From Effrenium voratum (Eukaryota > Sar > Dinophyceae > Suessiales > Symbiodiniaceae): a stretch of DNA of 64,000 nucleotides. The stretch covers positions 1 through 64,000 of the forward strand of contig CAUJNA010000186.1 of assembly GCA_963377175.1 (NCBI GenBank), read 5' to 3'. Shown here piece by piece: positions 1 through 64,000 of this stretch; the first letter of the stretch is position 1, and each line of letters begins with the position of its first letter. Under the pieces are notes generated by a model that saw nothing but the letters and a program-made list of their open reading frames with translations, ran no database searches and was not told the DNA's origin. Both the position numbers and the translations under genes were made by a program.

Positions 1-2176
1 TCGCCTCATTGAGATCATTAAAAACGAATGATCTCTGACTACTGTTCTTACTTTTTTCCAACAAGCCAAAAATCGAGTTGGCTATTATTGTTTTAATTGC
101 CTTGTCTTCTTCAATATTTTCGCTTATTCGCTTTCCCCAGAGTTCCTCAACCAACATTTTATTATCTACCTTGTGGATGAAGTGTGGCTGTTTGTAGTGA
201 GTAATGGACAACTCGCCAGATGCAACAAGTGGCATAAAATGCTTAAGAAACATACCATAAACTATATTAGTATCATTATTAAAAAACAGATTGCGATGCG
301 TCAGTTCTGCTTTTACCAAATATATATTTACATCCTTGATCTTACATTTACTATTATAAGCTTTCCACTTATCAAACTGATTAAAAACTCCTATTCTGGT
401 AATCGTATTAAATGCATCTGTAAACGCTTTGTTCATGTCGATCTCCTGTTTTGGAGCATCCAATTTATCCAAGCCCTTGAGTAACTCGCCTTGTGGCACG
501 ATGGTTCTATAATTATTTAAAACTTGTATATCGGTAGGACTATAATAAGACTTGTGATTTGGATTGAATAATTTCTTTTTGAATGTAAACATCGCTTCAG
601 TCATATTGTTGTAAACCGTTTCTCTGTCTACTGTGATGTCACTATTGATCTGGTCGTCTATCAGACACTGTGACCTAATATTTAGATATACATGATTGAA
701 GTCCGCCCTCAATTCTGAAATAGTCCCTGCTTTGTGAATAATCCTGCATTCATACCCTATATTTTTGAAATCGCAAAATAATTTATTTAGATCATTCTCT
801 CTATGAACTAAATCTAAAAAGTTCTTTTCCTGTTTGTCGGTTCTGTTCGCAATTGTTGCCTTAACCATTTCAAAAATGTCATCAATAGTAGAAAACATTT
901 TGCAAATCGATGGCTTCTCTCTATCACTTATATGATAGTCGGGTCGTGCCCTTGCTACAAATGCATCATCAGTATTTTGTTTTTGTTCCAATCTTTTAAT
1001 ATTATTATTCAGTGTGTAGATATGATTATTTTTGACCATTGCATAAAGGGCTCTGATGTTGCGGTCAAACATCTCTGGTGAATAAGAATAAATGATTTTG
1101 CCCAGTTGGTCTATTATTCTCACTCGCATTCTGTATTTTATAAACACCGGGATCATGTCATCAATTGACGCCCCCGACTCTGTGAATTCCTGTTCTGTTT
1201 TATTTATTAGTTTTAGTATCATCCCTCGCGACATTGGTTCTTTCTTCTTGTTGTTCATTAGGGTATCTTTATAATAATCTGTGAGTGTGTTCAACCAACA
1301 TTGATTGTCTACATAATTACCTTTCTGGATTGCTTCCATAAATGTTTCTTTCGATGTATCCAATTCGGTACACATGTAAGTATTATACATACTGATGTTT
1401 TCCGATCTTCTCAGGTTGGCTTGTCGTGGATTACTAGGCTGTCCACCTTCCACCTTTCTGGCTCTCAAGATCTTCAAGGCACCGATATACCCCGTCTCTA
1501 CGTTGTAAGCCACAGCGTTAGTCTTCTTGGTTAACCTCTTCTTCTTGTTGATCTCGATTGTTTTTTTCTGATCAACGCCAACATACCCACCCATAATAGT
1601 TAGCATTGTTTCAAATTCTGGATCTTGGGCGAGTGTTACAATGAACTTTCTGAATAGATCATAATCATTGGTTTTTACAATTCGTTTGCCTACATACTCG
1701 TCTATGTTTGTGCTGGCGTTAACGGTGTATGTTCTCTCCTTACCGTCCTTTGTTATGGGGTAATATTTGAGTTCTCCGTATTCTGTTTTGTATGTGAAAG
1801 CCGGCTGTTTGTTGTCACCTTCCCTAACACCTTCGCGGTAAAGCATGACGTCTAATGTCCATGACTCATCGTTCGCCTTAGACTGCTTTACAATGTTAGT
1901 TACAGTGCTTCGTTTCATCCTAACATTCCACGGTAGATTTATACGGTTGTTTTGGATCACATCGTCGCATTTTTTGTCCCATTTCTTTTTTTCCTTTGGG
2001 GTGGTTGCATTGATAAACCCGTCAATAATAGTTGATGCGGTGCTAAACTGTGCAATTTTTCGCTGTTCATATAGATCTCTCAATTCGGTGGCTTTTTCCC
2101 TGGTATCGCCTGCTAACCTATCAATTCTTGAATTTAATGACCCGATGTTATTTCTTATAGTTTTTGACAATGACAT
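1..2176 (-). CDS. DNA polymerase family B (protein-primed-like), C-terminus beyond window
   Basis: An uninterrupted minus-strand reading frame runs from an ATG at 2176 to the first base of the window, at least 725 codons, so the 3' end is missing. Near the C-terminal side it has a motif A-like segment EIDMNKAFTDAF followed by GVFNQFDKW, and close to the window edge a motif B-like KTIIANSIFGLLEK (K-x3-NS-x-x-G). The order and spacing fit a family B replicative polymerase of the kind carried by Polintons and PLVs; motif C should lie outside the window. It is transcribed divergently from the small gene at 2301. The GC-rich element has a polymerase with a comparable motif B at 49.5 kb. The family is inferred from motifs; the subfamily is not established. 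Confidence 0.6.
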   Translation of the reverse strand, partial: MSLSKTIRNNIGSLNSRIDRLAGDTREKATELRDLYEQRKIAQFSTASTIIDGFINATTPKEKKKWDKKCDDVIQNNRINLPWNVRMKRSTVTNIVKQSKANDESWTLDVMLYREGVREGDNKQPAFTYKTEYGELKYYPITKDGKERTYTVNASTNIDEYVGKRIVKTNDYDLFRKFIVTLAQDPEFETMLTIMGGYVGVDQKKTIEINKKKRLTKKTNAVAYNVETGYIGALKILRARKVEGGQPSNPRQANLRRSENISMYNTYMCTELDTSKETFMEAIQKGNYVDNQCWLNTLTDYYKDTLMNNKKKEPMSRGMILKLINKTEQEFTESGASIDDMIPVFIKYRMRVRIIDQLGKIIYSYSPEMFDRNIRALYAMVKNNHIYTLNNNIKRLEQKQNTDDAFVARARPDYHISDREKPSICKMFSTIDDIFEMVKATIANRTDKQEKNFLDLVHRENDLNKLFCDFKNIGYECRIIHKAGTISELRADFNHVYLNIRSQCLIDDQINSDITVDRETVYNNMTEAMFTFKKKLFNPNHKSYYSPTDIQVLNNYRTIVPQGELLKGLDKLDAPKQEIDMNKAFTDAFNTITRIGVFNQFDKWKAYNSKCKIKDVNIYLVKAELTHRNLFFNNDTNIVYGMFLKHFMPLVASGELSITHYKQPHFIHKVDNKMLVEELWGKRISENIEEDKAIKTIIANSIFGLLEKSKNSSQRSFVFNDLNEA

Positions 2177-2300
2177 AATATATTTTAGATATTAATTATT
2201 AATATTATTTTTTCTTTAGGTGTAATTTAGGGAAGAATTCATATTTAAATTAATTTCCTATAAAATGTCTTAAAGAAATGTTACATATAATATTATAGTC
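2177..2300. promoter_or_regulatory. divergent AT-rich promoter region
   Basis: This spacer separates the polymerase from the gene at 2301. A TTAAAGAAATG element lies 21-31 bases before the plus-strand ATG, and on the minus strand CTAAAGAAA lies about 36-43 bases before the polymerase ATG. Similar TTAAAGA sequences precede the genes at 16102 and 21337, so this is a candidate early-type promoter motif. This is inference from position and recurrence. Confidence 0.35.
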
Positions 2301-2588
2301 ATGATCACAGACAAACACCCCGACGACTTGACACTGGAAGAAATAAAAACAATGCTGGCGTATTACAACCGACTCTATTATTATAAAGTCAGAGACGATG
2401 AAGCATACAAGGCCAAAAAAAGGCAAAATGCTCTAAACACCGCGCATAGAAAAAGATTAGATAAAATGATTAAAGAGAGTGGCATTGAAATGGCACCCGA
2501 AGAACAAAAACCAAAACAAAAAACTGGCTTCCCGAGAAAATACAAATTTGAAGATTACGGGCTGAAAATGCCGAGTGGTGTAGAATAA
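2301..2588 (+). CDS. small basic protein, unrecognised
   Basis: A 95-residue ORF with an ATG start, rich in Lys, Tyr and Glu. The N-terminal half is predicted helical (LTLEEIKTMLAYYNRLYYYK), the middle is strongly basic, and the C-terminus carries GFPRKYKFEDYG. It is divergent from the DNA polymerase and has the TTAAAGAA element in its leader, which would suit an early gene. I recognise no family; a small DNA-binding or virion protein is possible. Confidence 0.5.
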   Translation: MITDKHPDDLTLEEIKTMLAYYNRLYYYKVRDDEAYKAKKRQNALNTAHRKRLDKMIKESGIEMAPEEQKPKQKTGFPRKYKFEDYGLKMPSGVE

Positions 2589-2681
2589 TTGGTTTATTTA
2601 ATCATTGATTATGATTAAATTGATCATTTTTTTAATAATTTTAATTCTAAATCGTTTCTCCATGTCTTGGATCATATTATA

Positions 2682-4635
2682 TTATTTTGACTTGTCTTTT
2701 TTCTTTTTCTTTTTAAAAACTTCATTTTCCAAATACTCTACACGATCGATTATTTTTGATAAAGCATCCCAACTAATACAAGCCATACGATCATAACACA
2801 TCGTTAAGTATTCTCCCGAATCATTTACAATATTATATTTCGGATTTGTGTATTGTTGAACATCTTGAGCAATCCATCCTAATTCAGTTTTTCTGGTTTT
2901 TTGATTCTTAACAAATGTTTTAATCTTAATGTTTTTTACCATGTTTACAGTATCATCTTCTACATCTTCTATATTATCTTTCAGTCTCTTATCGCTACTT
3001 AAATTAAATCCGTTAAATGATGAAAATTGAGTATCATCCAATTGTAAATATTTAGCGCCATCAATATAACTATCAATAGTTGTTGATGCTTCTAATCTTA
3101 AAACAGCATCACTATTTAAATGTCTCAAATTGATTTTATGAGCAATTCCAAAAGTCATATCGCCGTCAATAGACCAATCGCCTCGCAATTCGCTATTGCT
3201 TCCACTATTCAAAATAATTTTATTATCAGCATATGTTGCAGATAATCCAACAACCAAATTAATAGAGTTTGAAGTGTTGCTATTCCTAATTATTAAATCA
3301 TTTGTATCGACACACATTTCAGCATTATCAATTATTAGTTTTGATGTGTTGCCAAATTGAACATTGCCACTCGGTAAATTTTGTAATAATAAAGTATTTC
3401 CTGATACAGACTGAACTTGATTGACTTCAATCTTTTTACCAGAAACCATTGTTAAACCATTTGTATATACATCACCTAACACATCAACTGGTTTATTGAA
3501 TATGGTTTTTGATACAGCACCGTCGCACATAAAATATTGATTAGAAGAGTTAGTAATATCGCCAACACTAACAGCAACAAAATTATTATGCGCCATATAT
3601 AAACCTTCTGTACATCTTCTTAACCCACACTCTTCCGACATTAGCATCTCCGATTTGCGTTTCCCAAACGCCTCCTGAGCTTGACATCCACATTCTACCA
3701 TCTCTATTAATATTAAATTCACGATTAAACATTTGAAAAGTCATTTGTAGTCCTAAATTTGGTGAAGGGGTACAGCTAAACTTATTGCATATTATAGAAC
3801 CAGTAGTAAGCATGTTTAAATCACTATGTAAGGTTGCATTATCGCTAAAATTAATAGGACTTGTTAATGATTGAACGTTAGTATCTATTTTATCTAACTT
3901 TTGTAAATCTGCTGATATTAAACTATTTATTGTGTTTGAATTTTGAGTTATTAATACATCTTGTATATTATTATCTGATATAATTGAAGCAAATGTATTA
4001 CTGTAGGCTGTGTTAGTATTGAATAAACTAGTATCATTTGTATATAATGTTAACACATCTGCTTGAATAGTTGTTTTTTCTGCTGTAGTCCAAGAAGCAC
4101 CCGCTCCTGCTTGTAAATCTGCTATATCTGTAAGAATGGTTGTTATTGTGTTTCCGTGTCCTGTTATGTTATTAATGTTTGTGTCAATTAATGATATATG
4201 CGATGTTATTGTAGCATTTAAATTACTGATTAAATGTGTATTCGAACTAATGTTATTAAAATTAGAATCAAGTTTAATTGTATTTGCTGATATAGTCGGT
4301 AGTATTGAAGTTATGGTTAATCCGTGTGCTGTTATATTATTAAAGTTGCTTGTAATTGTTGCGTTTTGATTTACTTGTTCATTAAACATAGTTGTTGATG
4401 TTGCGTTTAACTCAGTAATATCTAAAATATTGGCATCTATCTTATTTTTCTGTGCTAAAATAAGAACATCAACTTCTTCAATTGTATAACCTCCACCTAA
4501 TGATCCTGCTGTGTCTGCTAATTCTTGTTTTGTAGCATAAACACTGCTTAATGTTGATGGTTCTGTTGAATTTATTAATACTAATTCACTTGCTACAATT
4601 CTACTTGAGCCGTCCAGTGATAATGTTGAAAACAT
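2682..4635 (-). CDS. fiber/spike protein with C-terminal S74 chaperone domain (frameshifted)
   Basis: Two overlapping minus-strand frames, 4635-3586 and 3722-2682, make one protein of roughly 650 residues if a single indel near 3,600-3,620 is allowed. The N-terminal part is a long shaft with many Asn/Thr/Ile-rich heptad-like repeats (NITGHG, NATITS). The C-terminal part ends in SSDKRLKDNIEDVEDD and ELGWIAQDVQ, the signature of Peptidase_S74 intramolecular chaperones that trimerise phage and viral fibers and then cleave themselves off. A Lys-rich tail follows. The GC-rich elements carry their own S74 fibers. The role is attachment fiber by family knowledge. The frame break may be an assembly indel or a real mutation. 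Confidence 0.7.
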
Positions 4636-4670
4636 AATTATTATATAGTAGGTTATATAATAATTATATT

Positions 4671-5223
4671 TTATCTTTTCTTTCCTCTTGAACCAAATAT
4701 ATTTTTATTTAATGCATTATATTTTTCTTGCTTCTGTCTCAAATATTCATTTTGCAATAATTGGTAATGCTGTGCTATATTTTGTAGCGGGTTTGGAGGC
4801 GGTTGTGGTTGCGATCTTCTTGGGGGCGGTGTGTTCGCTATTATATTATTTTGTTGCGGTTGTGGTTGTTGATTTTCTTCGTTGTACGCTACTTCATGAT
4901 CTATCCTTTGAGGTTTTGCTATTGGAACTGCTTTGGTTTAGATTTTATGGCTTAGTTTCTAATGGTCCTTGGCAATTGCGTTCATGACTGTATCTGTATG
5001 ATTTTAATGTTAAAGTTTTGGCACATTTTGGACAGGTTATTTTCTTTTCATTGCGTGCTTGAGTTTTTGAGTTGTTTTTAAGAGGTTCTACATGTTTTAT
5101 TTCTTGTGTTGGTTCTATTGTTGGTTCTGCCTTTGGTGCTTCTTCTTCTTCAATTGGTGGTAATTCATTTACTGGTGCGTCTGCTTCAATTGTATTAGTA
5201 ATTTCAGGTTCGACTTCTGACAT
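4671..5223 (-). pseudogene. acidic, zinc-finger, Pro/Gln-rich protein downstream of penton (broken frame)
   Basis: The first frame (5223-4945, 92 residues) has an acidic Glu/Pro-rich N-terminus and a C2HC-like finger CPKCAKTL with a later HERNC. It stops at TAA, but the coding pattern continues in another frame (about 4,930-4,671) as a Pro/Gln-rich tail ending NKNIFGSRGKKR; a short third frame links the two, so two indels are needed. The gene lies directly downstream of the penton gene on the same strand, the position taken in the GC-rich element by the gene at 54521-54937, which also has an acidic/Pro-rich N-terminus and a basic middle. Function unknown; a virion or DNA-binding protein is plausible. 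Confidence 0.5.
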
Positions 5224-5301
5224 ATATAATATATTATATATTTTGTCTATATGTTTTATATATTTTGTCTATATGGACAAATTGAGAAATATTAATAATT
5301 T

Positions 5302-5359
5302 AATATTATTAATTTGATATTTTTAATATTATTAATTTGATATTTTTAATATTATTAAT
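5302..5359. repeat. 23 bp AT-rich tandem repeat
   Basis: Two full copies and part of a third of a unit beginning AATATTATTAATTTGA lie between the penton C-terminus and the downstream gene. The rest of the 5224-5379 spacer is plain AT-rich DNA that includes the penton gene's downstream region. Confidence 0.6.
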
Positions 5360-5379
5360 ATTAATTTTTAGGGGTTTAT

Positions 5380-5586
5380 TTAGTTATCTAATTGAAAGAG
5401 AATGCTAAAAGAAATGGGAACGCCGTGAAAATCAATTAATTCGTTTCTTGAAGTTGTTATTCTAAAGTGTAGTCTCTTAATATTTTTACCGCCTACGTCA
5501 ATAAAATCTGCATATATGGGCGCTGTAAAATCTGTTATAACTCCGCCAAGTTGTTGATTAATTTGAACTTTTTTAATTACTGAACT
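5380..5586 (-). pseudogene. penton-like minor capsid protein, C-terminal exile
   Basis: This segment encodes the last 66 or so residues of the minor capsid protein whose N-terminal part is at 12707-13359. It includes QLGGVITDFTAPIYADFIDV and ends FSILFQLDN before TAA at 5380. It is separated from the rest by a copia insertion; the 5 bp duplication GAACT sits at 5582-5586. Reading across the insertion with one copy of GAACT keeps the frame, so the gene was intact when the retrotransposon landed. Confidence 0.75.
5582..5586. repeat. target site duplication (left)
   Basis: GAACT, identical to 12707-12711 immediately outside the right LTR. Five bases is the usual size for copia integration. Confidence 0.95.
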
Positions 5587-5740
5587 TGCGAATCTTTTGG
5601 ACCGAAACGCCTTCAATCAGATCCTCGTGAGACACAACCGAAAATGTCAACGACTGTACAACTCGTTCGGTAGTCACACACATGTGCACTACGAGGTATC
5701 TCATGACGATACATGAACACGGTGCATTAAAGGTTTAGCA
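5587..5740 (-). repeat. 3' LTR of copia element
   Basis: 154 bp, plus strand TGCGAATC...GTTTAGCA, identical by eye to 12553-12706. Because the element is on the minus strand this is its 3' LTR. Confidence 0.95.
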
Positions 5741-5749
5741 CCCCGCCTC
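5741..5749 (-). other. polypurine tract
   Basis: Minus strand GAGGCGGGG abuts the 3' LTR, the expected position and composition for plus-strand priming. Confidence 0.75.
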
Positions 5750-5915
5750 AGATTAACCTGAAACGGCCGAGAAAGGTTCATCATGCACCACAAACTGCAA
5801 AAGTGAGCAAAAGCTATGCATGTACAGCACCGCTTGCGTGCAACCTCCAGTTGCAAATGCTCAAAAAAAACTCTGCTGAAAACTCCGAATTCTCATCATC
5901 CACTGAAATCTGATA

Positions 5916-8900
5916 TCAATCTCCATTTGGTGGTTTCAGTGAAATAGGCTGCGCGACAATGCGTCGTCGCGTGCCCTCTGCACCATGGCATGTCATGCAC
6001 TTCTTGTAGTTTCTGACCGCAACAACCTCTGGGATTTCTGAAATCGGTCGATTTTGCACCCACTTGCAGTCGCGGCAATGATAGTGCTTGCCACTTGGAG
6101 TCACAAGAACCAAGCGGACATCTGCACTGCTCCCACTCGCGCTAGCTCCAGCATGCACATCGTTCACACGCTGCTCTTGCCAACGCTGTTCTTGCAAACG
6201 CTCCTCGCTCTCCTGCTTCAGAATCTGAGGACGTGTCCCATGCGTTTTCACCCATTTCACAAGCACGAAAAACCATGATCACACTGCGCATATGATGCTG
6301 CACACATTCCTCCTCCAGCTCGGTCTCACCGACCGGGGCATAGTCCTGCAGCTCATCTCGAATGCCAATGAGGCCTAGCAGCAAACGAATCCTCTGCCTG
6401 CTCAAAGCCTTCGTTGCCAAATCTGCTGGGTTCCACTTCGTCTGAACAACTCCAACCTGCACCACCCCCGCCTTCACTTTGCTCTGAAGCCAAAGATGGC
6501 GGGCTTCCAAATGGCGCACTTTTCCCGTTCCACGTCTCTGTTGTATCCCACGAGCAGCTGACGAATCTCCGAGCAACTTGAGCTCGATACAACTCACATC
6601 GCCCAAGGCAAAACCCAAAACAGCTCGAAGAAACAAAGCATCAGCCGCAGTGCTGATTGAACTGTAGAACTCTCGACTCCCCGCTCGAGACAAGGCCACA
6701 ACGCGCTGCTACCCACAACGCGCTGACCTCGACTTGCACTGTACCACAGGTGTGAGTTACACAGGATCATGCAACCAGATGTGCTTTTCCGAGTGTCCTT
6801 ATCTCCGGCCCAATCTGCATCACTGATGGCCTCGATAAGGAATGGGCACTTCGACTCCGTGATGAGTCCTTTCCCTGGTATCGGCTCCTCAAAAGCCAAT
6901 GCATGTCCTCTGGCACCCCAAAGATACAAAGCCATGTGAACAAGCAACTTCCAGGATCCACAGGTGGGCATGGACATGAACTGACTAAGAACACGGATCC
7001 CATATTGTGCTTCCACAACATCAGCTGACAAGTACAGCAATAGACCAACACCAGATCTGTAAGAACTGGCACGCTCCTCATCCAAAGGAGTCTGATCAAC
7101 CTCCGTGGGAAGCTTGCCAACCGGCAATGGCGTTTTGCGTGGTCTGTGCGTCGCCATGTCACACCCAACAGTCTCAAGAAGCTTCGTGAAATGGTTGAAG
7201 GGTGGCTGCAACAACAAAACATTGTCATGCCAAAGGAAATGCTGCCTCTTCAGAAATGTAATCTGATCACCGACCTCATGCAAACGATCAATCGAAACCT
7301 GATATCGCTCTTGCACAATTTTCTCAAATGCATCACACTGCTGCTGACTGCCTGCATACAGAACATCATCCACATGAATTAGCAAAACCATGAAACCAGG
7401 CGTGCCATCAATCTCCTGAATGCGGTAAAATGCAGGGATTTCTCCACATGAACTTGCGTTGACCCTGCTCTCCAAATAACCAGTAAAACTGTCGAACCAA
7501 ATCACGGCACCATCTCGCTGACCGGGGACACACTTCAGCATGTCAAATACAAGTACCTCGTCGCCCACACTAATGGTAATGAGCGTGGGGTGGACCTGAT
7601 CGCACGTCAAATAAGCATCGTGAACATCCATGCTGCCCATAGTCCACTGCTTGCTCTTCTTGAAATGCATATACAGCGAAGGAACAACTCTGCTCACTAT
7701 GGCGCTGCTGGAGGGTGCAAAAAGGCCACCACGGTCTGGATCAAGGTGCGCAAACTCCTTTGCAACCAGCCGTGCTCTCCTCAGCCACTTGCTCTGATGA
7801 TTGACCACCTTCTGTCGCCACGTGTGCACAAAACGCGCATTCAAACTCCGGTGTGTTCGGCGCAACGCGTCCTGCTCTCCAGTGTCTGTCACTTTTCGCA
7901 AGACGCCCTTTGACGCCAATCTCGCAACTTCAACTCGCTCTGCCAATGCGTCCAACGCCATCAAAGTGGCTTCATCAAGCTCTGGCTCACTAACAGATCC
8001 AGGATAATACAAGTCATCTGGATTGCACTCGTCCAAAACGCCCGGAAACAGAGTCTCATTTCTCTCACGCGCCTCCACTGCATCAGGAATACCTGCGTCC
8101 TCTGCCTTTATCCAGTCATGACTAAACCGGTCATCTGGATCAATTCTGCAATCATGATCAAAGTACTCCTCAAGCACCATAGCTTCATCTTCTGCCAGCT
8201 CTCCAGACAAAAGCTCATCCACATGCTCGAGCTTCTCTCCACCAACAACGCGCATGACACTACCATCTGCAATAATGCGAATGCCTGCTGCAAACGTTGG
8301 TGGGCTTGCAAGTCTGCTCGAGCTCGCTAGCTGCGCTGGTTGCACCCGAGCCTTCTTCTGCGGCTCAATCCTGGCCTGCTTGGGAGGACGCTCATCTTGC
8401 TCATCAACTTGCAAACCACGACCATCTCCCGTTTGTTCAGTGCGCTGACCTGTATCGTCCTCCATAGGAACAACTGCAGGATCAACCGCACCTCCATCAC
8501 TGCCCGCACCATCCTTCACATCTGAAGATGGCTCTGAACCTGCTTCATCCATCGGGCTTGCAACCCGAACCGGCGAATCTGCACCAAATAGTTGACCGCT
8601 GTCCATCAGTGCCGAAAGTGGGGCACCGTCGTCCAGAATAGGATGGACAAACTCCTGAATGACTTGCTGTGTCTTCCTGCCTTGCTTGGTCACATATGCC
8701 AAATGGCCGGCAGTGAGTCCTGGGTGGCCCCAACTGTAATCGCGCAAACATTCCTGCATCTCCTTGTCCCATCGTGAAGCTTCTGGAAGACGCTTCACGC
8801 AGCGAGTCATAAGCAAAGAGCCTGACTTTGTGCAAACAATATGTAAATCCGAAATTGCAATCTTCCCAAGCCAAATAGATTTAAGCCAGCCTGCTCTTCC

Positions 8901-9782
8901 CTTCGTGCTTGACTTCGCACGAGCCATGACACACTCGCCGAAAGAAACAACCTTGCCTGAATACTCACTCTGAGTGACCTGCTCAAACGCTGTCACACCA
9001 TGATGCGGGCTGTAGCGGTTCAAAACCCAAGCTGCATGCCGAAAGCACCACGAATGCAATGGGTGCTCGGTGGATACCAAACATCCGGATTTCTGCTCAT
9101 ACTGCTCCAGAAGAACACCTGCATGCAAACGAGTAATTTGCACTGTCTGTTCAACCATGCCATTTGCCTGATGGTCACCCTTAGGCGCTTGCTGCAGCTG
9201 AGTCCTGAGCCCAAGCCTTGCTCTCGTCTCCTGAATCTTTGACTGAAGGCCTATCATGGTAGGCTCGCCATCTGACTTCAGCACCACATCTGTATGCCCA
9301 AGCATGTTGAGCAGTCGGCACACCTCAGTAACCAAATACTTGGTCACCTGCGCGCCGCCCTTGCCTCGCACCGGAATGCAATCAATTGTGCCACTGTCTT
9401 TGTCTCTGAGGACCAAAACTGTGAGCTTCTTGGCCTCATCCTTCTCCCTTGAAGTAAAACTGAAATCCATAGCAACCAGAGGCACACCCTTCACAGAAGT
9501 TGATTTGCTATGCTTAGCATCCCGTGCCTTATGCGCCACGCAAAAAGCACACCACGGCGCGTAGGGCAAATGCGTTGCCGAGTGCTCGGCCACCTGTTCA
9601 GCTGTGGGCTGTGGCACATCAGGAACAAGTACTGGCTGCCTGCTTCTGTCGCTCTCAAGTTCCTTTGCAATCTCAACTCGCTCGCTCAATTTCATCTTCC
9701 GCTGATGGGATGCAATGCGACTGAAAACAGTTGCCTTCCCACCTGATTTTCCGATGCCCAAAACCAAACAAGCAGCTCGCAA
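5916..9782 (-). CDS. copia Pol: integrase, reverse transcriptase, RNase H (frame broken)
   Basis: The main frame, 9782-6594, begins inside the end of the gag-protease frame and is offset by -1. It has the integrase zinc motif (HSATHLPYAPWCAFC), integrase catalytic segments AMDFSF and LKSDGEPTM with NGMVEQTVQ, then RT motifs MDVHDAYLTC and IHVDDVLYAG, then RNase H segments SDADWAGDKDTRKSTSG. An indel near 6,700 moves the RNase H tail to the frame 6699-6142 (STAADALFLRAV, NPADLATKALSR). A further shift near 6,270 leads to a C-terminal extension, 6266-5916, with paired cysteines (HCRDCKW ... CMTCHG) that may bind zinc. No canonical slippery heptamer is visible in the gag/pol overlap, so programmed frameshifting is possible but unproven. 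Confidence 0.85.
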
Positions 9783-12472
9783 CTCCTTGAGGGTGGAACT
9801 GGGGTCAGAATGACCCCATCTACATCAAGCTGCTCAGGGTCGGACACCTTGCCTGGAAGCTCCTTGACATCCGCTGAACTCCCTGGCAGTGCAACGGCCA
9901 CATGTTGCTGCTTCTCTTCTCCACCTCCATCTGCAGGCTCGCCAATTGGCGAATGCTTCTCAGGACTCTCACTTGAGCTATCGCTTGAACTAGAAGTTGA
10001 TTCCTTCTGCTGAGGGTCCGGCTCATCAAAGATAGCCTCAAATCCAAGCTGCTCCGGCTTGAACCGCCGCCTATGGGCGATTGTCAGGATTTCAACCATT
10101 CCCTCAATGGCGGGAATAGGACCTGCCAGCACTTGCAATTCTCGGAGCTCCTGGCCAAACTCAACCAGCTCCCAGCGGCCTTCATCGTAAATCAGAGTCG
10201 TGCGAAACGCACACCCCTCATCCGGCAAACACTCACCAATATTGAGAAAAGCATCTCCGAAAGACTTCATGGCAAATATATCTGTTCCAGTTTGTTCCCA
10301 AACTTCTCCAACTGCACTCAAATTGTCACTGAGCACCGCGCGCCGAATATGCATGTCCAAATCTTGCCGCTTGCTATCTGCTGTAATAGCCCGAATAGCT
10401 CCATAAGTGCACAGCGAATTTCTTTTGTAATGAACATCGATTCTGCAATCACCTTTGACCAATGCAGGCTCGCTCCCACTGAGCTCCAAGCTCCATCCTG
10501 CCTTCACCAACTTGCCCATGGCAAGAAGTGGGGCCGTCACTGGCCCAACTCCAAATGTCTCAGTGAAAGAAACATCTCCCAAAAGCACATGAGCGTCTCT
10601 GCATCCACTCATCTCGATTTTTCGCCCCTGCGCATCCCTGAACATGACAGCAGGTAGCTTGCTTTCAGTGCCGCATCCTTCCCAGCCTAGAGGCAGAACG
10701 CTGATGTCGGCACCTGAATCCAAAATGATCTCCATGTCGCCTGAACAATCTGAGTCATACAGCATCCTGATGTCCGCATATGCACTCTCTGAAAAATGCT
10801 CCACGTGACTGCACACATTGCAATCTGAGCTCCCACACGCATTGCAAGCATAGGTCCACTGACCATCGAGATCTGTTGCACTCATATCACATATCTGAAA
10901 TGCCGCATCACCATGACCCGAAACACATGCACACGCTGAGCCGATACAATCACACAGATCAACACATGTGCAAGTTAATCCAGAAATACAAGTTCTGTCA
11001 TTGCATGCCGAGACCATGAAAATGCTGCCTGCTTCGCTGTCACACTCTTCCATGGAATAAATGTGAACATCAAACGGCCTGAGATCATCTGCAATGTCAA
11101 ATGCTGGTGCAACCGAAACACGTCGAACAGAAGATACCGACTTGTAAGTGGTTCCACTCTGCACGGACGGGGTCTGGCTGCCTGATGCTGGCTGCCGGCA
11201 CGGATCGAGCGGTTTCTGAAACTCCTGTTGCTGCAAAGGCTGCTCATCTGTCCGGCGAATTGTGCCAGCTTGCTTGTCTTGCTGAAATTGCCAACACTCG
11301 CGTTTCCAGTGCCCGTGCTTCCCGCAATACAAACAGGCATTTGGATCTGTTTTCTTCTGCTGGGCGTCACGTTGAGGGTCTCCAGTACCTTTACCAGTGT
11401 TGGGAGAGCTATACTTCCCTTTGCCAGATTTTCCTTTGTTGCCATATCCCTTTCCATCATATTTGGATTTACCTTTTCCTCCTTTTCCTTTGTTTCCACC
11501 AAACTTGCCTTTGCCTTTGTCATACTTGCTCTTGCCCTTCTTGCCAAACCCTTTGCCGTAAACACGGTCGATGTCCATCGGGTCGTTGTGGTCCACTGAT
11601 GAATTGATCTCAAATGATTTCAACAGGGGTTGATGCCACTTTGTCTGCGAAGAGTCCCAGCGCATGATCAAATTCCTCACATCTGTGTATGAAGACGAAT
11701 CACTCACAATCAAATTGGTGTGCTGCCTCAGCTGTCCTGTCAAGCAACGCAAGAGGGTAGCCAACTTTAAATTGGGGTCCATTGCGGTGCCACTCAACTG
11801 CTCGTATTCCTTCACCGCGCTCTCAAGCTTCATGACCTGGGGCATGATGCCTTGCTTTGGATCGAAGGTGGGCCATGCATTCAAGGTTTGCAACAATGCC
11901 AAAATCCTTGTTCGTGACGAAGGCTCCAAATCGGCTCTAAGCCGCCTGTACCCCTCATAACCGTTCTGAGGTTCCACGCTCTTCAAAACTTGCTTGCCCT
12001 TCTCATGCAAGAGTCCAGCCAACACACTGTATAGCAAAACGCCACGCTGTCTAACAGGTGCGTCCATGCTGTCAAGTGTAATCTCTGAATCAACAGTCTT
12101 CATAGCCTGGAAATCATCTGTAAAACCACGATCAAGAGCTCCAAGATACTGTTCCAACTCCCAGCTCCATGACTTCCACATGCTGAGTTCTTCTTCACGT
12201 GTGCTTGGATTAAACACGCTTGGCTGTTTGAGTACTCGCGCAAGATCTCGGCCTTGAAGGCCTCTATCTTCATAGCCATTCTGCTGCGCTGTTGCCTGGG
12301 CGCTCAGCAACTGCTGAACCGAATTTGCATTCATCTGGGCGGCGTCCAACGTCGCCTGAGTAACAGTTCTCACCTGAGCAAACCAACCTTCCACATCTAT
12401 CTGTGTCTGAAAAACTTGTCGCGCATCGCCGCCCGCAGGCGACCCATCTGCTGCTCCTGGACTCCCATGCAT
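9692..12472 (-). CDS. copia Gag-protease
   Basis: A 926-residue ORF with an ATG at 12472, close behind the 5' LTR and primer-binding site. The N-terminal half is Gag. A Lys/Gly-rich basic stretch precedes a CCHC knuckle CLYCGKHGHWKREC at about residue 378. The aspartic protease active site IILDSGADISVLPLG is at about residue 582. The C-terminus is acidic and Ser-rich and overlaps the pol frame by about 91 bases. Size and domain order match copia elements, although here Gag and protease share one ORF with Pol in another frame. Confidence 0.9.
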   Translation of the reverse strand: MHGSPGAADGSPAGGDARQVFQTQIDVEGWFAQVRTVTQATLDAAQMNANSVQQLLSAQATAQQNGYEDRGLQGRDLARVLKQPSVFNPSTREEELSMWKSWSWELEQYLGALDRGFTDDFQAMKTVDSEITLDSMDAPVRQRGVLLYSVLAGLLHEKGKQVLKSVEPQNGYEGYRRLRADLEPSSRTRILALLQTLNAWPTFDPKQGIMPQVMKLESAVKEYEQLSGTAMDPNLKLATLLRCLTGQLRQHTNLIVSDSSSYTDVRNLIMRWDSSQTKWHQPLLKSFEINSSVDHNDPMDIDRVYGKGFGKKGKSKYDKGKGKFGGNKGKGGKGKSKYDGKGYGNKGKSGKGKYSSPNTGKGTGDPQRDAQQKKTDPNACLYCGKHGHWKRECWQFQQDKQAGTIRRTDEQPLQQQEFQKPLDPCRQPASGSQTPSVQSGTTYKSVSSVRRVSVAPAFDIADDLRPFDVHIYSMEECDSEAGSIFMVSACNDRTCISGLTCTCVDLCDCIGSACACVSGHGDAAFQICDMSATDLDGQWTYACNACGSSDCNVCSHVEHFSESAYADIRMLYDSDCSGDMEIILDSGADISVLPLGWEGCGTESKLPAVMFRDAQGRKIEMSGCRDAHVLLGDVSFTETFGVGPVTAPLLAMGKLVKAGWSLELSGSEPALVKGDCRIDVHYKRNSLCTYGAIRAITADSKRQDLDMHIRRAVLSDNLSAVGEVWEQTGTDIFAMKSFGDAFLNIGECLPDEGCAFRTTLIYDEGRWELVEFGQELRELQVLAGPIPAIEGMVEILTIAHRRRFKPEQLGFEAIFDEPDPQQKESTSSSSDSSSESPEKHSPIGEPADGGGEEKQQHVAVALPGSSADVKELPGKVSDPEQLDVDGVILTPVPPSRSCELLVWFWASENQVGRQLFSVALHPISGR

Positions 12473-12535
12473 TGCAGCCTAAGGCCAAGCAGTCTAAAGG
12501 CCAAAGCCAAACCACTCACGCCAACTGCAAAGCAA

Positions 12536-12552
12536 CCATCGCTCCGCTACCA
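12536..12552 (-). other. primer-binding site (initiator tRNA-Met type)
   Basis: Minus strand TGGTAGCGGAGCGATGG begins directly after the 5' LTR. TGGTAGCRGAG is complementary to the 3' acceptor end of initiator tRNA-Met, the usual copia primer. The tRNA of this host is not in the window, so the match is by family knowledge. Confidence 0.75.
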
Positions 12553-12706
12553 TGCGAATCTTTTGGACCGAAACGCCTTCAATCAGATCCTCGTGAGACA
12601 CAACCGAAAATGTCAACGACTGTACAACTCGTTCGGTAGTCACACACATGTGCACTACGAGGTATCTCATGACGATACATGAACACGGTGCATTAAAGGT
12701 TTAGCA
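12553..12706 (-). repeat. 5' LTR of copia element
   Basis: 154 bp, identical by eye to 5587-5740. It is followed by GAACT at 12707-12711. Confidence 0.95.
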
Positions 12707-13359
12707 GAACTGCTGAAATTATTAGGCGCTGAATATTTATAATCGCTTAATTGAGGACAATTTATGTATATATTCTGTAAAGGAACTAAATTAAAGTATC
12801 CACTTAACCAAGATGACGCAGGATCATAGGCAATATAATTACTTAATAAATAATTAATAGATTTTGGTCTTAAATTGTCATATTCAAACTGTCCTCTGTT
12901 CCATTCGTCATTTACATAAGTTTCCAATTCTTCATCTGTAGGTATTTTGATTTTGTAAGTTAGGGGGTCATTTAATTTAAGTTCCATTTTGCGTTCGCTT
13001 TGTCCATATACTGTCAAGAATAAGTCAGGCACAATATCATTAAATGCCGTGTTTAATTCCGTTTGTATTTTGTATGATAATTGATTAGCATAATAAATTT
13101 CACCGGATACATCAACGGCAGTGCTTCTCAATAAGACATTTGAACTATTGTATAACATAATATAGAAGCGTTCGTAAAACCCTTTCTCTGTTGTATAAAA
13201 CGGAGTGCTGAATGAACACTCTGTCACGAACATTTTTGTTCTTGGCGGAATTTCAAAGTTTTGATCAAGTTCTATAATAAAGTCACTGGTAGAATTGCTT
13301 TCTGGTAATCTGTAGGCACTATCAACATAGATTTTTTTATATGTTAATCTGTCACTCAT
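12707..13359 (-). pseudogene. penton-like minor capsid protein, N-terminal part, split by copia
   Basis: The start is the ATG at 13359 (MSDRLTYKKIYVDSAYR); the frame is open further upstream only by a GTG. The frame runs into the retrotransposon after NNFSS. The N-terminal KKIYVDSAYR ... DFIIELDQ pattern matches the GC-rich gene at 54947-55702 (TIYVDSRKR ... DFEVDLGE), both next to other virion genes. With the C-terminal piece at 5380-5586 the protein is about 285 residues. The penton or minor capsid role is inferred from size, pairing with MCP and ATPase, and similarity between the two elements. Confidence 0.65.
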
Positions 13360-13401
13360 AAATATAATATACACTAGAAATTATTATATAATTATTATTA
13401 T

Positions 13402-14184
13402 ATGATAGGAAGACAATTATTATTAGGTGCTATTGAAGGCAGATCGCCTACGCAAATGATGGCAGGCGTAGCAAGTGATAAAGCATATACTGCAGGTAAG
13501 GATTTAATAGAAGATGTATTTTTTAACCATAAAAAGAAATTGGAAGACAAAATAGGAGGTTTCAATAAACATTTTGATAAGCAAATAATGAAACATAAAA
13601 CACGCTACGCCGAAGAAATCAATGTTCAAAATAAAAATAAAATTGATGATGTCAAGGGTTTAGACGCCGCGTATTCAAATGTGAATGGAATAACAAGAAT
13701 AGGTAACACATTATATATTGGTGGCACTGGTGCTAAAAATGGTGCTGGACATCTTGCTGATGATATTATTTCTGATTTATTCTTTATACCCACGCGAAAT
13801 GTTCAATTAAGTGAAAGGTATAGGGATGCAATGCAAGAATTAAGGAAAAATCCAGATGTCGATAGACTCGTTGGACATAGTCTCGCAGGAGCAGTAGCAC
13901 GTGAAGTAAACAGGAGAAGCGGAAATAGATATGCTACTACAGTTTATTCATCGCCGTTAATTTCAGGAGCACATCAACCAAAAGACCCACGAAATCTTAA
14001 ATTTAGAAATCACAGAGATCCTATAGCAATATTAGATGATGCCGCGATTACTGCTGATATTGGTTCAGTAAATGTGTTAGAAAACCATGGATATCAAAAT
14101 TGGGAAGGAAACGGACTCACGAGTATAAATCCTACTACCAATATAGACACAGGCTTTAATCCTAATTCAACACCAGAACAATAA
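13402..14184 (+). CDS. lipase-like alpha/beta hydrolase
   Basis: A 260-residue ORF with an ATG start, divergent from the penton gene. It carries the nucleophile elbow GHSLAGAVA with Ser160, a candidate acid Asp206 in NHRDPIAI and a candidate His229 in ENHGYQNW, in the order of class 3 lipases. YIGGTG near residue 105 fits the strand before an oxyanion loop. The N-terminal 80 residues are Lys-rich. Lipases or phospholipases occur in some small DNA virus capsid clusters and may help membrane breach during entry; that role here is inference. It is followed at 22 bases by a small Lys-rich gene and then MCP. Confidence 0.7.
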   Translation: MIGRQLLLGAIEGRSPTQMMAGVASDKAYTAGKDLIEDVFFNHKKKLEDKIGGFNKHFDKQIMKHKTRYAEEINVQNKNKIDDVKGLDAAYSNVNGITRIGNTLYIGGTGAKNGAGHLADDIISDLFFIPTRNVQLSERYRDAMQELRKNPDVDRLVGHSLAGAVAREVNRRSGNRYATTVYSSPLISGAHQPKDPRNLKFRNHRDPIAILDDAAITADIGSVNVLENHGYQNWEGNGLTSINPTTNIDTGFNPNSTPEQ

Positions 14185-14206
14185 AATATCAATAATATTA
14201 ATAATA

Positions 14207-14428
14207 ATGTTTAGAAATAAAGACAAGCAAAACAAAATTCCATTAGAGAAGAAACTGACAAAAGAACCGTCAAAATACGATAAACAATATAAGAATTTAG
14301 ATTATGATACTATAAAAGATATAGTTGATACAAAAAACAATTATTTAATAAATACTATAAAAAATACAACTTCAAATAATTCTACTACAATGCTTTCACA
14401 TAAGAAAAATATAAAAATAAAAAAATAA
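14207..14428 (+). CDS. small Lys/Asn-rich protein, unrecognised
   Basis: 73 residues with an ATG start, extremely rich in Lys, Asn and Thr and without recognisable motifs. It sits between the lipase and MCP with short AT-rich spacers, so it is probably part of the late cluster. Composition alone could allow a spurious ORF, but spacing and orientation agree with its neighbours. Confidence 0.4.
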   Translation: MFRNKDKQNKIPLEKKLTKEPSKYDKQYKNLDYDTIKDIVDTKNNYLINTIKNTTSNNSTTMLSHKKNIKIKK

Positions 14429-14453
14429 AATCTAAGTTTATCATATATAAGTA

Positions 14454-16036
14454 ATGGATAATATAATCGCCGAATCAGAAACTACAATGATTAACTCGCT
14501 AAATTTTGGACTTCCAGAAACAGCACAATACATCACAGACCGACGACACGTTAATTATTTTCCATCGGGTAGTAATGTTTATAATCCAAATTCAGGAAAC
14601 AAAAATATTAGATTTCATATAACAGGTGAAGACAACACATATATTGATTTATCTTCTATTCGTTTATTTGCCAATCTTCAAAACACCGACGGAACACGAA
14701 GTCATTTTTTACGCCCGTTAGGTAATTTATCATCCTTCTTCAGTCGTTATAGATGCACTGTTGGTGGGCAACAAGTTCAAGATATTATTGAATACAATAG
14801 GCACTGTGAATTGTATAATTCTTTTAAAAGTCAAGATGCTAGAGATATGGACGATTTAGAAGGTGGTGCTAATCCTCGTTGGGATGATGACTGGCGACAT
14901 ACTTATGCTACTGGATTAGCAGAAATGTTAGATGTTAATACACGAACCAATCCCGCTGCCGACCCCGAGGCAGTTACATTTCCAACTACAAAAGACCATA
15001 ACAATTGGGGAGACTTAACATCGCGATATACTCGCCATTCAGTAGCAGGAATTCCCGGCGCTAATGGTTATATGAGATTAGGACATAAACCAGTATGTGG
15101 ATTGTTAGAAAGCAATTATTATTTACCTCTTCGGTACGCTCCGCTTGAACTGGAATTTACAATTGTATCAGATGAACATATACCAGTAGTTACGCCTTTT
15201 ACCGTAACTGATGCCAACACTCAAAATGATGCCAAGGGTTATTATTTCACAACTGGAGACACCTCAACACAGTGGGAATTGAATAACGTAATCATTAGAG
15301 CTGAGGTAATTCAATTGGACAACACGGTCAACAATAATATAGTGAAACATTTGTTAGAAGGTCAAAGTTTGAAATTGGTATTTCCAATGTATCACACTAT
15401 GACACAATCATTCAACGCGGGAGGAATGAAATTAATATGAACATTGTTAAATCCGCTTCTAAATTAAATGGTTGCTTCATTACATTGTATCGCACACCAA
15501 GAGCAGGTGTAGATGCTGATAATAATAATTACTACAGACACGATAATTATATTTACAAGCGATGGAATTACTTTTACAATCCTATGATTAATTCTCGTAT
15601 TTTTGATGGTCCTAATCCAGATGGCGCTGATCGTGAGCGATTCCAAGGTAAAGGCTTTCAAGATAAAGATTTAAATTTAACGTGGCAATTACAAATTAAT
15701 AATAAGAAATATCCAGAGTTTGAATGCCAGAGCCTCGCCGAGAGTGCCTACTACCTCCGAAGAACATTACACTATTTGAACCCTGACCAAGACGCCTTTA
15801 GCATTTCATATAAACGCTACAGAGAAGACAAGTTCGTTATTGGGATTTCATTTGAAAAGATGGCGGACACTAATTTTACAGGCCAGAATACGAAACAAGG
15901 AGGCTTACTCGTTTTTAAACTAAAAGGAAGTAACAGAGCACTGACAGATAATGAAGATGTGCGAGAATTATTTGTGCATATGATCTCTGAAAGTGTGCTT
16001 GAGCTTCGTGAATCCGGCTCGATCTTGTATGATTAG
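14454..16036 (+). CDS. major capsid protein, double-jelly-roll type (frameshifted)
   Basis: Frame one, 14454-15440 (328 residues), and frame two, 15437-16036 (199 residues), overlap at ATGA and together give about 527 residues, a normal MCP size. The N-terminal part has RRHVNYFPSGSN and SIRLFANLQNTDGT, which align with RHDVQYFPSS and IKIAFRVRNTDGT in the GC-rich MCP at 51.5-52.8 kb. The second half (KSASKLNGCFITLY) aligns with VARAFTKLMGAFVTF. One indel at about 15,437 explains the break. Capsid function is inferred from this pairing, the length and the co-occurrence with penton and A32-like ATPase. Confidence 0.75.
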
Positions 16037-16101
16037 TTCATTCATTTTTCAAATAAATAGTTACTAAAAATAACTTAAAGAATAGTTATTTATAGTAATT
16101 A

Positions 16102-16789
16102 ATGGTAGAAGTTTGTAAGAAAGATTTCAGTAATGGAAAAATATATTCTATTAGGAATAACATAAATGATGATGTGTATGTCGGAAGCACTACACAACCA
16201 CTGAGTAAGAGAATGGCAAGACACAGAGGGAATGTAAATGGTAAAAAATGCTTCAATTACAAATTGTATCAAACAATGAGAGAGATTGGTGTTGATAATT
16301 TTTACATTGAACTGATTGAAAATTACCCGTGTGAAAATGTCGAACAACTACGAAAAAGAGAAGGTGAGTGGATTAGACAAGTTGGAACTATTAATGCACT
16401 CATAGCAGGTAGAACCATGCGCGAATACCAAAAAGAAAACCGAGATGAATTGCTGGTGAAGTGTAGGGAATATTATTTAAAAAACATTGACCAGAAAAAG
16501 GAATATGACAAAAACAGATATGAACAGAACAAAGAAAAGTTGAGCGAACAAAAGAAAATACAATATCAGAAGACAAAGGAAGAAGTCAAACAAAGGACAA
16601 ACAAATATTATTATGAAAATAAGGAAGTAATACAAAAGCGAACCAAACAAATTATTAATTGCGATTGTGGTATATCCTACACATACGGAAACAAATTGTC
16701 ATCAAGCATATGAACAACAAAATAATAATAATCTAATTAATAATATAGATAATGTATCGTCATCACAAGAAGAATGCGAAGAAAAATAA
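16102..16789 (+). CDS. GIY-YIG endonuclease (3' end frameshifted)
   Basis: The first frame, 16102-16713, has the GIY-YIG core: KIYSIRN as the GIY strand and DVYVGSTTQPLSKRMARHR as the YIG strand with the following Arg. A long Lys/Glu/Tyr-rich coiled region follows. It ends with CDCGISYTYGNK, the start of a C-terminal zinc-binding element. One base shift near 16,690 continues the reading (HQAYEQQNNNN ...) to TAA at 16787-16789, overlapping the next gene by 38 bases. A TTAAAGAATAG element lies 17-27 bases before the ATG. Such nucleases may act in homing, recombination or host DNA attack; the role is not determinable here. Confidence 0.75.
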
Positions 16790-17069
16790 AGGTAAAGTAT
16801 TTTTACAATCCTCACAAATTAAATATAGTCCATTTGATCTAAAAGATACAGAATATCTAAAACACCTACATGAACAAATGAAATTAAGAAATTCACAAGA
16901 AGCATCAGTAGCATTAAGGAAAAAGATTGACGAAGGAAACAAGAGAGCAAACTATGTAAATGAGCTGGATAGAATGATGGGCGAATTATATCGTCCTAAC
17001 TTACCACACGCAACAAAAGAACATTTAAATAAATGGTATGAAGATACAAAAAAGTTAATATTTACTTAA
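16752..17069 (+). CDS. small basic protein, unrecognised
   Basis: 105 residues with an ATG start: a basic N-terminus (MYRHHKKNAKKNKGK), then a helical Lys/Glu/Leu-rich body. It lies in the capsid cluster after the nuclease and slightly overlaps that gene's shifted 3' end. No family recognised; a packaging or DNA-binding role is possible. Confidence 0.5.
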   Translation: MYRHHKKNAKKNKGKVFLQSSQIKYSPFDLKDTEYLKHLHEQMKLRNSQEASVALRKKIDEGNKRANYVNELDRMMGELYRPNLPHATKEHLNKWYEDTKKLIFT

Positions 17070-17095
17070 AATATATTGATATAGATTAATAATCT

Positions 17096-17167
17096 TTTTC
17101 ACAAAAATATTATTAACAATAACATCTTATTATTAATAATATGTTTCACAAAAATATTATTAACAAT
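17096..17167. repeat. direct repeat in AT-rich spacer
   Basis: TTCACAAAAATATTATTAAC occurs twice about 47 bases apart in the 17070-17192 spacer before the next gene. It may be part of a promoter; no gene is present. Confidence 0.5.
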
Positions 17168-17192
17168 ATTTTCTAATTAATATTATATCAAT

Positions 17193-18203
17193 ATGGCAAC
17201 TACAGCAAGTTTAGAATTAATAAATCCATATGCAAAATTTGGATTGAAACGAAGACCTACTTATGAAGAAATCGCTAATTTAATAGGCGAAAATGATTTA
17301 ATAACGGGAAAACTACCTAATAGAGACGCTACATTTTTTAAAGCAAGTCCTCAGGGTAGTTTTTTTGATGGAAGCGACCACTTAGAATTATTGAAAGACC
17401 AAGAGATGAGAATATTAGACAGACAAATGAGAGAGGCAATGATGAAACAAGAAGCACGCAGAAACGGGCATACTTATGCAGTTCACAAAATGAATGCAGA
17501 AACACCAGTCCAAGCAAACGCCGATGCAGTAAATGACGAATATGACTTTTCCACACCACAACAAACGACAAGACAACACGAGGCAATTGTAGATACACAA
17601 TTACAAGATATAGCAACTGCAACAAAGCGGAAAGCGGAAGAAGTAGGCAGGGCGATGGCATCAAATTTAAGAGAGATGGGCGGGACACTATTTCATAGAA
17701 TGGTGACAAACAAACAATCAGCACCAACAGAACCACGACAAGCGCCAGCAGGTAGAGCAGTAGCAGACGACCAGCAAACGATGCGCGTAGAAGATGTTGA
17801 ACTATCACCTCGAGCAGTAGATGACAATTTTGACGCGACACCAGTTCAACAAGCAACAGGAGCATCAAGTTCAACAGCCCAACAACCACCACCGTTGCCA
17901 ATGACGCCATTGTTTAAAACAACAATAGATAATACTATTAGTCCCGCTTACTGGAAAGACAACCCTAATTTAACAGTAAATGATATTAAATTTCAGTTTT
18001 ATTTAAGAGGAATTCAAGTGCCAGAAGAAAGCGAAATACAAGAAGAATTGAAACAAAAGGGAAGAGGCAGGGCGAGAACATACAAAGAATATTTAGTGGA
18101 TATGATTTTAGACACTATTGATAATGGCGGATGGATAGCAAATTTAAGCAGAGGTAGAATAGAAGAACTCAAGGCAAGTTTTAAGGGTAAAGGTAAGAAA
18201 TAA
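17193..18203 (+). CDS. conserved PLV minor virion protein (homolog of 53029-54254)
   Basis: 336 residues. The N-terminus, AKFGLKRRPTYEEIANLI ... RDATFF, aligns with RAHGFNQRPRFEQVVGYL ... RKATSF in the GC-rich element, so the pair is conserved between two diverged elements. The middle is low complexity (Gln, Thr, Pro, Ala) with an AEEVGRAMASNLREM helix. The C-terminal 90 residues are more ordered (SPAYWKDNPNLTVNDIKFQF) and end in a basic KGKGKK tail. It follows MCP and precedes another late-like gene. The biochemical role is unknown; a virion protein is inferred from neighbourhood. Confidence 0.6.
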   Translation: MATTASLELINPYAKFGLKRRPTYEEIANLIGENDLITGKLPNRDATFFKASPQGSFFDGSDHLELLKDQEMRILDRQMREAMMKQEARRNGHTYAVHKMNAETPVQANADAVNDEYDFSTPQQTTRQHEAIVDTQLQDIATATKRKAEEVGRAMASNLREMGGTLFHRMVTNKQSAPTEPRQAPAGRAVADDQQTMRVEDVELSPRAVDDNFDATPVQQATGASSSTAQQPPPLPMTPLFKTTIDNTISPAYWKDNPNLTVNDIKFQFYLRGIQVPEESEIQEELKQKGRGRARTYKEYLVDMILDTIDNGGWIANLSRGRIEELKASFKGKGKK

Positions 18204-18220
18204 AAATATAAATAATAATA

Positions 18221-19039
18221 ATGATAATATTAACTAAAAATATACTGAAAAGAAAGAAGCAGAAGTTCAATGATAAATATGATCACGACGACAGTTTTTC
18301 AATACATAACCTAACAAAACCAAACACACCAACAACAATACAACCACCGAAAATGATGAAAAAAGGCATACCGAGAGAATTTATTGACATTGCAACCAAT
18401 ACAGATACAATCGCCACAGAAACCAGAGAGACTCAAGAAAAGTTATATAATGATGCAAATCAACAATTAAATATGACATTTGAAGCGTTTAAGGTAAAGG
18501 AAAACCAAGATAATATGTTTAAAATAATGCTTAAAAACTTTTGGCACAACACATACAAAAGACATGAACCAACAAGAACGCAAGCAACACAAACACTGAA
18601 AAACCAACGCGACACAATGGTGTCAGCCTTTACTAAAATGCTCGACAACAACAAACCACCAGAACCACCGCCAAAGAAACCACCAGACGAGGAGGACAGC
18701 GATGAAGAAGAAAAAAGATTCAAACTGACAAAAATGATAGAAATAATGCTACACAACGGCGCTACAGTAGCAGATATAATATTAAACTTATCACATAGCG
18801 CAATTGCAACAACAATAAATATCGCAGATTTAGTTAATCAAATAACAGCAGGAAATGCACAAGGTAGCAGTAGCAATTCATCAAATGAAGCTATTAGTGT
18901 TCATAGTTCGCCACCTATTACTGTTCATAGTTCTTCATCTGAAAGTCCAACAGAAATACCAGCACCAACTGAAGACGAAGAAGAAGAAGACGGAGAAGAA
19001 AAACAAAAATATAATTTTGAAAAATTAAAATCTAAATAA
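18221..19039 (+). CDS. putative virion protein, acidic C-terminus, unrecognised
   Basis: 272 residues starting 17 bases after the previous stop. Basic N-terminus, Thr/Gln/Asn-rich middle, a Pro-rich and acidic linker (PPEPPPKKPPDEED), a short helical hydrophobic patch (VADIILNLSHSAIATTINI) and a Glu/Asp-rich tail. No domain recognised. Co-orientation and tight spacing with 17193-18203 suggest co-expression. Confidence 0.55.
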   Translation: MIILTKNILKRKKQKFNDKYDHDDSFSIHNLTKPNTPTTIQPPKMMKKGIPREFIDIATNTDTIATETRETQEKLYNDANQQLNMTFEAFKVKENQDNMFKIMLKNFWHNTYKRHEPTRTQATQTLKNQRDTMVSAFTKMLDNNKPPEPPPKKPPDEEDSDEEEKRFKLTKMIEIMLHNGATVADIILNLSHSAIATTINIADLVNQITAGNAQGSSSNSSNEAISVHSSPPITVHSSSSESPTEIPAPTEDEEEEDGEEKQKYNFEKLKSK

Positions 19040-19050
19040 TATTATATATA

Positions 19051-19278
19051 ATGGGTTCAAGTAAATCAAAACCAGTAGAAATTGATGATGAAGAGGCTAT
19101 TAAAGTAATAAAAGATATAGATGTAAATACGATAAGTGAAATGTCAAGAATTGATATTCTACAAATAAATTCATTGAAAGCAATAATAAATAAATTAGAA
19201 AAAGTTAATGAATGTAAAAAAGATAAAACATATTATAAATTTCCTGCCTTAAATTTATGTAGCTATTCCTTATTCTAA
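19051..19278 (+). CDS. small protein with candidate N-myristoylation signal
   Basis: 75 residues starting MGSSKSKPVEID, a good Gly2/Ser6 N-myristoylation pattern, then acidic and helical. It begins 11 bases after the previous stop and closes the rightward late cluster. A membrane-associated virion protein is a reasonable inference. The GC-rich element has a comparable MGAALS start at 55850. Confidence 0.5.
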   Translation: MGSSKSKPVEIDDEEAIKVIKDIDVNTISEMSRIDILQINSLKAIINKLEKVNECKKDKTYYKFPALNLCSYSLF

Positions 19279-19307
19279 ATTGATAATATTAACATACATT
19301 AATATTA

Positions 19308-19541
19308 TTAATTACTATCATAATCTGTCATTTCATCTTCTGGTAATTTTGTTGAGGCATTGCTACACATATCATCTATTAAATCTTCTTCATCAACAAA
19401 GTTATTTTGAAATCTTAATAATTCCTCGTCTGTTGGTCGTCTTTTTAACACTTTATAAAGTTTATGTATCCAAGAATTAGTATGAAAATTGTAATTACCT
19501 CTACGATAAAATCCACCACATCTACATAGTTTCATTAGCAT
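19308..19541 (-). CDS. small Cys-containing acidic protein, unrecognised
   Basis: 77 residues with an ATG at 19541, convergent with 19051-19278 and directly downstream of the packaging ATPase on the same strand. It has CRCGGFYRRGN near the N-terminus and an acidic C-terminus (EEDLIDDM, PEDEMTDYDSN). Function unknown. Confidence 0.45.
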   Translation of the reverse strand: MLMKLCRCGGFYRRGNYNFHTNSWIHKLYKVLKRRPTDEELLRFQNNFVDEEDLIDDMCSNASTKLPEDEMTDYDSN

Positions 19542-19571
19542 ATTATTATATTATATTAAATTAGAATATCT

Positions 19572-20336
19572 TTATTCATCATTTGTAATTTGAAATGCCT
19601 GTTCAAAACGGAGAAAAAACATGTCATTCACATTCTTAGCATTCATATTCACGTAGAAGAAACTATAAGGTGCGTCATTCACTGCTTGATGACACATATC
19701 TAATAATTGCTGTTTGTCAACAATGGCGCTATTTTCTTCAATAAAACTCATTAATTCACTGGCATTTTTCAACCTAAAAATATATAATGAACTGGCATTT
19801 AAACGAATGATAGGCGCCAACACATTATATTTCTGTGTTGAACAAATTACGCTTACTGCATCGTGCCTACCTCTTGTAAATAATCCATGTAATAATTTAC
19901 TATATCTAACAAATTTAGGATCGTCGGCGTGATCGTCTATAACGATTAATATTGAATGTAGTTTCTTTATCTTTTTAGATTTCATATAATTAATTATTTT
20001 CTTCTGTCTTTCAATTACATTTTCTAAATCACTTGGATTATAATTATCAAAATAAATTTGTTCTTTTTCATCATCCACGTGCAATTCATCCCTGATATAT
20101 TTTTTAACTTCTGTAAAGGTTGGGTCATTATGAACGCTGGGGGAAAATATAAATATTCTTGCAAATGAATTTCTATAAACATTTAAGATAAGGTTCTGAA
20201 CCAATACTGTTTTGCCACCTGTCGAAGAAGCAACTATAATACTTCTAAATGGTAATTTTGGCACGTGCTCATATTTAGATTGTTTGAATTCATATTCAGT
20301 TATGTTTATTGGCTTTATTATTGGAACATCTGACAT
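19572..20336 (-). CDS. A32-like (FtsK/HerA-type) genome packaging ATPase
   Basis: 254 residues with an ATG at 20336. Walker A is VASSTGGKTVLV (residues 35-46) and Walker B is ILIVIDDHADD with Asp134-Asp135. RIFIFSPS after Walker A, LFTRGRH and SVICSTQKYN (sensor-like) align with RIYIFSPS, LFIRGRH and STWVSSQKLR in the GC-rich ATPase at 55786-56598. Length and motif order fit PLV/virophage packaging ATPases, which pump DNA into the capsid. The ORF is unbroken. Confidence 0.9.
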   Translation of the reverse strand: MSDVPIIKPINITEYEFKQSKYEHVPKLPFRSIIVASSTGGKTVLVQNLILNVYRNSFARIFIFSPSVHNDPTFTEVKKYIRDELHVDDEKEQIYFDNYNPSDLENVIERQKKIINYMKSKKIKKLHSILIVIDDHADDPKFVRYSKLLHGLFTRGRHDAVSVICSTQKYNVLAPIIRLNASSLYIFRLKNASELMSFIEENSAIVDKQQLLDMCHQAVNDAPYSFFYVNMNAKNVNDMFFLRFEQAFQITNDE

Positions 20337-20388
20337 AATAAAATAATATTAAAGTTATTTAGAAAATATTTTTTATTTATTATTTTAT

Positions 20389-20577
20389 ATGAATAGAAGC
20401 TATTCAGATTATATTGATATAATAGATGAAGTAGAGAATTTAGAACAAGTTGTTATAACTGATAATAGATGCAAGAAAGTATGCTATTTTGTTTTAGAAA
20501 TAATTAAGTTTGTGATACAATATATCAAAAATAAAAATGTAAATATTAATATAAATGGGAAGAAAGAAAAAGAATAA
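20389..20577 (+). CDS. small protein with hydrophobic C-terminal segment
   Basis: 62 residues with an ATG start, divergent from the ATPase. Acidic N-terminus, then CYFVLEIIKFVIQYIKN, a possible membrane segment, and a basic end. It overlaps the start of the next gene by 23 bases. No family recognised. Confidence 0.4.
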   Translation: MNRSYSDYIDIIDEVENLEQVVITDNRCKKVCYFVLEIIKFVIQYIKNKNVNININGKKEKE

Positions 20578-20914
20578 GACTGAACCAGTTGTTTCTTCAA
20601 CTGATGAAGAAAAAGAAGAAGTTGTTAAAGAGACATCAGTTATTGAGTTTGCTTGTCCAATGTGTAAAAGAATATTAGAAATGAAAAATGAATTAGAAAT
20701 ACAAAAGAAAGGAAACTGTAAATGTTCGTGTATTCCAGCCAGTTTCAAAATAAGTAGAAATGATAAGAAAATGAATATTGATAAAACTAAAGACAGTATC
20801 AACTTAGAAACAGATGTTCATAATATTGCTATACGCTTTGGGAGGGGAGTTACTCCATCCGATAATGGTGATAAGGAAACTCAGGAAACTATTAAACAAA
20901 TGATGAAAAATTAG
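20555..20914 (+). CDS. zinc-ribbon-like small protein
   Basis: 119 residues, basic start (MGRKKKNK), then ACPMCKRI and later NCKCSCIP, a plausible four-Cys zinc site. The C-terminal half has no motif. It overlaps 20389-20577. Possible transcription or replication accessory factor; not established. Confidence 0.5.
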   Translation: MGRKKKNKTEPVVSSTDEEKEEVVKETSVIEFACPMCKRILEMKNELEIQKKGNCKCSCIPASFKISRNDKKMNIDKTKDSINLETDVHNIAIRFGRGVTPSDNGDKETQETIKQMMKN

Positions 20915-20992
20915 TATTTAAAGAGTAGATTTAACATAATTTAAACATTTAGTTTTAAAAGTTTTATTTTATAATATAATATATATATTTAC

Positions 20993-21265
20993 ATGGATGA
21001 AGGATTAGAAAAGATGGTTAAAAAACTGAACAAGGTTTTAGAACAGAATAAGAATATTTTAGAAATCTTGCAAGAAATGGAAAAGAAGAAACCGTTAACA
21101 AACAGTTATCAAAGTAAAGAAGTAGATCGAACCAATGGTGAATATAAAAATAAAAGAAATATTTATTTAAACAAACTTAATAACAAAGAAATTAAAGAAC
21201 CGAAGTCTTCCACTATGACATTTTATCAAATCGACTATGATGAAGATACAGGGATTTATTCTTGA
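20993..21265 (+). CDS. small coiled-coil protein, unrecognised
   Basis: 90 residues with an ATG start. Residues 1-40 form a heptad-rich helix (MVKKLNKVLEQNKNILEIL), followed by a basic middle and an acidic end. The spacer before it carries TTTAAAGAGTAG at about 20,918 and a TATA-rich run just before the ATG. Confidence 0.45.
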   Translation: MDEGLEKMVKKLNKVLEQNKNILEILQEMEKKKPLTNSYQSKEVDRTNGEYKNKRNIYLNKLNNKEIKEPKSSTMTFYQIDYDEDTGIYS

Positions 21266-21336
21266 TTGAAAACATTTTTCCCTGTTTCCCTGAAAATGTA
21301 TTTAAAGAAATATTACCTTAATATATTAAGTAAAGT

Positions 21337-21800
21337 ATGTGCGACATTATAATCTACCATTGGAAATTAGATTGAATATTATGTCATATCACTGTTATGA
21401 TATATGTCCTTACAGGTGTAATGATATTCTTAAAAACCATTTTCCAACTTGGGAAAGAGTAAAAAGAAACCCATTCTGGGCAATGACTTTAACTGAAGCA
21501 TTGGATGATACCAAATCTCATTATGAAATATATTTAGAATTGAAAGCGTTCTATAATTATTCCTACATATATGATATTGAAAATAAATTTAAACAGCTCT
21601 GGTTCATTGATAGTATTGATGACAAAAGAAAACACTTGAGAATTGGTTATTACGACGCAATGAGAGCACTGTTGGAAATGATGCCATTCAGAACAGAGGC
21701 AGAGTGGCATATCCGATTTTATCATATATTAAGCACGGAAGACTTCTATGACGAGGATGAAGAATTTAGCGATAATGAAAGCGCGGCTAGCTATTATTGA
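21337..21800 (+). CDS. F-box-like protein (start region frameshifted)
   Basis: The coding pattern RHYNLPLEIRLNIMSYH resembles an F-box N-terminus (LP-x-E-I ... I). It then continues to an acidic tail ending DNESAASYY at 21800. The only nearby ATG, at 21337, is one frame off, so either an indel lies in the first ten codons or translation starts at the internal Met near codon 14. TTTAAAGAAATATT lies about 27-36 bases upstream. F-box proteins in viruses recruit host ubiquitin ligase; here this is tentative. Confidence 0.4.
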
Positions 21801-21832
21801 GATGAATGTTTCAGTTCTTGATTATACTATAG

Positions 21833-22087
21833 TTACAACATATAAGATCTTATATGTTGTAATTTTAGTTTAATTTTCCCGTATAAGCCGTGGGGGTGCT
21901 TTCCTACATAGGCCTTTCCCGATCCGCATTTTGCCATCCATATTTTACTGGGATTGTTTTCAAGATTTGGGTTAACGGTTTTAATTCTCCCTTTTCCATT
22001 GGTTAACCACTTTTCGGGGCGAACATAGGGTTCTTTTTTAGACTGTTCGTATTTGTTGGAAATGGGAAAGGGTCTCAGTTGGATCAA
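21833..22087 (-). CDS. open frame without ATG, unrecognised
   Basis: The minus-strand frame ending at 21833 encodes RPEKWLTNGKGRIKTVNP and WMAKCGSGKAYVGKHPHG. It stays open upstream to about 22,330 but contains no ATG before the recognisable part, and the upstream 250 bases are low-complexity His/Thr/Ser/Pro coding from a C/A-biased strand. It may be a remnant or the edge of the AT-rich element. Confidence 0.3.
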   Translation of the reverse strand: MIQLRPFPISNKYEQSKKEPYVRPEKWLTNGKGRIKTVNPNLENNPSKIWMAKCGSGKAYVGKHPHGLYGKIKLKLQHIRSYML

Positions 22088-22404
22088 GGGAGAAATTATT
22101 GAGATCTTGGGGTTGCGATCTTGGGAATGAAAAAATGTTGGTATGTAGCTTGGATTTTTTTGGTGGGATTTGTTGAGGTGGTATGTAGTTATGATTGTTG
22201 TTATTGAATGAGTGTAAGGGTGATGTTGAGATGGGGTAAGAAATGAAGAGGGGTGTGTGAATATGTGTTTTTTGGAGTTGGATTGGTTGGGTGATTGAAT
22301 TTGAATGTTGAAAATAGGCTGTTTTAGTGGGTGTATTCAGAATGTGCCCAAAAGTGTGGGGGGGACCCTATGACCGGATGGCAAAATGCGGACGGGAGAG
22401 GCCA
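21911..22404. repeat. inverted repeat spanning the AT-rich/GC-rich junction
   Basis: The sequence at 21911-21939 reappears inverted at 22376-22404 (core GGATGGCAAAATGCGGA) with one mismatch and one indel. Between the arms, 22088-22345 is almost free of C on the plus strand (long runs of G, T and A only). GC content changes sharply here. The arms may mark an element end; no gene is evident in the spacer. Confidence 0.55.
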
Positions 22405-22411
22405 CCACTAA

Positions 22412-23092
22412 CTAGCTCACGCTCCTCAGGCCCCTCATGCGCTGGCGCAGGAGCGTCTCCACCTCGGTCCTGGAGTTCCTGTAGCGCGTGCTCTGGGCGC
22501 TGACCACCTCAGGGTCGAGGAAGTAGGTCTCGTGCGAGAGCTGCAGGATGGGGCCGCCCGGGTCCAGCGAGGCTCCACTTGTTGCCTGACCCGCTGCGCC
22601 ACCTGCTCCTCCGTGAGGTGCGCCGGGTGCCTCGTCATCATTCACCGGCAGCCAGTCCCTGCGCTCGTAGCCCGCGCCGGCGTTCCGCCCGCTGCGCCGC
22701 CTGCCCCGGATGATCACCGGCACGTGGACCAGGTACTCGTAGTACTTGTCGCGGAAGAAGCCCTTGCCCAGCTTGGTCAGCCGGTGCTCTCCGCCCTGCA
22801 GGGAGCGCACGAGCTTCTTCCGCCCGTTGCGCAGCAGGATGTAGTCGTTGGGCCCCTCTCGGATGAGGGGCTGGTTGTAGTCAAAGTCCTTGCTGGGAGG
22901 CCGCAGGCCCAGGTGGGAGTAGTAGTGCTGGCCCGCCCGGGTCAGCTGCCCGTCCGCGCGCGAGAGCAGCGCGTAGGCACCCGGTCCGCGCCGCAGGTTC
23001 AGCACGACGGCTCCATCCGCCCCCGTGCGAGCCCGGGCGCCGCCGTCCGCGGCCTCCGTGATCTGCTGTCGTTGTCTCGCCCAACTTGCCAT
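22412..23092 (-). CDS. conserved element protein, unrecognised (226 aa)
   Basis: An intact ORF with an ATG at 23092 (MASWARQRQQI), basic with a core DYILLRNGRKKLVRSL ... FFRDKYYEYLVHVPVIIRG, then a Gly/Ala-rich linker and a C-terminal helix. It is divergent from the helicase gene at 23335. Only its first 26 or so bases survive in copy C (49,061-49,086), where a deletion has fused them to the helicase remnant. I do not recognise a family. Divergent pairing with a replication helicase hints at a replication or regulation role, but this is inference. Confidence 0.5.
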   Translation of the reverse strand: MASWARQRQQITEAADGGARARTGADGAVVLNLRRGPGAYALLSRADGQLTRAGQHYYSHLGLRPPSKDFDYNQPLIREGPNDYILLRNGRKKLVRSLQGGEHRLTKLGKGFFRDKYYEYLVHVPVIIRGRRRSGRNAGAGYERRDWLPVNDDEAPGAPHGGAGGAAGQATSGASLDPGGPILQLSHETYFLDPEVVSAQSTRYRNSRTEVETLLRQRMRGLRSVS

Positions 23093-23334
23093 TCTTTTTT
23101 TACGGGCCCAGTTTTTTTTGCTCGGCGCGCATTCTCCCCGGATCCTGCCCGTATGGTTGGGGAGCTTTTTACACGGTTTTGGACATGCTCTGCCAAGGGG
23201 GGCAGCTTCCGGGGTGCGTTCAAACGGGTTATGCCCTCAGAGCGTTTTCGCGGCGGGCGGGCTGGTGCCTGTAGGGTTTAAACACAGCTGGCTTTCAACA
23301 AGTCACTATTTGCTCGAGAAGCATAAGCTCTGCG
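23093..23334. promoter_or_regulatory. divergent intergenic region
   Basis: A 242 bp spacer between two divergent genes. It holds poly-T runs (23,094-23,101 and 23,111-23,118) and otherwise unique GC-rich DNA. It probably contains both promoters; no specific box is evident. Confidence 0.3.
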
Positions 23335-25186
23335 ATGGCGACTCGATCCGAGTGCGAGCGCGAGGCGCGCGAGGCGGCAGCGAACCTGGTGCTGTCTACC
23401 GTCCTTCCGCACTCCGTGAGAATGGGGACTCGCGTGCTCGAGACCCTGGACGACATGCGGGAGATACTGTCCTACGACAGCATCGGCTGCAAGCAGGCTC
23501 TGCCCATCTTTGAAGAACTCGTCAAGGCCGGCCAGGAGCCCGCGGGTGAAGACTACCCGGCGACGAACTTGGAGCATCGCCTGGTGGAGTGGTTGGATCG
23601 CCGCGAAGCCGCCCCGGACACTCCGCCCGTGAAGCCTCAGTCTCCGCGCCAGCCCATTTACCTGAACTTGAAGAGGAAGGCGAGCGAGGCGAGCGAGGCG
23701 AGCGAGCCGGAGCCGGAGAAGCCGGAGCCGGAGGTAACCACCTTCTTGCTGCCAAGGGCCGCCGAGCCGCGAGAGGAGGATTTCATGAGGAACAAGGCCG
23801 CTCCCGTCTTCCACAGCAGCAACCACGTTCTGGTTCCCTGCGAGTTCCGCCACACAGGCCCGGGTGTGTCCGAAGCAGAACTGCTGGAGTGCCTTTACAG
23901 GGTGGGGGACGACAAGTACCAGGGCAAAGGTTGCGCTTGGATGGCGTGGCGCCTCGTGGGCCAAGCTCAGCCTCCTGACGTCGGCCACCACGTCGTGCTT
24001 CGACCCGAAAGAGGGGCAAACTTGTGGGTCTTCTTCCACAAGCCCACCATGAAGCTGCTGCCCATCCTCCGGCGTCCACCCAGCTCTACAAGCTTGGCAA
24101 GGGGAAGCTTCACGATGTCGTGAAGCTGATGGCCAACTGCTTGGAGCAGAAGGGGACCATGCGGGCCATGAGTCGGGGCGAGTACGACGGCCTTGTTGCA
24201 GCAAACGAACCTCCGGCGCCAGAGTTCTCCCCACGACGGGTTTTGAAGAACTACGGCGATATGACGACGTCCGAGTTCCAGAGCCATCTCATCAAGCTCG
24301 ACACGACCTTCCGAGGCGACAAGGCCTTGAACACCGGCAAGCGCCCGCCGAACACTGAGGACGAGTTCGTGCACTTGCAGAGCAGGGCCCTCTTGCAGCT
24401 CCGCAAGCAACTCCAGGACGACCAGTTGCAAACGGAGAGCCTGCTGGTGTCGCGCCATCGCCAACTTCTGATGACCGACTTCGTCATCAACGAGAGCACC
24501 GTGAACTGCTGGTGGTACAACCCCGAGGTCCACCAGAAGCAGCCACTGGACTTTTTCGAGGCCTACGGGCGAGCTCGCGACGAGCGAAGGACTCTGATCT
24601 TCTACGGAGACAGCGGCAAGGGGAAAACTCCCCTGGCAAGTTGCCTGGCAGCCATGGTGGCCCGCGACGTGGGTCTGGACGAGTTCGTCATGGTGTCCAG
24701 CCCGGACATGCTGCGATCCGCGGTCGAGCGCAGCCTCCTGCGTGACGAGAGGCCTTTGCTCCTGGACGAGCTTCAGATCAGCAGCAGCAACATCGGCGCC
24801 CAAGGCGGGGGAGTGGACACGCTGAAGCATCTCCTCGGTCTGTCGCCCGACTTGCCAGCCACCATCAAATGTCGCTACAACGACGTGAAGGTGCCTGCGG
24901 AGACGTTCAGGATCATCACGGTGCAGGACCTGGCGAAACTCCACCACAACTTGGACGACATGGCGAAGATTCGCCCTCCGGACCTCATGCTCGAAGGGTT
25001 TGAGTGGCGCGCTCGCCCGCTTGACAAGGTCTTTGACGCGGACACGCGCGCGGTGCTGAAGCGCTGCATCCTCGTGGAAGTGACGGCGCAGTGTGTCAAG
25101 GACTCTGTGCGCGAGAAGCGAAAGTTCGGTCCGACAAGGCGATCTCCATGGCGGAGAGTTTGAGGGCTTTGTACAACGGCCAGTAA
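23335..25186 (+). CDS. AAA+/SF3-like replication helicase (copy A, frameshifted)
   Basis: Frame one, 23335-24123, and frame two, about 24,080-25,163, make one protein of about 610 residues with an indel near 24,070. The N-terminal half is unassigned, with an acidic repeat EASEASEASEPEPEKPEPE. The ATPase core has LIFYGDSGKGKTPLASCLA (Walker A) and RPLLLDELQISS (Walker B), followed by ETFRIITVQDL as a sensor-like strand. This resembles superfamily 3 or related AAA+ helicases of small DNA viruses. Compared with copy C, one G is missing at about 25,130, so the last residues are out of frame; with it the stop would be at 25,184-25,186. It is divergent from 22412-23092. Confidence 0.65.
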
Positions 25187-25363
25187 TTCGCGACACCGGG
25201 GCCTGCCTTTTGAGGGCACAGACCAGGCAGAAGCCCGACCGAACGCGTACAGATCGTTGCAAGCCCCCTGCCGCTCTGGCACACTGCACCCTTGCCGGGC
25301 ACGCTCGTGAGGCCGCCTTGCCCAAAGACGCACAGTTGGGCGACGCGCTGCAATATGACCCCC

Positions 25364-25910
25364 AACCCGCTCCACTCTCCCCCGGGTCCATGCTATATGT
25401 ACTATATGTGCTATATGGCCCCCAACCCGCTCCACTCTCCCCCGGTCCATGCTTTTTGTACTATATGTGCTTTTTGGGTCTTACAAGGCAAGCCGCTGAA
25501 CCTCCACTCTCCCCCGGGTCCTTGCTATATGTGCTATATGTGCTATATGGGTCTCACAAGGCAAGCCGCTGAAGCTCCACTCTCCCCCGGGTCCATGCTA
25601 TATGTGCTATATGTGCTATATGGTATAGAAGCCTGTATACTATACACATAGCATCTCCAACATGTACCAAATATGCATTGTGTAGTACATTTTAAAAGCG
25701 CGTACAGAATAATATAGCACTTTCAGCACATATAGTATGGAGCTGGGGGAGAGTGGATGTTCAGTGGCTTGCCTTGTGAGACCCATATAGCACATATAGC
25801 ACATATAGCATGGACCCGGGGGAGAGTGGAGGTTCAGCGGCTTGGCGTGTAAGACCCATATAGCACATATAGCACATATAGCAAGGACCCGGGGGGGAGT
25901 GGAGCCAAAC
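25364..25910. repeat. palindromic array of GCTATATGT units (array 1)
   Basis: Plus-oriented units of about 80 bp (CCACTCTCCCCCGGGTCC, then GCTATATGTGCTATATGTGC) run to about 25,625. A roughly 90 bp centre follows, and then the same units inverted to about 25,905. The whole could fold into a long hairpin. The same array type occurs at five other places in the window. Confidence 0.85.
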
Positions 25911-25917
25911 CCAGTGA

Positions 25918-26130
25918 CATTTGTGCGGTTTTGCGCCACGAAATGCTATTCATATACGGCCTGGAGGAATAGCTTTTTTTGCACGGTTTTGCGCCACGAA
26001 ATGCTATTAGTCCAGGCCCTACATCAATATAGACCCTGGACTAATAGCTCGTTTTGCACGGTTTTTGCGCTACAAAATGCTATTAGTCCAGTGCCTACAT
26101 CAATGTAGGCACTAGAGGAATAGCTTTTGC
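25918..26130. repeat. array of GCTATT...AATAGC hairpins
   Basis: Three to four imperfect 46 bp palindromes, for example around 26,000-26,047 and 26,082-26,127, separated by conserved GCACGGTTTTGCGCCACGAA spacers. The same units occur at 47.44-47.64, 52.85-52.97, 59.33 and 59.70 kb. Confidence 0.7.
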
Positions 26131-26328
26131 ACGGTTTTGCACGGGTTGCCCATGCCAGGCCCCGCTCATTTGATTGGTTCGCCCAACCCGTTGGTTTCCC
26201 GAGCACCCCAAACCCAAGGAGCTGAGCAGGCTCCGGGAATTCCCCCCCAGCGCAATGTCTCAAAACCTTTTTTCTCCCATTTTTTAGGATCAGGCAACTC
26301 CAACTTGAGTGTGATCAAAGTTTTTTTG

Positions 26329-27226
26329 CTAGTCGAGGGTCCTGGGCCTCGGAGGCGCCAGGAAGTCGTCCAGCTGCCTCACAGCCGCCGGCCTGCCCCG
26401 TCTCGTCAGCTGGCCCGCCGCGTTGCCGCTGCCCTGCGGCTTCAGCAGGGTCTCCCGGCCCTCCGTGCTGCGGACGGTCATGGAGTCCACGGCCCCCAGC
26501 TGCTGGTTGAAGCTCCTCGCCGCGTTCGTCGGCGCTCGGAAGGCGCCCGCGTCTCCACCGCCTTCACGCGCCGGTCGGTGAGGTCCTTGTTGTGCTGGAA
26601 CTTGTCGGCGTTGTCTTGGAGGACCCTGAACTCTGTGGCCGGCTGCTTCTCCACGTCCTCGGGCGCGCCGTGCACCGTCTCGTGGGGCCGCGCGTTGTAG
26701 GCCCCGGCCGCCCGCTCGAAGTGGTCGCTCCACTGCCCGCCCTTGCGCGCCACCCTCGTGGCCAGGTCCTTCTTCAGCGTCTGGATGCCCCGGTCCACCA
26801 CGGCAATGGCGTTGCGGTCCTCGGGCCGCGTCGTCCGGCGCACGGCTTCGGGCAGCTCCCGGTCCAGCGTGGCGAACTCGTTGCCCAGGTCTGTCGTGAC
26901 CACAAAGTTCCCGTCGTCCCCCGTCAGCTCCCGCGCGGCGCGCTTGGTGGCCCGGCCCACCGTCTCGGCGTTCTTGTTCTGCAGAGGTTCCACGGCGGCC
27001 TCCCGGGTGAAGACGTCCATCACCACCAGGCCGTACTTCGTCTTCCCCCGGGTGTTCTGGCTGAAGTCGATGAGGTCGGCCTGCAGCCGGTTGTTCGGCC
27101 CCTCGGCGGCCGACTTGCCCAGCGCGCGCGGCCGGGGCGCCTGCACCTGCCGGCCCACGTCGGCCTTCAGCGCCTCGAAGGCCATGGCCTGCGTCACGTC
27201 GAGGTCGCGCTGCTCAGAGCCTCCAT
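26329..27226 (-). pseudogene. rve-family integrase, copy A
   Basis: The minus-strand frame from 27,226 (ATGGAG) is disrupted by an early deletion relative to copy C, then reads as an rve integrase: QADLIDFSQNTRGK with the first Asp, VVTTDLGNEFATL with the second, then RNAIAVVDRGIQTLKKDLA, where a Glu is expected but Asp is present. A second shift near 26,555 precedes the C-terminal RTLD end. Retroviral-type integrases of this kind insert Polintons and PLVs. It lies in inverted orientation to the fiber that follows. Confidence 0.7.
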
Positions 27227-27365
27227 TTAAAAAAACAGCTTTGTTGCCCCAAAAAGGGGCTAGATCAAGGTTCCCTGGATGCAGGGAGGCCTGAAGACAC
27301 CTACTTGTTGCCCCAAAAAGGAGCTTGAGCAAGGGTCCTCTAGAACGAGAAGGCATGCACAGCTA

Positions 27366-27690
27366 CTTGTTCCGAGCAGGCACAGTGCCGAGCAGGCACT
27401 TAAGTAGACGTGCCGAGCAGGCACAGTGCCGAGCAGGCACAGTGCCGAGCAGGCACTTGTAAGTAGACGTGCCGAGCAGAAACTTAAGTAGACGTGCCGA
27501 GCAGGCACTTGTAGGTAGTGCCGAGCAGGCACAGCGCCAAGCAGGCGCATGGAGCAGGCGTTGTGGGCCACTGTGAAAGTGGCGGCCGCTGTACAAGTGG
27601 CATGGAGGCCACTGTTCAAGTGGCAGGCCACTGTGCAAGTGGAGGGGGCCACTGTGAAAGTGGCAGGCCACTGTTCAAGTGGCGTGCGCT
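27366..27690. repeat. two minisatellites: GTGCCGAGCAGGCAC and GGCCACTGT..AAGTGGC
   Basis: 27,366-27,540 is a run of about ten self-complementary GTGCCGAGCAGGCAC units. 27,565-27,690 has about five GGCCACTGT-type units ending AAGTGGC. The first family reappears inverted at 31,774-31,853, on the other side of fiber copy A. Confidence 0.8.
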
Positions 27691-27739
27691 GGGTAGCCAA
27701 GCGGGCACTTTTGACGCCGAGCAGGCGCAGCACGTAGTA

Positions 27740-28552
27740 CTGGCTCGCCCAACCTCGTTTGATGGCTCGCCCAACGGCTTCGATACCTAGCGCGCCACCC
27801 GGCCGCGAAACTGTCGTCTAACCCGACAGTTTCGGCGAACCTGCCCGGCATCGGAGCCCGGCCGCGCCACCTGCCTGGCATAGAAGCCTCCTGCCGAGCC
27901 CGCGCCAAGGTCGGGATTCTTGCCAGGAAAAAATGTCGAGGTTGTCGTCTAAGCCGACAACTGTGAAAAAAAATTCCAGTGGTCCTGTGGGGGGACAACT
28001 GTGAAAATTTTTTTCCAGTTGTCCTGTGGGGGGACAACTGTCTAAAGTTTCGGCGAACCTGCCCGGCAGAGCCGCGCCAGCCCGCCGACATGGAGGCACG
28101 CAGCTGATGTCTCGTATCACCAACTACGAAGCAGTGTCCGATTATGTCGGAGACTGGCTCCATCATGCGCAGGTCTCGCTTTTGACCGGCGCCACCCAAA
28201 TCAAATTGAGTCACATCCGAAAAAAAAAACCTGGTGCGGGCCTGGTGCGGGCCTGGTGCGGGCCTGGTGCGGGCCTGGTGCGGGCGGTGCGGGCCTGGTG
28301 CGGGCCTCGCTTTCAAGGTCACCCACGGACTGTGACACGTGCGGAAACTTGTGCCGAAGAGGGGTTGGTGCGTTTGACGCACCAACAAGCGGTGACGCCT
28401 GTGAGGGGGTGGTGTGTCAAACACACTACCCCCGAATCACGAGGACAAGGAAACTTCTCCGAACGGCCGGAATGCCACTCCAAGACCGAAGCCGCGGAGC
28501 CGGCGCTTTGCGGAATACCCACTGGACTAAGGCGGCGAGAACATATGTAAAC
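27740..28552. repeat. fiber leader region, copy A
   Basis: No gene. It holds TGGCTCGCCCAAC repeats, GTCGTCTAAGCCGACA-type palindromes, an 11 bp CCTGGTGCGGG minisatellite (28,231-28,312) and two hairpins with three-base loops (28,364-28,386 and 28,405-28,433). Homologous leaders precede the other fibers at 35,930-36,260 and 40,645-42,025. Confidence 0.65.
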
Positions 28553-31500
28553 ATGCTGTCACCGGCAACATCCCGGAGGTCCTGGACAACGGAGAGGTGA
28601 CTGACGGCACGCACGTCACCGCAGGGCAGCTGGCCCTGGCTCTCACGCCTTATGCGCAAGTAACGGACCTGGCGGTGAACACGGCAGCCTCCGGCAACAA
28701 CGCGGCTGCCATCCAGTCCCTGGACGACCGAGTCACCGCCGAGCTGGCCTCAAAGCTGGACGGCAGCGCGCTGGCGCCGGCAATTGCGCCCCGGCGGCCC
28801 TGGCCACCACGGACGGACAGGTGGCCGCGCACGGAAGCAGCATCGCAGCGCTGCAGAGCTCGCTGACCACGGGTCTCTCCAACAAGGCAGACCAGTCGGC
28901 CTTCGACGTGCTGGAGGGCTGGCCACCAAGAGCACGGCCTCATACGCCCGAACGCCGCGCTCTCCGACCTCTCGACCAGCGAGACCGCGCTCCAGAAGCG
29001 CCCTCGACGCAAAAATTACCCTCGCGGAGCTCGACCGCCCTGCAGTCTTCTCCGGCAGCGGAGTAGTTAACGCGCCGGACCACTAACGCGCCGGCCTGGG
29101 CGGGCTTCACAACTTGGGAGCTCCTTCGCGGAAGCTGCGTCGTTCGCAACCTGCACTTCGTGGCTCCTCTCTCTGCTGCGCTGGCCAACGGCGACGACAC
29201 GCTGAGCATCACGGCAGACTGCTACTCCACGGCGGGCACTGACACTGCCATAACAGCAGCCTTGCTGGCCTACTACACCTCCTCACAAGTGGACACTCTG
29301 TTGGGAGACTACCGAACCGGAACGGCGCAGGACGCGGAGACGACCAGCGCCATCACAGCAGCGCTGCTGGCCTACTACACCTCGGCGCAGGTAGACGCCC
29401 TGTTGGGAGACTACCGCACGGCAAGCGCGCAGGACACGCAGACGCAGGCCGCCATCGCGGGCGCGCTGCTGGCCTACCGGACGGGCCCGGACCAGGACGT
29501 CTTCGCAACCAACCAAATCACCTCGGCGCTGGTGGCGTACCGCTCAGAAAAACCCCAAGCAAAAAAAAAAAAAGACCCGCAGACCAGGACACGGCGACGG
29601 CCTCAAGCATCGCCGCCGCGCTGCTCAGCTACTACACCATCACGCAGGTGGACGGTTTGTTGGCCAACAAGCTCGGAGTCACGGAGGCAGCCTCTGCGCT
29701 GCAGATAGCAGTGCGCTTTCCGGACGACGGAGGGGCCGACGAGGTGGTGGCCGCCATAGGAGAGCAGATCCTGGGCCCCACGGACGTCCCGCTGTCAAAC
29801 TGGACGGTTCGCCCCAGCAGCGGCTGCAGCGTGGTCCTGGCCACGCACACCGCGGGAGTAAGCGTGGACGGCTACACCCTGACCCTGGCGGCGAACCCGT
29901 GGAACATTGTGCGCACCTACAACTTGACGCCCGGCAGAGAGCCGCCACCGGCTCGGCACTCCTGGTGTACATGTCAGAGGCCGACAACGTCTACGACCCA
30001 TTGTACGGCAGCTTCGTGGGCGACCAGGGCGCCTGGAGCACGGCCAAGATGTACTTCACAGTGCCGCCAAACGGAGTGGCGAAGCTGCACTTCGGTGCGC
30101 ACTTGCAGGCGCCGGGCCTGCCCAACCAGACGGCAGGAACGGTGGACGTCTACGGCCTCCAGATCCTGGACGCAACCCTGGAGGCCGGCAACACGGAGGA
30201 GGAGGACACGGCGGCCTCGGCACTGCTGCTGAAGCACGAGTTCCGACGTCACGTTGGCCACCCTGGGCGGGTCGGCCAGCTTCGCGGTGGGAGGCTTCCA
30301 GCTGGAGGGCTACGCCATGACCCTTCGCCTGGAACATCGTGCGCACCTACACGCTGACGCCGGGGAGACGCTACTCCTGGGCACGGCCTCCAACTCAGGC
30401 GCGCCGTGCTCCAGACTCCCTGCGAGGGCGTGCCGAGGAAGGTGCCGGTGACGCCCACGTAGTCGTTGTCGGCCGCGCTGACGTACATCACCGACTCCTC
30501 GGTGCCGCCGGGCGGAATTGCGAAGCTGCACTTCGGAGCCTTTGGCGGGTCTATCCCCGGGCTGGTGCAGCAGTCGGCGGGCACGCTGGACCTGTACAGC
30601 ATGCAGATCAGGGCCTCAGCCTTCGAGGGAGAGTCGGTCTCCGTGACGGACCTGCTGGCGGACTCGCTGGCCTCACGGGCTCGGCCACGCTGGACGGGCT
30701 CACCGCACAGGGCAACGTGGGCTGCGACCAGCTGCTGTGCAACGACGTGAACTCACAGCCGCAGGCACCGTCGCCGGGGCCGCGCTGACGTCCACAGGGG
30801 CCGTGGCAGCTCGCTGAGCATCAGCGGCGCGGCCAGCGTGGGCCTGCTGAGCTCCGCCACCGGAATCACGGGCAGCACACTCACCATCAACAACACGGCC
30901 AACGCCGGGAACTTCACCACGGTGGGCGACGTGTCCACGGGCACGCTGACGGCCTCGGGCGCAGCGACGGCGGCGAGCTTCGCGGCCACCGGCGCGCTCA
31001 CGGGCGCCACGCTGACCATCACCGGTGCGGCCTCCACGGGCCCGCTGGACTGCGAGAGCCTGGACTGCACCTTCACGGCCACGAGCGGCGGAGTGTCGAT
31101 GACGAGCTCGGGCACGGTCTCCCGCGCCGCAGCTCTTTGCCTCCAACACGCTCACCGTGACTCAGACTTCTCGGACGATCTCTTCTTGACGAAGGACTGG
31201 GCGGGCTGGAGCAAGCTGCAAGTGTCCAACAACAGCGCGGCCCCCGACAGCGGCCCGGAGCTGCGGCTGCTGGGCAACCAGAGCGCGAGGGTCTTCCTGG
31301 AGCGGGACGGCGGGGTGCGAACTCATCATGATCAACGACGAGGCGCTAATTCAGACCAAGAGCCTCTCTGCCTGATCACGAACCAGAGGAACCCCGGCTG
31401 CCTGGTGATCGCGGGCAACACGGGCAACGTGGTCTGCAACACGAGCTTCACGAATTTGTCGGACAGCCGGGTGAAGACGGAGATGGCGGAGGCCGACATG

Positions 31501-31776
31501 GCGGAGCTCCAGCAGCTCTTCGACTCCGTGGAGGCCAAGCAGTACAAGCGCCCGGACATGAACGAGGACCTGAGGCTGGGCTTCGCCTCAAACGACTTCG
31601 CAGGAACAAAGTGGAAGAATTTGACGGGCACCGCCCGGTGGAGCGACGGCACGGAGATGGTCACTCTCGACTACTCTCACCTCACCAGCGTGCTGTGGGG
31701 GGTGTGCAAGGGCTTCCAGGCCCGGCTGGACGAGGTGGAAGCCTGGCAGGCCCAGCGGGGGCCGAAGAATACTTAA
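28553..31776 (+). pseudogene. S74 fiber protein, copy A (degraded)
   Basis: Homologous along its length to copy C at 42026-46030 but broken by many indels. One is an A-rich insertion of about 30 bases at 29,548-29,577. Recognisable parts are the shaft repeats AALLAYYTSAQVDALLGDYR, two beta-sandwich-like units (WSTAKMYFTVPPNGVAKLHFG), the Ala/Thr/Gly-rich shaft (about 30,830-31,100) and the S74-type end (NLSDSRVKTEMAEADMAELQ) reaching TAA at 31,774. The last 310 residues are a clean frame from 30838. It lies inverted relative to the copy A integrase. Confidence 0.7.
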
Positions 31777-31853
31777 GTGCCTGCTCGGCACTAAGTGCCT
31801 GCTCGGCACTGTGCCTGCTCGGCACATTTACCTAGGTGCCCGCTCGGCACCGC
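31774..31853. repeat. inverted GTGCCGAGCAGGCAC minisatellite
   Basis: Four or so units of GTGCCTGCTCGGCAC directly after the fiber stop, the inverse of the array at 27,366-27,540. The pair brackets fiber copy A. Confidence 0.8.
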
Positions 31854-31984
31854 CCCGCCTCGCGAAGTTCTCCATGTCCGACCTACGTACGGCAGCCTGA
31901 CAGGAAAAAAACAGGGGGGGGGGGGGCACTTTGGGGTTGAACCACATGCACATGACACGCAAAACCGTGCGAAAAACCAACATG

Positions 31985-32200
31985 TCAAAATGACAGGTTC
32001 AAAATCATGTCATGCAAAAAACAAGCTGTTCCACGTGTCATGCAAAAAAACAAGCTGTTCCACATGTCGTGTCATGCAAAAAACAAGCTGTTCCACATGT
32101 CATGCCATGCAAAAAACCGCATGCAAAACCGTGCAAAAAAGCAAGCTGTTCCACATGTCATGCAAAAACCATGCAAAAACCATGCAAAATGCGGCGCGTG
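31985..32200. repeat. 30 bp minisatellite CAAGCTGTTCCACATGTCAT
   Basis: About six units of CAAGCTGTTCCACATGTCAT followed by GCAAAAAA. The same units occur inverted at 34,530-34,665, so they bracket the 32.2-34.4 kb palindromic region. Confidence 0.8.
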
Positions 32201-32217
32201 CGGAGCGCCAACCCGCC

Positions 32218-32745
32218 GAACCCTCACAGTCCCCCGCGTCCTTGCTATATGTGCTACATGTGCTATATGGGTCTCACAAGGCAAGCCACTGAACATCCAC
32301 TCTCCCCGGGTTCCTTGCTATATGTGCTATATGTGCTATATGGGTCTCACAAGGCAAGCCACTGAACATCCACTCTCCCCGGGTTCCTTGCTATATGTGC
32401 TATATGTGCTATATGGCTCTCACAAGGCAAGCCACTGAACATCCACTCTCCCCCGGGTCCTTGCTATATGTACTATATGTGCTATATGGCCCTATATAGC
32501 ACATATAGTACAGATTTTCGCGCGTACAGAATATATAGCACATATAGTACATATAGCAAGGAGCTGGGGGAGAGTGGGGGTTCCGCGGCTTGGCGTGTAA
32601 GATATAGCACATATAGCACATATAGCAAGGAGCCCGGGGAGAGTGGAGGTTCCGCGGCTTGGCGTGTAAGACCCATATAGCACATATAGCACATATAGCA
32701 AGGAGCCCGGAGACTGTGGGGGTTCAGCGGCTTGGCGTACACGCG
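32218..32745. repeat. palindromic GCTATATGT array (array 2)
   Basis: Plus-oriented units to about 32,492, inverted units from 32,498. It matches the inner part of the right inverted repeat of copy C. Confidence 0.85.
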
Positions 32746-32776
32746 GCACCGTGCCGCAGCAAATCGGGTTGTCCGC

Positions 32777-32817
32777 GTTGTCCGCAGTGGGGGATTCTAC
32801 CTCCCACTGCGGACAAC
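32777..32817. repeat. GTTGTCC hairpin 1
   Basis: GTTGTCCGCAGTGGG pairs with CCCACTGCGGACAAC across an 11-base loop. Near-identical hairpins lie at 34,424-34,464 and 35,830-35,870. Confidence 0.75.
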
Positions 32818-32892
32818 CCTAGCTCTCTTAGGCGCACTCTGAATCAAATCGTGGGGGAGTTTCAATGCAGGGAATCCCTGCATTCCCGGTAT

Positions 32893-33386
32893 CTCTCTCT
32901 TTAGAGGGCGTTTCTCCAATGGATTTTATTCTACCTGAGAGGCTCCTAGCACTCGTCCGTCCAGCATTTGACCTCGTCCTGCGAAGGATTCGAAGTCTAA
33001 AACGCTGCGTGCAGGCGTGTGGCTGCAAAATAGTGACCCCTAGATATGCGCCGCAATTTGGCTCCAGGTTGCATTTCAAGCGATGTCAACCTTTGCCAAA
33101 GGAAACCCCTTTTCCCTTTTTTTTGGGGACCCCTTTTTTTGGGACCCCTTTTTTTCTTTTTTTTTTTGTTTTTTCTTAGCCCTGCAAAGGTTGGCTCGCT
33201 TGAAATGCAACCTGGAGCCAAATTGCAAGCATATCTAGGGGTCATTATTTTGCAGCCACACGCCTGCACGCAGCGTTTTAGACTTCGAATCCTTCGCAGG
33301 ACGAGGTCAAATGCTGGACGGACGAGTGCTAGGAGCCTCTCAGGTAGAATAAAATCCATTTGGGAAACGCCCTCTAAAGAGAGAGG
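32893..33386. repeat. foldback terminal repeat, right end of copy A
   Basis: About 494 bp and almost wholly palindromic. It starts CTCTCTCTTTAGAGGGCG and ends with the complement. It is the same structure that terminates copy C (39,564-40,050 and 58,393-58,882). Adjacent to array 2, it reads as the right terminus of element A. Confidence 0.7.
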
Positions 33387-33435
33387 ACTATTCATTGTTA
33401 GATTGTGAAAAGCCTGTCAGCCAAGGAAGAGACCT

Positions 33436-33901
33436 GTCTCTTTAGAGGGCGTTTCCCAAATGGATTCTATTCTACCTGAGAGGCTCCTGCACTCAGCATT
33501 TGACCTCGTCCTGCGAAGGATTCGAAGTCTAAAACGCGCGTGCAGGCGTGTGGCTGCAAAATAATGACCCCTAGATACGCTTGCAATTTGGCTCCAGGTT
33601 CATTTCAAGCAAGCCAACCTTTGCAGGGCTAAGAAAAAACAAAAAACCGAAAACAAGAAGGGGTCCCAAACCGAAAAAAAGGGAAAAGGGGTTTCCTTTG
33701 GGAAAACTTTGGACATCGCTTGAAATGCAACCTGGAGCCAAATTGCGGCGCATATCTAGGGGTCGTTATTTTGCAGCCACACGCCTGCACGCAGCGTTTT
33801 AGACTTCGAATCCTTCGCAGGACGAGGTCAAATGCTGGACGGACGAGTGCTGGGAGCCTCAGGTAGAATTTCCATTTGGGAAACGCCCTCTAAAGAGAGA
33901 G
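33436..33901. repeat. foldback terminal repeat, left end of copy B
   Basis: A second palindromic copy only 50 bp from the previous one. It is followed by TTCAACACAAGTGCC and array 3, the same order as the left end of copy C. The two foldbacks therefore face each other across 50 bp (33,387-33,435). Confidence 0.7.
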
Positions 33902-33944
33902 CTTCAACACAAGTGCCCTTGTTTTCACATTCCTGCCGCGCCAA

Positions 33945-34390
33945 GCCGCTGAACCCCCACAGTTTCCGGGCTCCTTGCTATATGTGCTATATGTGCTCTA
34001 TGGGTCTCACAAGGCAAGCCGCGAAACCTCCGCTCTCCCCCGGCTCCTTGCTATATGTGCTATATGTGCTATATGCGTCTTACACGCCAAGCCACTGAAC
34101 CCCCACTCTCCCCCAGCTCCTTGCTATATGTGCTACATGTGCTATATTATTCTGTACGCGCTTTAAAATATACTATGTGTGCAATACAATGCATATTTGG
34201 TACATGTTGGAGATGCTATGTGTATAGTACACAGGCTTCTATACCATATAGCACATATAGCACATATAGCAAGGAGCTGGGGGAGAGTGGGGTTCAGTGG
34301 CTTGCCTTGTGCCATATAGCACATATAGCACATATAGCAAGGACCCGGGGGAGAGTGGATGTTCAGTGGCTTGCCTTGTGGGACCCATGG
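33945..34390. repeat. palindromic GCTATATGT array (array 3)
   Basis: Plus units to about 34,160, a long centre shared with array 1, then inverted units from 34,240. Confidence 0.85.
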
Positions 34391-34423
34391 CACATTTCGC
34401 AAAATTAACGATGGCTTGGTAGA

Positions 34424-34464
34424 GTTGTCCACAGTGGGGGATTCTACCACCCACTGCGGACAAC
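34424..34464. repeat. GTTGTCC hairpin 2
   Basis: Near-identical to 32,777-32,817, with one stem base changed (GTTGTCCAC facing GCGGACAAC). Confidence 0.7.
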
Positions 34465-34529
34465 GCGGACAACACCACATTCCTGCCGCGCCTGCCCGGC
34501 ATGGACGCCAGCGTACGCGCCGCATTTTG

Positions 34530-35405
34530 CATGGTTTTTGCATGGTTTTTGCATGACATGTGGAACAGCTTGTTTTTTTGCATGACATGTGGAACAGCTT
34601 GTTTTTTGCATGACACGTGGAACAGCTTGGTTTTTTTTGCATGACACGTGGAACAGCTTGCCTCTCTCTTCCAAATGGATTCTATTCTACCTGAGAGGCT
34701 CCTGGCACTCGTCCGTCCAGCATTTGACCTCGTCCTGCGAAGGATTCAAAGTCTAAAACGCTGCGTGCAGGCGTGTGGCTGCAAAATAATGACCCCTAGA
34801 TATGCTTGCAAAATGCCCAGCAGCTGCGTTTCTGCAAGGCGAGCTAAAAAAAACAGGGAAAAAAAAGAAAGCCAAGCCAAACCAGCCAGAAAGCCAGCCA
34901 GGAGCAAACCAAACCAGCCAGAAAGCCAGCCAGGAGCCAAACCAAACCAGCCAGGAGCCAAACCAAACCAGCCAGAAAGCCAGCCAGGAGCCAAACCAAA
35001 CCAGCCAGAAAGCCAGCCAGGAGCCAAACCAAACCAGCCAGAAAGCCAGCCAGAAGCCAAGCCAAGCCAGCCAGGAGCCAAACCAAACCAACCAGAAAGC
35101 CAGCCAGGAGCCAAACCAAACCAGCCAGAAAGCCAGCCAGAAGCCAAGCCAAGCCAGCCAGAAGCCAGCCAAAAAGCCAGCCAGGGTTTCCTTTGAGGGC
35201 GCTCGCCTTGCAGAAACAAAGGCAGCTGCTGGGCATTTTGCCAAACCGCATATCTAGGGGTCATTATTTTGCAGCCACACGCCTGCACGCAGCGCTTTAG
35301 ACTTCGAATCCTTCGCAGGACGAGGTCAAATGCTGGACGGACGAGTGCCAGGAGCCTCTCAGGTAGAATAGAATCCATTTGGGAAACCCCCTCTAAAGAG
35401 AGAGG
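34530..35405. repeat. inverted CAAGCTGTTCC minisatellite and a foldback with internal satellite
   Basis: 34,530-34,665 is the inverse of 31,985-32,200. A foldback copy runs from 34,662 to 35,405; its centre (34,860-35,185) is filled by CCAGCCAGGAGCCAAACC units that read through as a Gln/Pro/Lys-rich frame. That frame is a by-product of the satellite and not a convincing gene. Confidence 0.7.
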
Positions 35406-35479
35406 TGCTATGTTCTGTGTTCGCGCTTTCGCGCGGCGCAGTCTGCAGCTGTCGCTGCAGTCGCTGCGCAGTTCGCGTC

Positions 35480-35675
35480 TGAACTCCACGCGGAACTCCA
35501 CGCGGAACTCCACGCGGGCAACTCGGAAAAAAAGGGACATGCCTGTTTCCAGTTCCGAACTCCACGCGGGCAACTCGGAAAAAAAGGGACATGCCTGTTT
35601 CCAGTTCCGAACTCCACGCGGGCAACTCCGAAAAAATGGGACATGCCTGTTTCCAGTTCCGAACTCCACGCGGGC
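35480..35675. repeat. 58 bp tandem repeat
   Basis: Three to four units of GAACTCCACGCGGGCAACTC with a poly-A and GGGACATGCCTGTTTCCAG. Foldback fragments flank it at about 35,683-35,733 and 35,785-35,828. No gene. Confidence 0.8.
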
Positions 35676-35829
35676 AGGAGCCTCTCAGGTAGAATAGAAT
35701 CCATTTGGGAAACCCCCTCTAAAGAGAGAGATACCGGGAATGCAGGGATTCCCTGCAGAAACCCTGCATTGAACTCCCCCCCAAGGTAGAATAGAATCCA
35801 TTTGGGAAACGCCCTCTAAAGAGAGAGAG

Positions 35830-35870
35830 GTTGTCCACAGTGGGGGATTCTACCACCCACTGCGGACAAC
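35830..35870. repeat. GTTGTCC hairpin 3
   Basis: Third copy of the 41 bp hairpin, directly after a foldback fragment. Confidence 0.7.
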
Positions 35871-35929
35871 GCGGACAACCCGATTTGCTGCGGAGCCAGC
35901 CACCTTGTTGTCCCGGGCACCGAATTCCT

Positions 35930-36275
35930 TCAACATGTCGGATTGATTGACATGTTGACCGCCGACATGGAGGCACGCAGCTGATGTCTCGTATCACCAA
36001 CTACGAAGCAGTGTCCGATTATGTCGGACACTGGCTCCATCGTGCGCAGGTCCCGCGATTGACCGGCAAAATCGGTCAAAAGCGAGACCTGCGCCATCGG
36101 TCAAATTGAGTCACATTGCAGCCGCGCTACTTCCGAAAAAAACCCTGGTGCGGGCCTGGTGCGGGCCTGGTGCGGGCCTGGTGCGGGCCTGGTGCGGGCC
36201 TGGTGCGGGCCTGGCGCGGGGCTGGCGCGGGCCTGGTGCGCCTTAGCCTGTGAGGGGTTGTTGTGTCAAACACAA
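35930..36275. repeat. fiber leader region, copy B
   Basis: Homologous to 28,080-28,420 and 41,370-41,800. It contains the CCTGGTGCGGG minisatellite (36,146-36,238) and a six-pair hairpin TTGTGT-CAA-ACACAA at 36,261-36,275. The fiber that follows is joined abruptly to it, so the 5' half of the fiber has been deleted. Confidence 0.65.
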
Positions 36276-38878
36276 TCACGGCAGACTGCTACTCCACGGC
36301 GGGCACTGACGCTGCCATAACAGCAGCCTTGCTGGCCTACTACACCTCCTCACAAGTGGACACTCTGTTGGGAGACTACCGCACAGGGGCAGCGCAGGAC
36401 ACGGAGACGACCAGCGCCATCACAGCCGCGCTGCTGGCCTACTACACCTCCTCACAAGTGGACGCCCTGTTGGGAGACTACCGCACGGCGAGCGCGCAGG
36501 ACACGCAGACGCAGGCCGCCATCGCGGGCGCGCTGCTGGCCTACCGGACGGGCCCGGACCAGGACGTCTTCACAACCAACCAAATCACCTCGGCGCTGGT
36601 GGCGTACCGTTCGGCCGCAGACCAGGGCACGGCAACGGCCTCAAGCATCGCAGCCGCGCTGCTCAGCTACTACACCATCGCACAAGTAGACGGCCTCCTT
36701 GCCGGCAAGCTCGGAGTCACGGAGGCAGCCTCGGCGCTGCAGATAGCAGTGCGCTTTCCGGACGACGGAGGGGCCGACGAGGTGGTGGTGGCCGCCATAG
36801 GAGAGGACGGTTCGCCCCAGCAGCGGCTGCAGCGTGGTCCTGGCCACGCACACCGCGGGAGTGAGCGTGGACGGCTACACCCTGACCCTGGCGGTGAACC
36901 CGTGGAACATCGTGCGCACCTACAACTTGACCCCGGGCCGAGAGCTGCTCTTCGCCTGCCGCTACCGGCTCGGCACGGCCTCCAACTTCGTGGTGTACAT
37001 GTCAGAGGCCGACAACGTCTACGACCCAGTGTACGGCAGCTTCGTGGGCGACCAGGGCGCCTGGAGCACGGCCAAGATGTACTTCACCGTGCCGCCCAAC
37101 GGGGTGGCGAAGCTGCACTTCGGTGCGCACTTCCAGGCGCCGGGCCTGCCCAACCAGACGGCAGGAACGGTGGACGTCTACGGCCTCCAGATCCTGGACG
37201 CAACCCTGGAGGCCGGCAACACAGCGGAGGAGGAGGACACGGCGGCCTCGGCCCTGTTGCTGAAGCACGAGTTCCTCGACGGAGGGGCCGACGACGTCAC
37301 GCTGGCCACCCTGGGAGAGGTGCTGCTGGAGCCCACGCTCACCACATTAGGAAATTTTCTGGTGCGCTCCAACAGCCAGAGCCCTCGGCCAGCTTCGCGG
37401 TGGGAGGCTTCCAGCTGGAGGGCTACGCCATGACCCTGAGCGCCTTTGCCTGGAACATTGCGCGCACCTACGGGGAGACGCTACTCCTTCGGCTGCCGGT
37501 ACCGGCTGGGCACGGCCTCCAACTTGGTGATGTACGTCAGCGCGGCCGACAACGACTACGTGGGCGTCACCGGCACCTTCCTCGGCACGCCCTCGCAGGG
37601 AGTCTGGAGCACAGCGCGCCTGGACTTCTCGGTGCCGCCGGGCGGAATCGCGAAGCTGCACTTCGGAGCTTTCGGAGGCTCGATCCCCGGGCTGGTGCAG
37701 CAGTCGGCGGGCACGCTGGACCTGTACAGCATGCAGATCAGGGCCAGCGCCTTCGAGGGAGAGTCTGTCTCAGTAACGGACCTGCTGGCGGACTCGCTGG
37801 CCCTCACGGGCTCGGCCACGCTGGACGGGCAACGTGGGCTGCGACCAGCTGCTGTGCAACGACGTGAACTGCACGGACGTGTTCACCACGGGCGTGGACG
37901 CCTCGGGCGCAGTCTCCTGCGCAGCGCTCACAGCCACAGGCACCGTCGCCGGGGCCGCGCTGTCGTCCACAGGGGCCGTGTCAGGCAGCTCGCTGAGCAT
38001 CAGCGGCGCGGCCAGCGTGGGCCTGCTGAGCTCCGCCACCGGAATCACGGGCAGCACGCTCACCATCAACAACACGGCCAACGCCGGGAACTTCACCACG
38101 GTGGGCGACGTGTCCACGGGCACGCTGACGGCCTCGGGCGCAGCAACCGCGGCGAGCTTCGCAGCCACCGGCGCGCTCACAGGCGCCACGCTGACGATCA
38201 CCGGTGCGGCCTCCACGGGCCCGCTGGACTGCGAGAGCCTGGACTGCACCTTCACGGCCACGAGCGGCGGAGTGACGACGGGCAGCGTGGTGTGCGGCGA
38301 CGTGACGAGCTCGGGCACGGTCTCCGCGCCGCAGCTCTTCGCGTCCAACACGCTCACCGTGACCAACACCTCCGACTTCTCGGACGATCTCTTCCTGACG
38401 AAGAACTGGGCGGGCTGGAGCAAGCTGCAGATTTCCAACAACAGCGCGGCCCCCGACAGCGGCCCGGAGCTGCGGCTGCTGGGCAACCAGAGCGCCAGGG
38501 TCTTCCTGGAGCGGGACGGCGGGGCGCACCAATGCGAGCTCATCATGATCAACGACGAGGCGCTGGTGCAGACGAAGAGCCTCTCCACGCAGCTGTCCCT
38601 GACCACGAACCAGAGGAACCCCGGCTGCCTCGTGATCGCGGGCAACACGGGCAACGTGGTCTGCAACACGAGCTTCACAAATTTGTCGGACAGCAGGGTG
38701 AAGACGGAGATGGCCGAGGCCGACGTGGCGGAGCTCCAGCAGCTCTTTGACTCCGTGGAGGCCAAGCAGTACAAGCGCCCGGACATGAACGAGGACCTGA
38801 GGCTGGGCTTCGCCTCAAACGACTTCGGAACAAAGTGGAAGAATTTGACGGGCACCGCCCGGTGGAGCGACGGGGAAA
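36276..38878 (+). pseudogene. S74 fiber protein, copy B (5' and 3' truncated)
   Basis: Begins at the equivalent of 43,239 in copy C and lacks the N-terminal coiled shaft. It retains the AALLAYYTS repeats, both beta-sandwich-like units, the Ala/Thr-rich shaft (frame 37834-38919) and most of the S74 domain (NLSDSRVKTEMAEADVAELQ, RLGFASNDF), then loses homology at about 38,870 within the last 50 codons. Several indels occur between 36,800 and 37,830. Confidence 0.7.
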
Positions 38879-38937
38879 AAACGGTGTGTTCAGGCCTCCC
38901 TGCATCCAGGGAACCTTGAGCACAGAGGAATTGGATC

Positions 38938-39050
38938 ACCCGCACGGCGGCGCTGACGAGCCTCAGCTTCTGCGAGCTCACCCAGGTGCTAATCTGCATG
39001 TGCCGCCCCTGATGAACAGCGTATCCAAGGCGCGCGTTGGGTTTGTGGAG
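38938..39050 (-). pseudogene. fragment of packaging ATPase gene
   Basis: The minus strand encodes GRHMQISTWVSSQKLRLVSA, matching residues of the ATPase at 55786-56598. The fragment is stranded between fiber and integrase of copy B, where copy C has only spacer, so it arose by rearrangement between element copies. Confidence 0.7.
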
Positions 39051-39067
39051 CTGAGGCACTCGCGAGG

Positions 39068-39562
39068 CAGCGTGACCTCGACGTGACGCAGGCCATGGCC
39101 TTCGAGGCGAGGCGCTGAAGGCCGACGTGGGCCGGCAGGTGCAGGCGCCCCGGCCGCGCGCGCTGGGCAAGTCGGCCGAGGGGCCGAACGACCGGCTGCA
39201 GGCCGACCTCATCGACTTCAGCCAGAACACGCGGGGGAAGACGAAGTACGGCCTGGTGGTGATGGTCTTCACCCGGGAGGCCGCCGTGGAACCTCTGCAG
39301 AACAAGAACGCCGAGACGGTGGGCCAAGCGCGCCGCGCGGGAGCTGACGGGGGTTGTGGTCACGACAGACCTGGGCAACGAGTTCGCCACGCTGGACGAG
39401 GACCGCAACGCCATTGCCGTGGTGGACTGGGGCATCCAGACGCTGAAGAAGGACCTGGCCACGAGGGTGGCGCGCAAGGGCGGGCAGTGGAGCCGAGCGG
39501 GCGGCCGGGGCCTACAACGCGCGGCCCCACGAGACGGTGCACGGCGCGCCCAGAACGTGGAG
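39068..39562 (+). pseudogene. rve integrase, copy B, 5' part
   Basis: Plus-strand integrase homologous to copy C from the equivalent of 46,292, with several deletions (for example the codons between GRQ and LEPL are partly shifted). It retains VVTTDLGNEFATLDE and RNAIAVVDWGIQTLKKDLA. It is cut at GTGGAG by the insertion of copy C and resumes at 58,883. Confidence 0.8.
39557..39562. repeat. 6 bp target duplication, left of copy C
   Basis: GTGGAG, repeated at 58,883-58,888. In the uninterrupted integrase of copy C the site reads once (about 46,849: GACGTGGAGAAGCAG), which proves the duplication. Six bases is characteristic of Polinton/Maverick integration. Confidence 0.85.
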
Positions 39563-39563
39563 A

Positions 39564-40640
39564 CTCTCTCTGTAGAGGGCGTTTTCCAAATGGTTTATAT
39601 TCTACCTGAGAGGCTTCTAGCACTCGTCCGTCCAGCATTTGACCTCGTCCTGCGAAGGATTCGAAGTCTAAAACGCTGCGTGCAGGCGTGTGGCTGCAAA
39701 ATAGAGACGCCTAGATATGCTTGCAATTTGGCTCCAGGTTGCATTTCAAGCGAGCCAACCTTTGCAGGGCTAAGAAAAACAAAAAAAAAGAAAACAAGGG
39801 GTCCCAAAAAAGGGGTCCCCGAAAAAAAGGGAAAAGGGGTTTCCTTTGGCAAAGCTTGACATCGCTTGAAATGCAACCTGGAGCCAAATTGCAGCGCATA
39901 TCTAGGTCTCTATTTTGCAGCCACACGCCTGCACGCAGCGTTTTAGACTTCGAATCCTTCGCAGGACGAGGTCAAATGCTGGACGGACGAGTGCTAGAAG
40001 CCTCTCAGGTAGAATATAAACCATTTGGAAAACGCCCTCTACAGAGAGAGGTTCAACACAAGTGCCACTTGTGTTCACGCCACTTGCCTGGCACAGAAGC
40101 CTCCTGGCCGCGCCACTTGCCTGGCACAGAAGCCTCCTGGCCGCGCCACTTGCCTGGCACAGAAGCCTCCTGGCCGCGCCTGCCCGGCATTGAAGCCGCG
40201 CCAAGCCGCTGAACCCCCACTCTCCCCCGCGTCCTTGCTATATGTGCTATATGTGCTATATCTTACACGCCAAGCCGCTGAACCCACTCTCCCCCGCGTC
40301 CTTGCTATATGTGCTATATGTGCTATATCTTACACGCCAAGCCGCTGAACCCCCCCTCTCCCCCGCGTCCTTGCTATATGTGCTATATGTGCTATATCTT
40401 ACACGCCAAGCCGCTGAACCCCCACTCTCCCCCGCGTCCTTGCTATATGTGCTATATGTGCTATATACTCTGTACGCGCGAAATCTGTACTATATATGCT
40501 ATATAGGCCATATAGCACATATAGTACATATAGCATGTAATCCGGGGAGAGTGGATGTTCAGTGGCTTGCCTTGTGAGACCCATATAGCACATATAGCAC
40601 ATATAGCAAGGACCCGGGGGGGAGTGGATGTTCAGCGGGT
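39564..40640. repeat. left terminal inverted repeat of copy C
   Basis: Foldback 39,564-40,050, then GGTTCAACACAAGTGCCACT, then CACTTGCCTGGCACAGAAGC repeats and GCTATATGT array 4 (40,204-40,640). It matches 57,745-58,882 in reverse complement, apart from unit number differences. Confidence 0.85.
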
Positions 40641-40644
40641 TGCC

Positions 40645-42025
40645 GCGCCCTGCGTAGCCTCCCTGCCGCGCCTGCCTGCGTAGACGCCACAACGGGTCCT
40701 TAGTACTGGCTCGCCCAACTGGCTCGCCCAAGTGCGGGTTCAGCGGCAAGTCCGAGTGCGCAAGACGTTCGTGTCGTACTGGAAGTATACCAAAGTGAAA
40801 GTTAATATCTTTCAATTCAAATTCCCTGGTGCAGGTTGGCCCCTTAGTACTGGCTCGCCCAACTGGCTCGCCCAACTGGCTCGCCCAACTGGCTCGCCCA
40901 ACCTCGTTTGATGGCTCGCCCAAGTACGGGTTGGTCAGCGGCAAGTCCGCGAGTGCACAAGACATTCGTGTCGTCATTGAAGAGTTCGATACAGTGGAGG
41001 ACAAAATCCTCCACTGCCAATTCCCGGCCGCACCTCCCTGGTGCGGGCCTGCCGTCAATCCTGTCGCGGGCACAGGATTGCCACACTCAATCCTGGCGTG
41101 GGCGCAGGATTGCCCCACTCAATCCTGGCGTGGGCACAGGATTGTCCCTTCAATCCTGCTGTGGCAACATCTCCTGCCCGGCATCGGAGCCCGGCCGCGC
41201 CTGCCCGGCATAGAAGCCTCCTGCCGAGCCCACGCCAAGGTCGAGATTCTTCCCAGCAAAAAAAATGTCGAGGTTGTCGGCTTAGACGACAACCGTGAAA
41301 AAATTTTCCAGTTGTCCTGTGGGGGGACAACTGCCTTCGGCGAACCTGCCCGGCAGAGCCGCGCCAGCCCGCCGACATGGAGGGCACGCAGCTGATGTCT
41401 CGCACCAACTGCGAAGCAGTGTCCGGTTTTGCCGGCCACTGGCTCCATCGTGCGCAGGTCTCGCTTTTGACCGGCGAAATCGGTCAAATCAAAAATTGAG
41501 TCACATCCGAAAAACAGAGAGAGGTAGAGGTCTTGGTGAACTTTGCTGAAGGAGCTCAAACGGTGAGCTCCTTCAAATTCGCAGGTCGGGTGTTGCGCTG
41601 GCGTTCGCCTGAGAAATTGCAGATTCTCACTGTTTGAGAAACTGCTGAAAAGTCTTCGAAGTGTACGAAGAAAACATACACATGCCCCGTTACAAACGCC
41701 AACGTGCGGGCCTGGTGCGGGCCCTGTGACACGTGCGGAAACTTGTGCCGAAGAGGGGTTGGTGTGTTTGACACACCAATCGGTGACGCCTGTGATGTGT
41801 GTCAAAAACACACCAACCTCCGAATCACGAGGAAACTTCTCCGAGCGGCCGGAACGCCACTCCAAGACCGAAGCCGCGGAGCCAAGGTCCACGGACTGTG
41901 ACACGTGCGGAAACTTGTGCCGAAGAGGGGGTGGTATGTCAAACATACCACCAAGCGGCGACGCCTGTGAGGGCGCGCTGCGACAGTACAACACCCCTGC
42001 GTTATAGACCTACTCCTAAGAAAAC
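40645..42025. repeat. fiber leader region, copy C
   Basis: No gene. It holds TGGCTCGCCCAAC repeats (40,710-40,925), CAATCCTG/CAGGATTG repeats (41,050-41,170) mirrored at 57,465-57,555, a perfect GAAGGAGCTC/GAGCTCCTTC hairpin (41,548-41,574), and three-base-loop hairpins at 41,759-41,779 and 41,930-41,952. Confidence 0.65.
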
Positions 42026-45000
42026 ATGTTTGAAGGACCTGTCACCGGCAACATCCCGGAGGTCCTGGACAACGGAGAGGTAACTGACGGCACGCACGTC
42101 ACAGCAGGACAGCTGGCCCTCGCTCTGACGCCCTACGCTCAAGTAACGGACCTGGCGGTGAACACGGCAGCCGCCGGCAACAACGCCGCTGCCATCCAGT
42201 CCCTGGACGACAGAGTCACCGCAGAGCTGGCCTCAAAGCTGGACAGCAGCGCGCTGGCTCCGGCGATTGCGCCCCTAGCAACGGCTGCGGCCCTGGCCAC
42301 CACGGACGGTCAGGTGGCCGCGCACGGAAGCAGCATCGCAGCGCTGCAGAGCTCGCTGACCACGGGCCTCTCCAACAAGGCAGACCAGTCGGCCTTCGAC
42401 GTGCTGGAGGGCGTGGTGGCGACGAAGAGCACCCCGGACAGCGTGGACCTGAAGCTGTCCAACTACAGCACCACGGCGGCCATGACCGGTTCCATCGCCT
42501 CGGCCAACAACGCCACGCTGGCCACGGTGGCCGCCAACTACGGTCTCAAGACGGTGGTGGACCAGCACTCCCTAGACATAGCGGCGAGGATCACGCCGCT
42601 GGAGGTGGATACGAAGGTGGCCAACGCTCTCCGGGGCGTCGTCACCGCCGCGGCGCTGGCCTCCGAGCTCGCGAGCAGAGACGCCACCATCTCGGGGCTG
42701 CAGGCCTCCAAGGCGGACGCCAGCGCACTGACCGCGTACGCCCTGCTCTCGGCCGTGGACACTTCCTCCGAGGTGGACTCAAAGATCTCTGGACGCCGCC
42801 CTCGCCGGCAAGGCGGACGCCAGCGCGCTGGCCTCCCTGCTCTCCACGGTGGACGGACTGGACACGCCACTGGAGGTAGACACCAAGATAGCACATGCGC
42901 TGCTGGGCCTCGCCACCGAGGCCTTCGTCGCAGCGCAGCTTGCTAGCCGGGACGCCAGCAACACGGCGCTCCAGGCCTCCAAGGCCGACGCGGCGCTGCT
43001 GGCCTCGTACGCCACGAACGCCGCGCTCTCCGCCAGCGAGACCGCGCTCCAGAGCGCCCTTGACGCAATCCTCGCGGAGCTCGCCGCCCTGCAGCTTCCC
43101 GGAGGCGGAGTTGTTAACGCGCCGGCCTGGGCGGGCTTCACAACTTGGGAGCTCGTTCAGGGAAGCAACGTCGTTCGCAACCTGCACTTCGTGGCTCCTC
43201 TCTCTGCTGCGCGGGCCAACGGCGACGACACGCTGAGCATCACGGCAGACTGCTACTCCACGGCGGGCACTGACGCTGCTATAACAGCAGCCTTGCTGGC
43301 CTACTACACCTCGGCGCAGGTAGACGCGCTGTTGGGAGACTACCGCACAGGGGCAGCGCAGGACGCGGAGACTACCAGCGCCATCACAGCCGCGCTGCTG
43401 GCCTACTACACCTCGGCGCAGGTAGACGCGCTGTTGGGAGACTACCGCACGGCAAGCGCGCAGGACACGCAGACGCAGGCCGCCATCGCTGGCGCGCTGC
43501 TGGCCTACCGGACGGGCCCGGACCAGGACGTCTTCACAACCAACCAAATCACCTCGGCGCTGGTGGCGTACCGCTCAGCCGCAGACCAGGACACGGCGAC
43601 GGCCTCGAGCATCGCCGCCGCGCTGCTCAGCTACTACACCATCGCACAAGTAGATGGCCTCCTCGCCGGCAAGCTCGGAGTCACGGAGGCGGCCTCTGCG
43701 CTGCAGATAGCAGTGCGCTTTCCGGACGACGGAGGGGCCGACGAGGTTGTGGCCGCCATAGGAGAGCAGATCCTGGGCCCCACGGACGTCTCGCTGTCAA
43801 ACTGGACGGTCCGCCCCAGCAGCGGCTGCAGCGTGGTCCTGGCCACGCACACCGCGGGAGTGAGCGTGGACGGCTACACCCTGACCCTGGCGGCGAACCC
43901 GTGGAACATTGTGCGCACCTACAACTTGACGCCCGGCAGAGAGCTGCTCTTCGCCTGCCGCTCCCGGCTCGGCACGGCCTCCAACTTCGTGGTGTACATG
44001 TCCGAGGCAGACAACGTCTACGACCCATTGTACGGCAGCTTCGCGGGCGACCAGGGCGCCTGGAGCACGGCCAAGATGTACTTCACAGTGCCGCCCAACG
44101 GAGTTGCGAAGCTGCACTTCGGGCGCACTTCCAGGCGCCGGGCCTGCCCAACCAAACGGCAGGAACGGTGGACGTCTACGGCCTCCAGATCCTGGACGCA
44201 ACCCTGGAGACCGGCAACACGGAGGAGGAGGACACGGCGGCCTCGGCCTGCTGCTGAAGCACGAGTTCCTCGACGGAGGGGCGGACGACGTCACGCTGGC
44301 AACCCTGGGCGAGGTGCTGCTGGAACCCACGCTCACCACGCTAGGAAATTTTCTGGTGCGCTCCAACAGCCAGAGCTCCGTGGCCTCGGCCAGCTTCACG
44401 GTGGGAGGCTTCCAGCTGGAGGGCTACGCCATGACCCTGAGCGCCTTCGCCTGGAACATCGTGCGCACCTACACGCTGACGCCGGGGAGACGCTACTCCA
44501 TCGGCTGCCGGTACCGGCTGGGCACGGCCTCCAACTTGGTGATGTACGTCAGCGCGGCCGACAACGACTACGTGGGCGTCACCGGCACCTTCCTCGGCAC
44601 GCCCTCGCAGGGCGTCTGAAGCACGGCGCGCCTGGACTTCTCGGTGCCGCCGGGCGGAATCGCGAAGCTGCACTTCGGAGCCTTCGGCGGCTCCATCCCC
44701 GGGCTGGTGCAGCAGTCGGCGGGCACGCTGGACCTGTACAGCATGCAGATCAGGGCCAGCTGCCTTCGAGGGAGAGTCTGTCTCAGTAACGGACCTGCTG
44801 GCGGACTCGCTGGCCCTCACGGGCTCGGCCACGCTGGACGGGCTCACCGCGCAGGGCAACGTGGGCTGCGACCAGCTGCTGTGCAACGACGTGAACTGCA
44901 CCGACGTGTTCACCACGGGCGTGGACGCCTCGGGCGCAGTCTCCTGCGCAGCGCTCACAGCCACCGGCACCGTCGCCGGAGCCACGCTGTCGTCCACAGG

Positions 45001-46030
45001 CGCCGTGTCGGGCAGCTCGCTGAGCATCACTGGCGCGGCCAGCGTGGGCCTCTTGAGCTCGGCCACCGGAATCACGGGCAGCACACTCACCATCAACAAC
45101 ACGGCCAACGCCGGGAACTTCACCACGGTGGGCGACGTGTCCACGGGCACGCTGACGGCCTCGGGCGCAGCAACCGCGGCGAGCTTCGCAGCCACCGGGG
45201 CGCTCACGGGCGCCACGCTGACGATCACCGGGGCGGCGTCCACGGGCCCGCTGCACTGCGAGAGCCTGGACTGCACCTTCACGGCCACGAGCGGCGGAGT
45301 GTCGACGGGCAGCGTGGTGTGCGGCAACGTGACGAGCTCGGGCACGGTCTCCGCGCCGCAGCTCTTCGCCTCCAACACGCTCACCGTGACCAACACCTCA
45401 GACTTCTCGGACGATCTCTTCTTGACGAAGAACTGGGCGGGCTGGAGCAAGCTGCAAGTGTCCAACACCAGCGCGGCCCCCGACAGCGGCCCGGAGCTGC
45501 GGCTGCTGGGCAACCAGAGCGCACGGGTCTTCCTGGAGCGGGACGGCGGGGCGCACCAGTGCGAGCTCATCATGCTCAACGACGAGGCGCTGGTGCAGAC
45601 CAAGAGCCTCTCCACGCAGCTGTCCCTGACCACGAACCAGAGGAACCCCGGCTGCCTCGTGATCGCGGGCAACACGGGCAACGTGGTCTGCAACACGAGC
45701 TTCACGGACTTGTCCGACAGCCGGGTGAAGACGGAGATGGCGGAGGCCGACGTGGCGGAGCTCCAACAGCTCTTCGACTCCGTGGAGGCCAAGCAGTACA
45801 AGCGCCCGGACATGAACGGCGACCTGAGGCTGGGCTTCGCCTCCAACGACTTCTCAGGAGCGAAGTGGAAGAACCTGACGGGCACCGCCCGGTGGAGCGA
45901 CGGCACCGAGATGATCACCCTCGACTACTCTCACCTCACCAGCGTGCTCTGGGGGGTGTGCAAGGGCTTCCAGGCCCGGCTGGACGAGGTGGAAGCCTGG
46001 CAGGCACAGCGGGGGCCGAAGAACAAGTAG
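42026..46030 (+). pseudogene. S74 fiber protein, copy C (most complete; frameshifted)
   Basis: ATG at 42026. It begins with an Ala-rich coiled shaft with heptads (ALASKLD, AALQSSLTTGLSNKADQSAF), then about three 22-residue repeats AALLAYYTSAQVDALLGDYR. Two tandem units of about 165 residues follow, each with GGADEVV, NPWNIVRTYNLTPGR and WSTAKMYFTVPPNGVAKLHFG, likely beta-sandwich receptor- or sugar-binding domains. Next comes an Ala/Thr/Gly-rich shaft, then the S74 domain (LSDSRVKTEMAEADVAELQ). The last 390 residues are an unbroken frame from 44861. Breaks occur near 42,790, 44,125, 44,250 and 44,760, and there is a TGA at 44,617. About 1,330 residues if whole. Confidence 0.75.
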
Positions 46031-46216
46031 AAAAAAACGGTCTTCAGGCCTCCCTGCATCCAGGGAACCTTGAATAGCCCCTTTTTGGGGCAAGACGTAG
46101 GTGTGAGCAGGCTTCCGCGTTCTCGCGGAACCTTGCTCAAGCTCCTTTTTGGGGCAACAAGTAGGTGTGTTCAGGCCTCCTGCAGAACCTTGATCAAGCC
46201 CCTTTTTGGGTTATAA

Positions 46217-47205
46217 ATGGAGGCGCTGAGGGACCTGGCCGACGACTTCAACGTGCGGGACCCGCGGAAGCTGTACCGACTCGCACGGCAGCGCGACCTC
46301 GACGTGACGCAGGCCATGGCCTTCGAGGCGCTGAAGGCCGACGGGGGCCGGCAGGTGCAGGCGCCCCGGCCGCGCGCGCTGGGCAAGTCGGCCGCCGAGG
46401 GGCCGAACGACCGGCTGCAGGCCGACCTCATCGACTTCAGCCAGAACACGCGGGGAAGACGAAGTACGGCCTGGTGGTGATGGACGTCTTCACCCGGGAG
46501 GCCGCCGTGGAACCACTGCAGAACAAGAACGCCGAGACGGTGGGCCGCGCCACCAAGCGCGCCGCGCGGGAGCTGACGGGGGACGACGGGAACTTCGTGG
46601 TCACGACGGACCTGGGCAACGAGTTCGCCACGCTGGACCGGGAGCTGCCCGAAAATGCCGTGCACCGGACGAAGCGGCCCGAGGACCGCAACGCCATCGC
46701 CGTGGTGGACCGGGGCATCCAGACGCTGAAGAAGGACCTGGCCACGAGGGTGGCGCGCAAGGGCGGGCAGTGGAGCGACCACTTCGAGCGGGCGGCTTCG
46801 GCCTACAACGCGCGGCCCCACGAGACGGTGCACGGCGCGCCCGAGGACGTGGAGAAGCAGCCGGCCACGGAGTTCAGGGTCCTCCAGGACAACGCCGACA
46901 AGTTCCAGCACAACAAGGACCTCACCGAGCGGCGCGTGAAGGCCGTGCAGGACGCGGGCGCCTTCCGAGCGCCGACGAACGCGGCGAGGAGCTTCAACCC
47001 TCAGTACGGCGACGTGCAGCAGCTGGGGGCCGTGGACTCCATGACCGTCCGCAGCACGGGGGGGCGCGAGACCCTGCTGAAGCTGGCGCTGCCGGCGCCG
47101 CAGGGCAGCGGCAACGCGGCGGGCCGGCTGACGAGACGCAGGCCGGCGGCTGTGAGGCAGCTGGACGACTTCCTGGCGCCTCCGAGGCCCAGGACCCTCG
47201 ACTAG
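46217..47205 (+). CDS. rve-family integrase, copy C (one homopolymer frameshift)
   Basis: ATG at 46217 directly after GGGTTATAA. The N-terminal 80 residues (MEALRDLADDFNVRDPRK) run to SQNTRG, where one G is missing at about 46,455; the rest is one open frame to TAG at 47203. Catalytic core: first Asp in QADLIDFSQN, second in VVTTDLGNEFATL. The third position, in RNAIAVVDRGIQTLKKDLA, is Asp where retroviral-type integrases have Glu. About 329 residues. Upstream lie three AACCTTG...CCCCTTTTTGGGG blocks (46,060-46,210), also present before copy A's integrase. Confidence 0.8.
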
Positions 47206-47439
47206 TTTGAAAATGATTTTTAGGCCCGCTCAGGCCTCCGCATTTCCGCGGAAGCTTGATCGGACCCGTTTTGGCGCAAAAAAAAACTTTGATCACACTC
47301 AAGTTTGCCTGATCGAGCGTGCGCAGGGGGGAAATTCCCGGAGCCTGCTCAGCTCCTTTTTGGGTGCTCGGGAAACCAACGGGTTGGGCGAACCAATCAA
47401 ATGAGGGCTGGCATGGGCAACCCGTGCAAAACCGTGCAA

Positions 47440-47640
47440 AAGCTATTCTTGCAGGCCGTACATACATGTACACCCTAGAAGAATAGCATTTTGTAGCGCA
47501 AGACCGTGCAAAACGGGCTGTTCCTCCAGGCCCTACATAAATGTAGGCCCTAGAAGAATAGCATTTTGTAGCGCCAAACCGTGCAAAACGAGCTATTCCT
47601 CCAGGCCGTATATGAATATACACCCTGTAAGAATAGCATT
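47440..47640. repeat. three GCTATTC...GAATAGC hairpins
   Basis: Palindromes at about 47,440-47,486, 47,518-47,563 and 47,592-47,637, spaced by ATTTTGTAGCGCAAGACCGT-like sequence. Their inner stems differ but stay paired: TACAT/ATGTA, CTACAT/ATGTAG, GTATAT/ATATAC. Confidence 0.75.
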
Positions 47641-47671
47641 TCGTGGCGCAAAACCGCACAAATGTCCCTGG

Positions 47672-48170
47672 GTTTGGCTCCACTCTCCCCCGGCTCCTTG
47701 CTATATGTGCTATATGTGCTATATCTCACAAGGCAAGCCGCTGAACATCCACTCTCCCCGGGTTCGTTGCTATATGTGCTATATGTGCTATATCTCACAA
47801 GACAACCCACTGAACATCCACTCTCCCCCAGCTCCTTGCTATATGTACTATATGCGCTATATGTTCTGTACGCGCGAAATCTGTACTATATGTGCTATAT
47901 AGGGGCCATATAGCACATATAGTACATATAGTAAGGAGCCGGGGGAGAGTGGATGTTCAGTGGCTTGTCTTGTGAGATATAGCACATATAGTACATATAG
48001 CATGGACCCGGGGGAGAGTGGAGGTTCAGTGGGTTGCCTTGTGAGATATAGCACATATAGTACATATAGCAAGGAACCCGGGGGAGAGTGGATGTTCAGT
48101 GGGTTGTCTTGTGAGATATAGCACATATAGTACATATAGCATGGACCCGGGGGAGCGGGTTGGGGGTCAG
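47672..48170. repeat. palindromic GCTATATGT array (array 5)
   Basis: Plus units to about 47,860, inverted units from 47,905 to 48,160, between integrase and helicase as in copy A. 48,171-48,325 is unique spacer with two CAACTGTGCGTCTTTGGGCA repeats. Confidence 0.8.
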
Positions 48171-48325
48171 CGCGCCCAACTGTGCGTCTTTGGGCAAGGG
48201 TGTGCGCCAGAGCGGGGCCAACTGTGCGTCTTTGGGCAAGGCAGCGGCCCGCGTGATCTGTATGCGTTCGCTCGGGCTTCTGCCTGGTCTGTGCCCTTAA
48301 AAGGCAGGCCCGGCTGTGTCGCGAA

Positions 48326-49060
48326 TTACTGGCCGTTGTACAAGGCCCTCAAACTCTCCGCCATGGAGACCGCCTTGTCGGACCCGAACTTTCGCCTCTC
48401 GCGCACAGAGTCCTTGACACACTGCGCCGTCACTTCCACGAGGATGCAGCGCTTCAGCACCGCGCGCGTGTCCGCGTCAAAGACCGTGTCAAGCGGGCGA
48501 GCGCGCCACTCAAACCCGTCGAGCATGAGGTCCGGAGGGCAAATCTTTGCCATGTCGTCCAAGCTGTGGTGGAGTTTCGCCAGGTCCTGCAACGTGATGA
48601 TCCTGAACGTCTCCGCAGGCACCTTCACGTCGTTGTAGCGACATTTGATGGTGGCTGGCAAGTCGGGCGACAGACCGAGGAGATGCTTCAGCGTGTCCAC
48701 TCCCCCGCCTTGGGCGCCGATGTTGCTGCTGCTGATCTGAAGCTCGTCAAGGAGCAAAGGCCTCTCGTCGCGCAGGAGGCTGCGCTCGACCGCGGATCGC
48801 AGCATGTCCGGGCTGGACACCATGACGAACTCGTCCAGACCCACGTCGCGGGCCACCATGGCTGCCAGGCAACTTGCTAGGGGAGTTTTCCCCTTGCCGC
48901 TGTCTCCGTAGAAGATCAGGGTCCTTCGCTCGTCGCGAGCTCGCCTGTAGGCCTCGAAAAAGTCCTGGCTGCTTCTGGTGGACCTCGGGGTTGTACCACC
49001 AGCAGTTCACGGTGCTCTCGTTGATGACGAAGTCGGTCATCAGAAGTTGGCGATGGCGCG
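48326..49060 (-). pseudogene. AAA+/SF3-like helicase, copy C (N-terminal half deleted)
   Basis: Matches the C-terminal 240 residues of the helicase at 23335-25186, including FYGDSGKGKTPLASCLA and LLLDELQISS. It ends correctly with ESLRALYNGQ at TTA 48,326. A two-base deletion near 48,970 shifts the frame, and homology stops at 49,060, where the first bases of the 226-residue gene follow. Confidence 0.75.
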
Positions 49061-49086
49061 GCAAGTTGGGCGAGACAACGACAGCA
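49061..49086 (+). pseudogene. remnant of the 226-residue gene start
   Basis: GCAAGTTGGGCGAGACAACG and the next six bases match the start of the gene at 23092. In copy A this gene and the helicase are divergent with 242 bp between; here a deletion of more than 1 kb has joined their interiors. Confidence 0.7.
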
Positions 49087-49099
49087 CGTCCGGAGCCCC

Positions 49100-49880
49100 A
49101 AGCTACCCCCTCTGGTTTTTGAGGCGCAGACGTGCGCAAAGGACAGAACGTACGTCGGCGTGGACGTGGTGCACTGCAGGCGCAACGGGCTGCCAACGCC
49201 CCCTTTCCCCTGCCCATCCTGTGCCCGGCGGACGGCGTTGAGCCCGTGGACGGCGTGCTGCCGGACCTGGGCTTTGTGGAGGGCTGCTGCGACACGAGGC
49301 AGTCCTGCCTGAACCTGTTGCCGTACGTGGGGCCCGGCTGGTACCCGAAGGTTTCGCTCACCGCGATGCTGGACCTGGGTGTCTGCCGCTGGGACCACAT
49401 CGTGTTGGGCATCTCCGCGCGGAGCCACGTGGACACGGCGACGCTGCGGCGTGCGCTGGAGCGCATGGACGCCGCGTGGCCCGAAGGCGAGGAGCACATG
49501 GCCAAGCTCAGCGTGAACGCGATGATAGGCCTGTGGGCGCGCAGCACGGAGGTGGTCTACAGCGTGCGCAGCAGCAGCAGCGAGCTGGACGGCGCGGGCG
49601 CGGACTTCTCTCAGGCCTTCGCCTACGAGGGGGGCATGTGTGGGACTTTGTCTACGCCAGGAGGCTGCTGAGCAACGGCACCTACCGCCCCATCCACGAC
49701 GCGGTCCTGGGCTTTGAGCACTGCATGGTGGCCAGGTGAAGCGGACTGCCTGCTGACGCAGCGGCTGCCGAAGCGCTTCACGGAGCGGCTGCGGGCGCTG
49801 GAGGCGCTGCGCCACCCGGACGGCACGCCGGTCTACCGCGTGGAAGAGACGAAGCCGTTGCTGGGAGGCAGGGCGCCGCG
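49100..49880 (+). pseudogene. DNA polymerase family B, palm region (frameshifted), fused to Pif1-like helicase
   Basis: The reading YVGVDVVHCRRNGL followed by APFPLPILCPADG fits a motif A region, and AKLSVNAMIGLWARS (about 49,500-49,545) fits motif B (K-x3-N-x3-G). EADCLLTQRLPKRF (about 49,738) sits where motif C is expected. Three frames are needed (49132-49671, 49476-49739, 49714 on). The N-terminal exonuclease and priming parts are missing, apparently removed by the same deletion that cut the helicase. The third frame runs straight on into the Pif1-like ATPase. Confidence 0.55.
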
Positions 49881-50590
49881 CATGGAGGCGGAGCGCCCCA
49901 AACAACGGAGGTGGAACGGAGTGGACGACCCCGTGGGCCACTGCCTGGCGGGCAACTCCCTGCTGCTCACGGGCCTGCCGGGCACCGGGAAGACGCACCT
50001 GGCCCGCACCATTGTGGCGAGGCTGCGAGAGCAGGGCGAGGCGGTGCACCTGGTGTCCAAGACGCACTGCTCCGCGCAGAACCTGGGCCTGGGGGCGCAG
50101 ACGGCCGACCACTGGGTGCGCAGGTACGTGCGCGGGGGCAGCGCGCAAAAGCTGGACTGGCTGGTGGTGGAGGAGATCACGCAGCTGACATGGCGCTCTG
50201 GGCGGACCTGGCGTGCGTGGGGCTGAACGCAGACGTGAAGTTTCTGCTGCTGGAAGACTTCCGGCAGCTGCCGGCCGTGCGGACTCCTGGGCCGGGCGGC
50301 CCATCAGCGCGCCGTTGGAGCACAGCAACTCATCCGCGACCTGGCCGGCGGGCACAGGCACGAGCTCACAGAGAACATGCGCTCCGCCCCGGCATCTTCG
50401 ACTTTGTGAAGTGGCTGCGGGTCGGCGAGGAGGCGTGCCGCACGCTGGAGCAGGCCAAGGCGAGGCTGAAGGAGCTCTACCCCTCCAAGCCCGGGTGGCT
50501 GGACACCACGCTGGTCATCAGCCACAGCAAGCGCTGGCCGTCAACGCAGCGGCGAACCGGGCCCTGGCGCCGGAGGGCTCCAAGCTCTTG
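49880..50590 (+). pseudogene. Pif1-like SF1 helicase domain
   Basis: Continues in frame from the polymerase palm. Walker A LLLTGLPGTGKTHLART, then HLVSKTHCSAQNLG, Walker B LDWLVVEEITQL, then in a shifted frame FLLLEDFRQLPAV (Pif1 motif III type), HRHELTENMRS, and TLVISHSKR with AVNAAANRALAPEG. The order is that of Pif1/RecD-type helicases. At least three indels break it (about 50,190, 50,300-50,390 and 50,530). Its C-terminal domain is absent: after LAPEGSKLLR the sequence passes into the methyltransferase. Confidence 0.7.
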
Positions 50591-50592
50591 AG

Positions 50593-51208
50593 ACACACGT
50601 CAGCCAAGTCGGTGGGCAGGGCCTTCGAGGCGGCGGGCTGGGAGGTCGTCTCCCTGGACATTGTGTCGAAATTTGAGCCCACCATCCTCTGCGACATCCG
50701 GAGCTGGGACTACACGACGTTCCCGCCGGGGCACTTCGACATGGTCTGGGCCAGCCCCGTCTGCACGGAATACGCCGCGCGCTGACGACGCGCCCGCGGC
50801 GCTCCTGGAGACGCGCTGGTGCTCAGCGCCCTTGAGATCATTGACCCCTTGATGTGGATTGTGGAGAACCCGGCCACCGGGCTGCTGAAGACCCGGCCGT
50901 TCATGGAGCGTCTGCCCTGGGTGGACGTGACCTACAAGTACGGAACTCCGTACAGGAAGCAGACGCGGCTGTGGACCAACATGCGCTGGAGGCCGAGCCA
51001 AAGCCTGTGCAGGCCCGGCAGCCGCTGCGGCGTGTGGCAGGACGGTAGGCACCTCCGGGCCGCGCAGCGGGGGGCGGCTGATGGAGGGGCAGTACGAGAG
51101 GGTCAGCCAATCGCGCGAGCTGCTCTACAGCGTCCCTGCTGCGCTGTGTTGGAGACTGCGCGCGCGGCCACGGAGGAGCTTGCGGAGCGGCTGAGCATTC
51201 CGGATTAG
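50593..51208 (+). pseudogene. C5-cytosine DNA methyltransferase-like (frameshifted)
   Basis: SAKSVGRAFEAAGWEVVSLD is a SAM-binding motif I region. ILCDIRSWDYTTFPPGHFD and MVWASPVCTEYA carry the motif IV Cys context (usually PPC, here PVC). The frame then shifts near 50,785 to ALEIIDPLMWIVENPATGLL (ENP motif), DVTYKYGTPYRKQTRLWTN, and reaches a stop at 51,206. This pattern fits Dcm-like enzymes of large DNA viruses and phages. The substitution of Pro by Val before the catalytic Cys is unusual. Function in self-DNA modification is inferred. Confidence 0.65.
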
Positions 51209-51279
51209 ACCGTTCAGGCTTCGTCTTCCGACGAGCCTGGAACAGTCCTTTTTTCCATGTTTTTACTGGTTTTTTGGGC

Positions 51280-51545
51280 GGTGTCACGTTTCACCAAAAA
51301 TGATGAAGCGTGACACCCCCGCCTTTTTTTCTCGTTTTTGGGCGCATTCAAAAGCGGTGTCACTAAACTTCAAAAATGAAGAAACATGACACCCCCGCCT
51401 TTTTTCTCGTTTTTTGGGCGCACTCAAAAGCGGTGCCACTAATCTTCAAAAATGAAGAAACATGGCACCCCCGCCTTTTTTCTCGTTTTTTGGGCGCACT
51501 CAAAAGCGGTGTTACTAAACGCCAAAAATGGCGCAGAGCGACACC
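51280..51545. terminator. four tandem 76 bp hairpin units between convergent genes
   Basis: Hairpins at 51,280-51,317, 51,356-51,393, 51,432-51,469 and 51,508-51,545, each with loop-side AAAAAT and a T-rich tract (GCCTTTTTTCTCG) between units. Stems change in step: GGTGTCA/TGACACC versus GGTGCCA/TGGCACC, and CTTC/GAAG versus CGCC/GGCG. They lie between the methyltransferase (+) and MCP (-) stops, a natural place for bidirectional termination or 3' end formation. Confidence 0.6.
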
Positions 51546-51550
51546 GGGCC

Positions 51551-52804
51551 TTAGTCAAGCACAGAGACGCCCGTGCCGGAGAGCGTCACCAGCTGGTAGG
51601 CCACCAAATGAATGAACAGGTCCGTCATCGTGCCGTCCAGGCCCTTGAAGGTGAACCGGGCACGGTCGCCCGAGCGGGTGCTGACGCCACTGAGGGGCAT
51701 CTTGGGCACGCGCTCGGTGGGAAAGCCGGCAATGAAGCTGTGGCGCAGGTAGCCCACGCGGCCGATGTCGATGTTGCGCACCGTGTCGTCGTAGGTGCCC
51801 GCGAGGACGGAGAGGAAGTGGAAGTGCTCCGAGTCTCCCTTCATGGGGTTGTGAGGGTACTGCAGGCTGCCCAGCTGCATCTGCGACTCCAGGAGGCTGT
51901 CCTCCTGCCTCGCCGCGCCGATGGGGGCCACGTCCTGCCCCGGGTTGGCCAGCAAGTGGATCTTGGAGCCCGCGTCGTTGTCCCAGAAGGTCACGAACGC
52001 GCCCATGAGTTTCGTGAAGGCGCGCGCCACGGTGACGTTGTGCTCGCCACGCCGTTCGGGACGCTGGACTGCTGCGTGTGCACCGTGGGGTAGCTGAACA
52101 CCAGGGACCTTCCTGAGAGGAGCACGCGGTTGAAGGACTCCACCAGCGCAGAGTCCAGGACGACCTGGGAGGCCAGAACTCGGACGTTCTGGATCTCGAA
52201 GTCGGTGCTCAGCGTGGCCCCCGCCGGGTGCGCCCCGGCGTTCTCGGACCACAGCGCAGTGGTGGCGTCCGCAAACTCAATTTCTATCACCAGGTTCAGC
52301 TGCGGCGGCAGCATCTCCCCGCAGCGCAGGATGCCCACCATGGTGGGGCGCAGCAGCACGTCCGCGTAGCCGCCCTGGTGCACCGCGCGGGCGATGCGCG
52401 GGTCGTTCACTTCGTCGAAACCTCCATGGCCTTGTTGCGGTTGTACTCTCTGCCCTTCAGCAGGTCGTGCACGGCCACGGTGCGGCCGTAGTAGTTGATG
52501 TCGTCGCAGCGCTGGCCGTTGGCGAAGACCTGGACGCGCTGGACAAAGCAGGCGGGGTTGGGCGTGGCCGGGGCCAGCGGGTTGGTGCCGTCCGTGTTCC
52601 TGACGCGGAAGGCGATCTTGATGGACTCGGGGTCGATGAAGGACGTGCCGCTGGTGAGCGGGATGCGGCAGACCCTAGAGGTTGTGGGGGAGAAGGAACT
52701 CAGCGAGCTGGGGAAGTACTGCACGTCATGCCGCGCCGTCACGTAGCTGGTGTTGCCAGGCTCTGCATCAGCTCATCCTGGGCTCCGGCGGTGACTACCT
52801 CCAT
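51551..52804 (-). CDS. major capsid protein, copy C (frameshifted)
   Basis: The start is the ATG at 52,804 (MEVVTAGAQDELMQSL), preceded by TATATAAAC. Frame shifts near 52,757, 52,408 and 52,040 link four segments into about 415 residues ending TGVSVLD at 51,551. RHDVQYFPSSLSSF and IKIAFRVRNTDGT align with the AT-rich MCP, as does ARAFTKLMGAFVTFWD. VKIHLL-type and GRVGYLRHSFIAGF segments follow. The protein is shorter than the AT-rich MCP (about 527), so surface loops probably differ. Confidence 0.7.
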
Positions 52805-52805
52805 G

Positions 52806-52817
52806 CTTGTTTATATA
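52806..52817 (-). promoter_or_regulatory. TATA-like box before MCP
   Basis: Minus strand TATATAAACAAG directly precedes the MCP ATG. TATAAAAGCAAG precedes the ATG at 54,513 in the same way and TTATAA precedes the integrase ATG, so a shared late-type element is possible. Confidence 0.4.
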
Positions 52818-52847
52818 CACGCATTTTGACTCGTACGGCGAAGGAAA

Positions 52848-52966
52848 ACTATTCTTCTAGGCCCTACATCAATGTAGGCCCTGGAAGAATAGCGTTTTGT
52901 GGCGCAAACCGTGCAAAAAAGCTATTAGTCCAGGGTGTATATTCATATACGGCCTGGACTGATAGC
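52848..52966. repeat. two GCTATTC...GAATAGC hairpins
   Basis: At about 52,848-52,893 (CCTACATCAATGTAGG centre) and 52,920-52,966 (GTATATTCATATAC centre), upstream of the MCP. Confidence 0.75.
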
Positions 52967-53028
52967 ATTTGTTCAGCGCAAAGCCGTGCAAAAAAACTCT
53001 CCCCCAGGAGGAGGGTTTTTATTTTTTT

Positions 53029-54254
53029 TTAAGCAGCCTCAATGTCTCGCGCCAGCTGGTCAAAGCTGGGCGGAGGCAGGCTCCGGCGTGACTGCCCGGA
53101 ACTGGAGCTCGCCCGTGAGCTCGGCTGGGACTGGGGCAGAGCCACGGGGTTCAGGCCCCAGGAGAAGGGGCGCGGCGTGTTGTTGGACTGCGCCTGCACA
53201 CGGAAGCCGGACTGCGAGGAGGCGCGGCTGCTTGCGGGGCTGCCCGAAGTGCTGCTGCCTGAGCGCAGCGTGAAGTGCTGAGGCTGAGTGGCGTCGTTCA
53301 TGCCGTTGGCGGACCGGACGTCCTGCACGGCCGCGTCCTCGCTGCCCTGCTGGGGCCGGAAGAGCGTGTTCTCCAGCACCCAGCCCGTGCCGCGGGCCAG
53401 GCCGTAGGCTGCGCCGCCTGCAATGCCAACGGCCAGCCCCGCCGTCGCCGCCGCGCCAACTCCCGCCACGCCAGCCAACGTTCCAGCAACCTCGCCCGCG
53501 GTGGGCGCGAGGGCTGCCGCTCCTTCCGCCAGGCCCCCCAGGTACCCAAAGGCTCCGCCCACGCCCTCGGCGGCAACGGCAACCTCACCCTCCTCCGCAG
53601 CCACGGCCGCCGTCTCCTCTATTGCCTCCGCGCCACGCTCCACCTCCTGCGCGCGCTGCCCCGCCTCGTCCAGGAGGCGCTCCACGTCACTGGGCCGGCC
53701 TATGATCTGCGGAGGCGGCTGCGCCGGGCCCGGACGGGGCAGCACGTTCAGACGCACGTACTCAGCTGCGTCCTGGGGCAGCTGAGAGCGGAAGGCCTGC
53801 GCGCTGCGAGCCCCGCGGCCCCTGCGCCTACGAGGTCCGTTGCCGCCTGAGCGCCGTCTGCAGTGCCGCGCAGACGGTCCATGATGGAGGGCGGCCCCTG
53901 CCCGTTGCTGGCCAGCGCGCCGGCCTCGGGGTCTCCCGCCAGGTCGTCCTCAACAAAGCGGGTTCCGCCGTATCCTTGGTACCTCCGCGCAAGGCGCACG
54001 TCCTCGTCCGTGGCCTCTGCGGGAGTGCGGAAGCCTTCCTCGGGAATTGCCTGCAGGGGCGTGTGCTGCAGGGGCCGGGTGTTGGGGTCCTCGCTGGACT
54101 GCACAAAATCGTCCAGGTAGAAGTGGCTTGTGATGAACGAGGTGGCCTTGCGGTCCGGCTGGTCCAGGGGCAGCGGCTCGATCCGCTCAAGGTAGCCCAC
54201 CACCTGCTCAAAGCGCGGGCGCTGGTTGAAGCCGTGCGCCCGAAGTGCCTTCAT
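53029..54254 (-). CDS. conserved PLV minor virion protein, Ala/Gly-rich membrane segment (frameshifted)
   Basis: ATG at 54,254 (MKALRAHGFNQRPRFEQVVG), overlapping the previous stop. The first frame runs to about 53,820; the pattern continues in the frame ending at 53,029 (SQLPQDAAEYVRLNVLP ...). The N-terminus matches the AT-rich protein at 17193. The second half has a long Gly/Ala-rich hydrophobic region (GTLAGVAGVGAAATAGLAVG), a likely membrane segment, then a Ser/Gln-rich tail ending QLARDIEAA. A membrane-active capsid component is possible; unproven. Confidence 0.6.
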
Positions 54255-54513
54255 TTACTGTTGCGCAACTTCGTCCGCCGCCCGTTCCACGCCCCGGCGC
54301 TCGGCCCGCGCGTAGCGCAGCTGGGGCACCTGGCGGTGCACGGCCTCCGTCAGCCGGCTCACGTCTGCGTTCTCCAAGCCAGTTGTTGAAGGCCCGCGCC
54401 TCCTCCAGTTCTCGGTAGCGCTTCAGCAGCAGCGGCTGCAAGTTGTAGCTGGGGTACGTTTTGCGAAACCACCGGAGCATCCGCGGCTCGTTGCGAGGTT
54501 CAATCGACATCAT
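54255..54513 (-). CDS. small helical basic protein, unrecognised (frameshifted)
   Basis: ATG at 54,513 after TATAAAAGCAAG. MLRWFRKTYPSYNLQPLLLK and a helix follow; a shift near 54,385 leads to NADVSRLTEAVHRQVPQLRY and TAA at 54,255, touching the next gene's ATG. About 88 residues. Function unknown. Confidence 0.5.
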
Positions 54514-54520
54514 CTTGCTT

Positions 54521-54937
54521 TTATACCAGTACGCTAGCGCCTGTGGTCAGCCGGTCATAAGCGGACTGCCTCTCCAGCATGCGCAGGGCGCGCTGCTGCT
54601 CTCTTGTGAGCTGAGGCGGCTCCGGTGCAGCCGGTGCCTCAGCCGGTGCCTCAACCGGAGCCTCGACCGGAGCCTCCGCCGGCGTCTCAACCGGCTTTGG
54701 CTTGCGCTTTGGAGCAGCCGGCTCAGTAGGCACGTCCTGCTTCGGTTTGTTCTTGCTCCCAGGGGGCCTGCCCCGCCGTTTCGGTTCCGGTGCCGGCGCA
54801 GCGTGTGGCGCAGCGTGTGGCGCAGCGTGCGGCGTAGCGTGTGGCGCAGCGTGTGGTGCCTCCGGCGCAGCGTGCGCCTCTTGCGCCTCTTGCGCCTCTT
54901 GCGCCTCCGGCGCCCTGTCGTGTTCGGTCGGCTCCAT
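54521..54937 (-). CDS. Ala/Glu/Pro-rich protein with AT-hook-like motif
   Basis: 138 residues with an ATG at 54,937, nine bases after the penton stop. The N-terminus consists of EAQ and HAAPHAAP repeats, the middle holds PKRRGRPPGSKNKPKQ, an AT-hook core (RGRP), then PVEAPVEAPAEAP repeats and a short helix REQQRALRMLERQ. It has the same position after the penton as 4671-5223 in the AT-rich element. A DNA-condensing virion protein is plausible. Confidence 0.6.
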   Translation of the reverse strand: MEPTEHDRAPEAQEAQEAQEAHAAPEAPHAAPHATPHAAPHAAPHAAPAPEPKRRGRPPGSKNKPKQDVPTEPAAPKRKPKPVETPAEAPVEAPVEAPAEAPAAPEPPQLTREQQRALRMLERQSAYDRLTTGASVLV

Positions 54938-54946
54938 CCTTTTTAA

Positions 54947-55702
54947 TTATACGTGGTCAAGATATAACACGAAGGACAAAGACGACCCGCGAAGCCGGAC
55001 GACGTTGCCGTCCAGGTCGGTCAGGCGGAAGCGCATGTGCCTCAGGGTAACCGGGCCCCTGAGGGCCATGAAGTGCCCGTCGTCTGAGCCCGTCTCCACA
55101 ATGGTACCCACTCCGCTCCTCAGCGTGATCTTGGAGAGGATGTCGTCGCCCAGGTTGCCCAGCACTCTGCTGGCGTTGGCCAGCTGGGCGCAGCGCAGGT
55201 AGACCTCGTTGTGCGCCATCATCTTCACGAACTCAAAGACCTGCTGCCCGCCGGAGACGAAGCTCGGGCCCAGCATGTGGTCCACGCTGAAGGGCTTGGT
55301 GGGAGAGGCGGGCGGCGCGGCAGGGTAGTCCGCGGCATCAGGAAATTGCTGACGCAGCTCCAGGTCGTTCAGGATGAGCCTGTTGCCGTCGTAGGCAACG
55401 CTCAGGCTGTTGGTGGTCTCGCTGTAGGTGGCGGTGGCAAAGTTGGAGCTGATCCAGGCGGCCAACCGTGCGCCCGTGTACGCGCCCTCGGGCAACAACG
55501 CCCAGTTCAGCGTGCCCAGCGCGGCGTCAACCCAGTAGAGGTAGCGGCCCCGGTCCGTGGACAAAAAGCTGTTGGCCAGGCGGATCTTGTAGACGGCGAG
55601 CCGGGCGTCGCTCTGCAGGTGCAGGGACTCCCCCAGGTCCACCTCGAAGTCGCTGTCCGAGCCGGCCACTCTCTTGCGGCTGTCCACGTAGATAGTCGTC
55701 AT
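54947..55702 (-). CDS. penton-like minor capsid protein, copy C
   Basis: An intact ORF of 251 residues with an ATG at 55,702. TTIYVDSRKRVAGSDSDFEV matches the N-terminus of the AT-rich penton gene at 13359. The remainder is beta-rich and ends FVLYLDHV, comparable to FSILFQLDN in the AT-rich copy. It lies between ATPase and the AT-hook gene. One of the few undamaged virion genes of this copy. Confidence 0.65.
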   Translation of the reverse strand: MTTIYVDSRKRVAGSDSDFEVDLGESLHLQSDARLAVYKIRLANSFLSTDRGRYLYWVDAALGTLNWALLPEGAYTGARLAAWISSNFATATYSETTNSLSVAYDGNRLILNDLELRQQFPDAADYPAAPPASPTKPFSVDHMLGPSFVSGGQQVFEFVKMMAHNEVYLRCAQLANASRVLGNLGDDILSKITLRSGVGTIVETGSDDGHFMALRGPVTLRHMRFRLTDLDGNVVRLRGSSLSFVLYLDHV

Positions 55703-55850
55703 CCTTTTCCATAGGAGGCCGCCCGTTCTGCGGACGACGGGCGGCTGGACGGCTGACGGAAGTGCAGCAGGAGATGTTCTCGCATTTAGCGTTGATCAGC
55801 GTGGAGCTGGCGAACAGCTTCTGGCCCAGGAAGCTGAGCGCCGCTCCCAT
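55703..55850 (-). CDS. small Cys-containing protein with candidate myristoylation signal
   Basis: A frame opening at ATG 55,850 reads MGAALSFLGQKLFASSTL, then CENISCC. Gly2 and Ser6 fit N-myristoylation. It reads into the start of the penton gene without its own stop, so the end may be lost to an indel. The counterpart in block 1 could be 19051-19278. Low certainty. Confidence 0.3.
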
Positions 55851-56598
55851 CGGCGTCTTTTTCAAGTGCGAAACGCTCTTCAAAGCGCTTGTAGAACATT
55901 TCATTCCTCGGCTTCAGGTAGTAGACGAACAGGAAGCTGTAGGGTTCCCGCGTCGCCTGCTCGTACAGCCGGTACAGCTGCTCCTTCGGCAGCAGAGCGC
56001 TCAACTCCTCAATGACGGCGTCCAGCTCGTGCTGGTTGCGCAGCCTCCAGCAGCAGAGGAACTGCATGTTCACCCGCACGGCTGCGCTGATTAGTCTCAG
56101 CTTCTGCGAGCTCACCCAGGTACTTATCTGCATATGCCGACCCCTGATGAAGAGAGTGTCCAGGGCGCCGTTTGGTTTATGCAATTGCGGCATGTCCGCA
56201 AGGTCGTCCAGGATAATCAGCACCTGATACAGCTTCTTCATCTCCAACTTCTTGGACGCCTCGGTGATCTTGCGCTGCTGCTGGATGATGCGGCGCAGCG
56301 CCGGCTCGTCCCAGTCCTCCCAGTAGGCTTGCTCTCGTTCGGTGTTCACCCCCAAGTCCTCCTCGATGTACTTCTTGACGGGAATCCAGCCGTCATCGAT
56401 GTCAATGGATGGGCTAAATATGTAGATTCTCTCAAACACGCCGCGATACTGCTCCAGAATCAGGCTGATCAGAGTCACGGTTTTGCCCGATTTGGAAGGT
56501 CCGAGGAAGATGCCCGTGCACGGAACCAGTGGCACCACGGGGTCCGAGGACTGTTTGCTGCTGTATTCCGGCACAGGAAAGAGCTTGATCTTTCCCAT
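55786..56598 (-). CDS. A32-like packaging ATPase, copy C
   Basis: I choose the ATG at 56,598 (MGKIKLFPVPEYSSKQ) because the longer frame overlaps the divergent methyltransferase and its extra N-terminus is not conserved. Walker A FLGPSKSGKTVTL, RIYIFSPS, Walker B LIILDDLADMP, LFIRGRHMQISTWVSSQKLR. Clear homolog of 19572-20336 in block 1, with the same EPYSFLFVYY end region. About 270 residues and intact. Confidence 0.9.
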   Translation of the reverse strand: MGKIKLFPVPEYSSKQSSDPVVPLVPCTGIFLGPSKSGKTVTLISLILEQYRGVFERIYIFSPSIDIDDGWIPVKKYIEEDLGVNTEREQAYWEDWDEPALRRIIQQQRKITEASKKLEMKKLYQVLIILDDLADMPQLHKPNGALDTLFIRGRHMQISTWVSSQKLRLISAAVRVNMQFLCCWRLRNQHELDAVIEELSALLPKEQLYRLYEQATREPYSFLFVYYLKPRNEMFYKRFEERFALEKDADGSGAQLPGPEAVRQLHADQR

Positions 56599-56713
56599 CC
56601 CCTTTGTTTCACTTGCCAAATTTGAAGCCGGGAAGCCGGGCGGCGAGTCCGGGAGTGCGTCTGTGTGTACCGACGCGCTGACGGAGTTTTGCGGGATAAA
56701 CCAAAGGGCTAGT

Positions 56714-57514
56714 ATGCAGCTGAAGTACTTTGGAAGCAAAGCGTGGTTAGCTCCTCACCTGGACCGGCTGCTGGGGGACGTCGCCGTGCTTCACTCTCCC
56801 TTCTTCGGTTCTGGAAAGCTGGAGTACTACCTCGCCGCCCGGCGTCCTGGCTTGGAGGTGCGCGGCGTCGACGCCTTCGAGCCCGTCGCAAACCTGCACC
56901 GCTGCTACTTGAGGCGAGACCCGGTCTTCCTGCGCTCCTTGCTGCGCCTGGTGGGGCGCAGGGTGGACAGGCGCTTCTACTTCGGGCACCTCCTGCCGGG
57001 CGCGCTGAGAGGCCGTGCCGGGCGCCGGGCTGCCTGCGCGTACGTCCTGCTGCGCAACAGCTTCTCGGGGAAGTGGGGCTCCTTCGCACAGCAGCGGTTA
57101 CTGGCACTGAGCAGCGTGCGGCGTCTCCAGCAGCCACCGTGCAACGTGACCGTGCGGCGCCAGGACGCGCTGGCCTACCTGCGGGCACTGCCCTGCCCGG
57201 CGCACCAGTGCATCTACGCAGATCCTCCTTACATTTTCCCCGGCCGCAGCATGAACTACTACGGTACGAGAGGGGGCCACGACCTGGTCTTTCACACGGA
57301 GCTGCGAGACGCACTCTTCGCGAGCGGCCTGCCCTTCATCGTCAGCGTCAACGACGTGCCCGAGGCCAGGGAGCTCTACAGCGGGGCCGACTCCATCACG
57401 AGCCTGCGCTCGGGGAAGAACAGTTCCAAGCCCGAGCTGCTCGTGATGCACCGGGGCATTCCTGCTGTCAGCACAGGATTGGGGAGAGCAATCCTGTTGC
57501 CACAGCAGGATTGA
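56714..57514 (+). CDS. N6-adenine DNA methyltransferase (Dam/D12 class)
   Basis: 266 residues from the ATG at 56,714 (MQLKYFGSKAWLAPHL). Motif I SPFFGSGKLEYYL (F-x-G-x-G type), RNSFSGKWG, and the catalytic CIYADPPYIF (DPPY). The order and length fit class D12 adenine methylases. It is divergent from the packaging ATPase with 115 bases between. Together with the C5 enzyme it would give the element two kinds of DNA modification. The C-terminus enters CAGGATTG repeats, so the last 15 or so residues may not be original. Confidence 0.85.
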   Translation: MQLKYFGSKAWLAPHLDRLLGDVAVLHSPFFGSGKLEYYLAARRPGLEVRGVDAFEPVANLHRCYLRRDPVFLRSLLRLVGRRVDRRFYFGHLLPGALRGRAGRRAACAYVLLRNSFSGKWGSFAQQRLLALSSVRRLQQPPCNVTVRRQDALAYLRALPCPAHQCIYADPPYIFPGRSMNYYGTRGGHDLVFHTELRDALFASGLPFIVSVNDVPEARELYSGADSITSLRSGKNSSKPELLVMHRGIPAVSTGLGRAILLPQQD

Positions 57515-57577
57515 AGGGGCAATCCTGTGGTCACGACAGGATTGACGGCAGGGCGTGTGAGTGGTAAAAAACACTCT

Positions 57578-57609
57578 GGGAGCGATGCTGTGAGGACAGC
57601 ATCGCTCCC
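57578..57609. terminator. perfect 14 bp hairpin after the methyltransferase
   Basis: GGGAGCGATGCTGT-GAGG-ACAGCATCGCTCCC. It lies 64 bases after the stop, following CAATCCTG/CAGGATTG palindromes, and may mark the 3' end. 57,610-57,744 has no gene. Confidence 0.45.
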
Positions 57610-57744
57610 GGACCTTCGGCGCTGGCCCGGTGATGGGTTTTTTGGGCAAAAAGACCGAAGTCGGATTTCCGACTTTGGTGAAACAATCCCGACCTCGGGC
57701 TCGGCAGGGCTCCGATGCCGGGCAGGGTGGCGCAGTGCCAACCC

Positions 57745-58882
57745 GCCGAACCCTCACAGTCCCCCGGACCCTTGCTATATGTGCTATATGTGCTATATCT
57801 CACAAGGCAAGCCACTGAACATCCACTCTCCCCGGGTCCATGCTATATGTGCTATATGTGCTATATCTTACACGCCAAGCCGCTGAACCCCCACTCCCCC
57901 CCGGGTCCTTGCTATATGTGCTATATGTGCTATATCTCACAAGGCAAGCCACTGAACATCCACTCTCCCCCGGGTCCTTGCTATATGTGCTATATGTGCT
58001 ATATGGCCCTATATAGCACATATACTACAGATTTTCGCGCGTACAGAATAATATAGCACATATAGTACATATAGCAAGGAGCTGGGGGAGAGTGGGGGTT
58101 CAGCGGCTTGGCGTGTAAGATATAGCACATATAGCACATATAGCAAGGACGCGGGGGAGAGTGGGGGGTTCAGCGGCTTGGCGTGTAAGATATAGCACAT
58201 ATAGCACATATAGCAAGGACGCGGGGGAGAGTGGGGGTTCAGCGGCTTGGCGCGGCTTCAATGCCGGGCAGGCGCGGCCAGGAGGCTTCTGTGCCAGGCA
58301 GGTGGCGCGGCTTCAATGCCAGGCAAGTGGCGCGGCCAGGAGGCTTCTGTGCCAGGCAAGTGGCGTGAACACAAGTGGCACTTGTGTTGAACCTCTCTCT
58401 GTAGAGGGCGTTTTCCAAATGTATTTTATTCTACCTGAGAGGCTTCTAGCACTCGTCCGTCCAGCATTTGACCTCGTCCTGCGAAGGATTCGAAGTCTAA
58501 AACGCTGCGTGCAGGCGTGTGGCTGCAAAATAGAGACCCCTAGATATGCGCTGCAATTTGGCTCCAGGTTGCATGTCAAGCGATGTCAAGCTTTGCCAAA
58601 GGAAACCCCTTTTCCCTTTTTTTCGGGGACCCCTTTTTTTTGGACCCATTGTTTTCTTTTTTTTGTTTTTCCTTAGCCCTGCAAAGGTTGGCTCGCTTGA
58701 AATGCAACCTGGAGCCAAATTGCAAGCATATCTAGGGGTCTCTATTTTGCAGCCACACGCCTGCGCGCAGCGTTTTAGACTTCGAATCCTTCGCAGGACG
58801 AGGTCAAATGCTGGACGGACGAGTGCTAGAAGCCTCTCAGGTAGAATATAAACCATTTGGAAAACGCCCTCTACAGAGAGAG
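57745..58882. repeat. right terminal inverted repeat of copy C
   Basis: Array 6 (57,745-58,255), then the inverse of the CACTTGCCTGGCACAGAAGC block, then foldback 58,393-58,882. It is the reverse complement of 39,564-40,640 and is followed by GTGGAG. Confidence 0.85.
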
Positions 58883-59066
58883 GTGGAGAAGCAGCCGGCC
58901 ACGGAGTTCAGGTTCTCCAAGACAACGCCGACAAGTTCCAGCACAACAAGGACCTCACCGACCGGCGCGTGACCCTGCTGAAGCTGGCGCTGCCGGCGCG
59001 CAGGGCAGCGGCAACGCGGCGGGCGGCTGACAAGACGGGGCAGGCCGGCGGCGGACCCTCGACTAG
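58883..59066 (+). pseudogene. rve integrase, copy B, 3' part
   Basis: Starts with the duplicated GTGGAG, then AAGCAGCCGGCCACGGAG, as at 46,855 in copy C. It has an internal deletion (from about RRV to LLKLALPA) and ends at the same TAG. 59,067-59,460 continues copy B's downstream spacer, homologous to 47,206-47,450, with one AATAGC-type hairpin at 59,330. Confidence 0.8.
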
Positions 59067-59459
59067 CCTCCTTTGAAAAATGATTTTTTTAGGCACGCTC
59101 AGGCCTCCTCAGGCCTCGCCGTTTCCGGGAAGCTTGATCGACCCGTTTTGGGGCAAAAAAAAACTTTGATCACACTCAAGTTGAATGCATTGCGCAGGCC
59201 GTCGGAATTCCCGGAGCCTGCTCAAGCCCTTTTGGGAAAGGGTTTGGGGTGCTCGGGAACCAACGGGTTGGGCGAACCAATCAAATGAGCGGGGGCTGGC
59301 ATGAGCAAACCGTGCAAAACCGTGCAAAAGCTGTTCCTCAGTGCCTACATTGATGTAGGCACTGGACTAAAAGCATTTTGTGGCGCAAAACCGTGCAAAA
59401 CGAGCTATTCCTCCAGGCCTAGCATGTACACCCTGTAAGGCAGCTCTCAACATCCGGGA

Positions 59460-59690
59460 GCACTCAAGTTGCCAAGAAGCTGGTCAGGCTTGGAGCAGTT
59501 CAGAGTATGATTCGCGGCGCATTTGGCGCCGGTGACAACGCCTTGAGCCACCATGAGCCCAATGGTACAACATTTTCAGGTTGGTGGAGAGATTCAGATT
59601 CAGTATTCGACATTTGTTTCATATGTTTGCTTGTATTTGCAGCTATTGGAATTTTCACATGTGTGCAGCATTTTTGTTGCGCAAAACCGT
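59460..59690 (+). other. unique segment, possible gene fragment
   Basis: Here the repeat background stops and a unique, less GC-rich stretch encodes, in the frame 59507-59917, HHEPNGTTFSGWWRDSDSVF followed by a hydrophobic CLLVFAAIGIFTCV, which could be one membrane helix. The frame then runs into the AATAGC hairpin repeat at about 59,700. It may be an exon or a captured gene piece; no family recognised. Confidence 0.3.
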
Positions 59691-59891
59691 GCAAAACGAG
59701 CTATTCCTCCAGGCCGTGCAGGAATATACACCCTGTAGGAATGGCATTTTTTGCGCAAAACGGTGCAAATGTCCCTTTAGGGTGGGGCCTCGGCAAACCA
59801 AACGGGTTGGGCGGAGCAGTATCAAGCCCAAACGGGTTGGGCGAACCACTCAAACGCGGTAAGGTCCAAGCTGGGCCTGATTTTGAGGAGA

Positions 59892-60062
59892 GGGGGGTGA
59901 GACACCTGAGACACTAAACGTCGAACAGGAGTCTCAGGCGTGTCTCAGGTGTCTCAATCTTCAAAGGGCTGTCTTGTTATTGCTGAGACAGGTCTGAGAC
60001 ACGCCGAGACACTTCTGTTCGACGTTTAGTGGGTGTCTCAAAAGTCTCAGGTGTCTCACCCC
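59892..60062. repeat. foldback inverted repeat (GTGTCTCAGGTGTCTCA family)
   Basis: Arms GGGGGTGAGACACCTGAGAC and ACTAAACGTCGAACAG at 59,892-59,928 face their complements at 60,015-60,062. The loop also has GTGTCTCA repeats. Probably a small foldback or MITE. Confidence 0.7.
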
Positions 60063-60129
60063 CTTTCCCAGGATTGTCTCAGGCAAGCCCTCGGCTGGCT
60101 GGGCGTCTCTGGGTCCTGGCGGGTGCGGG

Positions 60130-60360
60130 CATGGTCTGCTCATCAATTTGGGTTGTGGAAGGCATCAGATTGGCTTGTGATTTGAAAACTGATCAAAAGG
60201 ATTGGCTTGGCTTGTTTGTTTTTGGATTGGCTTGTGAGAGGCATCAGATTGGCTTGTGAGGAGCATTAGATTGACTTGTGAGCATCAGATTGCCTTGTGG
60301 GAGGGGTCAGATTGACTTGTTACGGTTTTAACAGCTTCGAGCATCAGATTGGCTTGTTAG
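60130..60360. repeat. CATCAGATTGGCTTGTGA minisatellite
   Basis: About nine degenerate units. The inverse family (ACAAGTCAATCTGATCC) lies at 61,685-61,815, so both flank the trinucleotide array. Confidence 0.75.
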
Positions 60361-60384
60361 TTGCTCACCGAAAAGCCATCATTC

Positions 60385-60426
60385 GTTACTCATCGTCCTC
60401 CTCCGCATCATCATTATCGTCCATCG

Positions 60427-60467
<41 letters not shown>

Positions 60468-61567
60468 TAACATCATCATCATAATCATCACCAGCATCAT
60501 CATCCTCAGCATCATCATCATCATTATCATCATCAGGATCATTCATCAGTATCATCACCCTCATCGTCGCATCATCGTCATCATCATCAATCATCATCAT
60601 CGGCGTCATCATCATCATCACCCTCATCATCATCATCATCCTCATCATCATCATCATTCTTCATCATAACCATCAGCATCGTCACCGTCATCATCGTCAT
60701 CACTCATCATCAGCGTCGTCGTCATCCTCATCATTATCATCATCATCATTCATCAGCATTATCATCCTCATCGTCGCATCACCAGCAGCATTATCCATAA
60801 TCATCATCACTTTTATCATCATCATCAGCATCATCATCATGCTCATCACCCATCATCATCATCAGCATCATCATCATCACATCCAGGATCATCATCGGCA
60901 TCATCATCGTCACCCTCATCATCATCATCACCGTCGTCATCATCATCAGCATTCTTTATCATAATCATCAGCGTCGTCACCTGTCACCGTCATCATCGTC
61001 ATCATTCATCATCATCATCATCGTCGTCATCCTCATCATTATCATCATCATCATTCATCATCAGCAGCATTATCCATCATCATCATCACTATCATCATCA
61101 TCAACGTCGTCATCCTCATCATTACCATCATCATCATGCATCATCAGCAGCATTATCCATCATCATCATCGCTATCATCATCATCATCGTCGTCATCCTC
61201 ATCCTTACCATCATCATCATTCATCACCAGCAGCGTTATCCCTCAACATCATCACTATCATCATCATCAGCGGCATCATCATCATCCTCATCATCCATCA
61301 TCATCATCAGCATCATCATCATCATCATCGTTCATCCTCAGCATCATCATCATCACTCATCATCATCATCTTCCTCCACCATCATCATCATCACCACCAG
61401 CATTATCATCATCATCCTCAAGTTAGCGCAAAACCAAATACGGAGCCTGCCCTGCTGGACCCGGGCAATACGAATCAAAAATGGAGGAAACAGAATCTTC
61501 ATCATCACCTCATCATCAGCATCATCGGCATCAGCATCATCATCATCCATCATCATCATCATCGTAC

Positions 61568-61613
<46 letters not shown>

Positions 61614-61680
61614 ACAGATGATGATGATGATGATGATCATGATGATGATGATGATGCCGATGATGATGATGGATGATGAG
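60385..61680. repeat. (ATC)n / (GAT)n trinucleotide array
   Basis: Long imperfect ATC repeats with a strand switch at about 61,566 (ATCGTACGGATGATGATG) to pure GAT. 61,425-61,500 is a short unique island. Reading frames here (poly-Ile, poly-His, poly-Met) are repeat artefacts. Confidence 0.9.
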
Positions 61681-61684
61681 GATA

Positions 61685-61815
61685 CGGCCACAAGTCAGTC
61701 TGATCCCCCACAAGTTAATCTGACCCCCCTCACAAGCCAATCTGATGCTTCACAAGTCTTTTTGATGCTTCTGCAAGTGAACAAGTCAATCTGATCCCTC
61801 TAACAAGTCTGTTTG
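61685..61815. repeat. inverted ACAAGTCAATCTGATCC minisatellite
   Basis: Five or six units, the inverse of 60,130-60,360. 61,816-61,986 has no gene. Confidence 0.75.
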
Positions 61816-61986
61816 ATCCCCAGCCCTGCGGGCATGGCCTGATACAGGCCGAGAGAAAAAAAAACTCGAGAAAAAAATCAGGCAGTGTGACGAAGAGATG
61901 CAACTGCTTTTTTCGTCTCTGTGCTCGATCGGGCAAACTGTGCAATGCCCCTTCGCCTTTGCAGGCGGGAACTGTACGTTACCCTC

Positions 61987-63211
61987 TCACTTCACAAGGC
62001 GGATGAAGCTGTCGTTCAAGTCCTTCTTCCCCTCGGCGTCCTCGAATCTGTACAGCAAGAAGTGGACGTTGATCCTCTTCCCGCAAACGGACGCGGCCTT
62101 GCTGCGGCGCTCCACCACGCCCGCACTCTTCAGCAGGTCGGGAGCAGGCCCAAATCGCCCTCGAACTCCAAGAAGAGACCGTCGTGCTCGTAGGCGAGCA
62201 CGTTCCCGTCCAACGTTCACAACCCTGTCAATGAGCTCCTCTTCTGTGCGGTGTTCAAAACGTAGCAGAGGAGCTTGCGGGGTCGGGCAGTCTCGTTTCT
62301 CAGCCGCTTCAGCACGTCGCGGTTCTTCGAGCAGTCTTCGGCAACCAGAGCTCTACCGTCCTCTGAAACTCGAGCGCGTAGTCCATCATCGGAAGGTCGT
62401 CATCTCGCGCCGTCACCCAATTCTCGATGCTGCCACCGTAGAGGAGCCTCAGGTGCAGCTCCTTCGCCGCCGTTCCGCTCTGCCACGAACTTCAAAAATG
62501 CGGAGTCGTGTCGGGCCGCGATAAGTGTGGGGTGGCAGTTCTCCAGGTCGAACGTGTAGTGGTTGCGCAGCCCGGCTCTGGCCACGTCTCTCAACCATCT
62601 TGGCAGCATGAAGGTGGAAGCCGCCATGTGCCCGCTGGCCACTCCCGGGTTCTTCAAGCGGAGCGCCTTCAACTGATCCCCGTCCGCCCCTCCCGTGTGC
62701 CGCCTCCCCTTCTTCTTGAGAGCCACCATGAGAGACTCCTCGAAGTAGACTGTCTTGTAGGCGCGTGCCCCGCACGGAAGCCTGTTCCGGCCGCACTGCA
62801 CCAGGAGATCCGCTGCGGCGCGCAACAGCGTGGGGCCGGAGCCGTTGCTCAAACGGAACACCTTGGATACCTCGCGTGGCCAGCTCTCCAAAGCCTCCTC
62901 GTTCACGTGGTCAAAGAGAATCTGCGGGTGATTCTCCTTGTCCACGTCCTCCATGAGGTGGTCCCCCAACTGGACAGGCGCCTCGGCCACTCCTTGCAAC
63001 ACAAGGCTCCTCACGGCCTTGTTGTGGGCTTCCCTCTCCAGCCTGCGCCTCTCCTCCTCGGCCTCTTCGCATCCCCCACGGCCTCCACGGCTTCTCCCTC
63101 CACCCCCTCCATTGCCTCCGCAATCTCCCCCTCCATTGCCTCCGCAATCTCCCCCTCCACGATCTCTCCCTCCATGATCTCTCCCTCCATGTTCGCGTTC
63201 AGATGGTTCAT
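61987..63211 (-). CDS. replication-protein-like gene with palm-type motifs (frameshifted)
   Basis: ATG at 63,211 (MNHLNANMEGEIMEGEIVEG, an EGEI repeat). The frame shifts near 63,020 to a 204-residue segment with FRLSNGSGPTLLRAA, KTVYFEESLMVALKKKG and HYTFDLENCHPTLIAARHD, then again near 62,400 and 62,230 to LAYEHDGLFLEFEGD and finally INVHFLLYRFEDAEGKKDLN before the stop. D-x-E-N-x-H-P followed by (E/F)HDG recalls polymerase or primase palm motifs in replication proteins of viruses and plasmids; I cannot name the family. It may belong to copy B or to another element. Confidence 0.4.
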
Positions 63212-63241
63212 GATGCCGGGTACTGTCGGGCTATTGATGGA

Positions 63242-63924
63242 CTACGGGGAGTTCGAATTGTCTCGAATGTGTCGAATTGATTCTGCGGACAGCGTCATAT
63301 CAAACTTGCCAAGCTCTGATTGCACCTCTCGCTCAAAAACAGGACAACTATCTCCCAGGCCTCCACTTAAAGAGGACATCAAAAATGCTCGGCCCGCTTG
63401 CGTCCGCGCAAGCCTCGGTCGCCCAGACCCCCTTCGAACCCAGCAGTTGGGTTGATGATTGTCCATCTGTCATCATCACCACCGGAGTCCATTTTCCGCG
63501 AGTCGATGATCTTGTTGTCGATCTTGACGGCATCGCTAGCATGCGACCCCCCACTTGAAGCTATGCTGGGGAACTGGCCCGCCAGAGGTTTGGCTTCTTT
63601 GCCCGGAGCTTGACGCTGACTCCTGCTGTCGCCCCGTCTTCTGCGGCGGCTCCGTCTTTGATGAGCCCATCACCCACCACGTCGGCTCCTCTCCGTCGCG
63701 AAGTCCTCGGGGTACTTCTCCAGTTCCCTCTCGGCTTCGTGAATGGTGCAGTAGGTGTTCTGGTAGAAGTCGATCATGACGTCCTTCTCGGCTTTCTTTT
63801 CGATCTCCTTCAGCCAGCTTACCCACTTGCGCCGATCTTGGTTCTCAGCGGCCCTGTCAGCCGCGTGTGGCGCCAAACTGATGGAGTTGATGTTCATCGC
63901 AGGCAGCTTTGACTCGTAGATCAT
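63242..63924 (-). CDS. unrecognised gene, several frames
   Basis: From ATG 63,924 (MIYESKLPAMNINSISL) a helical, charged segment (KWVSWLKEIEKKAEKDVMID) runs to about 63,680. It may continue through a shifted frame (PTWWVMGSSKTEPPQKTG) into 63,554-63,348 (TRGKWTPVVMMTDGQSST), and 63,466-63,242 is a further frame. The open pattern also extends upstream to the window edge. It is co-oriented with 61987-63211. No domain recognised. Confidence 0.3.
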
Positions 63925-64000
63925 GTCGATGCACCACAGGAAGTTCCTGCTTGACCTCTCGATAGAGTTCCTTTAGCTCATTCTTGTCCTGACGGAAGTA

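Follow-up and report, generated by a model that had tools for sequence, protein, structure and literature searches.

Background

Some clusters of cryptophyte Polinton-like viruses (PLVs) have an rve integrase, and these endogenous viruses are, like the element described here, present in high copy number and furnished with terminal inverted repeats (TIRs), capsid genes and target-site duplications (TSDs), according to the available text of Bulzu et al. 2025 (PMC12220804). The same text gives duplications of about 4-6 bp for integrase products, a single 7-bp rve case, which contains a mismatch, and putative duplications of 7-23 bp in elements with tyrosine recombinases. The mavirus-like elements of Cafeteria are likewise small integrated viruses with TIRs and TSDs; in the available part of PMC8547959 their duplications are mostly of 3-5 bp (range 1-9), and nested insertions are described there for Ngaro retrotransposons and not for kin elements.

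Here, a window of 64,000 nucleotides (the whole stretch of DNA that was analysed) was found to contain an element of 19,319 bp (39564-58882) that interrupts a related copy within its integrase pseudogene. The element has inverted ends, an exact 7-bp TSD and viral genes, it was inserted into an older relative, and many copies with the same tips exist. It is proposed that this is very probably an endogenous dinoflagellate Polinton-like virus that was inserted by its own integrase with a 7-bp stagger and of which this copy is now defective.

Boundaries and target site

The motif CTCTCTCTGTAGAGGG forms the left tip of the element at 39564, and its complement ends at 58882 (Table 1). The TIRs are about 1.1 kb long, with a left/right identity of 96.3% in the outermost 842 alignment columns and of about 87% farther inward; long TIRs are among the features of PLVs in the broad sense. 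The flanks outside the element align to the two halves of an integrase gene, and in this interrupted copy GTGGAGA is present at both sides of the element. The two uninterrupted integrase copies of the window, at 46279.. (+) and 26329-27213 (-), have the target site once, within GACGTGGAGAAGCAG. An earlier note on this DNA had proposed that a PLV was nested in the integrase gene of a sister copy, and the real ends and the TSD support this, with the tips, inverted repeats and flanks lying where it had placed them. It had also joined the outer flanks into one integrase gene; the halves do align, and the target gene reads as a pseudogene now, having many small deletions in its left half and lacking about 130 bp in its right half.

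Table 1. Positions of the features of the element and of its insertion site in the window
Feature	Position	Strand	Basis or remark
Interrupted sister integrase pseudogene, left half	39058..39563	+	Alignment
Left TSD copy, GTGGAGA	39557..39563	.	Tip, flank and uninterrupted-copy comparison
Left terminal inverted repeat	39564..40645	+	Fold-back tip, then TATATGTGC-type satellite repeats
Left tip, fold-back unit of 488 nt	39564..40051	+	Terminal motif or its complement at either edge
Fibre-like coding region (probable), more than one frame in the window	42020..46074	+	Matches of C2 ORF
rve integrase, one frame change near 46453-46459	46217..47202	+	Relative P0163
Polymerase-helicase gene remnant	49082..50593	+	3 stops, frame changes and, relative to sisters, two internal deletions
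Double-jelly-roll major capsid protein (predicted), three frames	51554..52754	-	Relatives and fold match
Gly/Ala-rich ORF with hydrophobic stretch	53032..53949	-	Coding by third-position bias
Candidate minor capsid (penton) ORF, 282 codons open	54950..55795	-	Position and by eye
A32-type packaging ATPase	55789..56754	-	Pox_A32; full length against relative P0017
ORF with D12 class N6-adenine methyltransferase domain	56426..57511	+	E 1.7e-8
Right terminal inverted repeat	about 57740..58882	-	Self-comparison
Right tip, fold-back unit of 491 nt	58392..58882	-	Self-comparison and motif positions
Right TSD copy, GTGGAGA	58883..58889	.	Tip, flank and uninterrupted-copy comparison
Interrupted sister integrase pseudogene, right half and downstream sequence	58883..59420	+	Alignment

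Virion genes, integrase and decay of the copy

A packaging ATPase, as in PLVs in the broad sense, is present in the element (Pox_A32, E 3.6e-12, 46.7 bits, cut-off 22.8). The double-jelly-roll capsid protein that also belongs to the broad definition is predicted by way of the intact relative P0257, whose AlphaFold model (mean pLDDT 57.8, moderate) had the major capsid protein of PBCV-1 as its best Foldseek match (E 8.6e-14, prob 1.00), with a TM score of about 0.5 to the best solved matches, PBCV-1 and further double-jelly-roll capsid proteins. Among the capsid relatives, one carries the name of Symbiodinium necroappetens. The candidate penton ORF gave no Pfam match; it resembles a minor capsid gene by position and by eye. 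For the fibre-like region, the second half of a 1372-aa ORF in the sister element C2 matched phage tail-fibre families (best E 1.9e-6), and coding is supported in parts of the region by third-position change bias. Such bias was found between copies of the viral frames, which points to past purifying selection on them.

Coding frames were judged by this bias and by database relatives; several of the initial C2 ORFs were partly or wholly in the wrong frame or strand, the capsid homology query P0249 had an out-of-frame tail, and one further homology query was partly out of frame. No family match for an adenovirus-type protease was obtained in the 20 + 10 ORFs scanned, several of which were out of their true frame. 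No relatives by integrase, ATPase or capsid were found in IMG/VR, in a search that may not have covered records close to this genome, and sequence searches against solved structures gave nothing informative for either the capsid or the integrase.

The window's own integrase ORF scored 21.6 bits for rve, under the cut-off of 32.6, and the intact relative P0163 (329 aa) scored 33.0 bits against the same cut-off, so that an rve integrase, as in Polintons/Mavericks in the strict sense, is found in this relative. Its D70, D132 and D165 are presumably the catalytic positions, as assigned from the known rve pattern. Glutamate is usual at the third catalytic position of rve integrases; here, among the 54 readable of 120 relatives, this putative position is Asp in 52, Glu in one and Gly in one. 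The structure model of the integrase was useless (mean pLDDT 30.8) and gives no support to this reading of the catalytic positions.

Compared with C3181, the window copy is without about 2.43 kb at 49063/49083 and about 1.06 kb at 50586/50604, and the DNA at both places is also present in C2, C147 and C2260. The corresponding ORF in C2 has an HNH domain and a C-terminal SF1-type helicase domain (AAA_30, E 1.1e-13), between which PolB-like motifs were seen by eye only, with no Pfam polymerase match; against solved structures, the polymerase-helicase ORF gave weak ATPase/helicase matches only. Five other TSD-bearing elements are 24.0-26.4 kb long, the window element being ~3.5 kb short in the polymerase-helicase region. 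Having lost parts of the polymerase-helicase gene and acquired frameshifts, the window copy is in all likelihood a provirus that is defective but retains good ends, provided that the frameshifts are not errors of assembly. The word "complete", used for the element in the earlier note, holds for its ends and fails for its interior, from which this DNA is missing and in which the capsid and integrase genes are frameshifted.

Target-site duplication in other copies

The assembly searched comprises 1.156 Gb in 3,699 contigs. Of its 41 matches to the RuBisCO large subunit, 40 form a tandem array on a single contig, and such arrays in the nucleus are indicative of a peridinin dinoflagellate.

In the whole assembly, the 30-nt tip pattern (<=3 mismatches) was found at 2,386 sites (1,189 forward and 1,197 reverse), and its backward control at 0 sites. 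Nine candidate outer-end pairs were collected, two of which (C236 and C2069) were rejected, their ends belonging to different elements, leaving seven to be counted. An exact 7-bp duplication was present in six of the seven: GTGGAGA in the window, GAAAGAC in C3181 (24.0 kb), ATGCCGG in C88 (24.7 kb), CCCTGCC in C1023 (24.4 kb), GGAGGAA in C1728 (26.0 kb) and GCTATTC in C1645 (26.4 kb), the lengths being taken from coordinates. The seventh, the C2 element (2875605-2901267, 25.7 kb), had zero duplication, although it is paired at ends with the same motif. The chance of an exact 7-bp match is 4^-7 = 6e-5 per element, and no common target sequence was seen among the six duplications. The other copies examined stop at the same terminal motif, and the differing ends that could have spoken against the boundaries set by the earlier note were not among them. 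The C1728 insertion is seemingly also on C236 (a flank in one matches a flank in the other as its reverse complement); these two are not independent, because they are apparently the same insertion.

Fold-back tips and alternative explanations

The arms of the left tip are 96.6% complementary over 204 columns, and its calculated single-strand folding energy is -261 kcal/mol, versus -64 +/- 4 for shuffles. The terminal motif occurs four times in the window element because either tip is a fold-back with the motif at both sides. The sequence just inside the fold-back varies in kind among copies (GTTCAACACAAGTG, GTTCGCCTGAG, ATACAGGGAATG and others), and C3181, which has a good duplication, has different inner-flank kinds at its two ends. 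This variation suggests that the fold-back may be an exchangeable module.

Self-contained fold-back tips with the end motif at both sides, and several kinds of inner flank, as expected of a mobile module, are also what a composite would offer, in which two independent MITE-like fold-back elements flank viral DNA and are mobilised jointly. This origin is unlikely, as the inverted repeats extend far beyond the fold-back unit, in six of the seven pairs it is the entire element that the TSD brackets, and inspection by eye of a small sample revealed no solo unit flanked by 7-bp duplications (the units without a recognised inner flank being L060, L103 and the ambiguous L086-L088). More improbable still is an assembly artefact, that is, a misjoin among many near-identical copies: the assembly has thousands of similar ends, the same insertion apparently occurs twice (C1728/C236 and C435/C741) and C809 has a near-palindromic join by the contig end, but a misjoin would not yield a second, exact copy of a site that the uninterrupted gene copies have once, and the same tips and 7-bp rule are found in five other contigs. 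The least credible reading is a classical Polinton with a 6-bp duplication and a seventh base belonging to the element. GTGGAG is indeed present at both sides and the available texts report 5-6 bp for mavirus, Mavericks and Polintons (PMC8547959) and typically 6 bp for rve integrases (PMC12220804), but the seventh base varies from element to element (A, C, G, C, A and C) while being identical in the two duplication copies of each, and therefore belongs to the target and not to the element. The 6-bp duplication "as in Polintons" of the earlier note, characteristic of Polintons/Mavericks in the strict sense, is ruled out by the five other elements with duplications; as in the window element, theirs is of 7 bp, and the remaining one of the seven pairs has none.

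Insertion of a PLV by its own integrase is the preferred explanation. Linear or episomal DNA of the element would have been inserted by its rve-type integrase, which may recognise CTCTCTCTGTAGAGGG at the outer tips; the tips would have been joined to target strands staggered by 7 bp, with host gap repair leaving the duplication. The family would once have replicated by its own polymerase-helicase protein.

Insertion in kin and possibly shared ends

Matches to family interior DNA (E 1e-8) were found in 26 of 41 outer flanks of 393-451 bp. Counted as insertions, 23 of 34 were in or beside kin, versus 3 of 20 random windows from the same contig set (20 fetched of 28 drawn), with Fisher p = 0.0002 for insertions and 0.0004 for flanks; two of the three matching control windows sit on the inner side of a sampled element end. 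The count leaves out the ambiguous or palindromic L086-L088, L045 (inner side), L105 (tip duplication), L001-L008, the short flanks of L051-L062 and the large loci except the left flank of C3181. Longer flanks were substituted for C88, C1023, C1728 and C1645, and no ends of C236 and C2069 were used. L098 and L099 lie at one site and were counted together; L103, of which the outer side is unclear, was scored as one match on the strength of one matching side out of two. Because the ends were picked for high identity, the sample is enriched in young insertions, and the flank matches include short ones of 28-87 bp. The nesting count does not distinguish a preference for kin DNA at insertion from better survival there. 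Kin-enriched insertion would help to account for nested viral arrays in protist genomes.

The first 22.4 kb of the window are AT-rich (28-39% GC in 2-kb windows outside the retrotransposon) and contain their own A32 ATPase, GIY-YIG and a stretch of capsid-like sequence (130 residues at 28% identity). In C208, a fold-back end with satellite repeats, 91.6% identical to the window's right end, runs into AT-rich DNA, and the ATPase region of C208 has 78% translated identity over 319 codons to the window's AT-rich ATPase. C208 appears to join the family end to a different AT-rich Polinton-like virus, with one end seen and a nested-insertion boundary being possible. A tentative and rather doubtful extension is that the ~1-kb fold-back end might be an exchangeable "cap" of at least two PLV lineages (GC ~60-65% and ~30-35%, ATPases ~40% identical), served by a third-Asp integrase with a 7-bp stagger and preferring, or surviving best in, kin DNA. 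Should different lineages indeed have a common type of end, integrated viruses could remain mobile by exchanging ends.

Comparison with known systems

Searches of an open-licence library brought up no description of a PLV family whose duplications are uniformly of 7 bp or whose tips fold back. The exact ends, the fixed stagger and the intact relatives of the integrase make the integration of a dinoflagellate PLV directly testable in vitro.

OmPLV of Oxyrrhis marina, as described in the available text of PMC12721341, is similar in its length of ~25 kb, dinoflagellate host, A32 ATPase, helicase-polymerase fusion and gene decay; it differs in having a tyrosine recombinase and in lacking both rve and a target duplication. 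Its fusion is helicase-first, whereas here the helicase is C-terminal, as described for Tlr1 in the same text. Polintons/Mavericks share with the element the rve integrase, packaging ATPase, capsid protein and TIRs, and their duplication is of 6 bp in the available parts of PMC12220804 and PMC8547959, versus 7 bp here. In comparison with the cryptophyte PLVs, the duplication here is of exactly 7 bp in six of seven elements, and fold-back tips are not mentioned in the available text of PMC12220804. The nested Polinton-like provirus is real; such viruses are known, and the 7-bp rule together with the fold-back tips sets this variant apart.

Virus regions, tips and repeats

A second Polinton-like virus (PLV) region, AT-rich, was found in the window (1-22413), interrupted by a Copia-like retrotransposon (5587-12706) with 154-bp direct repeats identical to each other. 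It meets GC-rich PLV interior at a sharp boundary (~22414), and positions 22414-32000 consist of partial, rearranged sister copies, having the part similar to 46288-49060 of the main element in the opposite orientation to that similar to 41173-46023. Several more fold-back tips are present at 32893-35406, including two mutually facing ends separated by 48 bp alone (33386-33433). At 60377-61420 the window also contains a strongly GC-skewed array of degenerate tandem repeats; in the host genome, ~40 RuBisCO large-subunit matches form a tandem array (C2900:689988-812017).

PolB-like motifs were read by eye in an ORF of the sister copy on contig C2 (C2:2887827-2890298). At locus L028 (C208:165001-175000; locus positions 4417-5500), AT-rich PLV DNA abuts the element's type of fold-back end with its satellite repeats, a junction hinting that different PLV lineages may have ends in common.

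Coding features of the AT-rich region, the retrotransposon and the C2 sister copy
Feature	Position	Strand	Domain or match
AT-rich region, S74 peptidase ORF	2685-3740	-	
AT-rich region, capsid-like stretch	14490-14864	+	
AT-rich region, GIY-YIG	16099-16710	+	
AT-rich region, A32 ATPase	19575-20348	-	
Copia-like ORF	6597-9824		RVT_2, weak
Copia-like ORF	9695-12478		zinc finger, weak
C2 ORF	C2:2887827-2890298 (locus L013, 6827-9298)		HNH; C-terminal SF1-type helicase
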